A stretch of DNA of 64,000 nt from Eunapius fragilis (taxonomy: Eukaryota > Porifera > Demospongiae > Spongillida > Spongillidae), in the NCBI GenBank assembly GCA_963681505.1, contig OY811982.1:3519234-3583233 (forward strand), in the 5' to 3' direction. Positions 1-64,000 of the stretch are shown piece by piece. Every line of letters starts with the position of its first letter. Position 1 is the stretch's first letter. The notes under the pieces are model-generated. The model saw only the letters and a program-made list of their open reading frames with translations, made no database searches and was not told where the DNA came from. The position numbers and the translations under genes are program-made.

Positions 1-934
1 TATAAGGACATGCATGCGCTTAGAGTGATGTGAGCATTTTTATGTTTACATCTTTTTTACTCCTATAGATGCACACCAGTGGAGGTTTAGCATACACTTT
101 TGCTAGGCACTTGCAAACACATCCTTTTCAGATCTCCTACTGTAACTTTCACTGGCAGAGGAGTGGAGAGATAATGAGTTTGTTCACACTGTAAAGCAGT
201 ACATGCCAGAACTTCTACAAAAACAGAATACTCACCTTGCACTTCATCTCGGCATTTAGTGCTGAATGGTATGTTTATAGAAAATATATTATTATGCCTA
301 TATATGTTACTTTTCCTTTAGGTTTGAGTCTTTTAATTTGAATGTGTGAAACTACAATGTACATGGAAACAGACTTGCCCCCAGTCGTGACATTGCTATG
401 CGTTTTTGTATCTTGCAACATTTATGATATATCTGTCATGGTGGAAGCGAAAGGTACACCACATCATCATGGCAATGTTGGTAATGAATGGCAACTGTAT
501 CCACAGTTGTGGTGGTGCATTGAAGGATCTGCACTCGTCCGCATTTGTCCAACATGTTATTTGTGGTATCTCTTTGAGAACTCCATGCTGACAGAGTCAT
601 TTATCAGCCCGGGACACTCAGAAAGGTTGTCTCAAAATGCATGCACTGCTGTATAGTGATGCAGAGGTGTTCTTTTCACCTAGGCATGCAAGAATCTTAT
701 GTGCATTCTGTCTGAGTTGCCACTTGTGACAGCTGGAGAACGCCCATCCGCTTTTTGTTACAGTGCGGGGTGCATTATGACCTTGTGCCGCAGCTAAGCT
801 GATGAAGTGGCCGTGTACCATGCAGTCATGTCACAACAGCCAAGTTTGGTGAATTGCGGGGATTACATAGAGGTTGTTTCACAGCAACATGATGTAAGAT
901 ACTTCTTGAGTGTGATGTGTTTGTTTTCTTATAG
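1..934. other. No confident gene
   Basis: No recognisable protein family is seen on either strand. A pyrimidine-rich stretch ending in TATAG at 68 is a good splice acceptor and is followed by 41 open codons (69-191, plus strand) that end in a stop. Open frames around 342-656 have no acceptor/donor arrangement I trust. This may be intron and exon remnant of the gene whose possible last exon is at 935-1045. Confidence 0.3.
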
Positions 935-1045
935 ATGCTGTATGGAATATTGTTAGCTGTGTTCAAGCTACAAGACAGTACTTATTGTCTTGTACAGGGC
1001 GTTCAGCAGCTACAGTCATTTGGTGGAACACCACAACGAATATGA
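935..1045 (+). CDS. Candidate terminal exon, unrecognised plus-strand gene
   Basis: A strong splice acceptor (pyrimidine-rich run ending TTATAG at 934) precedes 37 codons ending in TGA at 1043-1045. The peptide begins MLYGILLAVF and ends GGTPQRI. I recognise no family. The call rests only on the acceptor and the open frame; no upstream exon was joined in phase, so it could be chance. Confidence 0.25.
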   Translation: MLYGILLAVFKLQDSTYCLVQGVQQLQSFGGTPQRI

Positions 1046-1766
1046 CTGCCCTTGATTAGACCTAACCACTACTATCTTCATCACACCAGGAAAAAACATC
1101 AAAAGAGCAGCTTCATAGCAGGCAGAGGCAGTGGAAAACGTTGAACGTCAAGAAACTGTGCAGTCATAACTTGTATTTGAACGTGACTCATTTTATTGTG
1201 TAGTGTGGTTTGAAATTCCATATGTGGAAAGCACCACTGTAACAGCTATGAATTAAATTATCAAGTGGCTATAAACAGTACTATATAAGGGACAATAACC
1301 CCTGATCAGTGAATGTGATCATTCTGATGCATATATGTAAGCAAATCTGGTACAAATTGTAGCAATTATCTGGTACAGTCTGCTTGCTATCATACTTTGG
1401 TACAGATAGTTCAATCACTATGTACCAGGTATGACGTCATGTATGGTACACATACGCCTACATATTGGTTCAGGAAATACAATTTAGCTGTGTACAGTAT
1501 TCCTCTATCTATGGTTACACAGTGATGACCACAAGCGATATAAACAGTGTTCGCCCTCACCCCTGTTCGCACACGCTCACGTACCTTTTTCTTCTCTTCT
1601 GGTGTTGCCATATCTTGATTAATAAGAGTACATTTTGCCAGTACGTTTCTCGCTAGCGCAACAAGAGCTCCTCCCAAATCAGCACGTGGCTAAATCTCGT
1701 GCGCTTGGTGGGGTCAACTGTTTAATTATGGGGGCGTTTTGGAAATATTAACGTCATTTTTACGTT
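1046..1766. other. Intergenic; one weak minus-strand first-exon candidate
   Basis: Mostly AT-rich and uninformative. On the minus strand an ATG at 1611 opens nine codons (MATPEEKKK) that run directly into a consensus donor (AAG then GTACGTGAG) at 1584-1583. It would be the first coding exon of a gene extending left, but no second exon was found. Confidence 0.2.
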
Positions 1767-1787
1767 GGGGGGGGGGGGGGGGGGGGG
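1767..1787. repeat. Poly-G tract (21 G)
   Basis: Uninterrupted run of 21 guanines, one of seven G or C homopolymers of 15-29 bases in the window. No transposon ends could be assigned around this one. Confidence 0.95.
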
Positions 1788-2528
1788 AGCAAACTATTAT
1801 GGTTGTGAAGGACTTTATTAATAATTTAGGTAGGTAGGTGGTACAGTAATAATACATCGAAGCGAGCAAAATTTTTATAAAAACTAAATAGTATCAGGAC
1901 CTACGATAGTAGGTCCTATGTAGGATTGGCTCCGTAGGCGTGGTTTTCGATCGAGCGTTAGAAAACAGATTATACGCTTCGTAGCCACTTGCCAGTCGCT
2001 ATAAAATCTGCCCAAAACACGCTGCATCTATAGTCCAACGCGCGATGTTCGCAACCCTGCCGTTGTCTCCAGACGGTATAGTCGATCCCTCGAATCCGCC
2101 ATTTTTTTCTCCTTCTCCTTCTCCTTCTCCTTCTTCCTTTCGTCAAACCTAACTCAAGTTAGGAAAAGCGGGAAAAAATGATATTTGCACCAAAATGTAG
2201 CGCTCGATGCGAAGTTTCATCCTGTGTGAATATTGAAACTATATAGTTTATACCAGTTTCGATATAAATTAATAAAGAGTGTGCGTGGGTGTATTTTTGC
2301 CGATTTATAAAAAATGAAGTATACTGGCGGATGGACAGTTGGATAAGGATCGTAACTAAATGCTTGGACCCATATGTTGTCGGGCTTTCGTCTATACAAA
2401 TTGCTATTGGAACTTTGATGAATTGCCCAGGACCATAAGAACCCGTTTACTAAGCACGTGATCTTGCACGTTTCGTTTTTATGTTCTGGTTGAAACATGC
2501 AAAAAGAGATCGGTACAATGAGAGCAAA
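1788..2528. other. Non-coding stretch with short CTTCTC repeat
   Basis: A pyrimidine microsatellite of CTTCTC units lies at about 2107-2135. Open frames here are short and have no family resemblance. I see nothing else supportable. Confidence 0.4.
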
Positions 2529-3156
2529 GCATGAACCTAGTTCGGTGGCAAAAAAAGCAAAAGCCGGAGAACGTTACCAGGCGAAGTCTGAGCAGAAGCG
2601 AGCCGACGAACGACAACGGGATCTTGAGTGAATCGTGTCAGGAAAAGGGCAAGGTACATGCAGACCCTCGTCATCCTATTTTTAATTGCATCTTATCAAC
2701 ATGTATATATTTACTTCTTACTGTAGCTATGATGATGACCCATGCGAGACGCTGGTCAAGCGCGGTACGAAAAAGATCCTGAAACGAAGCGAGCAAAGAA
2801 ATAGAAGAGATCGGGTTAAGAAAAGGGCAAGGTACAGACTCGTCGATCATCCTATTCCTATTTTAATTTGTATTTTCAAACTGTATCTCTGATGATGACA
2901 CATGCAAGACGCTGGGCGGGCGCGGTACAAAAAAGACCCTGAGACGAAGCGAGCATGATAATGCTACGCAGATCGAAGCGAGACGCAGAAAGAACCTGGT
3001 GGTACCAAAATGGCCCTGAACCCAAGCGGGTTGGTGAGCACAAACGCTACATTGATCATGCTGAAACAAGAAGAGCAGTTTAAAAGGCTAAATAGTCTGG
3101 GTCTGATCTAAACACTGCCTCCCAAGTGCTGGACAATAAGAAGTCAAGATTAAACG
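2529..3156 (+). pseudogene. Decayed periodic basic module, RY-x-x-DPE-x-KRA type
   Basis: Read in changing frames, the plus strand carries successive degenerate copies of one short motif: GERYQAKSEQKRADE near 2565, RYEKDPETKRAKK near 2763, RYKKDPETKRA near 2924, WYQNGPEPKRVGEHKRY near 3000. At DNA level the core (ACGAAGCGAGC context) recurs about every 165-170 bp with unrelated sequence between. Stops and frame changes separate the copies, and a consensus donor follows at 3156/3157. From memory, arrays of DPEKKRA-like repeats occur at the N-termini of transposon-associated proteins in sponges; that link is not proven here. A second patch of the same motif lies at 36195-36621. Confidence 0.5.
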
Positions 3157-4632
3157 GTGAGTTTATGTGTATACTGTAACAAGTACTGTGGTGAAATAAG
3201 TGAGTAAATTACTGAGCATTCTGATGTGTAACTTTAATGTAATGAAAAGTTAGGTTAAAAAAAGTTAATTTTTACTCAGCTAGGTTTTATCTCTTTGAAC
3301 CAAGAGATGTAAAAGGCAGGGTGTATAAATTTAATGTTCAGGTTTTGTCTCACAAAGAGATGATAAAAGGCAGGGTGTATGTTGCTTCAAAAGACACTAA
3401 ATAGCATAGCAATAAAACGTACAAGAAATGGTTGTTGAAGATTTTAAAGAACCACATGAATGGTTGGTTGACCAAAGTACGCACTAGAATGTTAGCGATC
3501 CCTGTTGACACTAATGGCTGGTGTGTTGTGGCTAATGAAATAAAGGATAAAAGTAAGGGTGAAAGTAGTGATCGTCCCAAAAAGTGGCTTTGCACCTGTC
3601 AGTGTAGACGCTTGAGTGATGAAGAGGTAGATATAATTATAAAAATGAAGTTACTTTTCTGTAGCGGACATTAGAGTAGCACTAGGTGACCTTGGTAATT
3701 GTTGCCACATTGATCGTGACCTGAAGTGCAGACATTTGTGATGAGAATTGTGTATGAACACCCCTCAATATAATACCACACAATAGCAGTGGTTTAAATA
3801 ATAAGGGGATGAGGATTACTGGATCTAAACTGGTTTTGAGTCCTGCTCCTGGTATCACATGTCATGCAAGCTAGGGATTAGCACTTCATGGCTGCCTCAG
3901 CATGCTGATGCTTTGCTCCCAGATGTTACATTAACACCTGTAACTGTTGACACAACACTTCATCTCTAGCTGGCTTCTGACAATGTATGTCACACTTCCT
4001 GACATGCTACAAGGTAGTGGAATAAGATGGCATAGCGCTGTAATTGCAAACATAATTTGCTCAAGATTTTTTTAAGGGAAGGTTATATGCAAAAGGTTAT
4101 ATGTGCAAATGTGTAATGCTTAGTATACGCATGTCAGCTTGCTTGGGGCGTAGCGATGCTGGCGTATATGTGCATAAACCTTCCACAACCATAAAATTAA
4201 TGTGTCCGTATGCTGATTTGTTTGTCAATTCCTTGCCACAGCTGATCCCTCCTGCTTCAGTTATTTTTATCCCTACAGGAGGGGACGACCGGGACGTACA
4301 AGGCGCGGCAGGTTCTCGTTTAAGAATTGTACATGCTAATTTTTACTAAAAATAAGATGTGTTTTTTGATCAAATAAACATGTGAAAAGGCATTATACGC
4401 ACGCGCGGTGTCACCACATATACCGCGAACAAACCTCGCATAAGCAATCAAACCTGGTGGTACAGCAGCACATCCCCAATGCTCATTGGGAACCACAATT
4501 ATGTAACATTATTGAATGTCGATGAAATCTTAATTACCGATAGTGCTAACTTAATTGGCACAATTATATTACGTTATTGGCTTCATGACAACTAACCAAT
4601 CGCTCTGCATGGTAGGAAAAAAAAGCAAGGAA
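3157..4632. other. No confident gene
   Basis: An imperfect direct repeat of about 40 bp (ending AAAAGGCAGGGTGTAT) occurs at about 3283-3326 and 3340-3380. An open frame of 80 codons at 3432-3674 (plus) has a Cys-rich segment (KKWLCTCQCRR) but no recognised domain. The frame at 4101-4349 has no splice or family support. The rest is AT-rich and featureless to me. Confidence 0.3.
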
Positions 4633-4925
4633 ACAAGTAGATAAAAAATTTCTCTTTGAGAAATAGAGTGGGATGTAGGATTGGGATTGGTGGTGTAAAA
4701 AGCAAGGAAACAAGACACATTATGGATTGGTACCAGAATACAACAAGACGGTCCTACATTTAGCTAATTGAAATTCAAAGTGCATGAATCTTGGCTAAAT
4801 GTAGGACCGTCTTGTTGTATTCTGGTACCAATCCATAATGTGTCTTGTTTCCTTGCTTTTTACACCACCAATCCCAATCCTACATCCCACTCTATTTCTC
4901 AAAGAGAAATTTTTTATCTACTTGT
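4633..4925. mobile_element. Foldback element, ACAAGTA family, copy 1
   Basis: Two complementary 132-bp arms (4633-4764 and 4794-4925) face each other across a 29-bp loop. The arm begins ACAAGTAGATAAAAAAT and contains GGTGGTGTAAAAAGCAAGG. Two further copies with the same terminal and core motifs lie at 30819-31328 and 36713-37008. No open frame of note. This is a non-autonomous hairpin element of unassigned superfamily; the near-complete complementarity of the arms suggests a recent insertion. Confidence 0.9.
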
Positions 4926-5035
4926 ATTGTTACAAGCGCATGACATTTATATATTCATATTGCGGTCGAATAAGGTCTATACACGCACACATGAGTATGC
5001 TCTCGCACGCTTGGAGCTTCTATAATTTGCAATTG

Positions 5036-5440
5036 CATGCCTCTGTTACAGGATGACCAGGATGGTTACCTAAGAGAGCTTGATGCTTCTGAAATCTTGG
5101 CGATACACGGTGAGTCCTCTGGACATGTTTATTTGTATCGTGTGCACAAACTAATTAGAATATCTCACAGGTGGTTTGAGGTCATGTGCTGCCTGTGTTG
5201 CAGGATGACCAGGATGGTTACCTAAGAGAGCTTGATGCTTCTGAGGTTCTTGGCGATACATGGTGAGTCCTCTGGACATGTTTATTTGTGTGGTGCGCAC
5301 AAACTAATTAGAATATCTCACAGGTGGTTTGAGGTCATGTGCTGCCTGTGTTACAAGATGACCAGGATGGTTACCTAAGAGAGCTTGATGCTTCTGACAT
5401 CTTGGCGATGCATGGTGAGTCCTCTGGACCATTTTTAAAT
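5036..5440 (+). repeat. Three tandem exon/intron cassettes of about 152 bp
   Basis: A unit repeated at 152-153 bp spacing contains a short exon-like core flanked by splice signals. Cores are 5052-5109 (58 nt), 5204-5262 (59 nt) and 5357-5414 (58 nt). Each is preceded by a CAG or AAG acceptor and followed by GTGAGTCC. The core reads DDQDGYLRELDASEILAIH in copy 1; copy 2 has one extra base, and copy 3 has lost the G that moves the acceptor. Introns between cores are about 94 bp. Because 58 is not a multiple of three, including or skipping copies changes frame. No family recognised; it may belong to a plus-strand gene whose 3' end is at 13.2 kb. Confidence 0.7.
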
Positions 5441-5732
5441 TGGTGCGTGTGGACTAACTAATGTTCAGAGTCAAGCAAGCTAGATGTGTAAAAGTCCAGC
5501 TGTGGTGTTTATAAACAAATGATGTACATGTCTACATGTACATGAGTTATGTTTAACCCCATATATGGAAGGGCCTAGTACCAATAGCTCCTCCCCTTTG
5601 TAAAGCCTTGTTCATCTATGTATTACTCTCACTTCACAAGTAATCATTCACTCAATTTGAGTATTATATTGGTGATGGCTTTACAATCAAGAAATACATA
5701 ATTGCAATCAATAGTCATTAGAGTGTACATTG
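5441..5732. other. Spacer downstream of TNP2 transposase
   Basis: AT-rich sequence between the cassette array and the 3' end of the minus-strand transposase. I looked for CACTA-type terminal inverted repeats and could not pair one with the other side. Confidence 0.3.
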
Positions 5733-8700
5733 TCACATGTTTTGTTGTAAAAAAACCTTCTGTTGTAGTGGGCAGATATACAGAACGTTTTCATCATTTA
5801 GCTTTGTACTTGCTGCAACAAACTGTGAGTGTATTCTTTGTACTGGTAAGAATGATGCTGGGCCAAATGGTTCATACAAATTAGAGCACCACACCTGGCG
5901 TGATTGAGGATGATGACATTGGTGGCGTTGGTACCATTTAACAAACGCAAAAATGTAAGATTTTGTGTTTCCAGTCATGGTATAGTTGTGCTGAAAATAA
6001 TACATAACCTGACCTGGACGAAGTTCTGTTGTACTTATGTCCACGTGACCATCTTTACCACACCATGCTGCGAGGATGTAGCATGATCTTTTGGAACGGC
6101 TCCCGATTGATCCATACACTGTGTTTCCGTTCTTGATGTATGTATATGACATTGCACGAAATGAAATACTTGTGTTGATAACATCCTGTTTGTACATCAC
6201 TTGATAGGTGTTGGCCAAATACAGTGTAATGTCTTCATCAAGATAGTGCTCTGATGCAGTCCCTGATAGACAATAGTGAGCACTGATGGACCAAATGTTG
6301 GTGGGCACATCATGAACTGACAGTTTTGTGGAAGTAATAACTGCCCAATACTCCATGCCATGTTCTGAGCTCATATCATTTAATGTACCAGTGCTTAAAT
6401 CTTTGTTGAACAATTGTTGCATTGTTGTCGTTTGTACATTCAAGCACTCTACGGGAATATTCAGATTGTCAACCTGTACATCAATTCATGCATGAAGTGT
6501 TGCATGAACTGAACTTCCACTGACCGGTTATTGGTTCGATAGTTACCCAGTATACCGTATACCTTTCAAATGAAAAAAGCCAGAATGCATACACAGGCCC
6601 ATAATCCATAATGCATTCAACTAGATGTGTATGCATATGCATATTTGGAGTGACTTTCTCAATGGAATACAATGTCTCAAATTCAATGCAGAATTTAACT
6701 AGTACATGTAGGTCATGACCTTGTTCTGCTTCTTCAATTGTTAGCATTGGTGACACTAGCATTTGAATGCTTCAACAAAAAGATGCCAACAATTTAAGTG
6801 TGTCTGCTCTAGCTCACCATCCAGCACATACATTGAGAGGGTCATTGTCCACATTTTCCATTCATCCGCTGTAAATGAACTAAATCCTGAAGCAATTTTA
6901 TGTGGTATTCTTCCTAATGATGACGGAAATGCACATTTATCCACTTTTGATTGTAAAATGGTATGGCAATTTTTTGGGATAATAGGGGAATCTTCATTTA
7001 ACCATATATTTTTCATTACATGTTTTGCAGTATCCAAAAAAAGGTTATGCATGGCATCAATGATGTGGAACCTTATACAATCAAAGTATTCCAAGTGCAT
7101 CAAAGATGTAAACCTTGACCAACTCAGCGACTCAACTCTTTGTTTCGCAGCATTGCTGACTTGCTGTTGACCTAAAAAGGCTTGTGCACGATGGTCTTCC
7201 TCTTTGCATGGGGCCGAAATTGTATTGAAACCACCACCATAGCACATCACCCCATTTTCTGGGTTGGTCTCAAAAACTTTTGTGCACTTTGAGCAACCAC
7301 ATTTTGCCATGTGAACATTAAATCCACACACCTTTCTAGTTGCTGGTGTGTCACAGGCTACACAAAGCAAAGCAGCTCATAAAGTGATGGGGTTATGTGC
7401 ATCTGGTGATTGTATCTGAATTCCATTTTTCCATAAAGTGTTCAACTCTTCAACAAGTGGATCAAGATATGTATTAATATGCAACGAAGGTTCATGTGGA
7501 CCTGGTATTAAACCAACTAAAATGATGTTTTCTTTTTTAAACCGCATTGATCTTGGCAGATTTAGAATAACTAAATAAATAACACCAACACTATAAGGGG
7601 AGTGTTTGTAAGGTTTGAACCAATCCACATTCAGCATTAGTCCTATATATCATTAGGAGCAGCTAAAAATGGAGTGTTATTTACATGCATGAACTTCTTC
7701 CACACTCTACCATCGTATATGTCATGCAATGCATTGCTAGGGATAGTCCTTTGCCTCCATTTTTCACATGCTGACAGTACACCTGGACGACTAAAAAGCA
7801 ATTTCAATGATTCTGCAAGAGATTTATAACAATACATTTTATGGGGATACACTTTCAATGATCCATCCTTTAGTTTTATTTTAGCCACCAATTTGTGCCA
7901 CATGGTTTTCTACGAGCTCGATGAGGATGCTGTGGGTACTCGCAATATGTGCAAAGGTTTTCGACACTTGTGAGTAAATTGTCTAGATTATATATGGAGT
8001 GACATTCAGGACATACAATAAACTTTATAAAACTATTTCTATTAACACGCAGAATATTTTGTAAGCTTCGCAAAGATTTAGGAAAGATGAATGATATTGA
8101 GGTAATAGTGGGGAAAACTGTTTTAAGATTAAAAAGTAGAAATGCAAAATAATTAGCAAGGTGTTGATGGCGTTAATTCCAATATTGTACCGACAAAACC
8201 ATTTCAGCAGAATGGTTAGAAAACAGATTGTTACTGCATTTGCTTTCCTTGAAACTAATTCTTCTTCTAAATCCTCAGCCATCGGCATTACGTTACTTGG
8301 AGGGAGATCTGAAGTGCTATTACCTTGAATATCATCGTCAATGTCTGCAGCTTGGTCATCCCACATTTCTCCATCATCTATTATTTCTTCCTCTTCGTAG
8401 CCTTTTTCTTGTTCTCCAATTTCTTCATCCTGATTATCTTGCGTATCTATATAGTGTGCAATAATAGAATTCAGTCATGCAATCAGTTAATGATTCGCAG
8501 ATCGCATATACATTGCATGCATCAAGCGGGGCGAATTTTAAAAAGCAGCCTTTACCTGCTACTTCATCTGAATCATATCTGCTTCCATTTGAAAATTCAT
8601 CTGAATCACTATATCTGCTTCTATTTGAAAACTGCTCGTTGTCCAAATCACTCTCATCGGATGTAGCTGCCGCTAATAGATTTTGTATTGCCCACGAATT

Positions 8701-8802
8701 CGACGATGAGTTGAAATAAAGCCTTCTATGCTTCAGGTACGTATTTGAGGAGACTGTTTCACGACAGTGTGGACAATAACGACGGTTACGAGGCATTCTC
8801 AC
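5733..8802 (-). pseudogene. TNP2-type transposase (CACTA/EnSpm-like), decayed
   Basis: Minus-strand gene starting at ATG 8802. Exon 1 (8802-8556) has a zinc-binding start (RRYCPHCRETVSSNTYLKH) and an acidic tail; a consensus donor and an ATATAG acceptor join it in phase to exon 2 at 8446, which opens with an acidic stretch. Next come a CPECHSIY..CTYC zinc site (about 7.97-8.01 kb) and the TNP2 core: a block containing LNVDWFKPYKHSPYSVG (about 7.6 kb), then VACDTPATRKVCGF and IDAMHNLFLDTAKH (7.0-7.37 kb). The C-terminal 236 codons (6443-5733) contain SRSKRSCYILAAWCGKDGHV and RPGQVMYY. I see frame changes near 8.10, 7.90, 7.645 and 6.76 kb and an in-frame TGA near 7.375 kb, so this copy is dead. 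Family assignment is firm; boundaries of the element are not. Confidence 0.85.
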
Positions 8803-8946
8803 TTTGAATTGGTTTAATGTTCAGCAATGACGTCATGCAAACACGCGCGGACCAATGGGAATAGAAATCTCTTATTTGCGCCAAGATAGCATTTGCAGCA
8901 TCTGTCCATTCATTGCTTCTGTCGTACTTTGAAGTCTGTATCAAGA
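8803..8946. promoter_or_regulatory. Probable shared divergent promoter region
   Basis: Only 144 bp separate the ATG of the minus-strand TNP2 gene (8802) from the ATG of the plus-strand gene (8947). The interval contains TGACGTCA, a CRE-like palindrome, near 8827, and a CCAAT box near 8850. Both genes could belong to one element and be driven from here; this is inference from spacing. Confidence 0.35.
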
Positions 8947-9995
8947 ATGTCGTCGCCGTTCGTCACTCCCAGTCGTGTGAATTCATCTTTATTCCCTCAT
9001 CGGCCTATTGTACCTCGCTCTGGTAATCTATGCCATATAATAATACAATGTACATACAAATCACTGAAGACGTATGCATCTACACTATGATATGCATGCA
9101 TATTAGGAGGGTCTCCCGCTACCGCTGGATTGCAATCGGACAATACTACCTGCCAAGATAAAATCCTCGATTCCCTGAAAAGTTTGCAGGACCAGATCGC
9201 GGAGCTAAGGAGCTTAACACCTTCCTCATCGGCAGCCTCCGCAGCAGCAGAGTCCCCGAAGGAGAAAAAGATTTCCAAGGAATTGTCGGTACGCTATTTC
9301 GTGCTATCATCATTATATATTACATAACGCCCCTTATCTGCATTTTTATTTACAGTCTGCAATCCATAGCACTGTGAAACACCTGCGCCATCAGATAGAC
9401 AATCCTATGGAGTGGAATACATCCCAAAGGTACCGCATGCATGTGCATGCATCAATCACACAGGTCATCAGTACTAATGCGGTATACAAAAATGTATATA
9501 CAAAATGGCACTGGCGGGGAAGTTGGACGAATCAAAAAAGCGGCAGCGAAAGGTCCAGCGAAAGCACAACGTGAGTCATATTGTCATGATATTGGAATTT
9601 ATTATCAACATCAGTCTTTATGATATTGATAGAAAGCCCATAGCAGGATGAACGCCTGCACGACTTCTACGGCTATTACTGCCGAAGAGAAAAGTGAAGC
9701 GATGAAGATCCTCACGGTGGACTACATGTCATCCGAAGAAACAGGGCAGGAGTCTGCTGGGAGTGAAGATGAACGCCAGGCGCTCCCAGTAACAATATTT
9801 AAAATTCGTCCACTTCCTTGGCGAAGTGACAGGGCGAATTCGATAATTGCCAGCATGGACCGAAAGGCCCAGCGAAAGAGCTCGAATAGAGCAAGGGAGA
9901 TGTGCCGCAAGCGGTACAATGGCGCTCCGTCAACTCGGCAACCGCCTTCATCTGCTACTGCTTGGGCTGTAAAGGAACTCCCTCTTCGTGGCTAG
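8947..9995 (+). pseudogene. Second protein of the TNP2 element (candidate), spliced
   Basis: Plus-strand gene divergent from TNP2. Exon 1 8947-9022 starts MSSPFVTPSRVNSS. Exon 2 9107-9288, in phase, holds a predicted coiled coil (DKILDSLKSLQDQIAELRSL). Exon 3 9356-9429 follows in phase. A basic exon of about 9.46-9.57 kb (KKRQRKVQRKHN or an overlapping frame) and the last exon, from about 9648 to the stop at 9993-9995, do not join in a single frame, so the copy is probably damaged. The last exon has DYMSSEETGQES, then RPLPWRSDRAN and basic RR-rich sequence ending AWAVKELPLRG. I recall similar MSSEE...LPWRS proteins as multicopy families in cnidarians and sponges, which would fit a transposon-borne accessory protein. 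The link to TNP2 rests on adjacency. Confidence 0.5.
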
Positions 9996-10186
9996 CTTTC
10001 TATCATGTGTGTGTATTAATGTATATGAGATAAGATATTAAAAGTTTATAGCACAATGGCTAATTAATTTTAATAAGGAGTATTATAATGACCAATAGGT
10101 TTCCCACGGTGTTTAAATGTAACGTAAATATCAAATTTACTCCAGCATTTGCTTAAGTGTAAATGTGAGTAAATTGCACATATACC
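9996..10186. other. AT-rich flank with GTAAATG-type repeats
   Basis: AT-rich sequence with several copies of GTAAATG or its near variants, mirrored beyond the other end of the adjacent element at 11846-11955. It may be subterminal sequence of that element. Confidence 0.35.
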
Positions 10187-10200
10187 ATATTTATGTTACG

Positions 10201-10305
10201 GCCCGATTTAAAACTTTTGACCCGTTTTAAAACGAGTCGACCCAATTTAAAGCAGGTTAACCCATTTCCAAGCCGGTCGACCGGCTTTAAAACGGGCTAA
10301 TTAAT
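10201..10305. repeat. Left cluster of TTTAAAACsGGT/GTCGACC palindromic repeats
   Basis: Repeated variants of GGGTTTTAAAAC and CGGTCGACCGG alternate over about 100 bp. The matching right cluster is at 11655-11820. These could be transposase-binding or hairpin-forming sites. Confidence 0.7.
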
Positions 10306-10374
10306 TTTTATAAGAACACAATTTCTAAGTGTGTTTCTCAGTTCAGTAGCATTTTTTTGGCATTTGGCTATGAA

Positions 10375-11490
10375 ATGGATATGTACGATCGAGAGAAGGA
10401 GTTTGGAGCCTTTCTTGCCGAGAAGTTTTCCTCCAATGATAGAGGAACTAGCGTGTAGTTTACAAAGACTTAGGAGACAAAATTAAAACCGCCATAAAAG
10501 ACCCATCGTCTGTTGACAAGAACTTGCGCTTCTTTGTTAAGAAGAAGGGATTCCAGATTCTGAACATCCCTATTCTAGGAGGTCGCGATGTTCTTGTTGT
10601 TCCAGTAAAAGAGCAGGTACTTCTCACTAAATTTTTTGTCAGTTGTAGACGACTATTGATGCGTGTTGTTGCCATTCATCGCACAAAATGGAAAGTTGTA
10701 GTGTTTTTGCAACTTCTAGCGTAGGAAACTGAGATAAATGCGTCATTTATATAGGGCTTGGTGGAGGACAATACCGCTCTTGATAAGTACAGAAGAGTAG
10801 CGCATGTTGAAGAATTCTATGAAATCATTCGTGATGTCCATGAAAAGGATGTGTTACATGGTTGGTACAAGAAGACGTTTGAAAAGGTATGGTGTCATGT
10901 CGCCCATGCACTCCAGGGCTGTATAGTAGGTGGAGAAGAGTTTGTGCAGGTGTTGAATTCTGGTGGAAACCATTGGCTTACCATATCTACTCTCGGTTGT
11001 CCCTACTCTACAGTCAACATATATGACAGCATATGTGTTGCACTCTATACTAGTACCACACAAAAGCAGATATGTTCACTGCTTATGACCCATGAACCAA
11101 ACGTAACCCTGCTTTTCATCAATGTCGACAAGCAGAATGATGCGAATGACTGTGGTCTTTATGCATTAGCATTTTGTGCAGCTCTCTGTTCCGGAGATAA
11201 CCCACAACACATCACCTTCTCTAACACTGACATGAGAAAGCATGTGTTGCATTGCTTGATGCAAAATGAAATGAAACCTTTTAATGGTGAGATGTTAAAA
11301 AGGAAGAAGATGGTAAAGGAGACACAGCTACTTGAAATCATCTGCACATGTCGGAGCATAGAGGATGGTAACATGGTGGAATGCGACGTTTGCAAGGAAT
11401 GGTTCCATCAAGGGTGTATAACTGTACCAGAAAATGTTTGGAACACGCCTTCAACACCATGGATGTGTGATTCATGCAAGGATAAATAAC
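10375..11490 (+). CDS. Ulp1-like (C48) cysteine protease with PHD finger
   Basis: Exon 1 starts MDMYDREKEFGAFL at 10375; a one-base frame change near 10456 leads into VYKDLGDKIKTAIKDPSS and a donor after 10616. Exon 2 runs from 10755 (TATAG acceptor, phase 0) to the stop at 11488-11490. In exon 2, counting from the Met at 10758, the C48 triad is visible: His72 in GNHWLTI, Asp90 in VNIYDS, then Gln126 and Cys132 in KQNDANDCGLYAL. A C-terminal PHD finger follows (residues 196-240: CTC, ECDVCKEWFHQGC, WMCDSC), matching C4-H-C3 spacing. Such proteases remove SUMO or ubiquitin-like tags, while a PHD finger typically reads histone tails; the pairing suggests chromatin-associated desumoylation, which is inference. 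The frame change in exon 1 may mean the copy is damaged; exon 2 looks intact. Confidence 0.8.
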
Positions 11491-11654
11491 GGCCCGCAAT
11501 TCACCAACCAAACTTAGTTAAATGTACTCAAGGAGCTTGCCTTTTTAGATCTCAAGGAACTTGCCTTTTTAGATCTGTTTTTTGTGTGCGCTCGTCGTTA
11601 TTTTAATTTGCTGCATGCTATTTATTTCATGAATCTATACACTGTTAACTGATC

Positions 11655-11820
11655 CAGTTACCGCTACCCGGTTTCAAAACCGGTCAACCCGCTTTAAAAC
11701 GGGTCAGTTTTGCATATTGGTTTTAAAATCGGTCGACCCATTTTAGAACCGGTTGACCGGCTTTAAAACCGGTCGACCGGCTTTAAAACGGGCGACCCGT
11801 TTTAAAACGGGTCAGGTTTT
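11655..11820. repeat. Right cluster of TTTAAAAC/GGTCGACC palindromic repeats
   Basis: At least seven variants of CGGTCGACCGGCTTTAAAAC occur in 165 bp, in the orientation expected for an inverted copy of the left cluster at 10201-10305. Confidence 0.75.
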
Positions 11821-11845
11821 TAATTGGGCCGTAACATTTATATAC

Positions 11846-12201
<356 letters not shown>

Positions 12202-12290
12202 CAAACGTGCAAGACACACATATGTTCACACCCATGCTCACACTCACGAACCTGCCCTGCCCTGCTTACCTTGATGTCATAAATCAGCAG

Positions 12291-13177
12291 GTGCGTGTCA
12301 CTCTTCGGGTTGGTGGTACTAAGCATGAAGCTAAGGAGTCATCTACAAAGAATGGGACCATTTGTCAACACCACTACACCGAACAGTCATTGTTTCGGTA
12401 TATATGCTATGGGATTGCAGCTGCAAATATGTTCCCTTTTATATAAAGCCCCCTACAGTGGCAGCTGGAACTTCTCCTTATCCCATGTTGCCAGCGCACA
12501 CAGGGGCGGATCAAGGATTTCAGAAAAGGGGGGGTTGCTAATTAATATTCATGAAGCGGGGGAGGGTCTGGGGCGGAGCCCCAGCCGCCAACGCTTTTTT
12601 ATTATGCACAAAACTACATAACGTCATGATGCTGCATCCGCCTTGCCGTTTGTTTGCTCGCAGAGAACTGCAGTTGTATTACGAATTTCAGCCATCTTTA
12701 CGTCGCAATAATTCTTTAAAATTGTTACTAATGATAATTATTCATTACGGGTTTGAAAGGGGGGGTTGCAATCCCCCCAACCCCCCCCCCCCCCCCCCCC
12801 CCCCCCTTCCTGGATCCGCCTCTGGCACATATCTTCAGTGGTAATCTGTCCACCAAGCGAATGAGTTCAAAGGCTTTGTGCATTACTGGTGGTCTCCGAC
12901 AGTTGTTCGGCGACAATTTTTACAACTGGGCGGAGTCTCGTTTTGATGTGTGGTCTGGGTACAATCTATACACACCAAGTGTATATATGTGTGTATGTCT
13001 TCTCAAGGTTGTTATTAAGCATCTTAAATTAATATCAAATTACGTGCACCCATCCAGGAAATGGTGTGTACTGATGTCCAGGGATTTGTGTCCCATCTCT
13101 TTGGTACCTTCCCTGATGAGGGAGGTGGTGAGGGTGTATTATATCCACCTACTCCTTTCCAAAAGTTCATGGTCTGA
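12291..13177 (+). CDS. 3' end of unrecognised plus-strand gene, three exons
   Basis: Three exons agree in phase. Exon a 12291-12397 (acceptor CAGCAG, donor TTTCG/GTATAT, ends phase 2) reads VRVTLRVGGTKHEAK. Exon b 12839-13007 (acceptor TCTTCAG, donor CTCAAG/GTTGTT, ends phase 0) includes SSKALCITGGLRQLFGDNF. Exon c 13058-13177 (acceptor CATCCAG) starts EMVCTDVQGF and ends PPTPFQKFMV with TGA at 13175-13177. The intron between b and c is only 50 bp; the intron between a and b contains a hAT-like MITE. The gene is convergent with the Death-domain exon ending at 13679. I recognise no family. Upstream exons must lie left of the CA repeat and may include the cassettes at 5.0-5.4 kb. Three coherent junctions make this a likely host gene. 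Confidence 0.55.
12501..12824. mobile_element. hAT-like MITE with CAGGGGCGGATC ends
   Basis: 324-bp element with terminal inverted repeats CAGGGGCGGATC at the left and GGATCCGCCTCTG at the right. Inner arms are also complementary (GGGGGGGTTGCTAATT against GGGGGGGTTGCAATCC). CAGGGG termini and size fit non-autonomous hAT elements. The flanks share only an imperfect GCACA, so an 8-bp target duplication is not confirmed. It contains a 26-base poly-C run at 12781-12806. It sits in the first intron of the gene at 12291-13177. Confidence 0.75.
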
Positions 13178-13353
13178 AAATTCTACAATGTTAAGTTGTC
13201 ACCAGGCTATGAAGGAATTTTAATTACAATTGCTTTAGCAATAATAAACTTATAACTACATCTTACACACACTAAATATCAATACCAAAAATATAGCAAA
13301 ATAACGCTCGCAAAATGTTTTTTTTTCTAAAACCAATATAGAGCTACACTACT

Positions 13354-13578
13354 CTACATCAGTCCACCTTCAATATCATCAGCCAGGGTACCCAGGCCTA
13401 TCTTCCTCAACACATCTATCAGTGTTGACCAAGCTACAGGCTGTGCTCCCGTCCCTTGTAGCCATTTTCTAAAAATGGCCATGTTGATCTCCTCAACATT
13501 CAGTAAGTGTTGTCTCTCTAGTGCCTCTACAATGGCTCCAGTATCATCTTTCAGAAGTAAGATCCCTAACTTTGAGTA
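13354..13578 (-). pseudogene. Tandem partial copy of the Death-domain exon
   Basis: The minus strand encodes the C-terminal three quarters of the same Death-like domain found at 13679-13986: YSKLGILLLKDDTGAIVEAL here against YSNLGVFLLNDETGAIVQAL there, and both end with PVAWSTLIDxLRKIGLGTLA. The flanking non-coding sequence (AGAGCTACACTACTCT) is duplicated too, at an offset of about 325 bp. The copy lacks the first 30 or so residues of the domain. Its nearest acceptor (GCAAAAG at 13579-13580) would join the ROC-COR exon out of frame, so it is probably a dead duplicate and not a working alternative exon. Confidence 0.7.
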
Positions 13579-13678
13579 CTTTTGCAATAATAAACTTACA
13601 ATACACACACTAAATATGAGTCAGTACCAAAAATATAGCGTTTTTTTTATTGTTGACAACTATAGAGCTACACTACTC

Positions 13679-13986
13679 TTACTTCATCAGTCCACCTTTA
13701 ATATCCTCAGCCAGGGTACCCAGGCCTATCTTCCTCAACATATCTATCAGTGTTGACCAAGCTACAGGCTGTGCTCCCTTCCCTTCTAGCCACTGGCTAA
13801 AAATGGCTTTGTTGATCGTCTCAGCATTCCTCATATGTTCAATTTCCAGAGCCTGTACAATAGCTCCAGTTTCATCATTCAGAAGGAATACCCCCAGGTT
13901 TGAGTACCCTGCTGCCACTTGAATGGCCAAATTGAATGTCCTCTCTTTACCCTTGAAGGACAGTAACTCCCCCAGCTTGGGTTTTG
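13679..13986 (-). CDS. Last exon of ANK-ROC-COR gene: Death-like domain
   Basis: 308-nt exon, acceptor TCCTTAG, stop TAA at 13681-13679. It joins the preceding exon in phase 1 (G plus CA gives Ala). It begins AKPKLGELLSFKGKER and carries a six-helix Death-type signature: hydrophobic LGVFLLND, then WLEGKGAQPVAWSTLIDML and IGLGTLAEDI. Death domains mediate homotypic assembly of signalling complexes in the cytoplasm. The WLxGKG..PV.W.TLI.VL motif is one I associate with many sponge ROCO-type and ankyrin proteins. A truncated duplicate lies immediately downstream. Confidence 0.8.
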
Positions 13987-14472
13987 CTAAGGATACAAAG
14001 AACAGACTTACAACGTACAAACCATTCCTGAACATATCATAAATTATGGTTTTATAAATACCTAAATGCTCAAAACAGTGCTGTATTTAGAAGCAAAAGG
14101 TCATGTGATGCAGAAAGTGTGGCTTTGCTTGACCTAAAAATAGTTGTGCCTTACTGCCAGGTTAGGCATTTACAAAGGACAAGTTTATTTGATGGTGCCA
14201 ATCATCTGTTATAGCACCAGTATACAGAACTAAAAAATCAATTACTGGATGTGTATGTAATGGATTTACACCCTGCTCCTCCCAAGCAAAACGTTATAAT
14301 TACTTTTACTCAACAGTGGCTATTATCATCAGAACACATGGCAGCAACAGGCAATGGTTATCAGTTAACAAACCATTCAGTGGGCTTGATTGCTGTACTG
14401 GGGGATTATTTTCAGTACCTGTACAAAGTTAAATCAATGACATTCCATGTGTACATATCACTGACACCTTAC

Positions 14473-16057
14473 CATTTACAGCAATAGACACAAGACGAGG
14501 AAGACATGGCTCCACACTGGTCCAGTTATTTAGACGTACCACTTTTTTTTTGGTGTCAACTACTGTAGGGTCACCATCTTTAAAGGCATCACTAAGATGG
14601 GAGAGTTTAACTCTTGTCAGTGTATCCAGAGAACAGCCTTGTGTGAACACAGAGCTAGCCTTACTAGGGTCCACTATGTATTCTGTGGCTAGGATGGATG
14701 GAGAGAACTGACTGAGGGTGGCCTTGATGGTTTGGAGAACAGGAACCAGTTCATTGCAATATTTAGGATCAGGGAAGGACATGACCAAGAAGAGACATCT
14801 TGACTGCTTCATCAACTCAATGACAGTGCTAACACCTTTCACACTATTCCAACTAATGCCACACATCCACACATTGCACTCACGATTATTAACATGGCTA
14901 ATTGCATCCGGATTTTGGTCTGAATGACATAACTCATGTGCCAGTTTAAGCATGAGTGTATGAAGGAAGCGATTTGGAAAGAACTGATGGATACTGTCAG
15001 TAGACAATAGCCATCCAAAGCATCTCTCAGGAGTAGCTATGTCATCTGGACCAAAATGTGGCCTATCTTCTCCTATGAGAGGAGGGAAAAATAACAGATC
15101 AGATGATGATGGACCTTGAGGTGCCATGTTTGTGTTGACACCCTCTAGGCTGATGTGTTGGCATAACTGGAGCTTAATTAGAAACTGAACAATCATTGCA
15201 TTGTTGTGGTTAGGGAAGCACTTCCCAAGTACATCCACTGGGATGATCCCAGTGTTGCTGGCTATGGGGAGGTGCTCTTTGAAGAATGAAGGAGCAAATA
15301 AGGCTCCATTGACCTTCTCAAGCAATGTCCCCTGGTCAAGGACTATCCAGCTATCACCATTACCAGTATGGAGGAAGACAATAAACCCCTTTTCTCCCAA
15401 GGTGGTCAGGAGTGAGGTGATTTCGGAAGTCTCAGTTGGAAGGACTTGTGGTACTTCCTTTTCAAGAAGGGACATAAGAGATGACAGAGATATGACCTCT
15501 TTGTCAGAAGGAACCTTGTCATTCAAGAAAGCATACATGAGATGATTAGTGAGAGAGATGGCTGGAGAACGTTTCCCCACTTTAATATTGATCCCATTAA
15601 GGAAACTAAGAAAGCTTTTTAGGCTGTCACCACGACATTCAATGGCATTAAGAGCAATAAACTCTTCAAAGATGAGCTCTTTAAAAATATCCTTCCCTAG
15701 CTTATTTATTTCTACTCCAAGCTCTGTTAGATAATCCTTCTTAACCATGTCTACATGTGTCCCTACCACGACGACAGATGATGGTTGAGAGCATTGGTGA
15801 CATACATTGCTTATCATGGCAGACCAGTAGTACATCTGTGCAGTGATCCCAACTATGCCCACACTGACATTCACCAGCATGAGGAAGGTGGAGGGACTGG
15901 TGAGGGATATGGCCTCCAGTAGAGAAGAGTGACTTGAGTAGTAGGTATGGTGGCCTGCTAGGTCATAGAGTATCATGTTGGAGTCAAAGTTCTGAACTTG
16001 ATATGAAACAATACCAGCTGTTAGTGGTTTGGCGACCTCATCAAGATCAAGCTTTAG
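14473..16057 (-). CDS. ROC (G3-G5) and COR domain exon of ANK-ROC-COR-Death gene
   Basis: 1585-nt exon. Acceptor CACTACAG gives a phase 0 start at CTAAAG (LKLDLDEVAKPLTAG); donor AATG/GTAAGG leaves phase 1. It holds the ROC GTPase switch region with G3 YDLAGHHTYYSSHSSLLEA and G4 VVGTHVDMV, then the COR region with a winged-helix-like segment (VLDQGTLLEKVNGALFAP..TGIIPVDVLGKCFP) and about 250 further residues. The P-loop is not here: it lies 8.8 kb upstream in exon 24877-25029, so an 8.6-kb intron splits the GTPase. ROC-COR proteins bind GTP and act as dimeric scaffolds; with ankyrin repeats before and a Death domain after, the order equals DAPK1 without kinase. No stops interrupt it. Confidence 0.85.
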
Positions 16058-16640
16058 CTGTAGTGACATAATGAATTACTGAGTAATAACCGCACACCTT
16101 AACCATTATCCACCAGTCATGTATGTACACATATGGGACAGTTCGCACGAATATTGCACATCACATATATTGATGGGTCATTTTCTTGGAAACTGTCCCA
16201 AATAATAATATAATCAGTTTCCGAAAAGAAAAAAAACCTTTCACTTTATTATAAAAGTTATAAAAATGATTAATGTTTGAATCGTTATACTTTTGGAACG
16301 GTAAACGCTACTGACTTGCAAATTTCAGCACTTCATACTATACCATTTCTAAAAGTAAAATAGTTTTTTTTCTTGCATAGCTTCGTGCTAGTGTTTCAAT
16401 GTCTCATACCCCATATCTTTCAGCAGAAAATCTCAATTCACTGCATTTTTGGCTCATACTAAGAGGGATCCTGTACCTATTGATTTATCCTGTTCGTTAG
16501 TTTGTTACAGGCTGTGCTCCTTACAAACGTTAGTGGTTCTCTTCTATAACAAACAAGATATTCAAGCGATCGAAATGGGTGGATTCAGTTACCATCGCCA
16601 TACAAAACACAGTATGTACTACAAGTACCAATATGAGTGC
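16058..16640. other. Intron sequence, no further feature
   Basis: AT-rich start of the 8.6-kb intron that splits the ROC domain. No element ends or coding sequence recognised. Confidence 0.4.
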
Positions 16641-18479
16641 ACAACATCATGTGGAAATAGTGTGCCTGTCTATTTGGTCAAAGTCTTTAGGTACCACCCC
16701 TTGTGTGGCCATTTATAGGCTCACAGCGCTAATGCTTATAACAGTACATCAGAGCCATGAGATCAAGTGCACGGTGTATCAGCTAGGGGAGAGTTAAACA
16801 CATGTAACCCTTCCTGTATTCTGCAGGTACATTTGTTTTAACTGCTCACTGATTTTCATTCCATCTGCATGGCTAGCACACCCGCATGCAGCTATGTGTA
16901 AACACACACACAAATGTCTCATGTCACATGTATACACACTCTTTCCACCATATGGCACTATACTTTTACCTTGTTGTACACTCTGTAAATTGTATGATAT
17001 GTGCAACATAGATTCACTTTATAAGCTTTGTTCATTAGAATTTTATCTTTGGTTAGAGTGCTTTCATTGGCCTATGATAAACAACCCTTTTCATTTTTGC
17101 TATGTTTAAATTCAAATTCATTCTCTTTATGTTTGGTCCTACTTGTGCAAATAAACTCCACTCATTTGGTCATAATCATATCAGCACAAAAATGGTAGTA
17201 TGTTATTTCTTCTTTTCTGAAGGACACTCATGTCTCATAGGTTCCAATAATGCACTCAGGCCCTCCACTGTATGCTCATATCCCATGGTCTCATGTCCTA
17301 TGGCCCCAACTTCACTGATGTGTTTTTCGCACCTGTAACTGGACTCGTGTCAGTGGGGGCAAATGCTCCAACACTTATATCAGAGGCCCTTATATGCTCA
17401 AATTCAGAGTGAGCATCATTGGGAGGTCTAAAATGATTTAGGACTCCTCCATTTCAGCTAATAGTGGTCAAGCTGGTTGGATAGGCAGGCGGGGAGGGAT
17501 GGTGAAATCCTCATGTTCCAGTCAATGGTAGTGCTTCTTATTGGCAGTGCTTACTAAGATATACTTCAGTGTGCATATTATATGCTGTGAATATAAAGCG
17601 ACATTCTCAGTCCCAATGCACCATCTCTGTTGTGTAAGTAAATATCAGGACACTTCAATATAAGTGCATGTCATGGGGTAAATACCATGTGTGTTGAATG
17701 CTCTCTATAAATTTTACAGTGGCCCAGTCTTTTCAAACTTATTGAGAATAATTTCACAGCCATTATATGAAAGGCTTCTGTCTGTCTACAAGTTACACCC
17801 AACAAAAAATAATCATCCAAGAAAGGAATGTACTGAATGCTCACACACACACATAACGGTGGTCTTGAAAAAGCTCAGCAAGCTGTACTGTAAGTGTCCA
17901 TTGGACCTCCAGCAGTGGACACCCAGTTAACTCCATCAAGTCCCCATTCATGTTGGGACATCCATGCTACTACACAGCCACAAGTGGATGCCCCGTGTTC
18001 CTCCACATCAAGGCACCCACCTCATTCCATAGATATTGCACTGACACGTTGGGATCCCCTCCCACCCCTTTTCCATTCCATCCAGTAGATGCCTCCCCTC
18101 CTACACACAGTTTATCCCTCTTAAAGTGTGCTGCCTGCCTACACATCACAAAAAATAAATTGTACATCGTCCAAGAAAGAGAGGTACCAACGCTACACAT
18201 ACATACGCACACATCCATGGAAATTCCTGTTCTACTTAGGATTAGTGGTTCTGGTGAGGATGACTGTTAAGTTTTTTATGACCAAATGCAAAGTCTATGG
18301 AAGTCACCCATAACATGTTTGGAAGAGGCCACTTTGGTACAAAAACATACTTAAAATGACACCAAGTGCTCTTATCTCATGTGGGTATGTGAACGAATGT
18401 CTCTTTAGTTGTGGAGTGGCACACAAAGGCATTAGTTTGACAGCCATCTTCATCAGAATCCCTAATTCTAACTAGCACT

Positions 18480-18521
18480 GGTGTGTGTGTGTGTGTGTGT
18501 ATGTGTGTGTGTGTGTGTGTG
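18480..18521. repeat. (GT)n microsatellite, interrupted
   Basis: GT repeat of about 40 bp with one AT interruption. Confidence 0.95.
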
Positions 18522-18657
18522 AAGCATTATACTGGCCCCTTTCTAGGTAGCTGTGCAATTTATTTTTTATGATACTTGTAGATCCTCTCTTTAAGAGAAG
18601 ACCTATTTTGAACATGAATGTGACGTAAGATGTGTATGTGTGCCTGCATGTACTTGT

Positions 18658-18658
<1 letters not shown>

Positions 18659-18721
<63 letters not shown>
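18659..18721. repeat. (GT)n microsatellite
   Basis: About 31 uninterrupted GT units at the inner edge of the right arm of the 16.6-19.0 kb element; the left arm has a much shorter CA run at the mirrored position (16903-16912). Confidence 0.95.
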
Positions 18722-18723
<2 letters not shown>

Positions 18724-19131
18724 ACAAATAGCTGCAAGTGTTGTGTGTGCCAACCATGCAAATGAAATGAAAAATGGTGGGCAGTTAAAATGCATGTGCC
18801 TGCAGAATGCAAATCCCAACAATAAGGGTTGTATGTGTTTCAGCTCAGCTGCACTGTGGCTTTAACTTGATCACGCCTTTCCCCTAGCTGATACTGTGCA
18901 CAACATGCATATCTCATGGCTCTGATGTACTGTGATAAGCATTAGCGTTCTGAGCCTATAAATGGCCACACAAGGGGTGGCATCTAAAGACTTTGACCTA
19001 ATAGACAGGCACACGATTTCAACACGATGTTGGGCATTTTCCTATTTGAGGTTCCGGCATTAGTATTCACTACCACCGCTACGGTTCGTGGTTTTCGACA
19101 ATGACTAGCATTATGAATATACCCGCAAACT

Positions 19132-19146
19132 CCCCCCCCCCCCCCC
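19132..19146. repeat. Poly-C tract (15 C)
   Basis: Uninterrupted C run between the 16.6-19.0 kb element and the Merlin element. Confidence 0.9.
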
Positions 19147-19371
19147 TCAAGACCTGAATATAGTTGCAAGAGGGTAAAAAAAGCGCCAATTCTTTTACCA
19201 GAGCTCAAGCATACCGTAGATTAGACGGATCCCCGCACCGGCCACAGCTTCTATCACATCCGAGATTAAACACTGTCTTTAGAATATACGCATGCCCATG
19301 GGCAAAGCTAGTCTCGTACCCAGACTGTCTATGACGTAAGCGATTAAACACTACGCACAGACCGTCTGGGA

Positions 19372-19595
19372 AACAATAGACAACTTCACGATCTGATTAT
19401 TTTGTACTCCGGATGTGATGTCACCTAGTCACTACGAAGAAGTCCGTTGTTGTCTCTTTGTTGTCTCTAGCTTTTACTGGGCCTCATATAGTTACATCGT
19501 TGTGGGGCCCAATAAAAGCTAGAGACAACAACGGACTTCTAGGTGACATCACATCCGGAGTACAAAATAATCAGATCGTGAAGTTGTCTATTGTT
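19372..19595. mobile_element. Hairpin nested in the AGTCTCG MITE
   Basis: Nearly perfect inverted repeat of about 100 bp per arm: AACAATAGACAACTTCACGA on the left against its complement ending at 19595, with AGCTTTTACTGGGCC near the loop. The left arm holds about 11 extra bases (TCACTACGAAG). It is a third nesting level: hairpin in MITE in Merlin in the ROC intron. Confidence 0.85.
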
Positions 19596-19707
19596 CCAGC
19601 GTCCCTGATTTTTGAAGACGCTGTTTATATCTAAATATAGCGTGACGTAATGATCAAGGGAGAAATTAACCCAATTAAGTAGACACCAAAAAGCAATTGC
19701 ATACTTG

Positions 19708-19866
19708 AAGCGATTAACCTTCCCTACGCTAGCCTCTCCACCTTCCCTACGCTAGCCTCCCCACCTTCCCTACGCTAGTCTCCCCATCTTCCCTGCGCTA
19801 GCCTCCCCACCTTCTCTACGCTAGCCTCGCCACCTTCCCTACGCTAGCCTCCCCACCTTACCTACG
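19708..19866. repeat. Minisatellite, about seven 23-bp units
   Basis: Tandem CCTTCCCTACGCTAGCCTCC-type units with a few substitutions, inside MITE copy 1. Confidence 0.9.
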
Positions 19867-19961
19867 CTGGAACAAAAATCTCCCAGACCGTCTGTACGTA
19901 GTGATTTATACTATAATCGCTTACGTCATAGACGGTCTGGGTACGAGACCAGAGCAAGATC

Positions 19962-20674
19962 TAGTCTCGTACCCAGACCATCAATCCCACAGCTGCAGAT
20001 GGATTACATCACCGCTACGTGGATAGATGATCCTCGAGTGTTACGCAATCTTTGTGTCGTCACATAAATGGGGTGTCATTTTGTGTCGTCATATACTAAT
20101 TATCGTGTCGTCATAACTAATTATCGGGCTCAAAACAAAGAGCATCTAGTAAGAATTAGGAAGTACCCAACAGGCACATGTCCTTTTATGATTGTGGCAT
20201 GAGAAACAGTATACCTTAAACAATCTAGTTCCAGAAAGCACGTAGGAAGCAGCTGCTCCAAAAGATAGAAAGGAACGTTGAGGCTGAGGTTTGCGAGATG
20301 ATAGGGGCAGGCGGCCTGGCTTCCACTCGCCTATCCCGTTCTCGTCGAGTTTCTAGCCGTGAGCAGTCGCGGGCGCGTCCTTGTCATTGTAACGCTCCTG
20401 CCCACGATGAAGGCTTGTTTGCTACCCGAGCGGATCGAGGTATTAAAGCCTTAAAAACAGTCACCCTCGAGGAGAAGGCTCCAATTGGAACGCTACTCAA
20501 ACTCATTATAGCTAGCAATTACATTCGTACCCGTGACGTCACTACTTGCTGCAATCTGATTGGTCCTCCGAAATCGAGGAAAGTTAGAACCAAAAAGTCA
20601 CCAGACCATCTTTCTACGTAGCGGTGATGTAATCCATCCGCAGCTGTGGGATTGATGGTCTGGGTACAAGACTA
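19962..20674. mobile_element. AGTCTCGTACCCAGAC-type MITE, copy 2
   Basis: Starts TAGTCTCGTACCCAGACCAT, continues CAATCCCACAGCTGCAGATG and ATTACATCACCGCTACGT; the right end is the reverse complement, ending at 20674 (GTCTGGGTACAAGACTA). It sits only 12 bp from copy 1. An open frame of 107 codons at 20298-20621 (Arg/Ser-rich) has no recognised family. Confidence 0.85.
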
Positions 20675-21158
20675 GGCAAGGCCGGGTTGCCCAAGGCCAT
20701 CCCTGGACACCACGTACCGCACAATTATCAATGCAACGGCTACCGGCAGCGCTCAGAATAATATTCTGCCCTCACTTTGCTCTATGTCTCCGCTGCCGCC
20801 GCGCCCTTATGCTAATATAAGTGTTCAGCAAATCTCACGTGGTCGTAGTTGGTGCCGGTTATCTGTGCTTACAATCGCGCCCCCCGTCGATGAAACTGGC
20901 GGGATAGTTTATTTGAAATTGTTCATGAATATCCCAATGCTCACACATTGATATAAACAATAGCTCAACATTTTGACTACTACATTGCTAGCTCTTTGCG
21001 AGTCATTATTTTAGGCATCACATTGATCCCGCTAATTTATCAGTTATGGCGCGTGATGCAGTATCGATAAACAGTATATAAGCTACTGTTAGGATGGAAC
21101 TCTTCGGCCGCGGAAAGTTGAGTCAAGAGCAAACTCATAGCAGCTAACTTCGGACCAT

Positions 21159-22123
21159 TTGGTTTACCACAAGAGATTGGTCGTATACAAAAGACTCTTG
21201 CGGGAAGTCCTTGTTGATCAAGATACAATTTCAGAATGGTGCAAATCTAACGGGCTTCTTGCACAGTCTCAACAGTGCTGTGCTTGCAACATTCCAATGC
21301 ACTGGGAAACCTTTGGTCGAGGAATCGATCGCGGGTACAGGTACGAGATCTCGGAACTATTTATATATATGTTATCGACATGCAGGAAATTTACATGAAC
21401 GTCATTAACCATACAGGTGGCGGGGACCAAACAAACATTGCAGAAAGGCAAAATCCATCCGACATGATTCATATTTTTCCATGAGCCATCTCTTGTTAGA
21501 GCAGATCCTGGAACTTTCTTTCCTATGGACGGAGGATATGTCGGGGGAAACAGGTGGGAAAATGGGTTGGTGTGAATAAGAACAAGGTCGTCGACTGGTT
21601 TAATTTTTGTGCGCTATGTACATGGACGAGCATAACGAGAAAATAGGAGGTGTAGGGAAAGTCGTAGAAATTGATTAGGCCAAATTTGGAAAACAGAAGT
21701 ATAACCGCGTGGGAGAAGAAGGGAAGGACAGTGGGTGTTAGGAGGTGTGGAACGTGGATCAGACAAATTTTTAATGCAAATTGTTCCCTCCCGTGACGCA
21801 GCAACTCTACTTCCTATAATATTAGCCAACGTCGAACCGGGTACAGAAATCCACACCGATGAATGGAAGTCTTATGCAAGGCTTAACCGTCAGGGCCGTT
21901 CGGTGAACCATAGTATCCAGTTTGTCAATCCTCCCAACGGTGCCCATACCCAGTCCATTGAATGTACCTGGCTCATGCCAAAAAAGAAGTATAAAAGAAT
22001 GCATGCATGCACGGTACCTCAAAACCTCTCTTCGGAACGTATTTAATCGAATTCATGTGGCGCAGGAAATTTGGGAAGGACACTCCATTTATGAACTGCA
22101 TAACATCTGTGTACCCGTATTAA
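21159..22123 (+). pseudogene. Merlin transposase (DDE, IS1595-like), broken
   Basis: The N-terminal part has SEWCKSNGLLAQSQQCCACNIPM, a zinc-ribbon-like start typical of the family (segment at 21226-21300). The DDE core follows in several frames: KVVEID then a TAG stop where the family has Glu, then AKFGKQKYN (about 21.66-21.70 kb); LGGVERGSDKF, PGTEIHTDEWKSYARL and GAHTQSIECTW (21.74-21.98 kb); and a C-terminus FMWRRKFGKDTPF ending in TAA at 22121-22123. At least one in-frame stop and several frame changes are present. The catalytic Asp residues (EID, HTDEW) and the IEC/TW Glu are still readable. Merlin moves by cut-and-paste; this copy cannot. Confidence 0.8.
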
Positions 22124-22587
22124 GTGGTATTTTGTACACTGCTGTTATGTACATGTTCATTAAATCACGCGAGTTAAGTTATATGTATATTGCAACGATG
22201 CGCGTAACAGTACGTAAAAATTTTTAATGCAAATTGTACGTAAAAATTATTGACAAGTTCAATCTATATCCGCCGAGCAGCCGAACTTGCAGCCATATAG
22301 TGCATGGTGAGGACAGAATATTATTCTGAGCGCTGCCAGTAGCCGTTACATTGATAAATGTGCGGCACGTGGTGTCCAGGGACGGCCTTGGGCAACCCGG
22401 CCTTGCCCATGGGCATGCTATATATTCTAAAGATGGTGTTTAATCTCGGATGTGATGAAGCTGTGGCCAGTGCGGGGATCCGTATAGTTGGTAACTTTTA
22501 AATGCTTAACTGAATCCAATTAATTAACGAACAGGACAGAGCTGTATACCAGTCGGACATCGGTCAAAATTCGACCACAAATAGTCC

Positions 22588-22690
22588 TAGTCTCGGCCCC
22601 AGACCCAACGAAAGCAGCTGAGGATGGATTACATCACCGCTACTGACGCGTAGCGGGCAGCTGCGTCCGTTGGGTCTGGGGCCGAGACTA
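22588..22690. mobile_element. Minimal AGTCTCG-type hairpin, copy 3
   Basis: 103-bp hairpin with ends TAGTCTCGGCCCCAGACCC and the complement GGGTCTGGGGCCGAGACTA. The interior GATTACATCACCGCTAC is shared with copy 2. It is the smallest member of the family here. Confidence 0.85.
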
Positions 22691-23097
22691 AAATCGCCCA
22701 TGGTAGATCATTGATACGGACCGTCGGTCAGAATGACATCTCAATATTGTTTTGTTGATTAAATTCATAACCACTCGTTATGTTAATACTGCGCGCTACA
22801 GTATTTCACAGCTGTATTCCAATTGATGATCTTCGTTTAAGATGACCTGCCAAGTGCGGCCATGGCCGCACCACTTTTTTTGAAACTTCAAATCATAGTT
22901 TAGTTAATTGCGTAGTCTACTACATGATGCAAGTGCTGTTCATTTTATACTCATCTCGCTTGTGGTTCTTTTTTGTTCACATTCATTTCATACAAGCGCC
23001 TGGCACTGCGCGCGGTTTGGCCGCACCACTTTAGTTTTTAAATCCCGGCGTCGGCCCTGCTGATCGCAAAACGTTCCAAACGATAAGTATCCGTGGC
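22691..23097. other. Intron sequence with a short dispersed word
   Basis: The word TGGCCGCACCACTTT occurs at about 22864 and again at about 23019. Nothing else recognised. Confidence 0.4.
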
Positions 23098-23900
23098 GTG
23101 TTTAAAAAAGTGGCAATCCACTTACGATAAGGAGTACCAAACGTTGACGTGGTTAAACTGTGATGTAGATAAAGATGTAAGTTACTTGCTGTGGTGTGCC
23201 GTTTGTAGGCAGTTTGAAGATTTCATTCGCTAATTAACTTTCCCTATCATGATATTTGTTGTATGGCCAGCACTGATTTGGGTCTACATGCTCTTGGCAG
23301 GGGTCTGGGCCAGGGTAGGCGTGGCGCGGCAAGTTTGTGGTGATTTGGCACCACCCGCCCATATCCTTGCCCACAGACTCACATCATCCCGGATGGTGAT
23401 GGAGAAGTCAGTTAAAAAAGAAAATTTTTCCGCTTTGATCCACCACCGCTTCGCAATGAGACGCACGACTGACATGCGCATGTGTGTCACGTCTCACGTG
23501 ATTGTCTTGGTAATGAGGCGCGATGATCGGTTAACTAAGTTTAAGTACCTCAAACTGTATACTACGAACTTCTCTGAAGCATGGGTTCACGGCTCCGACA
23601 ACGGCCGAGTAAGCCACATCACTGACCATGCAAAAAGCACACAGCACAATTATACGGCCATGTTATTATTACGACTGGCACAAACTAAAGAAAGTGGTGG
23701 TTACTAGTGATGGTTCAATTGCCCAATTCTCGCCAATCGCTCGAGTTCTTATTACTTTGGATGAGGCTGCAAAGAATGGATTGCAAAAGTTGTTTGACAT
23801 TTGCTTTGTTATGGCAAAGGAGTGCATTGCTTCAAATATTTTCTTGAGCTTGAGGGCCACCATGGAGTGGACATTACTGTAATTTGTATATTCACAAATC
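23098..23900 (+). pseudogene. hAT transposase N-terminal fragment (ZNF862/KIAA1586-like)
   Basis: In several plus frames I read CLKKWQSTYDKEYQTLTWL then WCAVCRQFEDF (23.10-23.24 kb), NFSEAWVHGSDNGRVSHITDH with AKSTQH (23.57-23.65 kb), and VLITLDEAAKNGLQKLFDIC followed by FVMAKE (23.74-23.82 kb). Order and wording match the TTF/BED-like zinc region and start of hAT-type proteins of the ZNF862 group. Stops and frame changes interrupt it and the catalytic core is absent. Confidence 0.65.
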
Positions 23901-24696
23901 ATTCATCGTTGAAATGTACATGTAAATATAGCAGTTATTATGCAAACAAAACAATGACAGATCATTTATGAAATGCTATCTACAGCCCTGGTACAGGATC
24001 CCTCTATATATAAACCGAATTGAATTTTCCTGCTGAACGATAAGGCCTGTTTGAACCCAATGGGGTATCGGACGTCGCAACACGGACATGAAGCAAATGC
24101 AAGAGCCCAAATTCGATTCTAAGAGAAATGATGTAGTATGAAGTGTTGATAATAGTAAGTCAATAGCGTTTATCGTTCGGTAGAGGTAGCGATTTGAAAG
24201 TGAATTATTTTTATAACTTTATAAATATACATGCAAATGCGATGCGCAATTTTCACTTGAACTGTCTTTCTGTTCTCATATACGTATGATTGAGCTCTGA
24301 ACTTATGATCATAGTTAAGGGAATACCACAGTATGAAAGGAAGGCTATGACAGGAATGACGTCTGAGCAAGAGGACTAGGGATAACAAGAAGGCCATGTT
24401 GGGATGAGATTGAATTTTGATGGAAGAGACAAAGGAAAACTTGCAATGGACCTGTTGTGTATTTGATAGGTGGAAGCTTCCAGAAGTGTCTTGATCACTA
24501 CAGAAGCATGTGCTATGTGAGATCAACTTAGTGTGTTGCACCACTAGTTTCATGTGCTTCAAGTAACTAAGTTGTACATGCTCATGCTATATACAATAGA
24601 AACACTAAGGGATGGTGGCTGAATATTAAAATTATCCATGTTATGGTATATTCATTGTTGAGAGAAAACACATTTCCTTTAATGCAATAAGCTCAC
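23901..24696. other. Intron sequence, no further feature
   Basis: AT-rich. The 130-codon minus-strand frame at 24170-24562 has no splice sites in phase with the surrounding gene and no family resemblance. Confidence 0.4.
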
Positions 24697-24744
24697 CTTA
24701 GCATGTCCAGATCTTCTTGCTGATTTTGATCCTTCAATGATGAC
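24697..24744 (-). CDS. Small ROC-domain exon, 48 nt
   Basis: Acceptor CCCCTTAG and donor AAG/GTGAGC bound 16 codons, phase 0 on both sides: VIIEGSKSARRSGHAK. It lies between the P-loop exon and the G3-COR exon, where ROC domains carry the variable loop after the P-loop helix. Phase agreement with both neighbours is the main evidence. Confidence 0.75.
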
Positions 24745-24876
24745 CTAAGGGGATAAGGAAATGTCACATGACAATGTTTGAACACAATGAACTGGAACAA
24801 GCCCACAAAGTCATACCCTGTATGCATTATTATCAGAGGTGTGATATCCCAGCAAGCCTGGTCCTATCCACTTTAC

Positions 24877-25029
24877 CTTTGCCAAGGAGCTCTTGCCAGC
24901 GCCTGTGTCCCCACACAGGATAACTTTACTGAAGGTGTGTACAGGATAGTCCTCATAACAGGTAGTGTATTTTTGGAGTAATGTGATTACATCATACGCT
25001 CTAGCCACCATCAGTGGAGTACGGCCATA
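24877..25029 (-). CDS. Half ankyrin repeat plus ROC P-loop exon
   Basis: 153-nt exon (51 codons), acceptor ACTCTAG, donor AAG/GTAAAG, phase 0 both sides. It starts YGRTPLMVARAYDVITLL, the first half of an ankyrin repeat, and ends with the ROC G1 motif VILCGDTGAGKSSLAK, a complete P-loop (GxxxxGKS) for GTP phosphate binding. It joins the ankyrin array to the GTPase. The ankyrin start matches the exon start of all twelve upstream ankyrin exons, so these exons can be spliced in any number without breaking the frame. Confidence 0.85.
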
Positions 25030-25095
25030 CTAGAGTGGGTATAGAGCATCATAAGTCATACAGACTGCCAATACATTGGTGTATGTACTTCACTT

Positions 25096-25195
25096 CAACA
25101 GGGCAGGTGAGGTTCATAGGGTGGTCATGCATGGAGCAGGTGAGGTTCACAGGGTGGTGATGGAGCAGACATGCAGGGTGGTGATGAAGCAGGCT
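25096..25195. repeat. Minisatellite of about 30-bp units next to the P-loop exon
   Basis: Units of AGCAGGTGAGGTTCATAGGG with TGGTGATG recur three to four times. A diverged copy with the same flanks (TGATGTATGGCAATA, AGAGGACC) lies at about 45118-45260 inside the ankyrin block. Confidence 0.75.
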
Positions 25196-26286
25196 ATGTG
25201 TGCGTGGTGGTCCTTAGAGGACCCAATGCCAGGTTGTGTAACAGATTATTTTGATTATTCATTCATTATTCGCGATTATCTATTCATTCGACTATGCAGT
25301 TAGTATTATTCGGATTAACAGACAGAATTCTGTTTTCCTTAGTCGTGATTAATTGATGCTTGTCTCCTTCATATGCAAAAATCGGCAGAAATTCGATTAC
25401 CCTGCGTACCACTACCGCCTGTCTTCCAATGTCTTAAAACTAACGGGTTAATCTTTATATGCGCAAGTTTAAGTTCCCCAGGGGGAACCTAACCGTTGGC
25501 CCACGAAAATCAAATATTTCTAAAATGACAAAACTAACACATTATATTAGAACAAGATTATGATTACAACAGATGGTTTGTTATTCAGAGTGTGCATACT
25601 GCAGATGCGACAGTAGCAAACCACTTTGTAGCGGAGCTTTGTCGTACCATTTCACCGCGAAATTCAACTTTTGATACTTGTTTACCAAACTCGTGTGTGG
25701 TAAACAAGTATCAAAGAGTAGCTTTGTTGCTTTTGCCTTCACTCAAACACCGATGTTCAAGCCCTTCGCCATCGAGAATAGCGTAAATAACGGCAACAAA
25801 CGGCGACGGACGCAACGTCGAAAATCAAAAATGAGGTCAGGTGGAGAAAGGGCAAAGTTGTGTTTATCACGTGTCAGTTAATTGATCTATTACTTATTGT
25901 CTAACCAAAGTTACAAGCTGTGGAAATGTTGAGCTTATATCATTATCATTCCTGACAAGACTCTCTGGGGAATGGGAGAGACCAGAGCAGAGATGGCATT
26001 GGAGAGGGAGACCTCGGTGTTGAACACTGCCATCGTCTACTGTTAACAGCACTGCCCAAGCCTGAGAATGACAGGGAGGCAATCAAAGCTGCAACAATGC
26101 AATGAGAGAGGGAGGGACAATATGTCAGCAACTTAGAGAGCTCTGCATGGTGATTATCTCAATCTTGAGTGTTACAAGATCCTCGGCCCAATCAATAGTG
26201 GGACAAACAATAAATGATTGTATGCTTGATTAACTTTAACGCCTAGAACATATACATGCATGATGCAGACAAAACCACACACACAT

Positions 26287-26324
<38 letters not shown>

Positions 26325-26853
26325 ACACACACACACACACACTTCATTAGTGCAAAGTAAATTAAGATGAGATCAGCTGACAAAGCATATAACTGCCTAG
26401 AATTTACGCTTTTCCAGTTACGCTTTTAAACCACTGGTTTCGTCCTCAGAAAGCCAGTGGTACGCATTCGTACGCATTTTAGCTCTCAAACCGCTGCTCG
26501 TACCCGCGACCTACCGGGCCACCGTACATGTAGCTCTCGTATGCTGAAAACACTGGCTTTATCTCCATGGTTAACGTTGCATCTCCATTACATTAGCTTA
26601 GCCCATGCACAAAATACAGGAAAACACTGGTAGTGATGTAACTTCTTCGAGAGGAAGCAGAAAAAAACAGAATGACAAGTGTATGAAATTACATAAGTTA
26701 ACTAATGGCATTATGATTAAAAAATCTGACAACTCAAACTTCAGATATCTTGATTATTGTGACGTTAATTAGCATCACGTGTGTAACAAGAAATACAATG
26801 GATCACGAAGGTCCATCAATATCAGTTATCATTTACATTGATCACCAACTCAC
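25196..26853. other. Intron between P-loop exon and last ankyrin exon
   Basis: Contains a perfect short hairpin at 25670-25715 (arms TTTGATACTTGTTTACCA and complement), a CA microsatellite at 26277-26341, and otherwise AT-rich sequence. No exon with matching phase-0 splice sites was found. Confidence 0.5.
26277..26341. repeat. (CA)n microsatellite, interrupted
   Basis: CA repeat of about 65 bp with single interruptions (ATG, AG). Confidence 0.95.
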
Positions 26854-26955
26854 CTCATCTTTAATGTTCACATCAATACCAGGAGTGGAAAGGAGATGTT
26901 CTGCACAAGTAGTATGACCTCCACTTGCAGCAAAGTGCAATGGCGTATCACCATA
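26854..26955 (-). CDS. Ankyrin exon 12 of 12 (102 nt)
   Basis: One 34-residue ankyrin repeat, YGDTPLHFAASGGHTT... ending GIDVNIKDE. Acceptor CACTCCAG and donor GAG/GTGAGT, phase 0 both sides. TPLHxAA helix 1 and the LL..GIDVN loop are standard ankyrin. It is the most divergent of the set (CAEHLL instead of CVEHLL). Confidence 0.85.
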
Positions 26956-27056
26956 CTGGAGTGGGCACAATAGTTCAGTCAACATGGTGGTACAATGTAC
27001 ACACGTACATATATGGATATGTCCTGACAGGTCATTGGAATAATTCTTGTGATGAT

Positions 27057-28205
27057 AACAGTAGGTTGGGGGGAGGAGTGGAGGAGGAGTAGGGGAGGAG
27101 AGGAGAAGGGGTGGGGAGGAGGAGAAGGGGAGGGGAGGGAAGAGAAGGGAGGAGAACAGGAGGAGAGTGGTAGGGGAGGAGGAGAAGGGGAGAGGAGGGA
27201 TGAGAAGGGGAGGGGTAGAAGGCAGGAGGAGAGGGATGAGAAGGGGAGGGGTAGAAGGCAGGAGGAGAGGGCATGAGAGGGAAGGAGAGGGGAGGAGTAG
27301 AGGGAGGGGAAGAGGAGAGGGGAGGAGGAGAGGGGAGGGGAGGAGGAAAGGGAGGAGAGGGGAGAGGAAGAGAGGAGGGAGGGGAGGAGGAGAGGGGAGA
27401 GGAAGAGAGGAGAAGGGTGGGGAGGAGGAGAGGGAGGAGAGGGGGAGGAAGAGAGGAGAGCTAGAGAGAGGAGGGGAGCAGGAGAAAAAGAGAAGAGGAG
27501 AAAAGGGGAGGAGAAGGCGAGAGGACAATTGGAGGATGGAGAATGGAAAGGGGATGAGTAGAGATTGAGGGCTATAGGAGAAGAGTGGAGGAGAAGAAAG
27601 GGGAGGGAGGAGAAGGCAAGGAGAGAAGGGGAGATAGTGAAGGGTGGGAGGGGAGGAAAAAAGGGGGATGGGAAAGAAGAGTAGGGGAGATGAGAGAAAG
27701 AGGGGAGGAGGGGAGGAGGAGAGGGGAAGAGAAAGGGAGGGGAGGAGGAGAGGGAAGAGAAAGGGAGGGGAGGAGGAGAGGGAAGAGAAAGGGAGGGAGG
27801 AGGAGAGGTGGAGGGGAGGAGAGGGAGGAAGGAGAGGGGAGGAGGAGAGGGGGAGGGAGGAGGAGAGGGGGAGGGGAGGAGGAGAGGGGGAAGGGAGGAG
27901 AGGGGGAGGGGAGGAGGAGAGGGGGAAAAGACCTAGAGAGGGGAGGGAGAAAGGGAGGGGAGGAAGGAGAAAGAAAGGGGAGGAGAAGGGAAGGAGAAGG
28001 GAGAGGGAGAGTGGAGGAGAGGGGTGGAGAGGAGAGGGAGGAGAGGAGGAGAGGGTGAGGAGGGGAGAAGAGCTAGAGAGGGAAGGGGAGCAAGAGAAAG
28101 GGAGGGAAGGAGTAAAAGGGAAGGGGTGAGGTGAAGGGAAGGGAGAGGAGTAGAGATTGAGGGGGTGGAGAATAGAAGACGGAGGATGAACTGGAGGAGG
28201 GAAGC
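27057..28205. repeat. Giant purine tract, about 1.15 kb
   Basis: The plus strand is almost pure A and G (GAGGGGAGGAGGAGAGGGG-like words) for more than 1.1 kb. It corresponds to the shorter purine tracts (0.2-0.5 kb) found at the same place in every ankyrin unit. All open frames here (Glu/Gly/Arg or Ser/Pro-rich) are products of composition. Such tracts can form triplex DNA and promote slippage and unequal exchange. Confidence 0.95.
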
Positions 28206-28481
28206 AAATGAGGACGGGAGGTGAATGGAAATGTTAGAATTGAGGCGGTGAATTTTTACAACACATGCAATGCATGTAAAAACTGCAGCATCAGGTGCCC
28301 CTCCACACCTCCTTGCAGGATAAGAGAGGTGACCTCCCCTATTGTATTACATCATTTATACACGTTTCTGTCGGTTGAGCATAGCGAATTAGACAGAAAC
28401 TTAATTAGCTCCCTCCCGAATGCGATAGGCTGCGCAGCACGTGATCAGCCACGTGCTGGATGGGGTTTAAATGGACATGAG

Positions 28482-28660
28482 CCAATTTTCTACATATTTG
28501 AATCAAATCGGCTACCGATCATATGTGATTCACTAATGAGGCGGAAGAAATTTCCAATCATATCCGAGAAATTATCGGATAGCATCGGAAATTCCTTTCG
28601 CCTCATTAGTGAATCACATATGATCGGTAGCCGATTTGATTCAAATATGTAGAAAATTGG
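28482..28660. repeat. 180-bp hairpin at the 5' end of the DIRS element
   Basis: Inverted arms CCAATTTTCTACATATTTGA ... CTAATGAGGCG and its complement, with a GGAAATT-rich centre. It ends 30 bp before the gag start. It could be a MITE or part of the element's own terminal structure. Confidence 0.8.
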
Positions 28661-28689
28661 TTGTGTATAGTAGAATTGCAATTCACATG

Positions 28690-29445
28690 CTGGAAACTTT
28701 GGAGATGAGCGACGACGAGAGAAGCGTAGAACAGAGAGATGAGGCGAGAACTTCCCTCGCCAATGTCAATCTGATCCTGGAGGGAATGAAGAAAATGCAG
28801 GAGGAGCTATTGACGGTGCGGCGAGGGCAAGAAGAGGCGGCAGAGCGAAGCGAGAGGATCCCTAAAAAGGAGCACTTTTCCTTTTTAAAGAGAAAAGGAA
28901 ATGAGATGCAGCACCACTTCAATGACAAGGTGGCGGGCAAGGTCGCGGCGGCAGCGATCGGGAAAGTTAGCCAGCATCCTCAAGCGCGAAGGCACTCCTC
29001 GAGCGGGCCGCGAAAGAGTTAAACGAAGGTATGGCTTTGCTTGGGCACAGGCAGAAAATCATAAAGATGGCGGATCGATCGAAGGTGGGCTGAGGAGTGG
29101 TGGAGTACGAGGGATGACCTGGCCGACGATTTGGATAACGAAAGAAGAATGGAAAAGGCCGAGGTGAAGGCGGAAAAGAAGATGGCGAAGAAGAGAAAGA
29201 TAAAGGAGGAGAGGGCCAAAGAGGAGATTGGAGCTAGGCCACCAGAGGTATTCCCAATGCAGTGGTCATTCCTGGGGAAGGGCATGGAGGCGGCAAAGGG
29301 TTCTGGTGCTCCTACGAAGCCAACTCCTAGGTTCCCAGTGGGGACATGCTTTGAGTGTGGAGAAGCCGGCCACTGGAGGCGGGAATGCCCAAAGGCTCTG
29401 GCATGTAGTGAGTATCCTTTGTCAATGGTGAGCACGTGGGAGTGA
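28690..29445 (+). pseudogene. DIRS gag with CCHC zinc knuckle
   Basis: Starts MLETLEMSDDERSVEQRDEA, with a coiled-coil-like ILEGMKKMQEELLTVRRGQE, changes frame near 28.95 kb, continues through an acidic/Lys-rich linker (EKAEVKAEKKMAKKRKIKEE) and ends with a zinc knuckle, CFECGEAGHWRREC, at 29350-29391. Order and zinc knuckle are as expected for gag of DIRS-like elements of lower animals. At least two frame changes make it non-functional. Confidence 0.7.
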
Positions 29446-29539
29446 GGGGAAAGGTGTTGCCATTTTATAATGAGCCGGAACCCTATACCTGTCGTAATCA
29501 AAAATCAGCTTTGATAGAATGAGATTTTGTTAATGGGGC

Positions 29540-29855
29540 GGCAGCAGATTTACTTGCAGGAAGGTACATTGAAATAGCGTGGGAGGCACCACATATGTGC
29601 AGTCCACTATTGGCGATAACCAATCAGTCGGAAAAGAAGAGGCTGGTAGTGAATCTGAAACACGTGAATAGGTCACTGTGGAAGCAGAAGTTCAGGTATG
29701 AGGACTTGCTGATGGTGATGATGCTATTTGGTCCTGGTGAGTGGATGTTTTCATTTGATCTGAAGTCAGGCTATCACCACATTGATGTGGCTCAAAAGCA
29801 TCGTAAGTACTTGGGGTTTTCTTGGGAGGGTGTGTTGTACAGGTTTGTAGTATAA
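29540..29855 (+). pseudogene. DIRS reverse transcriptase, N-terminal part only
   Basis: Contains CSPLLAITNQSEKKRLVVNL and RT motif A, FSFDLKSGYHHIDVAQKHRK, with the first catalytic Asp. The frame ends in a stop after YRFVV. Motifs B to E, including YxDD, are missing: the sequence passes directly into RNase H about 25 bp later, so an internal deletion removed most of the palm and thumb. Confidence 0.75.
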
Positions 29856-29883
29856 TGCGCAGCCTATATGGCATAGTCCATTG

Positions 29884-30263
29884 GCACGTAGATGTGTGTA
29901 CTCAGATGCAAGTGATACTGGTTATGGAGGATATACTGTGGAGCATGGTATGGATATTGCTCAGGGTAACTGGTTACCTGAGGAAGCTAAACACTTAACT
30001 TGGAGAGAGCTGGTAGCTTTGGGTAGGGTGTTAATGTCAGTGGCAGAAAAACTGTGTAGCATGAGGTGCGTTGGTTTACAGATAACCAAAATGTTGTTCA
30101 AATTCTGAAAGTTGGGAGTTGCAAGTCCCGTTTGCAAGTAGAGGCCCTGAAAGTGTTCAAAGCATGTGTAGCCAATAATATTAGGCTGGAACCAAAGGGA
30201 ATTCCAAGGGAGAAAAATGAGCTAGCAGACGACTTTAGTAGGATTATTGATTATGACGATTGA
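29884..30263 (+). pseudogene. DIRS RNase H domain
   Basis: Begins ARRCVYSDASDTGYGGYTVE with the RNase H DAS motif, continues ITWRELVAL-like sequence (LTWRELVALGRVL), and after a frame change RWFTDNQNVVQILKVGS and IPREKNELADDFSRI. Downstream to about 30660 the plus strand still matches the pol tail in broken frames (NWWCPPPMLVP, FVSDWV, SGSTLFNG). Confidence 0.75.
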
Positions 30264-30701
30264 TCGATCAAGAGGTGTACAAATGGTTGGATGTAAAGTG
30301 GGGGTCCAAACACTGTGGATAGGTTTACTATGTGCTATAATGCTCAGATCGAGCGATGCAATTCCTGATATGCGTTCCCGGGTTCAGAAGCAGTAGATGC
30401 ATTCACAGTAGATTGGTCTATGGAAAATAACTGGTGGTGTCCACCACCGATGCTTGTGCCACGGGTACTCAGTTATGCTGAGCATTGTAGGGCACAGGGC
30501 ACACTGGTTGTGCCTTTGTGGGAATCAGCCCCCCTTTGGCTTTGTTGTGAGGGGTGCTGATGGATGGGCCCCATTTGTGTCAGATTGGGTTGCACTACCA
30601 TCGTCAGAACAGCTTATTCAGCAAGGTAGATCTGGTTCAACTCTGTTTAATGGAAGTTTCCAAACACAGAGGTGATTGCTTTGAGGATTGAGTTTTAGAA
30701 T

Positions 30702-30812
30702 GCCTCAGCGGCTATGTGTTGGGCGTATAGCCTAGGCGGCTGATGGACTGGGTGTATGTATAGCCTTGGTGGCTATGTGGTGCCTATAGCCTTGGTGGCT
30801 GATGGGCTGTGT
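30702..30812 (+). repeat. DIRS internal GGCGGCTATG repeats, left part
   Basis: Four to five units of ATAGCCTTGGTGGCTATGTG-type sequence of about 22-30 bp. The same array resumes at 32603-32755 after the insertion, so it marks the continuity of the DIRS element. Confidence 0.75.
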
Positions 30813-30818
30813 GTGTGT

Positions 30819-31328
30819 ACAAGTAAAGAAAAACATTCTCTAGCGAGAAAGTTGGTGGGATATAGGCAGGTTTCGACGTAAGGGTTGCCATAAATGACAT
30901 TCATATTATTGATGACAATTGGCTTAATTGAAAAAACATCATAGTGAATTTGCTTATAATTTTATATCCCCAGGGGTTTGCATGTGCTGTGTTTGATGAC
31001 ACATTGTTGTAATCACATGTTATGTTAGCTGCTAAACATGCTATGATAGTCGTACCACATAAATGAATGATATTTATGGCATACCTTACGTCGAACCCTG
31101 GATATAGGAATTGGAGGCAAAGGTGGTGTAAAAAGGAAGGGAACAAGGTTTCGGGAAAAGAAAAATGAGACAAAAATCCTATATTTAGCACTTCTTTTGG
31201 TTCTGTTACATTTACATGTGCTAAGTATAGGATTTTTGTCTCTTGTTCCCTTCCTTTTTACACCACCTTTGCCTCATATTCCTATATCCCACCAACTTTC
31301 TCGTTAGAGAATGTATTTCTTTACTTGT
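30819..31328. mobile_element. Foldback element, ACAAGTA family, copy 2
   Basis: Left arm starts ACAAGTAAAGAAAAACATTC at 30819, right arm ends at 31328; loop 31192-31217. Both arms contain GGTGGTGTAAAAAGGAAGGG or its complement and CTATATTTAGCAC at the loop edge. The left arm is split by a 234-bp hAT MITE (30867-31100), without which the arms pair. Confidence 0.85.
30867..31100. mobile_element. hAT MITE with 8-bp target duplication
   Basis: 234 bp with inverted ends CAGGTTTCGACGTAAGG at the left and CCTTACGTCGAACCCTG at the right (near-complementary for about 38 bp). It is flanked by the exact 8-bp direct repeat GATATAGG at 30859-30866 and 31101-31108, as hAT transposition produces. Removing it restores the left arm of the surrounding foldback. 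Confidence 0.9.
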
Positions 31329-32335
31329 TTCCTCTATATATTCATTATCATTATTAACACTGGCAAGTGCCCCCCCCCCCCCCCCCCCTCCCCTGCTTCA
31401 ATTACCGTCACGAGCAGACGCCCGCTTTTGTTTGGGATCACTGTAAGTCACGCGGGAGATGTCGTCTGCTCTCCTCTTTTGTTTGCACAATTCTAAATAT
31501 ATGTAAATGTCGCCATGGGAACGCTACTAGGCATTATATAATGATTAAGTTTCATGCTTTATTCATATATCTGATACCTGAAGATGTCCTTCCAGGAGAT
31601 TCTAAAGTGATTGGTATAATTTGCGCTCTTTTAAACCTTTCCTATCCGCAGTTATACTCACCCGCTTCCCTAAATGTGTAACATAGATATGCATACCCAT
31701 TGCAGGCGTGGTGGAAGGGTCTATATTTCGGGGGGGGGGGGGGGGGGGGGGGGGGGAGCAGGAGTCGTAAAAATAGTTATATTCATACATATACATATAA
31801 ATGTACATACTACAAAAGTAGCGAACTTGTTGATCATTACATGCTGCGGATTATTGCGATCTGGCAAGGCTGTAATCATGTCCTCTTTGACACTGCTGTT
31901 ACGTTTTGGAAGCCACTACTTCATTCTTTTCCACCCGTGACCAAATATATTGCCGGAAAATCTAATTGATATGTATGATGTAATCAAGGAACAGTGACAA
32001 CTGATGTGGAGTGGGAATTGATTAGATTATGATCTGAGTGAGAATGTTATTGGAAATGATATAATGCAGTATTTAAAACTAGACATTAGTAACCAGAAGA
32101 GGCATAGGAGCCTGAACAACATACCAGTGTGGCTCATTTAATCATAGCCTAATGGAGGAACTAAGCATGACTTTGCCAAAGATATGGAAAAATGAACTAC
32201 ATGTATACTTTTACATGTACCTGCAGACATTAGCTAATCTACCTGCTCTCCCTGCATTCCTCCTCTGATTATCCTCCTCCTACCCTCTCCTCCTCCCCTC
32301 CCCTACCATAGGCAATATTTATATATACTACATGT
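31329..32335. other. Insert DNA with poly-C and poly-G tracts
   Basis: Holds a 21-base C run (31368-31388) and a 27-base G run (31730-31756), and a pyrimidine-rich patch at about 32240-32310 resembling ankyrin-unit intron. No coding sequence recognised. Confidence 0.5.
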
Positions 32336-32443
32336 ACATGTGTTATTGTACCCACCATGTTGACTGAACTATTGTACCACTCCAGGATGGTGATACATGC
32401 CCACCATGTTGACTGAACTATTGTACCCACTCCAGGATGGTAG
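32336..32443 (+). other. Inverted duplicate of ankyrin exon acceptor region
   Basis: The sequence GTTGACTGAACTATTGTACC followed by CACTCCAG and GATGG is the intron end and exon start of the ankyrin units, but here on the plus strand and present twice in tandem (exon starts GATGGTGATAC and GATGGTAG). All functional ankyrin exons are on the minus strand. Confidence 0.75.
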
Positions 32444-32602
32444 ACAGAGAAGATTTGGCCTGAGGACGAGGTAAAACACGAACTTTTTTTTGTTCTCTTA
32501 AAGCAAACAGTTTGAAGACTGGAATAAAACATTAAAATGACCGTCTTTGCCTTCTGGTTCAATAGCAACAAAGAGCAACGCTATCCGTTTCTCGGTACGC
32601 GA

Positions 32603-32755
32603 GTTCCTGATAGCCTCGGCGGCTGATGGGCTGAGCGTATGTATAGCCTTGGTGGCTATGTCGCGCCTATAGCCTCGGTGGCTATGTGGAGTCTATATAG
32701 GCTCGGCGGCTATTGGGTTGCAACCTATGACAGGCCTCGGCGGCCGTTGCATGGC
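32603..32755 (+). repeat. DIRS internal GGCGGCTATG repeats, right part
   Basis: Continuation of the 30702-30812 array: five to six units of TATAGCCTCGGTGGCTATGT type directly before the recombinase gene. Confidence 0.75.
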
Positions 32756-33186
32756 TATAGTGCATTGGCAGCAAAGGTACTGAGTTTATGCTGTACTTTT
32801 CTTGCTGCAGGTGTCTTCACATCAGGAGCATGGCCTCTGCTGAGTAATCTGGAGGACCCAGAGCTCCGAAGATTGGCCCAAGCACTACCAGCAACAGTGT
32901 TGAGGAGCAGCTCTAGCAGACAGTACCACAAAGAAGTACCTTGGAGCATATTGTCCAGTAAAACAGATCAGTATCGGGAAGGTTCATCATTGGTTAAGCT
33001 CACACAGGGGAGTTGACATGCCCTGTTGGTATGATGGAAATGTATTTCAGTATGGGGGAGCTAGAATAGACGCCTAAGGAGTGTGTATTTCGGGGAATAA
33101 CAGTCACCAAAGAGGGGGAACGTCTAAGGAAATCAGGAGGCCTTAGTTATACCAGGTTGAGAGAATTACTGTTAAGTAAAATTTCC
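32755..33186 (+). pseudogene. DIRS tyrosine recombinase, N-terminal part
   Basis: Includes LEDPELRRLAQALPATVLR, typical of the N-terminal SAM-like region, a frame change near 32.93 kb, and then GGLSYTRLRELLLSK just before the 6-bp target site of the 8.4-kb insertion. About 150-200 residues of the middle appear deleted. The C-terminal half resumes at 41641. Confidence 0.7.
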
Positions 33187-35360
33187 CAGTTGAGTAATTC
33201 CATATATATATTTGCCACCCTTTTAGCATCATAGTCTAGTTTGGACATGCTACTTTCCATACGTGCTCTCCCCATAGGAACATGCAAAATAACGGTACAT
33301 TTGTATACCCTATGGTGTACAGTTTTTAAAATGCAAGGAATTAAAATTTTCCCTTTCTTTGTGACCTCGCTCATTTCGGTTTAGCATAACTTTAGCCTGC
33401 AACATTGTCGTCACATCAATTTGTACTAAAACATTGACAATAAAGAGAACACAAAATTGATTCATTTTAATAACTTCTTAGCACGTACCATGAATGGGGT
33501 CATGAATTTGTAATGAAGTATGATGTATCCAAAAATATTAACACCGGATCCACGAGAAATAACCATTTTTTAAGGCGTGTTTTGTAGAACCGTGTTTTTC
33601 GAAAAATAGTCGGAAAGGCCCCGAAAGTTATAAAACATATCCAGTACAGTGATCCTACCTTATTTATGATGTATGATGCAATTTTCAACTTTTATCTACC
33701 TCCTAGGCTACCCAGTGTTCGTGCGAAGTGGATGGGTAAGACCCGTCCACCGTTAATGGTACACTTTTTTTCTATGGCATTCTACATGCTGAAAAGCATT
33801 AAATAAGTCAATTTATGCATCAAATATGTTAGTTTCATACTAAGGTTGGCTCTACATCAATGCACCAGCACAAAACGAGTGTTTTAGTTCAACGTCGTAT
33901 TTTATAACGGTCTGGGGAGAGGCTTCGTAATTGCGCTTGCGCGTACGAACTTATTAGACAGGCCGCGGTCCTACCAGTTACATGTAAATTTGTGCAGCAG
34001 CGCGCAATGAGCACTTCAGGATAATTATTCTAGTGAGGGTCTAAAGTTAACAGTGCACGTGCAGTAGTGATGTGGAAAGACAACTGATTGAGTTACAGGT
34101 AACTAACTATACTGTAAACATGTGTTCTTCGATGCGCTTAATGAGCACAGGCTTGTTTCCTGATTTCTACATGCCATAGTGGCTCAGATACGCCTCTAAT
34201 CCAGGCTTTTTCCCTACCAAAAGGTCCTTTGAAAGGTCAAGCTCCTCAAAGTAAACTCTATAGCCTTCTTCTGCTTGGTACTAACTGACCCCTCAGATTG
34301 AGGCCTTCCACGCTTACGTCCATTAGTAGAAGTAGACACTTCTGTCATGTGGCCAATAGTTTGGTACACAGCACGAATTTTCCCGGACAATGGCAGCTCA
34401 CTTAATCTGATGGCCTTTTGTTTCTCCATCTCTTCAAGCCTGGCAAAAACTCCATCAGCAGATATTTTTGCTTTATCTTGTTCCTTGCTAACTCCAACCT
34501 TCCAGCACTCATTGATGACGGTTTTCATTCTTGTTGTGAGCTCTGGTTGCATGTTCTTCTTTACATATGCCCATCCTGAATAGAAATTCGGTTCAAAAGT
34601 TGCAAATCCAACCTCATCACCTGTGCCAATGAGGGATGCTTTGTCAATACCACCGGAAACAGTGAGGTTCATTTGTGCCAGGAGTTTATCAGCATGTCTC
34701 ATTGCATTACTGAGCGCATCCTGGCATTGCTGTTCTCCACCACAGATGTGCTCGTCAAGCAACTTTTGGGACTTATAATGATAGAAACACTTTGAACATT
34801 GAGGGTAAATAGCTTTTATCTGCCTCAATGCCTCCTCATGTTCTTGCTGCTTTTCCATTTTCTGCAACTCCTTGTTGCTAATCCAGAGTTAGTAACTCTC
34901 ATATAGGATTTGACCCCGATTATGAATGTCATTAAAAAACGCGACCCGCTTCTAACAAGACTCCCGATGAGCGGATGGCTTACCTTGTTATCGTCGTCGT
35001 ACAAGAAGGCAACAACAAGCAGTTTCGTGTTTGTTTGATGTCACAAAGCCGCGGGGTTGTAGACAACAAAACAATTTTCGAAACTCGTACCCAGTCCCAC
35101 GTATTTCTCGTTCTTCTTCTTGTTCTTGTTCTTGTTCTTGTTCTTGACCACGCATAACTCGGGATAGGAACACGTTTAAAAAATGAAAATCACACCAATG
35201 GCTTCAGAATTCGTTGGCATTCTCGCTTCTGTGGTCAAAACGTCTCGAGGCTACAAGACATATATCGGTGGCCGTGTTAGCAAATCACGCATAGTTAAGC
35301 TTACTGCACTGACACGACTCGGATAGGTCCTACTTCGCTCTTTATACGAAGTACTAGCAG

Positions 35361-36003
35361 TATAGAGCTCTTTCATGGTCACATGACAAAAAGCAATTAA
35401 TCACGTAAATGTAATGACGTTAGCGTGTCCGCCATATTGGTGCTCGGCTGAAATGGGAGTCTGAGTTGTAGACCAGTGTTTGACCAATTCTATGGTAGGC
35501 AAGGGCACAAGATTGTACAGGATACCTAAAGTAAGAGCCCAGTATGGTGAATATGAGCTAGAATTGTCACAGAGACGAAGGAACGGCTTCCTGGCTGCTA
35601 TGTCCACCGAGACGATGTGCGTTTGTATGTCTTTCACCCATCCACTAACAAACTGGTTATAAGCTTCCAGAGATTTATGGGCTTTGAACTGTTTGCTAGT
35701 TATAAAACTGGTCTGCAATACTAAATACGATACCAAATCGCATCCACTAACTGGTGGTACAACATCCGATTTTTCTCCAACGAAGTCAGATGAGAACGGA
35801 TCTAACCCATCAATGCTTTCGAATTTATCCATATATCGAGTCTTTGCATCTGGAGGCAAGCTATCTGCATACAAATACAGCTTTGACATGCTTTATGTTT
35901 AAAAGAGCGGAATACCCGAGCACCAATATGGCGGATAATTGATTACGTCAACTAATATATCACATGATTGCTGCTACGGGTCAAGCGATGAAAGAGCTCT
36001 ATA
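35361..36003. mobile_element. 643-bp inverted-repeat element inside the transposase gene
   Basis: Ends TATAGAGCTCTTTCAT and ATGAAAGAGCTCTATA; a further complementary word (GCCATATTGGTGCTCGG) lies about 75 bp in on each side. It carries one open frame. It may be a shortened derivative of a larger transposon that kept its first coding exon. Confidence 0.75.
35401..35889 (-). CDS. Transposon-borne ORF, 162 codons, candidate first exon
   Basis: Starts MSKLYLYADSLPPDAKTRYM and includes VSGCDLVSYLVLQTSFITSK and SLEAYNQFVSGWVKD. I recall this wording from N-terminal regions of multicopy SWIM/YqaJ-associated proteins in sponges and corals; no domain function is assigned. The start lies just inside the right arm and the frame ends inside the left arm of the 643-bp element. 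No stop interrupts it. Confidence 0.5.
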   Translation of the reverse strand: MSKLYLYADSLPPDAKTRYMDKFESIDGLDPFSSDFVGEKSDVVPPVSGCDLVSYLVLQTSFITSKQFKAHKSLEAYNQFVSGWVKDIQTHIVSVDIAARKPFLRLCDNSSSYSPYWALTLGILYNLVPLPTIELVKHWSTTQTPISAEHQYGGHANVITFT

Positions 36004-36194
36004 CATCATGTAATCAAAGTGTACGGTCTGGGCACTACACGTAGTGGTAATTAACTGTGGCGGTTGTGTATTTTTAATAACGTGCACATGCGTACTATAA
36101 TCATTCTTGTTATTCGATCGTTGTAAGTTTGACGCTCTTAATTGTAACTTAGTGAAGTTGTTTTTTTTCTTCACGTCAGGAAAAGAAGAAAGCC

Positions 36195-36621
36195 AAACGA
36201 CGAGCATAGTACCTCAAAACTAGAGATGACGTATTAGATTCAGCCCGAGCGGAACTACAAAGCAGAGCCTGAAAAGAAGCGGGCCTCTCAACTTGAAAAC
36301 TATGAAAAGAAAAGGACCTCTTGACGCGCAAGCTATCGAGATGCGATTAGTACGGGGGGGGGGGGGGGGGGGGGGGGGGGGGAGAGAGAATGCTGTCTGC
36401 TTCTGGCCCGATACAAAATGCGTTCGTGGGTTCCATCGCGCTGGGGCGACAATTAATAACCCTCTCTTCTATTTCGGCCGCCCCTTAAAGCTCCCTCAGA
36501 TCCTGAAAAGGAACGGACCTCAGACGTGCAAGGTATCGAGCAGATCCCGAAAAAAGACAGCGATATTGCCATAGTCCTGAACGTGATCTCGCTCGGCGAA
36601 AAGAGTTAAGGTCACTCAAAG
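36195..36621 (+). pseudogene. Second patch of RY-x-x-DPE-x-KRA module
   Basis: In shifting plus frames: ERNYKAEPEKKRASQ near 36250, then ARYRADPEKRQRYCHSPERD near 36530 followed by LARRKELRSLK and a donor AAAG/GTATGT at 36621. A 29-base poly-G run (36354-36382) splits it. The motif is the same as at 2.5-3.1 kb, 33 kb away, so both are remnants of one repeated family. Confidence 0.55.
36354..36382. repeat. Poly-G tract (29 G)
   Basis: Longest G homopolymer in the window, inside the decayed KRA module. Confidence 0.95.
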
Positions 36622-36712
36622 GTATGTCGTACCTTTACAACCTCCCTCATATCAAGTTGGATTACTTAACATGCTATACTGCTCATAATCGGGTATGAAT
36701 AAAAATCAATGA

Positions 36713-37008
36713 ACAAAGTAAATAAAAAACATTCTCTATGAGAAAGTTGGTGGCATATAGGATTTGAAGGCAATGGTGGTGTAAAAAGGAAGGAAACAAG
36801 GGTCTAATAATAAGGGAAAATGGGATAGTCCTATATTTAGCACACGAACAACATACTATATATCCTACATATAGAAATGTGCTAAATATAGGACCATTCC
36901 ATATTCCCTTATTATTAGACCCTTGTTTCCTTCCTTTTTACACCACCATTGCCTTCAAATCCTATATGCCACCAACTTACTCATAGAGAATGTTTTTTAT
37001 TTACTTGT
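36713..37008. mobile_element. Foldback element, ACAAGTA family, copy 3
   Basis: Arms about 36713-36843 and 36879-37008 with loop 36844-36878. Shared words: GTAAATAAAAAACATTCTCT at the end, GGTGGTGTAAAAAGGAAGG in the middle, CTATATTTAGCAC at the loop edge. It inserted into the C-terminal coding part of the 8.4-kb element's transposase. Confidence 0.9.
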
Positions 37009-37825
37009 ACACTTAGCTCTCTTTGTGTACCGCTTCTTCACCACCCTCACCTTCCTGTATGCATCATTACTGTCACTATTCAATAACACCATTACTTCTG
37101 TGAAATTGATACCATCTTCACCCATCGGGGTGATGAGTGAGGATGCATGACATGAAGGCACAGGCACACTGAGAGATGGTATTTTCTGACCAAGACAATT
37201 GTAGAAATGAATTTTCTGCTGGCTTGAAGCAGTTGTGATATACTGTGCAGCATAGAATTGTGTGATTCCATTTATGGAAGGGCATATTTCAGATCGGTAT
37301 GGAGCACAGAAGTTTGGTTTTACCAGAGTACAGTAGTGTTAGTGATGGACTTCTCCATCAGTGCCACTGTGAGCTGTTTTGGAGTGGACACCTTCCGTCC
37401 ACCATCTCCTTGCTTCAAATATGCTTCTATGTGTGTCTGCTGGTGAGAAAAGTGAGTGTCACAAACATCTTTCCCACTTTGTGCTTCATTATGGTAGTAT
37501 GCCACAAGTTTGAAGCCAGCAGCTGAGCAGACATGAGGCAAAAGTAACTTCGTTTGCTTTCCAGCAAGATTTCTGGCATTGTCGCTTTGAATGATTACCT
37601 TTTTAACATGAGGAAACCGACATCTCAAAGCATGCAATGCAGCCTCAAAGCATGACAGCACAATATTTCCATCACATTTCTGCTCTCCTTGCACAATACA
37701 ATCAAAGAAGTGGAGAGTTGGTTGGTCCTTTTCTTGATCAAGACCATTCACACCCAAATCTTCAGACATACCATTGCCCTGCTCACTTCCCTCACCCCCC
37801 ACCTCATGCTCACGTCCCTCACCCC

Positions 37826-38290
37826 ACCTCATTGTCACTTCCCTCACCCTCCACCTCGTGCTCACTTCCCTCACCCTCCACCTCATGCTCACTTCCCTCA
37901 TCCTCAACCTCATGCTCACATCCCTCACCCTCCACCTCATGCTCACTTCCCTCACCCTCTACCTCATGCTCACTTCCCTCATCCTCCACCTCATGCTCTT
38001 TTTCCTCATCCCCAGTCTCATGCTCACTTCCCTCACACCCAACCTCTTGCACACTTCCCTCATCCTCAACCTCATGCTCACATCCCTCACCCTCCACATC
38101 ATGCTCACTTCCCTCACCCTCCAGCTCATGCTCACTTCCCTCACCCTCAACCTCATGCTCACTTCCCTCACCCTCTACCTCATGCTCACTTCCCTCATCC
38201 TCCACCTCATGCTCATTTTCCTCATCTCCAGTCTCATGCTCACTTCCCTCACACCCAACCTCTTGCACACTTTCTTCATCCCACCCATAC
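37826..38290 (-). repeat. 27-bp coding minisatellite (9-residue acidic repeat)
   Basis: The minus strand encodes about 16-17 units of EGSEHEVEG-type sequence, with variants EGSEHELEG, EGCEHEVED and EGSVQEVGC. The 27-bp period keeps the frame. A higher-order repeat is visible: a block with CEGSEHETGDEE occurs twice. Strong Pro/His/Ser frames on the plus strand are shadows. Confidence 0.9.
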
Positions 38291-40900
38291 TTTTGTCCTT
38301 CATTCCACTCCCACTGACCTCCCTCCTGCTCATGATGCCTTTCTCCTTCAAGCTCACTACCCTCATACCACTGCTCTGCCCCATCCTCTTGACACACATA
38401 TTCATGTCCCTCATCCAACTTGTGCTCATCTCCTTCGTACTTTGCTTCATCCTCCGCAGTATCTACTGCCTCCATCTGACTCCGCAATCGTGCTTCTTCT
38501 GATCTGAAATCCATCTCTACATAGTGTTTGTCAGTACTTTCAGATGGACTGTTTATCACATCCTCTAGCGTTGTTTTTGGCTTTATGAATACACCAGCTC
38601 CCCACCACATCATTCCTTTTTTCCCATAGTAGGAGTCACCTCCTTCTCTAAATCCCTTTGCGAGGAATTTTTGTTTGAAGTCATACACAATGTAGGCGGT
38701 GCTCGAGTCCATCTCAGCAATGGCAAGTTTCATCTTTCGGGCCTGTTGAGCAGCTTGCATCACATGAGCCATATACCTGTAAGAACGACGCTCACATTGG
38801 TGTATGGCAAGGAGTAAATCAGCAATTTCCGGCAGCCGAGTAGGGTCCAAATCAAATTTGCTCACTGCCACGTGCCTCAACCTGTCATAAAAGAGGAATG
38901 GGCTGCGGCAAGCACTGCACTCGAGCCGGCCACCAGCCTTTGGGTTCTTGTTAGGCTTCCTGTGAGGCACTAGGTCCAATGAGAATACTGGTGAGTGTGT
39001 TGTAGCACTGTAGCTCTGCTCCACCACTGATCCATAAACTGAGCTGCAACAATGGAGCTGTCTTCGAACCGTGCTTACTAAGGCCTCCTGTACTGCTGGT
39101 TCATCCACTTTTTCAGGCTGTGACACCAACTCATCCAACTCCTGATATGCCCTGAACTGCTGGGCTTCATGTTCTTGAGGCTGATGAAAGTCCTAACATT
39201 GGTCTTTGATGTTCTCTGATGCCTTCACACCTTCCCTTGCATGCAATGCATAGCCATAGCTAAGGAAGGTGTACACATCAGCACGGAGGCCACGCAGCTC
39301 ATCCCGCAGGGTGTGGTCTACATCTGATTGAGGTGCCAGGGCATCAATCACTTTGTCCACAATGGTGAAGTTGTCTATGTGGAAGTTCACCTTGATGTAA
39401 TCCACCCCAACCCGTGCCTCTTTTTGCTTACCACCGCCGGTGATGTGTTTCACTATGGTGTAAAACAATGACCTGCTTATGTGTATCTTTCCAGGGATGG
39501 TACTGATGTCCTTTGCAATGTACTCATTGTACATTTTTGAAATGTTGTTTTTCAAGACAAGGGATCTCATGGCAAACACATTCTCGAGCTTCTTCTACTT
39601 ATCCTTTCTATTGGGAGAATGCTTTTTAGCTTCCCATGCTAACCGGCCGATGTTATCATCACTATAGATGAATTCAACAGCGAATTCTATTGCATCCTTA
39701 GGAACTCAAGGCTGTGTTTTGATGAAGTGTTGAATCTTCATGCCATGATCCAGGTATGACTTGTCGACCTTAGCCTGGAACATCAGCTTAGCTGCATGGT
39801 CTTTGTTGAGTGATAACAAAGATGACACATATGATGTGAGAACATCAACCAAGGTAACAAGAAGCATCCTAGAATTATAAGATGTGAGCAGCTTCTCTCC
39901 TTTTAGTATGTCCCTGATGTTGGTTGGTATTGTGGTTAGTACTTGGGAGTCCATGTGGATATCAGCCAATCGATATGAAATGATCCATGGTAGGCAAGAG
40001 ATTGGAGGCTGAATGACTTCTTTAAGCCCTCATTGAGCCTCAATTGGGTAGCAGCACATGTGCCCATGCCTTGATGCCTTTCCAAAATACATTCTGTATT
40101 CTGGTCATACTGGAATGGTCGATCTCCCTGTCACTCGCCCACTCAACCTGCCGCCTAATTTCGATGCTAGGAAGTGTTCGTACGCTATTTTCATGCTCAT
40201 CGCACCCCATTAGCTTTAGTACCTGGCAAATGTGGACTTGCGATGATGCATAGTTGCTGGTGCCTTCATTCATCGTATCGAGCTCTGATGCTGTCTCAGC
40301 AGCAAAACGTAATGTACATGTAGCACACCGCTCGGGATTTAACCGATGTGGTGTTTCCTGCACTGCGCTAGCCTTCTTCGGACGACCACGCGTATGGGGT
40401 TGGCATGTACAACACTTTGTGCAACTAGTCCCAGCATAGCATTTGTCACACACTGGCTTCTTATGGGTGCTAGAACAAGCGAGTGACATGATCGACTAAT
40501 GACGTAGTACTTCTATATTAGTCATGGTCTGGGAACTAGTTAGGGCAAGCTCGTATTTGGATATTGTATGCGAACAGAGCTTACCCTGAACGTGAAATTG
40601 CTGTGCCATCTATATGAGTTAGGTAGTAATGTAATGGCACGCTCAGTATATTATAAAACAGCACTTAAAAAATGTGTATATTTTTATTCTCGACTACCGA
40701 GATATTGCAAACCGCGTCACTTCAAACGAATGCAAGTTAGTGTGTATACCAGATACGTGGTTAAAAATAGCATAGGAACACTCAGTGAGAGTTGGGCTAT
40801 CAGAATATGTATACCAAAAATGCGCAAGACATGTTTCCAAATAATTTTCCAAAAAAGCTTTCTACAAAAAAAAATGGTTATTTCTCGTGGATCCGGTGTT

Positions 40901-41308
40901 AAAATACAACCCTTACCAAACTTTTACCATACTTAGCTAATCATACCTCAAACATGTTTAGCTAAACATCTTTCTGGGCTGCATATTCGCCAGGCTGGGA
41001 CAGCTCATAAAATGGTTGGTAGCCATTTTTCCCCTCCTTGCAACAGTTTGTTCCTTTAGGGCAGTGGCCATGCTGTCACAACAAAGCTACCATAATCAAA
41101 GCAAATAATGATAATCATATAGTTGTGTTTTGACAGCACCTTTGGCTACCTAAACAAACAAACAGTTGTAAGGAGGGAAAAAATGGCTACCAACCATTTT
41201 ATGAGTTGTCCCATTCTGGCAAATATGCAGCCCAGAAAGATGTTTAGCTAAACATGTTTGTGGTATGATTAGCTAACTATGGTAAAAGTTTGGTAAGGGT
41301 TGTATTTT
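40901..41308. mobile_element. MITE inside the right inverted repeat of the 8.4-kb element
   Basis: Inverted arms start AAAATACAACCCTTACCAAA and end with the complement; arms are about 160 bp and include CATCTTTCTGGGCTGCATAT. The left inverted repeat at 33530-33545 lacks it (CCAAAAATATTAACACCGGA), giving an occupied/empty pair. The insertion point lies within TTAA/TATT-rich sequence. Confidence 0.85.
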
Positions 41309-41598
41309 TGGATACATCATACATACTTCATTACAAATTCATGGTACGTGCTAAGAAGTTATTAAAATGAATCATTTTTGTGTTTTCCTCTTTATTGTCA
41401 ATGTTTTAGTACAAATTGATGTGACGACAATGTTGCAGGCTAAAGTTATGCTAAACCGAAATGAGCGAGGTCACAAAGTAAGTAAAAATTTTAATTCCTT
41501 GCATTTTAAAAACTGTACACCATAGGGTATACAAATGTACAGCAATTTTGCATGTTCCTATGGGAGAGCACATAAGGAAAGTAGCATGTCCAAATTAA

Positions 41599-41835
41599 AC
41601 TATGACGCGAAAAGGTGGCAAATATATATATGGAATTACTCAGTTGGGTTTTGACCCTAAGCTTTTTGGGTTGCATAGCCTGTGGGCAGGTGGGGCCACA
41701 GCAGCAGCAAATGCAGGTGTACCTGATAGGTTGTTCAAGCAACATGGTCGCTGGAAATCTGAGTCAGCCAAAGATGGCTACATTAAAGATTCGATGGAGA
41801 AGCGACTTAAAGTGTCCAAACCGCTGGGCATATAG
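41599..41835 (+). pseudogene. DIRS tyrosine recombinase, C-terminal part
   Basis: Host coding resumes at 41641 (QLGFDPKLFGLHS). It has HSLWAGGATAAANAGVP, where the family has Arg at the W (HxxR box), then RLFKQHGRWKSESAKDGYIK with the candidate nucleophile Tyr, ending KRLKVSKPLGI and TAG. Loss of the second catalytic Arg would abolish recombination. The N-terminal half is at 32755-33186. Confidence 0.75.
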
Positions 41836-42230
41836 CACCGGGCCCGTTCTGTGTGCGTTCTATGTATAGTTGTGTGTGTACGGGTGTGGTTTGGCAGCAT
41901 GCACAATGAACTTGAACCAAAGTGGTGGTTGATAGGGAGGTGGGGTGTCACGTTCGGCAGCGTCATGGGGAGGGAACCCATAACAACCTCACTCAGTATT
42001 CTAATCAATGCCCTTTCCATGCCACTAATCACTAACCCTGCCAAATCAAACAGAGTGCCCCCAATTTTATTTTAGGCATTACATCATAGATTATATATAA
42101 TAATAATTAGTCAATTACATCATATACAACTCTAATTATCAATTAGATTTCCAGTGTGACAAAAAATGTGCAACAGTGGATCACAAAGGTCCATCATGTC
42201 AGTTATCATTTATAATGATCACCAACTCAC
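41836..42230. other. DIRS 3' end and resumed ankyrin-unit intron
   Basis: Non-coding. From about 41970 the sequence again matches the conserved intron of the ankyrin units (AACCTCACTCAGTATTCTAA, then ATCATTTATAATGATCACC before the donor of the next exon). Confidence 0.6.
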
Positions 42231-42332
42231 CAAGCCTTTAATGTTCACATCAATACCAGGAGTGGAAAGGAGGCGTTCCACACAAGTAGTATGACCTCCC
42301 CTTGCAGCAAGGTGTAATGGAGTATAACCATC
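42231..42332 (-). CDS. Ankyrin exon 11 of 12 (102 nt)
   Basis: DGYTPLHLAARGGHTT... ending GIDVNIKGL, 34 residues, phase 0 both sides (acceptor CACTCCAG, donor TTG/GTGAGT). Close to the consensus of the array. Confidence 0.9.
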
Positions 42333-43177
42333 CTGGAGTGGGTACAATAGTTCAGTCAACATGGCGGGTACAATGTACACATGTACACGCAGTACATGTA
42401 CTGTATATGGCTATGTGAACTGGACAGGTCATTGAAACAATGCAGGTGATGGTAGGAAGGAGAGAAAGGGGATGGGAGATGAGTGAAGATAGAGCTAAGG
42501 AAAGGAGTGGAGGAATAGGGGAGGAATGGAGAAGGGGAGGAGAGAATGAGTAGGGGAGATGAGGGAAAAGAAGGGGAGGAGGAGAAGGGGAGTGAGGGAA
42601 GAGAAAGGGAGGAGGAGAGGGGAAGGGAGGAGGAGAGGGGATGGGAGGAGGAGAGGGGAGGAGAGGAAGAGAGGGGAGGGGAGAAGGAGAAATGGAGGGG
42701 AGGAGGAAAAGAGGGGAGGGAGTAGGGGAGAAGGAGAAGGGCAACGGAAGGGAGAGGAGTAGAGATTAAGGGGAGGAGAAGAGAAGGTGGAGGACGATGA
42801 ACTGGAGAAAGGAAGTGAATGAGGAGGGTAGGATGAGAAGGGGGGTGTCAGAAGTGAGGGGTAGGGACTGGATAATTTTAAAACGCATGCAATAAAAACC
42901 TTCTGCAGCATTAGGTGCCCCTCCATACCTCCTTGCAGGATAGGAGAGGTGACCTCACCTACTGCATTTCATCATTTCCTATAACAACCTCACTCAGAAT
43001 TCTAATCAATGCCCACTTAATGCTAGTATTCACAAACCCATGTCCAAATCACAGTGCCCCCAAATTTATCATCAAGCATTACATCATAAATGACTTTAAT
43101 TAGCATCACATGTCTGACAAGAAATGTGCAACAATGTCATCAATGTCAGTTATCGTTTATATTGATCACCAACTCAC

Positions 43178-43279
43178 AATGGCTTTAATGTTTACATCAA
43201 TACCAGGAGTGAAAAGGAGATGTTCCACACAAGTAGTATGACCTCCCCTTGAAGCAAGGTGTAATGGAGTATAACCATC
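43178..43279 (-). CDS. Ankyrin exon 10 of 12 (102 nt)
   Basis: DGYTPLHLASRGGHTT... ending GIDVNIKAI. Phase 0 both sides; donor ATT/GTGAGT. Ser replaces the second Ala of TPLHLAA and Phe occurs in LLFTPG. Confidence 0.9.
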
Positions 43280-44198
43280 CTGGAGTGGATACAATAGTTC
43301 AGTCAACATGGTGGGTACAATGTAGACATGTACATGTAGTATATGGCTATGTGAACAGAAAAGGTCATTGAAATATAGCAGGTGATGGAGATAAAGGCAT
43401 AGGAGAGTGGATGAGGAGGAGGTGAGAAAAGGAGAAGGGGAGAGGAGAGAAGAGGAGGGGAGGGGAAGGAAGGGGAGGTGAGAGAAGGGGAGGGAAGAGA
43501 AGGGGAGGGGAGAAAAGGGGAGGGAAGAGAAGGGGGGAGAGAAGGGATGAGAAAAGGGAGGGGATGGAGGAGAGAGTGGGAGGGAGAAGGTAGGGGAGGG
43601 AAGAGAAGGGGATAAGGGTGGAGAAGAGAAGTAGGAGAGCAAGAGAGGGGGAGGGGAACAGGAGAAAGGGAAGGGAAAAGGGAAAGAGGGGAGGAGGGGA
43701 AGGGGAGAAAGAGAAGGGGAGGGAGGGAGTGGAGAATGGGAGGGTGGAGGAAGAGGGAAGGGGGAGGAGTAGAGATTGAGGGGAAGGAGAAGTCGGCGGT
43801 GGATGAACTGGAGGAGGGAAGCGAATGAGGTAAAAGGAGGTGAAGGGGGATGTCAGAATTGAGGGGGAGGGGTGGGTGAATTTTATAACGCATGCAATAA
43901 AAACCTGTCTGTAGCATCAGGTGCCCCTCCATACCTCCTTGCCGGATAAGAGAGGTGACCTCACCTACTGCATTACATCATTTCCTATAACAACCGCGCT
44001 CAGTATTCTAATCAATACTCACTTCATGCTAGTTATCACTATAACCACTGTCCAAATCAAACAATGCCCCAATTTTATTATCAGGCATTGCATCATATGT
44101 AACTTTAATTAGCATCATGTGTGTGACAAGAAATGTGCAACAATGGATCATGTAGATCCATGAATGTCAGTTATCATTTATATTGATCACCAACTCAC

Positions 44199-44300
44199 CT
44201 CGCCTTTAATGTTCACATCAATACCAGGAGAGGAAAGGAGATGTTCCACACAAGTAGTATGACCTTCCCTTGCAGCAAGATGTAATGGAGTATCACCATA
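44199..44300 (-). CDS. Ankyrin exon 9 of 12 (102 nt)
   Basis: YGDTPLHLAAREGHTT... ending GIDVNIKGE. Acceptor ACTCAAG, donor GAG/GTGAGT, phase 0 both sides. Confidence 0.9.
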
Positions 44301-45943
44301 CTTGAGTGGGTACAATAGTTCAGTCAACATGGTGGGTACAATGTACACATGTACATGTAGTATATGGCTATGTGAACGGGAAAGGTCATTGAAATATAGC
44401 AGATGATGGAGATAATGGCATAGCAGAGGAGTGGAGGAGGAGAGTGGGAGGGGAGGAGAAGGGGAGAGGGAAGAGAAGGAAAGAAGGTGAGGGGAAGAAG
44501 GCATGAGAAGGGGAGAAGCGGAGGAGAGGGGGAGGAGAGGAGAGAGGGAGGAGAGGAGAGGGGAGGGGGGCAGAGGGGGAGGCGAGGAGAAGGGGAGGGG
44601 AGGAGAGGGGGAGTGGAGGAGAGGGGAAGGAGAGGAGTGGAGGAGAGAGTGAGGAGAGGAGAGGGGAAGGAAGGAGAGGGTGAGGAGAGTAGGAGAGAGG
44701 GAGGAGAGCTAGAGAGGGGAGGGGTGCAGGAGAAAAGGAGGAGGGGAGGAAAAGGGGAGGAGAAAGGAAGTGGGAGAAGTAGAGATTGAGGGGAGAAGAG
44801 AAGGCAACGGAGGACGAACTGGAGGGAAGTGAAAGAGGAGGGGAGGAGGTGAAGGGGATGTCCGAATTGAGTGGGTGACTTTGTATAATGCATGCAATAA
44901 AACCTTCTGCAGCATCAAGTGCCCCTCCATACCTCCTGGCAGCATAAGAGAGGTGAACTCACGTACTATATTACATCATTTCCTATAACAACCCCACTCA
45001 GTATTCTAATCAATACCCACTCCATGCCAACCCCTATCCAAATCAAAGTGCCCCCAATTTTATTATCAGGCATTATATATAGGCTGCTAATATATTGATG
45101 TATGGCAATAGCAGTACTTCACTTCAACAGGGCTGGTGAGGTTGATAAAGTGGTCATGTAACAGGTGAGGTTCATAGGGTTGTGATGGAGCAGTTAAGGT
45201 TGATAGGGTGGTGATGAAGCAGGTGAGATTGATAGGGTGGTGATGTAGCAGACTATGTGTGGGTAGTGGTGCTTAGAGGACCAAATGTTAGTGTGTGTGA
45301 CTGATTTTTTAAGGTTATTAGATTTTCAGCATCATGTGTGTGACAAGAAATGTGCAATGATGTAGTACATGGCTATCTGAACACGAAATGCCATTGAAAC
45401 ATTGCAGGTGATGGGATAACAGTTGGTGGGGAATTGGAGAATGGGGAAACGGGAGAGGAATAGAGGAGGAGCAAAGGTGAGGAGGAAAAGAGGAGGGATA
45501 TGAGGAGAACAGATGGGAAGGAGGATAAGCAGAAGGGGAGGCAAGGGTAGAGGGAAGAGGAATGGAGGAGGAGCAAAGGGTAGGAGGAAGAGGGGAGGGA
45601 TATGTGGGAGGAGGATAAGGAGAAGAGGAGGCAAGGGTAGGAGGAAGAAGGTGTATGAGGAGGGGGAATGACAATCAGTGAAGGGGGTTCAGTGTTTCTT
45701 TCTTCAGTAATCTCTAACCAATGTCCAAATCAAACATTCTCACCTGGTATTGAAAATTCTCTAATCAATGCCCACTCCACACCAGTTTATCAAGTTAAAA
45801 TCACCAACCTTTAATGTTCACATCAATTTTATTATTAGACATTACATCATATATGACTTTAATTAGCATCACATGTGTGACAAGAAATGTGCAACAATTG
45901 ATCATGAAACGTCAGTTATCATTTGTATTGATCACCAACTAAC

Positions 45944-46045
45944 CTCATCTTTTATGTTCACATCAATACCAAGAGTGGAAAGGAGATGTTCCACACAAGT
46001 CGTATGACCTCCCATTGCAGCAAGGTATAATGGAGTATAACCACC
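45944..46045 (-). CDS. Ankyrin exon 8 of 12 (102 nt)
   Basis: GGYTPLYLAAMGGHTT... ending GIDVNIKDE. The donor is GAG/GTTAGT instead of GTGAGT, still a valid GT donor but weaker. TLGID replaces TPGID. Confidence 0.85.
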
Positions 46046-46663
46046 CTGGAGTGGGTACAATAGTTCAGTCAACATGGTGCATGGGTACAATGTACACATG
46101 TACAGCTATGCATAGCTGTACACAACTTTCAAAGTTTTGGGGGGGGGGGGGGGGGGGGGGGCTTATTAACCAAGGGGGTGGGTGCAGGAGAGGGCAAGGG
46201 GAAGGGGAGGAGTAGAAGGGGAGGGGGAGAGGAGAATTGGAGGATGGAGGAAAAGGAAAGGGGAGAAGTAGAAATTGAGGGGAAGGAGAAGAAAGGGCAG
46301 AGGAGGATGAACTGGAGAAGGGAAGCAATGAGGAGTGCAGGAAGTGAAGGGGATGTTAGAATTGAGGGGGAGGGGATGGTGAATTTTTATAACGCATGTA
46401 ATAAAAACCTCCTGCAGCATCAGGTACCCTCCTTACCCTCCTTGCAGATGATCTCACCTACTGCATTACATCATTTTGTATAACAACCTCACTTAGTATC
46501 CTAATCAATGCCCACTCCATGCCTGTTGGCCCCAATTTTATCATCCAGGCATTACATCATACATAACTTTAAACTAGCATCACATGTGTGACAAGAAATG
46601 TGCAACAATGGATCATGAAGGTCCATCAATGTCAGTTATCATTTATATTGATCACCAACTCAC

Positions 46664-46765
46664 CCTGTGTTTAATGTTCACATCAATACCAGGAGTGGAA
46701 AGGAGACGTTCCACACAAGCAGTATGACCTCCCCTTGCAGCAAGGTGTAAGGGAGTACAACCATC
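46664..46765 (-). CDS. Ankyrin exon 7 of 12 (102 nt)
   Basis: DGCTPLHLAARGGHTA... ending GIDVNIKHR. Phase 0 both sides, donor AGG/GTGAGT. Confidence 0.9.
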
Positions 46766-47202
46766 CTGGAGTGGGTACAATAATCCAGTCAACATGGTGG
46801 GTACAATGTACACATGTGCATGTAGCATATTTCTATGTGAACAGGAAAGGTCATTGGAATATTGCAGGTGATGAGGATAATGACATTGGAGAGGAGTGGA
46901 GGAGGAGGGGAGTAAAGAAGAAGGGGAGGAGATGAGGGGACAGATGAGTGTAGGAGGAGAAAAGGGGAGAGAAGAAGAGGCAGGAGAAGGAGAGAAGAAG
47001 GGGAGCAGAGGAGTTGAAGAGGGGTGGAGGAGAGGTAAGGAGAGCTAGAGAGGGGAGGGAGCAGGAGAAAGGGAGGGGAGGAGGAAAAGGGGAGGAGAAT
47101 GAGAGGAAAGCAGAGGAGAATGCGAGGGTGGAGGAGAGATTGAGGGGGAGGAGACGAGAAAGTAGGAGAGGGTGAACTGAAGTAGGAAAGCGAATGAGGA
47201 GT

Positions 47203-47221
47203 GTTAGGGTTAGGGTTAGGA
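47203..47221. repeat. Interstitial telomere-like repeat
   Basis: Three consecutive TTAGGG-type units (GTTAGGGTTAGGGTTAGG) within the intron between ankyrin exons 6 and 7. Short; may mark a repaired break or be chance in G-rich DNA. Confidence 0.6.
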
Positions 47222-47285
47222 TTAACTGATAACTGATGGATCATGAAGGTCCGCCAGGTATAATTTATATAGATCACCAACTCAC

Positions 47286-47387
47286 CTTGCCCTTAATGTT
47301 CACATCAAAACCAGGAGAGGAAAGGAGACATTCCACACAAGTAGTATGACCTTCCCTTGCAGCAAGGTCTAATGGAGTATAACCACC
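47286..47387 (-). CDS. Ankyrin exon 6 of 12 (102 nt)
   Basis: GGYTPLDLAAREGHTT... ending GFDVNIKGK. Asp replaces the usual His of TPLH and Cys occurs in VECLL; otherwise canonical. Phase 0 both sides. Confidence 0.85.
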
Positions 47388-47568
47388 CTGGAATGGGTAC
47401 AATAGTTCAGTCAACATGGTGGGTACAATGTGCAGATGTACATGTAGCATATGGCTATGTGAACAGGAAAGGACGTAGAAATATTGCAGGTGATGGTGAT
47501 AACGGCTAGGAGAGGAGTGGAGAAAGAGGAGGTGAGGAAAGGAGAAGGGGAGGGGAGGAAGAGAAGGG

Positions 47569-47720
47569 TGTATTATCCTTGTAGAGACACCTGAATTCTC
47601 TACTGACTCAATTCAAATGGATTTCCAACATACCAACACAAAGCATGTTACACATGAAAGAACCGACACTACATGTAAATCACGTGTCAATGCAATATCA
47701 CAATTAGTTATTATACTACA
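47569..47720 (-). repeat. LTR (3' relative to coding strand)
   Basis: 152 bp, TGTATTATCCTTGTAGAGAC at one end and TTATTATACTACA at the other. Pairs with 51699-51841. Confidence 0.85.
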
Positions 47721-47833
47721 ACCTCCCCTTTTCAGTTTACACTTTTACATAGTCGTTGAACCTCTTTTGGAGACCTGACTGTTCTTCCTGATATTGTTGT
47801 GCACGTTTTACATGCAAGGTTTTCACCAGTATG

Positions 47834-50800
47834 TTAATGTACTGGATCTCCAATGCCTGGTTGGTTACTAATTCTTTTGTTTTCACCTTCTGCTATTGCG
47901 GCATCTGCAGGTTCACCAATCTCTACATATGTCCCATCTCCCTCAGAGGGCTCTGTGTGCCTCTCCTCCGATAAAGAGTATGTTATTGGCATATCTGGTT
48001 CTGGCAACTGTTCTTCCTGTTTCATCAAGTGTTTTCTATTTCTCCTCAGCAACTTTCCCTCTTCTGTTTTCACGACATAAGACCTTGGTGTTTCTGCCTT
48101 GTCCATCACCACAACTGGTTTCCATTTCCCCTGTATTTGAACATGCGCTCTTTCTCCTTCCTAGAGCTAGCGTAATGGTTTGGAACCTTTGTCATAGTTC
48201 TGTTTCTGACATGCCTTCCTTTCATTCTGTTTCATTTTCACTAGGCATGGACTTTTGGTTGAAGCTGTGAGGTTGCTACTGGAAGGTTAGTGCGTAACCT
48301 TCTGCTCATCAGCAACTGAGCTGGTGAGGCTAGGTTGTCCATTACTGTGTTCCTGTTTTCCAGTAAACACAAATATAGATCCTGACCATCTGCCTTAGCT
48401 TTGATCAGTAGCCTTTTGACTGTTTGGACACTCCTTTCAGCTAGCCCATTCGCTTGAGGATGGTACGGACTTGTAGTGGTGTGTTTGATCCTGTATTCCT
48501 TTGTGAGCGTCTGAAATTCCTTTGCTAGTGCATTGTGAGCCATTATCACTAATGATCATGACAGGTATTCCATGTCTAGCAAATAAAGATTTCATGTGAT
48601 GTATCATTGTTGCACTGTTTGTATTTTCTAACATCCTGACTTCAAATGTAATGTGAATAATAGTCCACTAACAGTAAGTAATCTTTGCCACTCCACTGCA
48701 TGGAACAGATCAGCTGCAAGTATTTCCCATGGGCACTCAGGTGCCGGACCTGGTAGCATGGGTTCTTTGGGATTGGAATCAGGATATTCCTGACATATGG
48801 TGCATCTTAATCCATTTGCTCTATTGCCTTATTCATGCCAGGCCAGAACACCACTTCTCTCGCACGTTGTGAACACTTTGTGATACCAATGTGTCCCATG
48901 TGAATTCGATCAAGCATGCTTCCCCTGAGATTTTTGTGGAACTGTCAGTTTCTCCCCTTTGAGTAGAATTCCATCGGCGATCACGAAGATGCCAATAGCC
49001 TCGTATCTCTTCAGGTACCTGTGATTGTTCTTCCGGCCATCCATGTCGTATGTGGATTTTTAGTTTCTGCATTGACTGGTCTTCATTTATAGCCGCCTTT
49101 ATCTCCTGTAACCACATCTCTGACATGCTTGTGTCAAGGATCAGGTGTACAGTACATTTCAGTTCCTCCTCCATTCTGTCAGTAGTGTTGTCAGTAGTGC
49201 ATGCTCTAGATAGTGTATCAGCAATGGTCATTTCCTTCCCAGGCTTGTAACATAATATGAAATCATACCTCTGAAGTCAACGTAACATACGTTGTAAATG
49301 AGATGGGGCATGACACAAGGACTTTTTTGAGATTGCTTCCATTGGCTTATCACACACTTGCCATACACATATTGGTTAAATCTTTCCTGTCCGAATAATA
49401 TAGCAAGCAGGTCTTTTTCGATTTGTGCATATCTGCACTCTGTTTCTGTCAGTGCTAGTGATGCATATGCTACTGGCTGGCCTTCTTGCAGCAGAACTGC
49501 ACCTAGACCGAACTGGGAGGCATCACAACTAACTGTTAAGGGTTTTTTCACATTCTAAAACGCTAAGACTGGTGCTGTTGATACCAGATGTTTCAACCTC
49601 TTGAATGCTTCCTTATGCTCATGATTCCAGTTGAATTGGACATCTTTTTTTAGTAGATCTCGTATGGGTTTTGTCACTGCAGCCATGTCGAGAATGAATT
49701 TCTCTACATAGTTGACTACCCCAAGAAGTCTTCCCATTCCTTTTTTGTCATCTGGTGGTGACATTTCTGCAATTACTCAAAGTTTACCCTATCAGGGGCC
49801 AACCCATCTGCACTTACTGTATGCCCTAAGTATGTTACTTCAGGCAAATTGAATCTGCACTTGTCCTTGGTCGAGCTTACAGTAAATTGTTGTGTTCCTC
49901 TTCTGACAGCCCATACCTGTGGTAGTATGTCTATTTCAACACCAGCTGGTAGGTCACCAAAACACTGCCACATGCGTTTTTGGAACACTTCTTGCGCTGA
50001 TTTCACTCCAATGGCATTCTGGCAAAACAATATCACCCAAAAGAGCACTGAATGTTGTTAACAGCTGACTTTCTTTATCCAATGGTATTTGCCAATATCC
50101 ATATTTCGCATCAAACTTTGAGAAGCGTTTTGCCCCTGACAATCTTGTGGTTATGTCTTCCAATGTTGGTAACTGGAAGTGTTCACACTTGATTGCCTTG
50201 TTGAGTGGCTGAGGATCCAAACATATTCTCAGGTGTTGGATCCAAACATATTCTCAGGTGTTTGGTTTTGTGTTTTTCCACAATTATTAAAGAGTTCACC
50301 AATCAGTAGGAATTTCAACCTTCTTGATCACCCCCATTCGCTCCATGTTGTCCAGTTCTTCTTTAAGACATTCTCGAAATGCCACCAGTTGATTCCTGAG
50401 GGGACAAACAACTGGTTGTATATCATTATCAATCCTGATTTTATATTGTTCAGTGAGACACCCAAGTCCTTGAAACACCACATCATAAGTCTTGATGATA
50501 TCCTCTGTTTTGGTAATGCTTGTGACCACTCTAATTAGATAGAGCTCCTTGGATGCCTGAAAACTGAGAATTGTGCACTGTTGTATTGTGATAATAAAAT
50601 ACTCTAGAAGACTTTCCCTACACTGCAGCTGACATGAGCCCACTACTGCTAATTTGTTGCCTGAGTAACTAACTAAATTGGTCTTGACTCTGGTCAAATG
50701 TGGCTTGTTATTTAACTGTTTGAAGAATGTCCCACTGTAAGATATTGACTTGAGATCCAGCATCCACCTTAAACTTCACCTGAGTTCCATTCACAGTAAG

Positions 50801-51682
50801 CATTGCGAAATACTCACTATAGTCATCTTTGCTGCTTTTGGTTATACTTCCAACATATCTGGTGTCCTCTGATTCTTCTGTTGACTTATAGACTGTGGCA
50901 ACCATTTTGGACCTGCACTTGTGAGCAAAATTCTTAAACCATCCACATTGCCACATTGATAACATTTCTTTCCTAGAGCAAAGCATTGTGATATGCAATG
51001 TACAGAACCACAATTGCCACATGACCGCTGACTTGCCACTTGCAGTTCTTCTCTGTCTTGAGGTTTGACTCCAACAGGTTTCCCATGATGAGAGTTTGTT
51101 TCACAGCTTGCACTACTGTTTCAGGTCCTTCTTCACTGAGCAGTTTTATCTGCCTGTTAGATTCCTCTTCTTTTTGCAGATCAACATGGCCTTATCAAGT
51201 GACAACTCTTACTCTCTCAACAGACGTCCTTTCACTCGCTCCGATATGATGCCATATACCAGTTGATCGCATATCATTTCATTTTCCAGGCTCCCAAAGT
51301 TGCAGTTCTTTGCCAACAACTTTAGCGCAATGACATATTGGTTGGATGTCAGTGTCTCATCCTTCCCTTAGTTGCGCATGTCGAATTTATATTGTTCCAT
51401 AGTGACGTTCTGCTTTGCCTTGCAATACTCCACAAATTTTTTGCAAAGTACGTCTACTTTGTCCTTTTCCTTGGTAGTTATCTTCATGGCAGTGTATATG
51501 TCTCTGCCAGATTGACCAATCAGATACAAGAAGGCGCTGCAATTTTCTTTTTCCGACTTCACTGACATGCTAAACTGTAAGTATAGCTCCATCCCTTGTC
51601 TCCATTTCCGACATTTTTCCTGAACTGAAACGCTATCTGTGGTAAGGAGGTCGAGCTCACCAGGCACTTTCAAAACATCCAT
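47834..51682 (-). pseudogene. gag-pol of the Ty3/gypsy copy
   Basis: Gag starts near 51682 (MDVLKVPGELDLLTTD); a zinc knuckle CGNCGSVHCISQC lies at about 51.01 kb. Protease FKVDAGSQVNIL near 50.78 kb. RT pieces: MGVIKKVEIPTDW (50.3 kb) and RFSKFDAKYGYWQIPLD (50.1 kb, motif A). RNase H SCDASQFGLGAVLLQ (49.5 kb). Integrase core ISDNGSQCTSKG (48.55 kb) and C-terminal region ETPRSYVVKTEEGKLLRR (48.08 kb). Frame changes and stops occur between almost every block, so no functional product is expected. Confidence 0.8.
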
Positions 51683-51698
51683 TTTACTTCTGACACCA

Positions 51699-51841
51699 TG
51701 TAATATCCTTGTAGATGCCCGAATTCACTACTGACTCGATTCAAATGGATTTCCAACACACCAACGCAAAGAACGTTACCACGAAAGAACCGACACTAAA
51801 TCATGTGTCAATCCAATATCACAATTACTTATAATACTACA
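51699..51841 (-). repeat. LTR (5' relative to coding strand)
   Basis: 143 bp, starts TGTAATATCCTTGTAGATGC, ends ATAATACTACA. About 9 bp shorter than its partner. Confidence 0.85.
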
Positions 51842-52495
51842 AAGAGGAGGAGAAGGGAGAAGGAGGAGGGGAGTAGGTGGGGAGGTGAAAGGAAGGGGAG
51901 GGAAGAGAAGGGGAGAAGAGGGGAAGAAGGCAGGAATAGAAGGAGAGAAGCGGGGGGAAGTAGAGAGGGGTGGGGAGCAGGAGAAAGGGAGGGGAGGAGG
52001 AAAAGTCGAGGGAGAAGGGGCAGGGAGGAGGGAAGGGGAGGGAATGAGAGGAGAATGGGAGGGTGGAAGGGAAGAGGAGGAGTCCAGATTGAGGGGGAGA
52101 AGAGAAGGCAGAGGATGAACTGGAGGAGGGAAGCAAATGAGGATTGGAGGAGGTGAAGGGGGATGTCAGAAGTGAGGGTGAGGAGTGGGTGAATTTTATA
52201 ATGCATGCAATAAAAACCTTCTGCAGCATTAGGTGCCCCTCAATACCTCCTTGCAGGATAAGAGAGGTGATCTCACCTACATGTACTGCATTGCATCATT
52301 TCGCATAACAACCTCACTCAGTATTCTAATCAATGCCAACTCGAGGCAAGTAAAAACTAACCCTTCTCCAAATCAAACAGTGTCCCCAATTTTATTATTA
52401 AGCATTACATCATATATAACTTTAAATAGCATCACGTGGTGCCAAAAAATGTGCAACAATGGATCAGTTAAAATCTGCATTGATCACCAACTCAC

Positions 52496-52597
52496 CGTGT
52501 GTTTAATGTTCACATCAATACCAGGAGATGAAAGGAGATGTTCCACACAAGTAGTATGGCCTCCTCTTGCAGCATGATGTAATGGAGTATTACCATA
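52496..52597 (-). CDS. Ankyrin exon 5 of 12 (102 nt)
   Basis: YGNTPLHHAARGGHTT... ending GIDVNIKHT. Phase 0 both sides, donor ACG/GTGAGT. Asn and His substitutions occur in the first helix region. Confidence 0.9.
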
Positions 52598-53422
52598 CTG
52601 GAGTGGGTACAATAGTTCTGTCAACATGGTGGGTACAATGTACACATGTACATGTAGTATATGGCTATGTGAACAGGAAAGGTCATTGAAATATACCAGG
52701 TGATGGAGATAACAGCATAGGAGAGGAGTGGATGAGGAGTAGAGGAAAGGAGAAGGGGAGGGAAGAGAAAGGGAGAAGGGGAGGAAAAGAAGGCAGGTCG
52801 AGAAGGAGAGAACGGGAGGTGAGGAGAGAGGAGAGGGGGAAGAAAGGGGAGGAGGAGAGGGGAAGAGGAGAGGGGGTGGGGGAGGAGATGAGGAGGAGAG
52901 GGAGAGGGGAGAGGGAGGGGAACAGGAGAAATGAAGGGGAGGAGGAAAAGAGGAGGGAGGGGGTGAAGGGTATAGAAGGGAAGGGGAGGAGTATTAATTG
53001 AGGGAGAGAATAAAATATGGTGGAGAAGGATGTATTGGAGGAGGGAAGTGAATGAGGAGGGGAGGAGATGAAAGGGGATGTCAGAATTGAGTGGATGGGG
53101 TGGGGGAATTCTTATAACGCATGCAATAAAAACCTGCAGCATTACATATTGGTGCTCCTCCATACCTCATTGCAAGACGTGACCTCACCTACTGCATTAC
53201 ATCATTTGCTATAACAACCCACTCAGCATTCCAATCAATGCCCACTCTATACCAGTAATTACTAACCCTAGTCCAAATCAAACACAGTGCCCCGAATATT
53301 ATCATCAAGCATTACATCGTACATAACTTTAATTAGCATCACATGTGTGACACGAAATGTGCAACAATGGATCATGAAAGTCCATCAATGTCAGTTTTCC
53401 TTTATATTGATCATCAACTCAC

Positions 53423-53524
53423 CTGGCCTTTAATATTCACATCAATACCAGGAGATGAAAGGAGATGTTCCACACAAGTAGTATGACCTTCCCTTGCCGC
53501 AAGATGTAATGGAGCATCACCATA
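53423..53524 (-). CDS. Ankyrin exon 4 of 12 (102 nt)
   Basis: YGDAPLHLAAREGHTT... ending GIDVNIKGQ. Ala replaces the Thr of TPLH, which usually stabilises the helix start. Phase 0 both sides. Confidence 0.9.
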
Positions 53525-54438
53525 CTGGAGTTGGTACAATAGTTCAGTCAACATGGTGGTACAATGTCCACATGTACATGTAGTATATGGTTATGTGAAC
53601 AGGACAGGTCATTGAAATATTGCAGGTGATGGAGACAGTGGCATAGGAGAGAAGAGGAGGAATAGAATGGGAGGAAATGAGAAGGGGAGGGAAAGAGGAG
53701 AAGGGGAGGGGAGGGAGAGAAGGGGAAGAGGAGAAGGAAGGAGAGGGGACAGAGGGAGAGTATTGGAGGAGAGAAGGGGAGAGGAGAAAAGAGAAAGGAA
53801 GGAGGAGAAGGGAGAAGGAGAGGAGACAAAGGGGGTGTGGGAGGGAGGGAGGGAAGAGAAGGGGAGATGGGGAGGGGAAGAAGGCAGGAAATGGGAGAAG
53901 GGGAGGGGAGGCGAAAAGGAGAGGGGAGAGAGTACGAGAGGGGAGGGGAGGTGGAGAGAGGAAGGGAGAGGAGAATGGGAGGATGGAGGAGAAGGGAAGG
54001 GGAGGTGTCGAGTTTGAGGGGGAGGAGAAGAGAAGGCAGAGGAGGATGAACTGGAGGAAGGAAGCAAATGAGGATTGGAGGAGGTGAAGGGGATCGTCAG
54101 AAGTGAGGGGGAGGGGCAGGTGACTTTAAAATGCATGCAATAAAAACCTTCTGCATCACTAGGTGCCCCTCCATACCCCTTTGCCGGATAAGAGAGGTGT
54201 CCTCACCTACTGCATTACATCATCTCCTATAATAACCCCAGTATTCTAATCAATGCCCACTCCATGCTAGTAATCCCTAACCACACTGTCCAAATCAAAC
54301 ACAGTGCCCCCAATTTTATCATCAAGGATTGCATCATACATGAATTTAAATAGCATCATGTGTGACAAGAAATGTGTAACAATGAATCACGAAGGTCCAT
54401 CAATGTCTGTTATCATTTACATTGATCCCCTTACTCAC

Positions 54439-54540
54439 CCTGCCTTTAATGTTCACATCAATACCAGGAGTGGAAAGGAGACTTTCCACACAAGTAGTAT
54501 GACCTTCCCTTGCAGCAAGGTATAATGGAGTATCACTATC
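54439..54540 (-). CDS. Ankyrin exon 3 of 12 (102 nt)
   Basis: DSDTPLYLAAREGHTT... ending GIDVNIKGR. Ser at the usual Gly of the turn, and VESLL in helix 2. Phase 0 both sides. Confidence 0.9.
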
Positions 54541-55240
54541 CTGGAGTGGGTACTCTAGGTCAGTAAACATGGTGGGTACAATGTGCACATGTACAAGTAG
54601 AATGTGGCTATGTGAACAGGAAAGGTCATTGAAATACTGCAGGTGATGGAGATAACAGTGTGTGAGGGGCATGGTAGACAAGAGGAGGCAAAAGGAGGGG
54701 AGGATAGTGGAGTGAATAGAAGGAGAGAAGAGGAGGAGAAGGAAGAGAAGGGGAGAAGTGGAGGGGAGAAGGAGTGGGGAGGAGGAGAGGGGAGGAGGAG
54801 AGGGGAGGAGGAGAGGGGAAGAGGAGAGGGGAGGAGGAGAGAGGAGGAGGAGAGGGGAGGAGGAGAGGGGAGGAGGAGAGGGGCAGGGGAGGAGGAGAAA
54901 CAAAGGAGAGCTAGAAAGGGGAGGGGAGCATGAGAAGGAAAGGGAAGGAGAAAAAAGGGGAGAAGGGGAGGGGAGGATGGGAAGGGGAGGAGAAGGTTAG
55001 GAAGGGAGAGGAGAGGGGGAGATGGAGAAGGGAAGGGGAGGAGTAGAGATTGAGTGGGAGGAGAAGAGAAGGCGGAGGATGAACTGGAGGAGGGAAGTGA
55101 ATGAGGAGAGGAGAAGGTGAAAGGGATGTCAGAATTGAGGGAGAGAGGTAATTTTTGTAACACATGCAATAAAAAACCTTCTACAGCATCTGGTGCCCCT
55201 CCATACCTCCTGGCAGCATAAGAGAGATGACCTCACCTAC

Positions 55241-57039
55241 GGGTCATTACATGTCCCATCAGCCTCAAATTGGACACTACCCTTTAGATTTGTGTGAATT
55301 GATCATATTTGTTTGACCTAATATAGATGTTACTTTAACACAATAAAATTTTTAATAACGCGAATGGTTTACAATATATCACCGTCATGAATAATTCATT
55401 GTTTTCTGTTTTGAAGAATCATAACTCCCTACTCACAGAACGTGTATGGTTATATTTGGCATAACATTGATGCTTATTTAGTTTACAACCCTACTATAAT
55501 ATGATTTTATGGAAGAGGTGAAAGGGTTAAAGAATAAATGTCTATACAGCACTGTATTCAATATTTAGGTCACTTGCAGAATGAAACTCCAATTTTTTGG
55601 CAAAAACGAGGTCTGTTCATTGTCTTTACATTTTTACACAAAAAGTTCTGAGTATCGGCTAGTTCTGGGAACCACAGAAGGTTAACTGGAAAGATGTCAT
55701 TTTTAATTTCTTCATGGTTGATTTTAGAACTAATTAGAAGTAAGTGTTGTTTAGATACGTCTCAAGGGTTTTACATAATACTGTCCTCAGCTATAAGAAC
55801 AATTAAAAATGGTGTTTGTAATTATAAAAATGATTTTTAGTAAATCAAATTGTACATTTATTATAAACTACTAAGTATGGGATCGTGGAATTAGGCAAGC
55901 GTGCATGTCATAAGTGGTTAATGCTCATCGTTTCTTTTCGTTGGAAGTAAAAAGCAACAACCAGCCATCAACGCATCTCTTGTGGCCTCTGCTGCTTCGC
56001 AGGCACTGGCTCAAAAAGCTAATGTCTCTTATCATGAACCCATAGCCAGTGTACGTGATCCAGCAGCTGAACCCCCTGTAGCCGGCGTACCAGATCCAGC
56101 AGCTGAACTCAAGAAGCTGACATCCCTGATCATGAACCCGTAGCCGGCGTACCTAATCCAGCAGCTGCACTCAAGAAGCTGACGTCCCTGATCATGAATT
56201 ACCTGTAGCCGGTGTACATAATCCAGCAGCTGAACCAGATTTAGCTGCTGCTGGATCAGGTATGCCGGCTATGGGTGGTTCACAGCTGCTGGATCAGGTA
56301 CGCCAGTTATGTGTAATTCATGATCAGGGATGTCAGCTTCTTGAGTTCAACTGCTGGATCAGGTGTGCCAGCTATGGGTTCATGATCAGGGATGTCAGCA
56401 TCTTGAGTTCAGCTGCTGGATCAGGTACACGCTGGCTACGGGTTCATGATCAGGGACATCAGCTTCTTGAGCAGGTGCCTGCGGAGCAGCTGAGGCCGCC
56501 AGAGATTCGTTGATGGCTGGTTGTTGCTTTTTGCTTCCAACGAAAAGAAATGTTGAGCATTAACCACTTATGACGAGCACGCTTACCTAATCCATGATCC
56601 CATACTTAGTAAATGCACAATTTCGATTCACTACAAATCATTTTTTATTATCAACACCATTTGTAATTGTTCTTATAGCTGAGGACAGTATTATGTAATA
56701 CCCTTGAGACTTATCTAAACAACACTTACTTCTAATATCAACTATGAAGAAATTAAAAATGGCGTCTTTCCATTTAACCTTCTGTGGTTCCCAGAACTAG
56801 CTGATACTCAGACTTTTTTTTTGTAAAAATGTAAGGACAATGTACAGCCTTCGTATTCGCAAAAAAACATTGGAGTTTCATTCGGCAAGTGACCTAAATA
56901 TTGAAAACAGTACTGTATAAACATTTATTCTTTAACCTTTTGTCTCTACCATAAAAACATATTAAAGTTCAGTTGTACACTACGAGAGCATCAATATGAT
57001 GCCAAATCTGTGAGTAGGGAGTTATGACTTTTCAAAGTG
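55241..57039. mobile_element. GGGTCATT giant foldback, copy 1 (1.8 kb)
   Basis: Left end GGGTCATTACATG at 55241. Left arm words such as ACCGTCATGAATAATTCATT, AGGTCACTTGCAGAATGAAA and GAGGACAGTATTATGTAATA (as complement) recur inverted in 56.5-57.04 kb. The last about 180 bp of the right arm are missing: it stops at CTTTTCAAAGTGG and ankyrin-unit intron resumes. The core (about 55.93-56.52 kb) is a tandem-repeat hairpin. Copy 2, intact, is at 61778-63437. Confidence 0.85.
56040..56480. repeat. Tandem repeats in the foldback core
   Basis: Units of about 60 bp built from ATCCAGCAGCTGAAC, AAGAAGCTGACATCCCTGA and TCATGAACCCGTAGCCGG, several in one orientation up to about 56240 and then the complementary series to 56480. 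The core of copy 2 is unrelated except at its edges. Confidence 0.8.
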
Positions 57040-57098
57040 GCAATGGATCATGGAGGTCCATCAATGTCAGTTATCGTTTAATTTGATCACCAACTCAC

Positions 57099-57200
57099 TC
57101 TGCCTTTAATGTTCACATCAATACCAGGAGAGGAAAGGAGATGTTCCACACATGTAATATGACCGCCATATGCAGCAAGGTGTAATGGAGTATCACCATA
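57099..57200 (-). CDS. Ankyrin exon 2 of 12 (102 nt)
   Basis: YGDTPLHLAAYGGHIT... ending GIDVNIKGR. Phase 0 both sides; donor AGA/GTGAGT. The intron to exon 3 carries the 1.8-kb foldback; its unit has lost the purine tract. Confidence 0.9.
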
Positions 57201-57580
57201 CTGGAGTGGGTACAATAGTTCAGTCAACATGGTGAGTACAATCTACACATGCAAATGGAGTATATGGCTATGCAAACAGGAAAGGTTATTGAAATATTGC
57301 AGGTAGGTGCCCCTCCATTCCTCCTTGCAGGATAAGAGAGGTGACTTACTGCAGCACATCATTACCTATAACAACCTCACTCAGTATTCTAATCATTGCC
57401 CACTGCATACAGGTAATTACTAACCCTTGTCCAAATCAAACACAGTGCCCAGAATATTACCATCAAGCATTATATCGTACATAACTTTAATTAGCATCAC
57501 ATGTGTGAAAAGAAATGTGCAACAATGGATCATGAAGGTCCATCAATGTCAGTTATCATTTATATTGATCATCAAATCAC

Positions 57581-57682
57581 CTGGCCTTTAATATTCACAT
57601 CAATACCAGGAGAAGAAAGGAGATGTTCCACACAAGTAGTATGACCTCCCATTGCAGCAAGGTGTAATGGAGTATCACCATT
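57581..57682 (-). CDS. Ankyrin exon 1 of 12 (102 nt)
   Basis: NGDTPLHLAAMGGHTT... ending GIDVNIKGQ. Donor CAG/GTGATT. First full repeat after the cap exon. The purine tract of its unit is short (about 57790-57860). Confidence 0.9.
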
Positions 57683-58163
57683 CTGGAGTGGGTACAATAG
57701 TTCAGTCAACATGGTGGGTACAATGTACACATGTATATGTAGTATATGGACATGCAAGCAGGAAATATAAATGTGGATAACAGCAGGTGGGCAGATGGTA
57801 GAGGAAGAGGAGTAGGAGGAGGAGAAGGGGAAGAGGAGGGCTATGGAGAAGGATAAGGAGTGGGGTGGGGGAGGCCAAGGTAGAGGGCTGAGGGATGCAA
57901 GGGGCAGGAGTACCAAATGTGTTACATCCCAACCCCTAGCTGTGTTGAGTGCTGCTGACCACAAACCAGGTGACCTGTGTACCAAGAGAAGCAGTGTACC
58001 GATCTGCTAAACATGGCCATGAACAGCATGAGATCTGATAAACTGTTTGATCTATGTTACAACAAAGGCACAAAGTCTTTGGTCTAATACTGCTCATCCT
58101 ACATGTGCAGGTTGTACAAGACAACAGCTGCTATGAGATCATATATGCCTACACTTGCCTCAC
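57683..58163. other. Intron between cap exon and first full ankyrin exon
   Basis: Includes a short purine patch and otherwise unique sequence. No other exon seen. Confidence 0.5.
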
Positions 58164-58256
58164 CTTGTTAGTTGAATTAAGAGGTACTCCACTTTCAATC
58201 AATCTCCTCACTTCATCTATATCATTTCTCACTGCAGCATCTGCAAGTTGTTCTAT
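58164..58256 (-). CDS. N-terminal ankyrin cap exon, 93 nt
   Basis: Acceptor GTAG, donor AAG/GTGAGG, 31 codons, phase 0 both sides: IEQLADAAVRNDIDEVRRLI then ESGVPLNSTNK. This is the second half of a capping ankyrin repeat (LADAAxxNDxxxVRxLIxxGVPLN), a form usual at the N-terminus of an ankyrin stack. It suggests the protein starts just upstream, but I could not place the start codon in the 330 bp up to the next exon. Confidence 0.7.
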
Positions 58257-58587
58257 CTACAAAAGAAACGTTCGTTTAACGTATTCTACAGTACCTTTTC
58301 CATCTCCAATATTTCTAACCTTACTAACCTAACCTTCCCTACTGCTTTTCATATCGTAAAACATTTGCACTCGCTATTTTAATTAATGCCCAGTCCACGC
58401 CAGTAATCACTAACCGTTATCATTAATGACTTTACAGTGCCCTCAAGTTTATTATTTGGCATTATGTCACATATAACTCTAATTATCAAAACGATTTCTA
58501 GCACCATGTGTGTGACAAGAAATGTGCAACAATGGATCATGAAGGTCCATCAGTGTCAGTTATCATTTATATTGATCACCAACTCAC

Positions 58588-58689
58588 CCTGCCTTTAATG
58601 TTCACATCAATACCAGGAGTGGAAAGGAGACGTTCCACACAAGTAGTATGACCTCCCCTTGCAGCAAGTTGTAATGGAGTATCACCATC
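58588..58689 (-). CDS. Stray upstream ankyrin exon (102 nt)
   Basis: DGDTPLQLAARGGHTT... ending GIDVNIKGR; splice sites and phase as in the array, but it lies 5' of the cap exon. It is either a thirteenth repeat placed before a second cap-like repeat, or the 3' remnant of a neighbouring paralogue cut off by the BEL/Pao insertion at 58770. Gln replaces His in TPLQ. Confidence 0.7.
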
Positions 58690-58934
58690 CTGGAGTGGGT
58701 ACAATAGTTCAGTCAACATGGTGGGTACAATGTACACATGTACATGTAGTATATGGCTATGTGAACAGGTGTCGGATATTTATAGTTGTTACGTAATAAT
58801 TGTAATGTGTATCGCGTAATTTATTATTCCTTTGAACGTGAAGTGCGGGTGGATTGTTGCGTACGAAATCTATAGTGATCCTTCGATTGTAAAGATCTTG
58901 CACATGGTCCTATCGAGCCTGGGATTATACCAGT

Positions 58935-60260
58935 ATGTCTGAGCAAGAAACCGTGAAAAAGAAGCGGATACGCGCCGGTCATCGGGGTTTCGTTAAACGT
59001 ATTACATCACAGGCACAGGAAATGCTGGAGGGCGAAATAAACGTAGCAAAGCTTACCCAGTATTTGACGTCACTCAAAGACAAGCTTGGAATCATTTCGA
59101 CGATTGATAGCGAAATTCTGGTTGCGACCGAAGATCAAGATGACATCGCCAACGAAATTGAGCAAGCTGACATAACAAGAGAGTTGATCGACAACGATGA
59201 TGGAGATTCAAGAAGCGCTTTCGGATTTGAGCTATCCACGAGAACGTGCAGCTCAAAACATTCCAGCGAATGGACAAACTGATACGCGACCACGGGAATC
59301 GACCACGTCATCCTCCACAAAAGTACCATCTTCAGGTAATCATAGTCAACAACAACAGCGAACAGCGGAAACTACTCGAGATTCAAGTGACACCACGCCT
59401 GGCAACGCGGAACCTGCAGCTCATGTCAACCCAGGATCAACTACTAGTAAGGTGAGACATTTACAAAACTGGAACTAAGGAGATTTGATGGTGAACTAAC
59501 AGAATGGACGGCCTTTTGGGATTCGTATGAATCGGCTATCCATAACAGCACGGATTTATCTGCGATTGACAAGTTCACTTACCTTCGATCTCTGTTAGAG
59601 GGTCCTGCAGCAGCTGCAATAGCTGGCTTGAAACTTTCATCCCCAAACTATGCTGAGGCAATAGCTATCCTGAAGAAACGTTTTGGCAACAAGCAGGCAA
59701 TAGTAAGCAGACACATGGACATGCTTATGAACCTGGAGGCAGTGGCTTCACAGAACAACTACAAGGGACTCAGACAGCTGTACAACCTTATGAAGTCTCA
59801 CGTACGAGGCTTGCATGCTCTTGGGATTCCATTGTCATCCTTTGGTACATTTTTGGCATCTGTCTTCATGAACAAGCTCCCACCAGAACTTAGTACCGTC
59901 AACAGAGAAGTTGTTGAGGATAAGTGAGAACTAGATGCAGTGATGAAGATAGTTGAGAAGGAAATCGATGCCAGGGAGAGAGCAGCTGCAAGTTTGTGTA
60001 TGGGTGGTAAAAGACAGAGCCAAGAGCAACCTACGGTAGCTGCACTCCTGACGCCTTCAACTGAGGGTTGCTGCTAATGTGGGCAGTCACATGTCCCAAG
60101 TTCTTGTGGGATATGAGTAACCCGGAGGCAAGAAAAAGGGCACTCTTGAAAGGTGGACGATGCTTTGTGTGTTTGAAGAAACATCACATGGCGATGAAGT
60201 GCAGATCTCCTCTTCGATTTTCTACCTGCAATGGAAGACACCATTCCAGCATCTGCTCCG
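58935..60260 (+). pseudogene. BEL/Pao gag (DUF1759-like) with zinc knuckle
   Basis: Starts MSEQETVKKKRIRAGHRGF at 58935; a frame change near 59.25 kb. The gag core of the family is clear at 59.48-59.92 kb: LRRFDGELTEWTAFWDSYES, then DKFTYLRSLLEGPA and ILKKRFGNKQAIVSRHM, ending with a stop TGA near 59926. A zinc knuckle CFVCLKKHHMAMKC follows at about 60.15-60.20 kb. Several stops break the frame. Confidence 0.8.
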
Positions 60261-60364
60261 GAACAACACAAGGCACAAGTCCATCAGGTGCACTATCCTC
60301 CAGACAGATGTCATCGACACAGCCACTGTCATCACCACACTTGACAACATTGTCCATGTACATT

Positions 60365-60640
60365 GACACGAAGAATCCTGTCCTCCTGCAGACAGCTACT
60401 GCAACTGTGTACTCCGCTGATAGATCCTATGCTACCACTGTCATCAGACTGATCCTTGATAGCAGCAGCCAGAAGTCCTACATCACAAATAAGCTTAGAG
60501 ACTCTCGCAAGCAGTGTCGATCAAGACGTTCGGGTCTCAAGTTGAGAGGGTGGAGACCTGTGATATTGTGGAGCTCAAATTCAAGGCAAAGGTGGGGACA
60601 GACTTCGAGCTTTCCTTGTTTACTGTTCCCATGATATTTG
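60365..60640 (+). pseudogene. BEL/Pao aspartic protease region (A17-like)
   Basis: Contains LLQTATATVYSADRSYATTV and LILDSSSQKSYITNKL, where the usual DSGS/DSGA active site has become DSSS. A frame change follows near 60.5 kb. Catalytically doubtful. Confidence 0.65.
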
Positions 60641-61156
60641 TGAGCCTCTATCTGGACAGCCAATTAATTGGGCAGTTGAGCGGTTTCCATACCTACAGGG
60701 ACTTGATCTAGCTGATTCATGTGACTCAAGCGATGCACTGGAGATGAGTATCTTGATTGGAGTCGACCAGTATTGGAAGGTCGCCACAGGAGGAATTCTG
60801 CGTGGCAACACCGGGCCTACAGCAATGGAGACGAAGTTAGGATGGGTTCTCTCTGCGCCTGTTCCTGGACTTAACCGTGATCCATCAATGGCATGCCTGA
60901 CTTGCTCACATGTTTTATAGGTTGATACATCCATCAACTCGGTATCACATTGACTCGCTGACTTGGAAAAGAAGCTGCAAGCATTCTGGGATTTAGACAC
61001 TCTTGGGATAGTAGATGGTGAAAACTCTGTGTATGATAAATTTGTTGAGAGCATCTCATTTCAAGATAGTCTGTACTGCGTGAGTCTCCCATGCTCCCAG
61101 TCAACTTTGAACTAAGCCAGAGGAGACTCTTCAACTTACTTAAGTGACTTCGCCAG

Positions 61157-61777
61157 ATGCCACATGTCTTGACCCAGTATGATGCTGTTATTCGAGAACA
61201 GATCAAGAGCAGCATAGTAGAAATTGTTGAAAACCCTCACGGAGCAACACACTACATTCCCCATCATGCAGTCATTAGGGAGGACAAAAAGACAACCGAA
61301 ATGCGAATTGTATATGATGCTTCTGCCAAGAGCACTGGACCATCCCTTAATTATTGCTTGTATGCTGATCCAACCTTTGGCCAAAACATACTGCTTCGGT
61401 TTTGTGTTTTTCGGATTGCAGTGACTGCAGATATTGAAAAGACGTTTCAGATTATATCTGCTGCAAGGGAGGACCGCGATGCACTGAGATTCCTCTGGGT
61501 TGACGACGTCATGGCACCACTATCCAAACTTGTCACACTGCGATTTGCTAGTGTTGTATTTGGCGTATCCTCTACCTGTTGAACGCCATGATCAGACGTC
61601 TTGTGGAGGGCTGTCGACTCAGCGATCCATTGTTTGTGGAAAGGTTCATCCATTCAATCTACGTCGATGACCTTACTGTGGATCAGACAGTGAAAAAGGA
61701 GCTATTGAACTGTACACTAAGCCCAGGCAGTGTATGGCTGAAGCGGGATTCAACCTCAGGAAGTTCATCTCCAATTA
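61157..61777 (+). pseudogene. BEL/Pao reverse transcriptase
   Basis: RT motifs in order: MRIVYDASAKSTGPSLNYCL (61.30 kb), ADIEKTFQIISAAREDRDAL with the motif-A Asp (61.43 kb), and IYVDDLTVDQTV, the intact YxDD active site (61.65 kb). A stop and frame change lie near 61.58 kb. The frame containing AEAGFNLRKFISN is cut at 61777 by the palindrome and continues at 63438. Confidence 0.8.
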
Positions 61778-63437
61778 GGGTCATTCCATGGGCTGTCAGG
61801 AATGAATTGGACAGCACCCCTCAGATTTGTGTGCAATTTATCATATTTGCTTGACCTAATATGGGTGTTACTTTAACGCATTAATTTTCAAAATCGCACG
61901 AGTGGTTTACGAATTAACACCGTCATGAATAATTAATTGTTTTCCACTTTGAAGACTCATAACTCCCTACTCACAGAACGTGTATGGCTATTGTTGGCAT
62001 CAAATTGAAGCTCTCTTAGTGTACAATCCGATTATAATATGTTTCTGTGGGAGAGGCGAAAGGGTTAACGAATAAATGTCTATACAGCACGGTTTTCAAT
62101 ATTTAGGTCACTTGCAGGGTGATACTCAAGAATTTTATTTTTGTATATGAAAACTGTTCATTGTCCTTACATTAAAAAAAAAGTCTGAGTATCAGCTAGT
62201 TCTGGGAACTGCAGAGGGTTAAAGGGCAAGATGCCATTTTTAATTTCTTCATGGTTGATTTATCACTAATGAGAAGCAAGAGTTGTTTAGATACGTCTCA
62301 AGGGTATTACATAATACTGTCCTCAACTATCACAACAGTAAGAAAGGGCGTTGGTAATTAAAAAAATGATTTTAGTACATCGAATTGCGCATTTATTGGA
62401 AACCGTTAAGCCTTCTAATGGGATCGTTGCTTAGGTAAGCGTGCTCGTTATTACTGTCATAAGTGGTTACAGCTCAACATTTCTTTTGATTGGAAGTAAA
62501 AGGGAACAACGAGGTTTAAATGAACCGGCGGTGAGACCTATTCAACCGGCTCAAGAAGTGGTGGTCCCTCAACCTGTTTATACGCCGGATGACGGCGTAC
62601 CGCGGATGGATCCCGGTACGCCGTCATCCGGCATATAAACAGGTTGAGGGACCACCACTTCTTGAGCCGGTTGAATAGGTCTCACCGCCGGTTCATTTAA
62701 ACCTCGTTGTTCCCTTTTACTTCCAATCAAAAGAAATGTTGAGCTGTAACCACTTATGACAGTAATAACGAGCACGCTTACCTAAGCAACGATCCCATTA
62801 GAAGGCTTAACGGTTTCCAATAAATGCGCAATTCGATGTACTAAAATCATTTTTTTAATTACCAACGCCCTTTCTTACTGTTGTGATAGTTGAGGACAGT
62901 ATTATGTAATACCCTTGAGACGTATCTAAACAACTCTTGCTCTCATTAGTGATAAATCAACCATGAAGAAATTAAAAATGGCATCTTGCCCTTTAACCCT
63001 CTGCAGTTCCCAGAACTAGCTGATACTCAGACTTTTTTTTTAATGTAAGGACAATGAACAGTTTTCATATACAAAAATAAAATTCTTGAGTATCACCCTG
63101 CAAGTGACCTAAATATTGAAAACCGTGCTGTATAGACATTTATTCGTTAACCCTTTCGCCTCTCCCACAGAAACATATTATAATCGGATTGTACACTAAG
63201 AGAGCTTCAATTTGATGCCAACAATAGCCATACACGTTCTGTGAGTAGGGAGTTATGAGTCTTCAAAGTGGAAAACAATTAATTATTCATGACGGTGTTA
63301 ATTCGTAAACCACTCGTGCGATTTTGAAAATTAATGCGTTAAAGTAACACCCATATTAGGTCAAGCAAATATGATAAATTGCACACAAATCTGAGGGGTG
63401 CTGTCCAATTCAATTCTGACAGCCCATGGAATGACCC
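61778..63437. mobile_element. GGGTCATT giant foldback, copy 2: 1,660-bp near-perfect palindrome
   Basis: Ends GGGTCATTCCATGGGCTGTC (61778) and its complement (to 63437). The arms are about 800-830 bp and almost identical; the centre is at about 62607 (GACGGCGTACCGCGG ... GTACGCCGTC). It is flanked by ATTA on both sides (61774-61777 and 63438-63441). With one ATTA removed the Pao pol frame is continuous apart from one TAG. Each arm holds a 65-codon open frame (62441-62638, plus; 62578-62775, minus) reading SKREQRGLNEPAVRPIQPAQ in both. No transposase. Confidence 0.9.
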
Positions 63438-63972
63438 ATTAGTCAGCTGTTCAAGCTCACATTTCTTCTCAAACATCATCCACAACAGAGATTGGTGATG
63501 GCCTACTTACACATGACGATGAATCCTACACGAAGACCACCCTAGGGAGCATGAACAGTCGGACAACTCTGGGACTGCCAAGGTGTTGGGGGTGAAGAGG
63601 AGACCAAGAGATGATGTCCTCATCTTTGATATCAGCGGCAACCTTCACAGTATTGCTACAGTTACAGAACCCACCAAACGGTACATTATTGGGCTCTGTG
63701 CAAGGTTCTATGACCCTCTGGGATTTGTTTCACCTGTAACAGTGCGATTTAAGATGCTATTCCAGGAAATTTGCGCTGCCAAGCTGGAGTGGGATGCTCA
63801 CTTAGATGGTGAATTACTGAAGAAGTGGAATGGATTGCTGTTGGGTCTTCGACTGTCACAACCACTCTATGTTCCACATTGCTACTTCCATGGTCTTGAC
63901 AAGCCTAATCTTGCAACCTCGTTGGGTTTTGTGACGCTTCACATAGGGCATATGCAGCAGTTGTTTACCTGA
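63438..63972 (+). pseudogene. BEL/Pao pol after the palindrome (RNase H-side region)
   Basis: Pol coding resumes after the insertion. From 63583: VLGVKRRPRDDVLIFDISGN, then RYIIGLCARFYDPLGFVSPV and FKMLFQEICAAKLEWD, the block that follows RT in Pao pol and leads to RNase H. The frame ends at 63970-63972 and the element continues past the window. Confidence 0.8.
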
Positions 63973-64000
63973 AATTGAGACTTGCAGATAAATGTGTTGT

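Follow-up and report, generated by a model that had tools for sequence, protein, structure and literature searches.

Two families of repeat-bearing genes are the closest precedents for the locus that we describe here. In the brown algae Ectocarpus and Saccharina, ROCO genes proposed to encode immune receptors carry their LRRs on 72-bp phase-2 exons, one repeat per exon, and on the binding face some sites are under positive selection (PMC11378527). In the fungus Podospora, ANK-NLR genes join near-identical ankyrin repeats, whose positively selected positions lie mostly on the concave face, to a NACHT or NB-ARC switch, and concerted evolution of the repeats has been suggested and their number polymorphism measured (PMC4986451). 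We found that a locus of the freshwater sponge Eunapius fragilis resembles both, combining a ROCO GTPase with repeats that sit singly on exons of one phase and with positively selected positions on the binding face of closely similar ankyrin repeats. It differs from the algal genes in that its repeats are ankyrin units on 102-nt phase-0 exons and in its Death-like domain, which is absent from the algal description in the parts of that paper used here (PMC11378527). From the fungal genes it differs in its switch, a ROC domain, and in its one-repeat-per-exon layout, which is not among the features described in the corresponding parts of the fungal paper (PMC4986451). We propose that the locus is probably a member of a germline-diversified family of cytosolic ROCO-type recognition proteins that turns over by exchange of repeat units.

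In the window (the whole stretch of DNA that was analysed, 64,000 nucleotides), 17 minus-strand exons encode a cap, twelve ankyrin units of 102 nt, an ankyrin/P-loop segment, a 48-nt segment, ROC-COR and Death (Table 1). Splicing them in silico yields one frame of 3,411 nt with a single terminal stop, coding for 1,136 aa. The original prediction of twelve phase-neutral ankyrin exons was borne out, since all twelve units between 13679 and 58256 consist of 102 nt between an AG and a GT with phase 0 at both ends, and a thirteenth lies just outside the claimed span. The cap, ankyrin/P-loop, 48-nt, ROC-COR and Death exons had likewise been said to agree in phase; they do form one open frame, but the junction between the ROC-COR and Death exons is phase 1 rather than 0. 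Chance or low complexity as the source of the exon series was ruled out, as two paralogues carry the same C-terminal series open. Rfam models at gathering thresholds matched nothing in the window.

Table 1. Exons of the window gene and the neighbouring upstream ankyrin exon, in order of transcription.
Feature	Position	Strand	Remark
13th window ankyrin exon, 331 bp upstream of cap	58588..58689	-	array runs on past window
Cap ankyrin exon, 93 nt, phase 0/0	58164..58256	-	one of five caps upstream of P-loop exon
102-nt ankyrin exon	57581..57682	-	
102-nt ankyrin exon	57099..57200	-	
102-nt ankyrin exon	54439..54540	-	
102-nt ankyrin exon	53423..53524	-	
102-nt ankyrin exon	52496..52597	-	
102-nt ankyrin exon	47286..47387	-	
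102-nt ankyrin exon	46664..46765	-	
102-nt ankyrin exon	45944..46045	-	
102-nt ankyrin exon	44199..44300	-	
102-nt ankyrin exon	43178..43279	-	
102-nt ankyrin exon	42231..42332	-	
102-nt ankyrin exon, preceded by 15,275-nt intron	26854..26955	-	
153-nt exon, last ankyrin + P-loop (GDTGAGKS)	24877..25029	-	
48-nt exon of ROC domain	24697..24744	-	
1,585-nt exon, remaining ROC (DLAG, THVD) + presumed COR region	14473..16057	-	
Terminal exon, divergent Death-like domain + stop	13679..13986	-	

Searches with the whole spliced window protein identified the repeats as ankyrin rather than LRR (PF00023, 12 stretches, E 4.2e-111). The ROC-COR-Death naming of the original prediction stands for Roc, which scores at the Pfam cut-off, and is provisional for the other two parts, with Death below threshold and COR lacking a model match. 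In the window protein the Pfam Roc model aligns over its full length (1-119/119) with a borderline 26.9 bits, where the cut-off is 27; gene 1 scores 27.2 bits. Roc was matched in all three genes and, where listed, was the best GTPase family over its whole length. The best PDB match of this part is LRRK2 Roc, and each of the three genes contains GDTGAGKS, DLAG and THVD, which we take to be the G1, G3 and G4 motifs. The presumed COR region comprises the ~400 residues that follow ROC in the same exon, where no Pfam or PDB model matched. PF00531 Death matched all four copies below its cut-off, with E values of 0.007 at best and 0.13-0.15 for the window copy, and was missing from the family list of the whole spliced protein at E 0.5, and the Death exon matched the Fas death domain at E 0.017. 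At E 0.5 the family list of the spliced protein has 17 entries, neither NACHT nor NB-ARC among them; nSTAND3 matched only weakly (E 0.25 with an approximate version of the protein, E 0.032 with a fragment).

DAPK1 has ankyrin repeats. This member of ROCO group 3 also has a ROC-COR module and a C-terminal Death domain without LRRs, to which the ROC domain, presumed COR region and Death-like domain of the sponge gene would correspond, and it differs in the kinase that precedes its ROC domain (PMC6337361); none of the families matched by the spliced window exons is a kinase, the true 5' end of the gene probably lying beyond the window. In the parts of that paper that bear on it, DAPK1 is not described as an expanded hypervariable family (PMC6337361). 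The description of the sponge locus as a DAPK1-like scaffold is weaker than that of a diversifying receptor.

The history of the repeat units was examined in 298 kb containing 112 unit matches, of which 92, intact by script, served as the set for unit tests. The 20 left out comprise 15 partial matches and five full-length units without an open AG-102-GT arrangement at the offsets tried; among these five, two of 105 nt and one of 108 nt are in frame, and by eye one is intact and one frame-broken. Hence 96 of the 97 full-length units are in frame (the 92 and the three of 105 or 108 nt by script, one by eye). A second, fixed-motif script by itself recognised 84 units at 102 nt, and those it missed passed the first script, save two judged by eye. 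In donor-side intron of the same length, 43 of the 92 units carry a net frameshift, and in 50 columns of acceptor-side intron 12 of the 92 do. Unit flanks group by array: the tree needs 25 label changes, whereas shuffled labels need 52.6 on average and never fewer than 45. Ordered blocks, each of units plus a cap, are duplicated; five window units resemble, in order, units about 46-49 kb upstream. The flank clustering, the block duplication and the preserved frame together bear out the claim that frame-neutral units can be added or exchanged without loss of frame. Such ordered similarity could also arise if uncollapsed haplotypes had been set in tandem during assembly, and manual curation did remove eight haplotypic duplications (PMC12616128). 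We consider this artefact very improbable, given that the 210 kb around the window contain zero N, that paired units are unlike at their hypervariable codons, and that the three gene sets are arranged head to tail.

Seven of the 34 codons of the unit (1, 3, 11, 12, 20, 33 and 34) are hypervariable, forming 91 combinations among the 92 units and assorting nearly freely, with association at p<0.01 in 2 of the 21 codon pairs. Five of the seven fall on the binding positions randomised in DARPins (overlap P 0.0004), the seven codons and the DARPin comparison both having been chosen post hoc from the data. DARPins likewise place variable positions on a fixed ankyrin framework, and five of their six randomised positions are hypervariable in the sponge (PMC8683736, PMC6590788). 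Unlike the sponge units, they are man-made and have a 33-residue repeat, compared with 34 residues including one extra loop residue; positions 20 and 33 of the sponge units lie beyond the DARPin set as given in those papers.

In each of the five arrays tested (C2 was outside this test), the seven codons have a diversity of 0.37-0.45 at their first and second bases, against intron means of 0.05-0.15, or 2.7 to 7.6 times that of the flanking introns. Third bases, at 0.08-0.20, somewhat exceed the intron mean in every one of these arrays. Over the 92 units, 8 of 14 first- and second-base sites exceed the intron 95th percentile, compared with 1 of 88 other exon sites, and some intron sites are equally variable (maximum 0.49). 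A parsimony count gave 292 nonsynonymous and 10 synonymous changes at the six DARPin-design positions, a count biased in that every base of a multi-base change is booked as nonsynonymous. Intron pseudo-codons reveal this inflation, with ratios of 1.6-2.7 (2.0-4.4 for the top seven) against 9.0, and our claim therefore rests mainly on per-base diversity. The ratio of nonsynonymous to synonymous diversity at the seven codons is only 1.8 (0.374 to 0.204), and it is lower where gene 2 (1.4) or C2 (1.0) is taken separately. By counting tests with known biases, as distinct from a codon model, the binding-face sites are under diversifying selection. Targeted hypermutation was ruled out, as first and second bases are far more variable than third bases of the same codons.

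These patterns might instead reflect an ordinary ankyrin scaffold that grew by tandem exon duplication, with surface residues under relaxed constraint and no role in recognition. Ankyrin repeats generally vary at their surface, array growth through unequal exchange is common, and the diversity ratio of 1.8 over all units, lower still in gene 2 and C2, would fit such a scaffold. However, relaxation lifts diversity to the intron level, whereas first and second bases go severalfold beyond it in all five arrays and third bases stay much nearer to it, which makes a mere scaffold quite unlikely.

In a diversifying receptor, the ankyrin array would bind a target, the ROC GTPase would act as a switch with the presumed COR region, and the Death-like C-terminus would provide the output. 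Because each inner repeat is one phase-0 exon, unequal exchange or gene conversion between introns would add, remove and swap repeats with the frame kept; the pattern of this turnover is visible in the arrays, and exchange is the process that we infer from it. Within an array, exchange would make framework and introns alike, and selection would hold the target-facing codons apart. Statistically, those codons are kept different by selection; the molecules recognised and an immune role are putative. The same exon design could, as the original prediction proposed, let any subset of phase-0 exons be spliced, giving many ankyrin arrays from one locus. The twelve window exons are alike in phase and have near-identical acceptors (60-65% pyrimidine), and pyrimidine-rich tracts occur in most introns measured. 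Alternative splicing of repeat exons has been demonstrated in the brown-algal ROCO genes (PMC11378527); in the sponge it is a prediction. Frame neutrality allows exon skipping but does not demonstrate it, and the germline pattern of diversified codons and array turnover accounts for the exon design without a choice at splicing; we regard combinatorial splicing as a tentative possibility.

The exons in the window probably form the 3' portion of a larger gene, at a locus of roughly 106 kb with 56 kb outside the window, because five caps and about 36 intact ankyrin units stand upstream of the window P-loop exon before the neighbouring gene is reached. Between the neighbouring genes there are five caps and one P-loop. 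The cap at 58.2 kb (58164-58256) is thus probably internal, and the gene probably continues upstream of it for about 61 kb. A 45-kb gene starting at this cap, as originally predicted, holds in that the exons join in one frame, but its 5' end is doubtful, with four further caps upstream. No start codon was found for the window gene, and a comparison of the regions upstream of caps g1, u6 and C2 yielded no convincing ATG exon. Each cap could alternatively be a start, so that the 45-kb gene would be complete and the four upstream cap arrays would be copies or a unit reservoir without ROC-COR-Death, which we consider unlikely. The caps do resemble N-terminal ankyrin caps, and orphan repeat-exon arrays have been reported in brown algae (PMC11378527). 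Yet an ankyrin exon lies only 331 bp above the window cap, and the unspliced codon preceding this cap is TAG, making a translation start there from the same exon impossible. Moreover, caps u3 and u4 resemble each other, as does u5 apart from a 700-bp gap, the u6 and C2 caps have a common upstream region, and all 24 full-length upstream units are in frame (23 by script, one by eye) against the frequent frameshifts of introns. It is tempting, and improbable, to see in the 106-kb locus an anticipatory, antibody-like system whose about 36 hypervariable ankyrin exons and five caps would be combined differently in different cells, through the choice of exons, alternative starts or somatic exchange, each combination being joined to a shared ROC-COR-Death output.

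What is new here is the seven hypervariable codons, with the brown-algal LRR-ROCO and fungal ANK-NLR genes as known precedents; among the open-licence PMC papers listed in our searches, we found no report of this sponge family or its kind. If the locus does encode a diversifying receptor, an animal would have its own version of the strategy of brown algae and fungi, in which fixed-framework repeat modules carry a selected binding face, and the variable positions in the sponge are near the ones randomised by protein engineers in DARPins. The locus would also make testable the germline or combinatorial diversification of repeats for recognition in early-branching animals, which live among dense microbial partners. 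Public data already include the genome, its alternate haplotype GCA_963681495.1 and the RNA reads ERR11641155 (PMC12616128).

The window gene belongs to a multigene family, for which the whole genome contains 197 unit cores, 12 P-loop exons and 11 caps. Its C-terminal exon series is also open in two paralogues, making three open C-terminal exon sets in all. The multigene family, the hypervariable binding-face codons and the probable upstream extension had been overlooked in the original prediction. ROC-COR is under purifying selection, with a dN/dS of 0.43-0.54 among the three C-terminal exon sets; the Death exon gives a value of about 1 when gene 2 is compared with the other genes.

We found that the window gene, on the minus strand, is assembled from ankyrin exons of uniform design. 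A profile built from ten units (a unit being one 102-nt ankyrin exon) identified 13 full units across the window, every one on the minus strand; 13679..58256 contains 12 of these. As the original prediction of a frame-neutral ankyrin gene had proposed, each of these 12 is 102 nt long with phase 0 at both ends; each is flanked by AG and GT and encodes 34 residues. The phase agreement claimed for the other exons was likewise confirmed: joined in order, the cap (a 93-nt ankyrin exon), the twelve ankyrin exons, the P-loop exon (last ankyrin repeat plus P-loop), the 48-nt exon and the ROC-COR and Death exons form one open frame of 1,136 residues with a single stop, across introns of 132-15,275 nt. 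Three exons together encode the ROC domain; the whole spliced protein covers the full Roc model at 26.9 bits (cut-off 27), a partial join scores 20.2 bits, and gene 1 scores 27.2, with a Roc match in three of three genes. The Roc match of the window protein is at its cut-off; its Death match is weak, and no COR model matched it. Long plus-strand purine-rich tracts, which the transcript carries as pyrimidine-rich sequence (at most 100 of 100 bases), are present in most measured inter-ankyrin introns, outside the window too, and are possible splicing-factor or triplex sites.

Variation among the units is concentrated at a few codons. Stretches totalling 298 kb gave 112 matches, 92 of them intact, and among these 92 seven codons (1, 3, 11, 12, 20, 33 and 34) stand out with residue entropies of 1.8-2.9 bits; no other codon exceeds 1.24. 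These seven residues occur in 91 combinations, one being common to two units. We take the six randomised positions of designed ankyrin repeat proteins (DARPins) to be 2, 3, 5, 13, 14 and 33, or exon residues 34, 1, 3, 11, 12 and 32; variation there is visible between two DARPin chains. Five of the six are hypervariable codons of the sponge unit (hypergeometric P 0.0004, for a comparison chosen post hoc with the entropies already seen), and position 24, DARPin position 26, is next in variability. Six randomised positions per repeat are described in an excerpt of PMC6590788.

The seven codons have a nonsynonymous diversity of 0.374, versus an exon-wide synonymous value of 0.115 (ratio 3.26, bootstrap 2.8-3.8); measured against synonymous diversity at the seven codons themselves (0.204), the ratio is 1.8. 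The corresponding values are 0.369 versus 0.257 in gene 2 and 0.304 versus 0.311 in C2, and the other 27 codons have 0.074 versus 0.100. Diversification is site-specific. Base diversity across the 92 units (bases 1+2 of the seven codons 0.434, third bases 0.171, intron mean 0.143) was also calculated for five arrays, C2 (six units) being left out.

Base diversity at the seven codons and in introns, by array
Array	Bases 1+2	Third bases	Intron mean
gene 1	0.429	0.078	0.071
gene 2	0.423	0.199	0.113
upstream	0.414	0.174	0.154
C12 8-Mb	0.453	0.159	0.118
C4	0.371	0.127	0.049

By parsimony, the seven codons underwent 380 nonsynonymous and 12 synonymous changes (rest of exon 183 and 73), and the six DARPin positions 292 and 10 (other 28 codons 271 and 75). 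Because intron pseudo-codons, counted in the same manner, also have a nonsynonymous excess (ratio 1.6-2.7, top seven 2.0-4.4, versus 9.0) and the top seven of these pseudo-codons change about equally often (50-54 changes per codon versus 57), the P values from parsimony make the case look stronger than it is. dN/dS is 0.43-0.54 for the ROC-COR exon, 0.40-0.72 for the P-loop plus 48-nt exons and 0.69-1.11 for the Death exon.

Intron flanks group by array: the nearest neighbour lies in the same array for 29/31 units in C12 8-Mb, 11/11 in gene 1, 7/9 in C4 and 16/23 upstream, but for 1/12 in gene 2 and 2/6 in C2. For five window units the nearest partners lie upstream in matching order (52496-98678, 53423-99646, 54439-100696, 57099-105660, 58588-108011), the pattern expected of block duplication; unit 57581 has 53423 as its nearest, and the nearest units of the remaining seven are scattered in three clusters. 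Residue palettes show no difference between arrays at codons 1, 3, 20 and 34 (p 0.07 to 0.78) and differ at 11, 12 and 33 (p 0.026, 0.002, 0.022). Within units, association at p<0.01 is seen for codons 1 and 11 and for codons 33 and 34, two of the 21 pairs; codon 33 is also associated with codon 1 of the following unit (p 0.001; 82 pairs), the two meeting at one ankyrin finger. Together, these results indicate array turnover in which the framework follows the array and residues of the binding face are for the most part intermixed among arrays.

The locus probably extends beyond 45 kb. Between the P-loop exon of the window gene and the next gene upstream lie five caps and about 36 intact units (12 plus 23 by script, one by eye). 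Neither tblastn (as far as 3,670 kb) nor pattern searches of the remainder found a further P-loop, ROC-COR or Death exon there. Conserved sequence of 0.32-0.34 kb separates three caps, including that of the window, from a preceding ankyrin exon, and for a fourth the distance is 0.70 kb; the unspliced codon preceding the window cap is TAG, and u6, the outermost cap, has upstream sequence in common with the C2 cap. The economical reading of this arrangement is one putative 106-kb gene from u6 to the window Death exon, whose four internal caps would derive from unequal exchange. Immediately upstream of the 58.6-kb ankyrin exon is a BEL/Pao-like retroelement (DUF1759, Pao peptidase A17); the window also contains a frame with a PHD finger and two frames without a family match.

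Coordinates of features (window positions unless a contig is named)
Feature	Position	Strand
Purine-rich tracts	27071-28072, 42517-42794, 43432-43769, 44425-44764, 51849-52063, 52741-52991, 53649-53973, 54721-55048	+
Partial Death copy	13357-13578	-
BEL/Pao-like retroelement	59451-63972	+
PHD-finger frame	10755-11489	+
Two frames, no family match	5733-7376	
Window P-loop exon	C12: 3,544 kb	
Five caps	C12: 3,577, 3,593, 3,627, 3,634, 3,639 kb	
Next gene upstream	C12: P-loop 3,700 kb, ROC-COR 3,690 kb, Death 3,688.7 kb	
Four C-terminal exons, further loci	C12:3.483-3.491 Mb, C4:9.924-9.934 Mb	
Distant Death stretches	C5 0.4-0.5 Mb, C4 11.5 Mb, C14, C12 4.7 Mb	
Roc-model clusters	C14:1.65-1.80, C9:0.64-0.68, C3:0.98-1.08, C17:4.8 Mb	
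Truncated units	C12:8,125,690-8,148,318	
Nuclear COX1 copies	C9:9,625,548, 9,674,628	

The gene belongs to a family. Its series of four C-terminal exons recurs with open frames at two further loci, where the exons measure 153, 48, 1,591 and 305 nt, and pattern searches of the genome (tolerating 3 mismatches at most; 0 matches for the reversed patterns used as controls) found 197 unit cores, 12 P-loop exons, 11 caps, 7 ROC-COR stretches and 13 Death stretches, including an intact and a partial copy in the window. Since several Death stretches lie far from the units listed (the first places of the 197), the Death exon is probably also used by other genes. The partial copy (74 residues, open, ~100 bp downstream of the stop, zero mismatches to the pattern) may be a relict or an alternative terminal exon. 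A recurrent truncated unit, with seven copies amid the 8-Mb array, retains the acceptor and roughly eight initial codons, after which the sequence is unrelated. Genome-wide Roc-family matches number at least 150 (150/357 candidates scored), probably including Ras-like proteins, and their clusters suggest a wider ROCO or Ras-like expansion in the sponge.

It is tempting to propose that the ankyrin array serves to bind a partner that itself changes, that the GTPase is coupled to this binding, and that a signalling partner is brought in by the Death-like domain. By analogy with excerpts of PMC11378527 and PMC4986451, an immune or symbiont-recognition role would be the natural reading; other fast-changing partners, as in self-recognition, may apply.

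All results come from the sequence of one genome (218,937,333 bases, 24 contigs), in which the window occupies C12:3,519,234-3,583,233. PMC12616128 gives 218.91 Mb and 23 chromosomes for the freshwater demosponge Eunapius fragilis, with chromosomes 2 and 4 of 17.64 Mb and 14.35 Mb and a mitochondrion of 28.5 kb. COX1 lies on a 28,504-base contig and reads in table 4, with TGA as Trp at 12 codons; the two nuclear copies of this stretch are probably inserted mitochondrial DNA.
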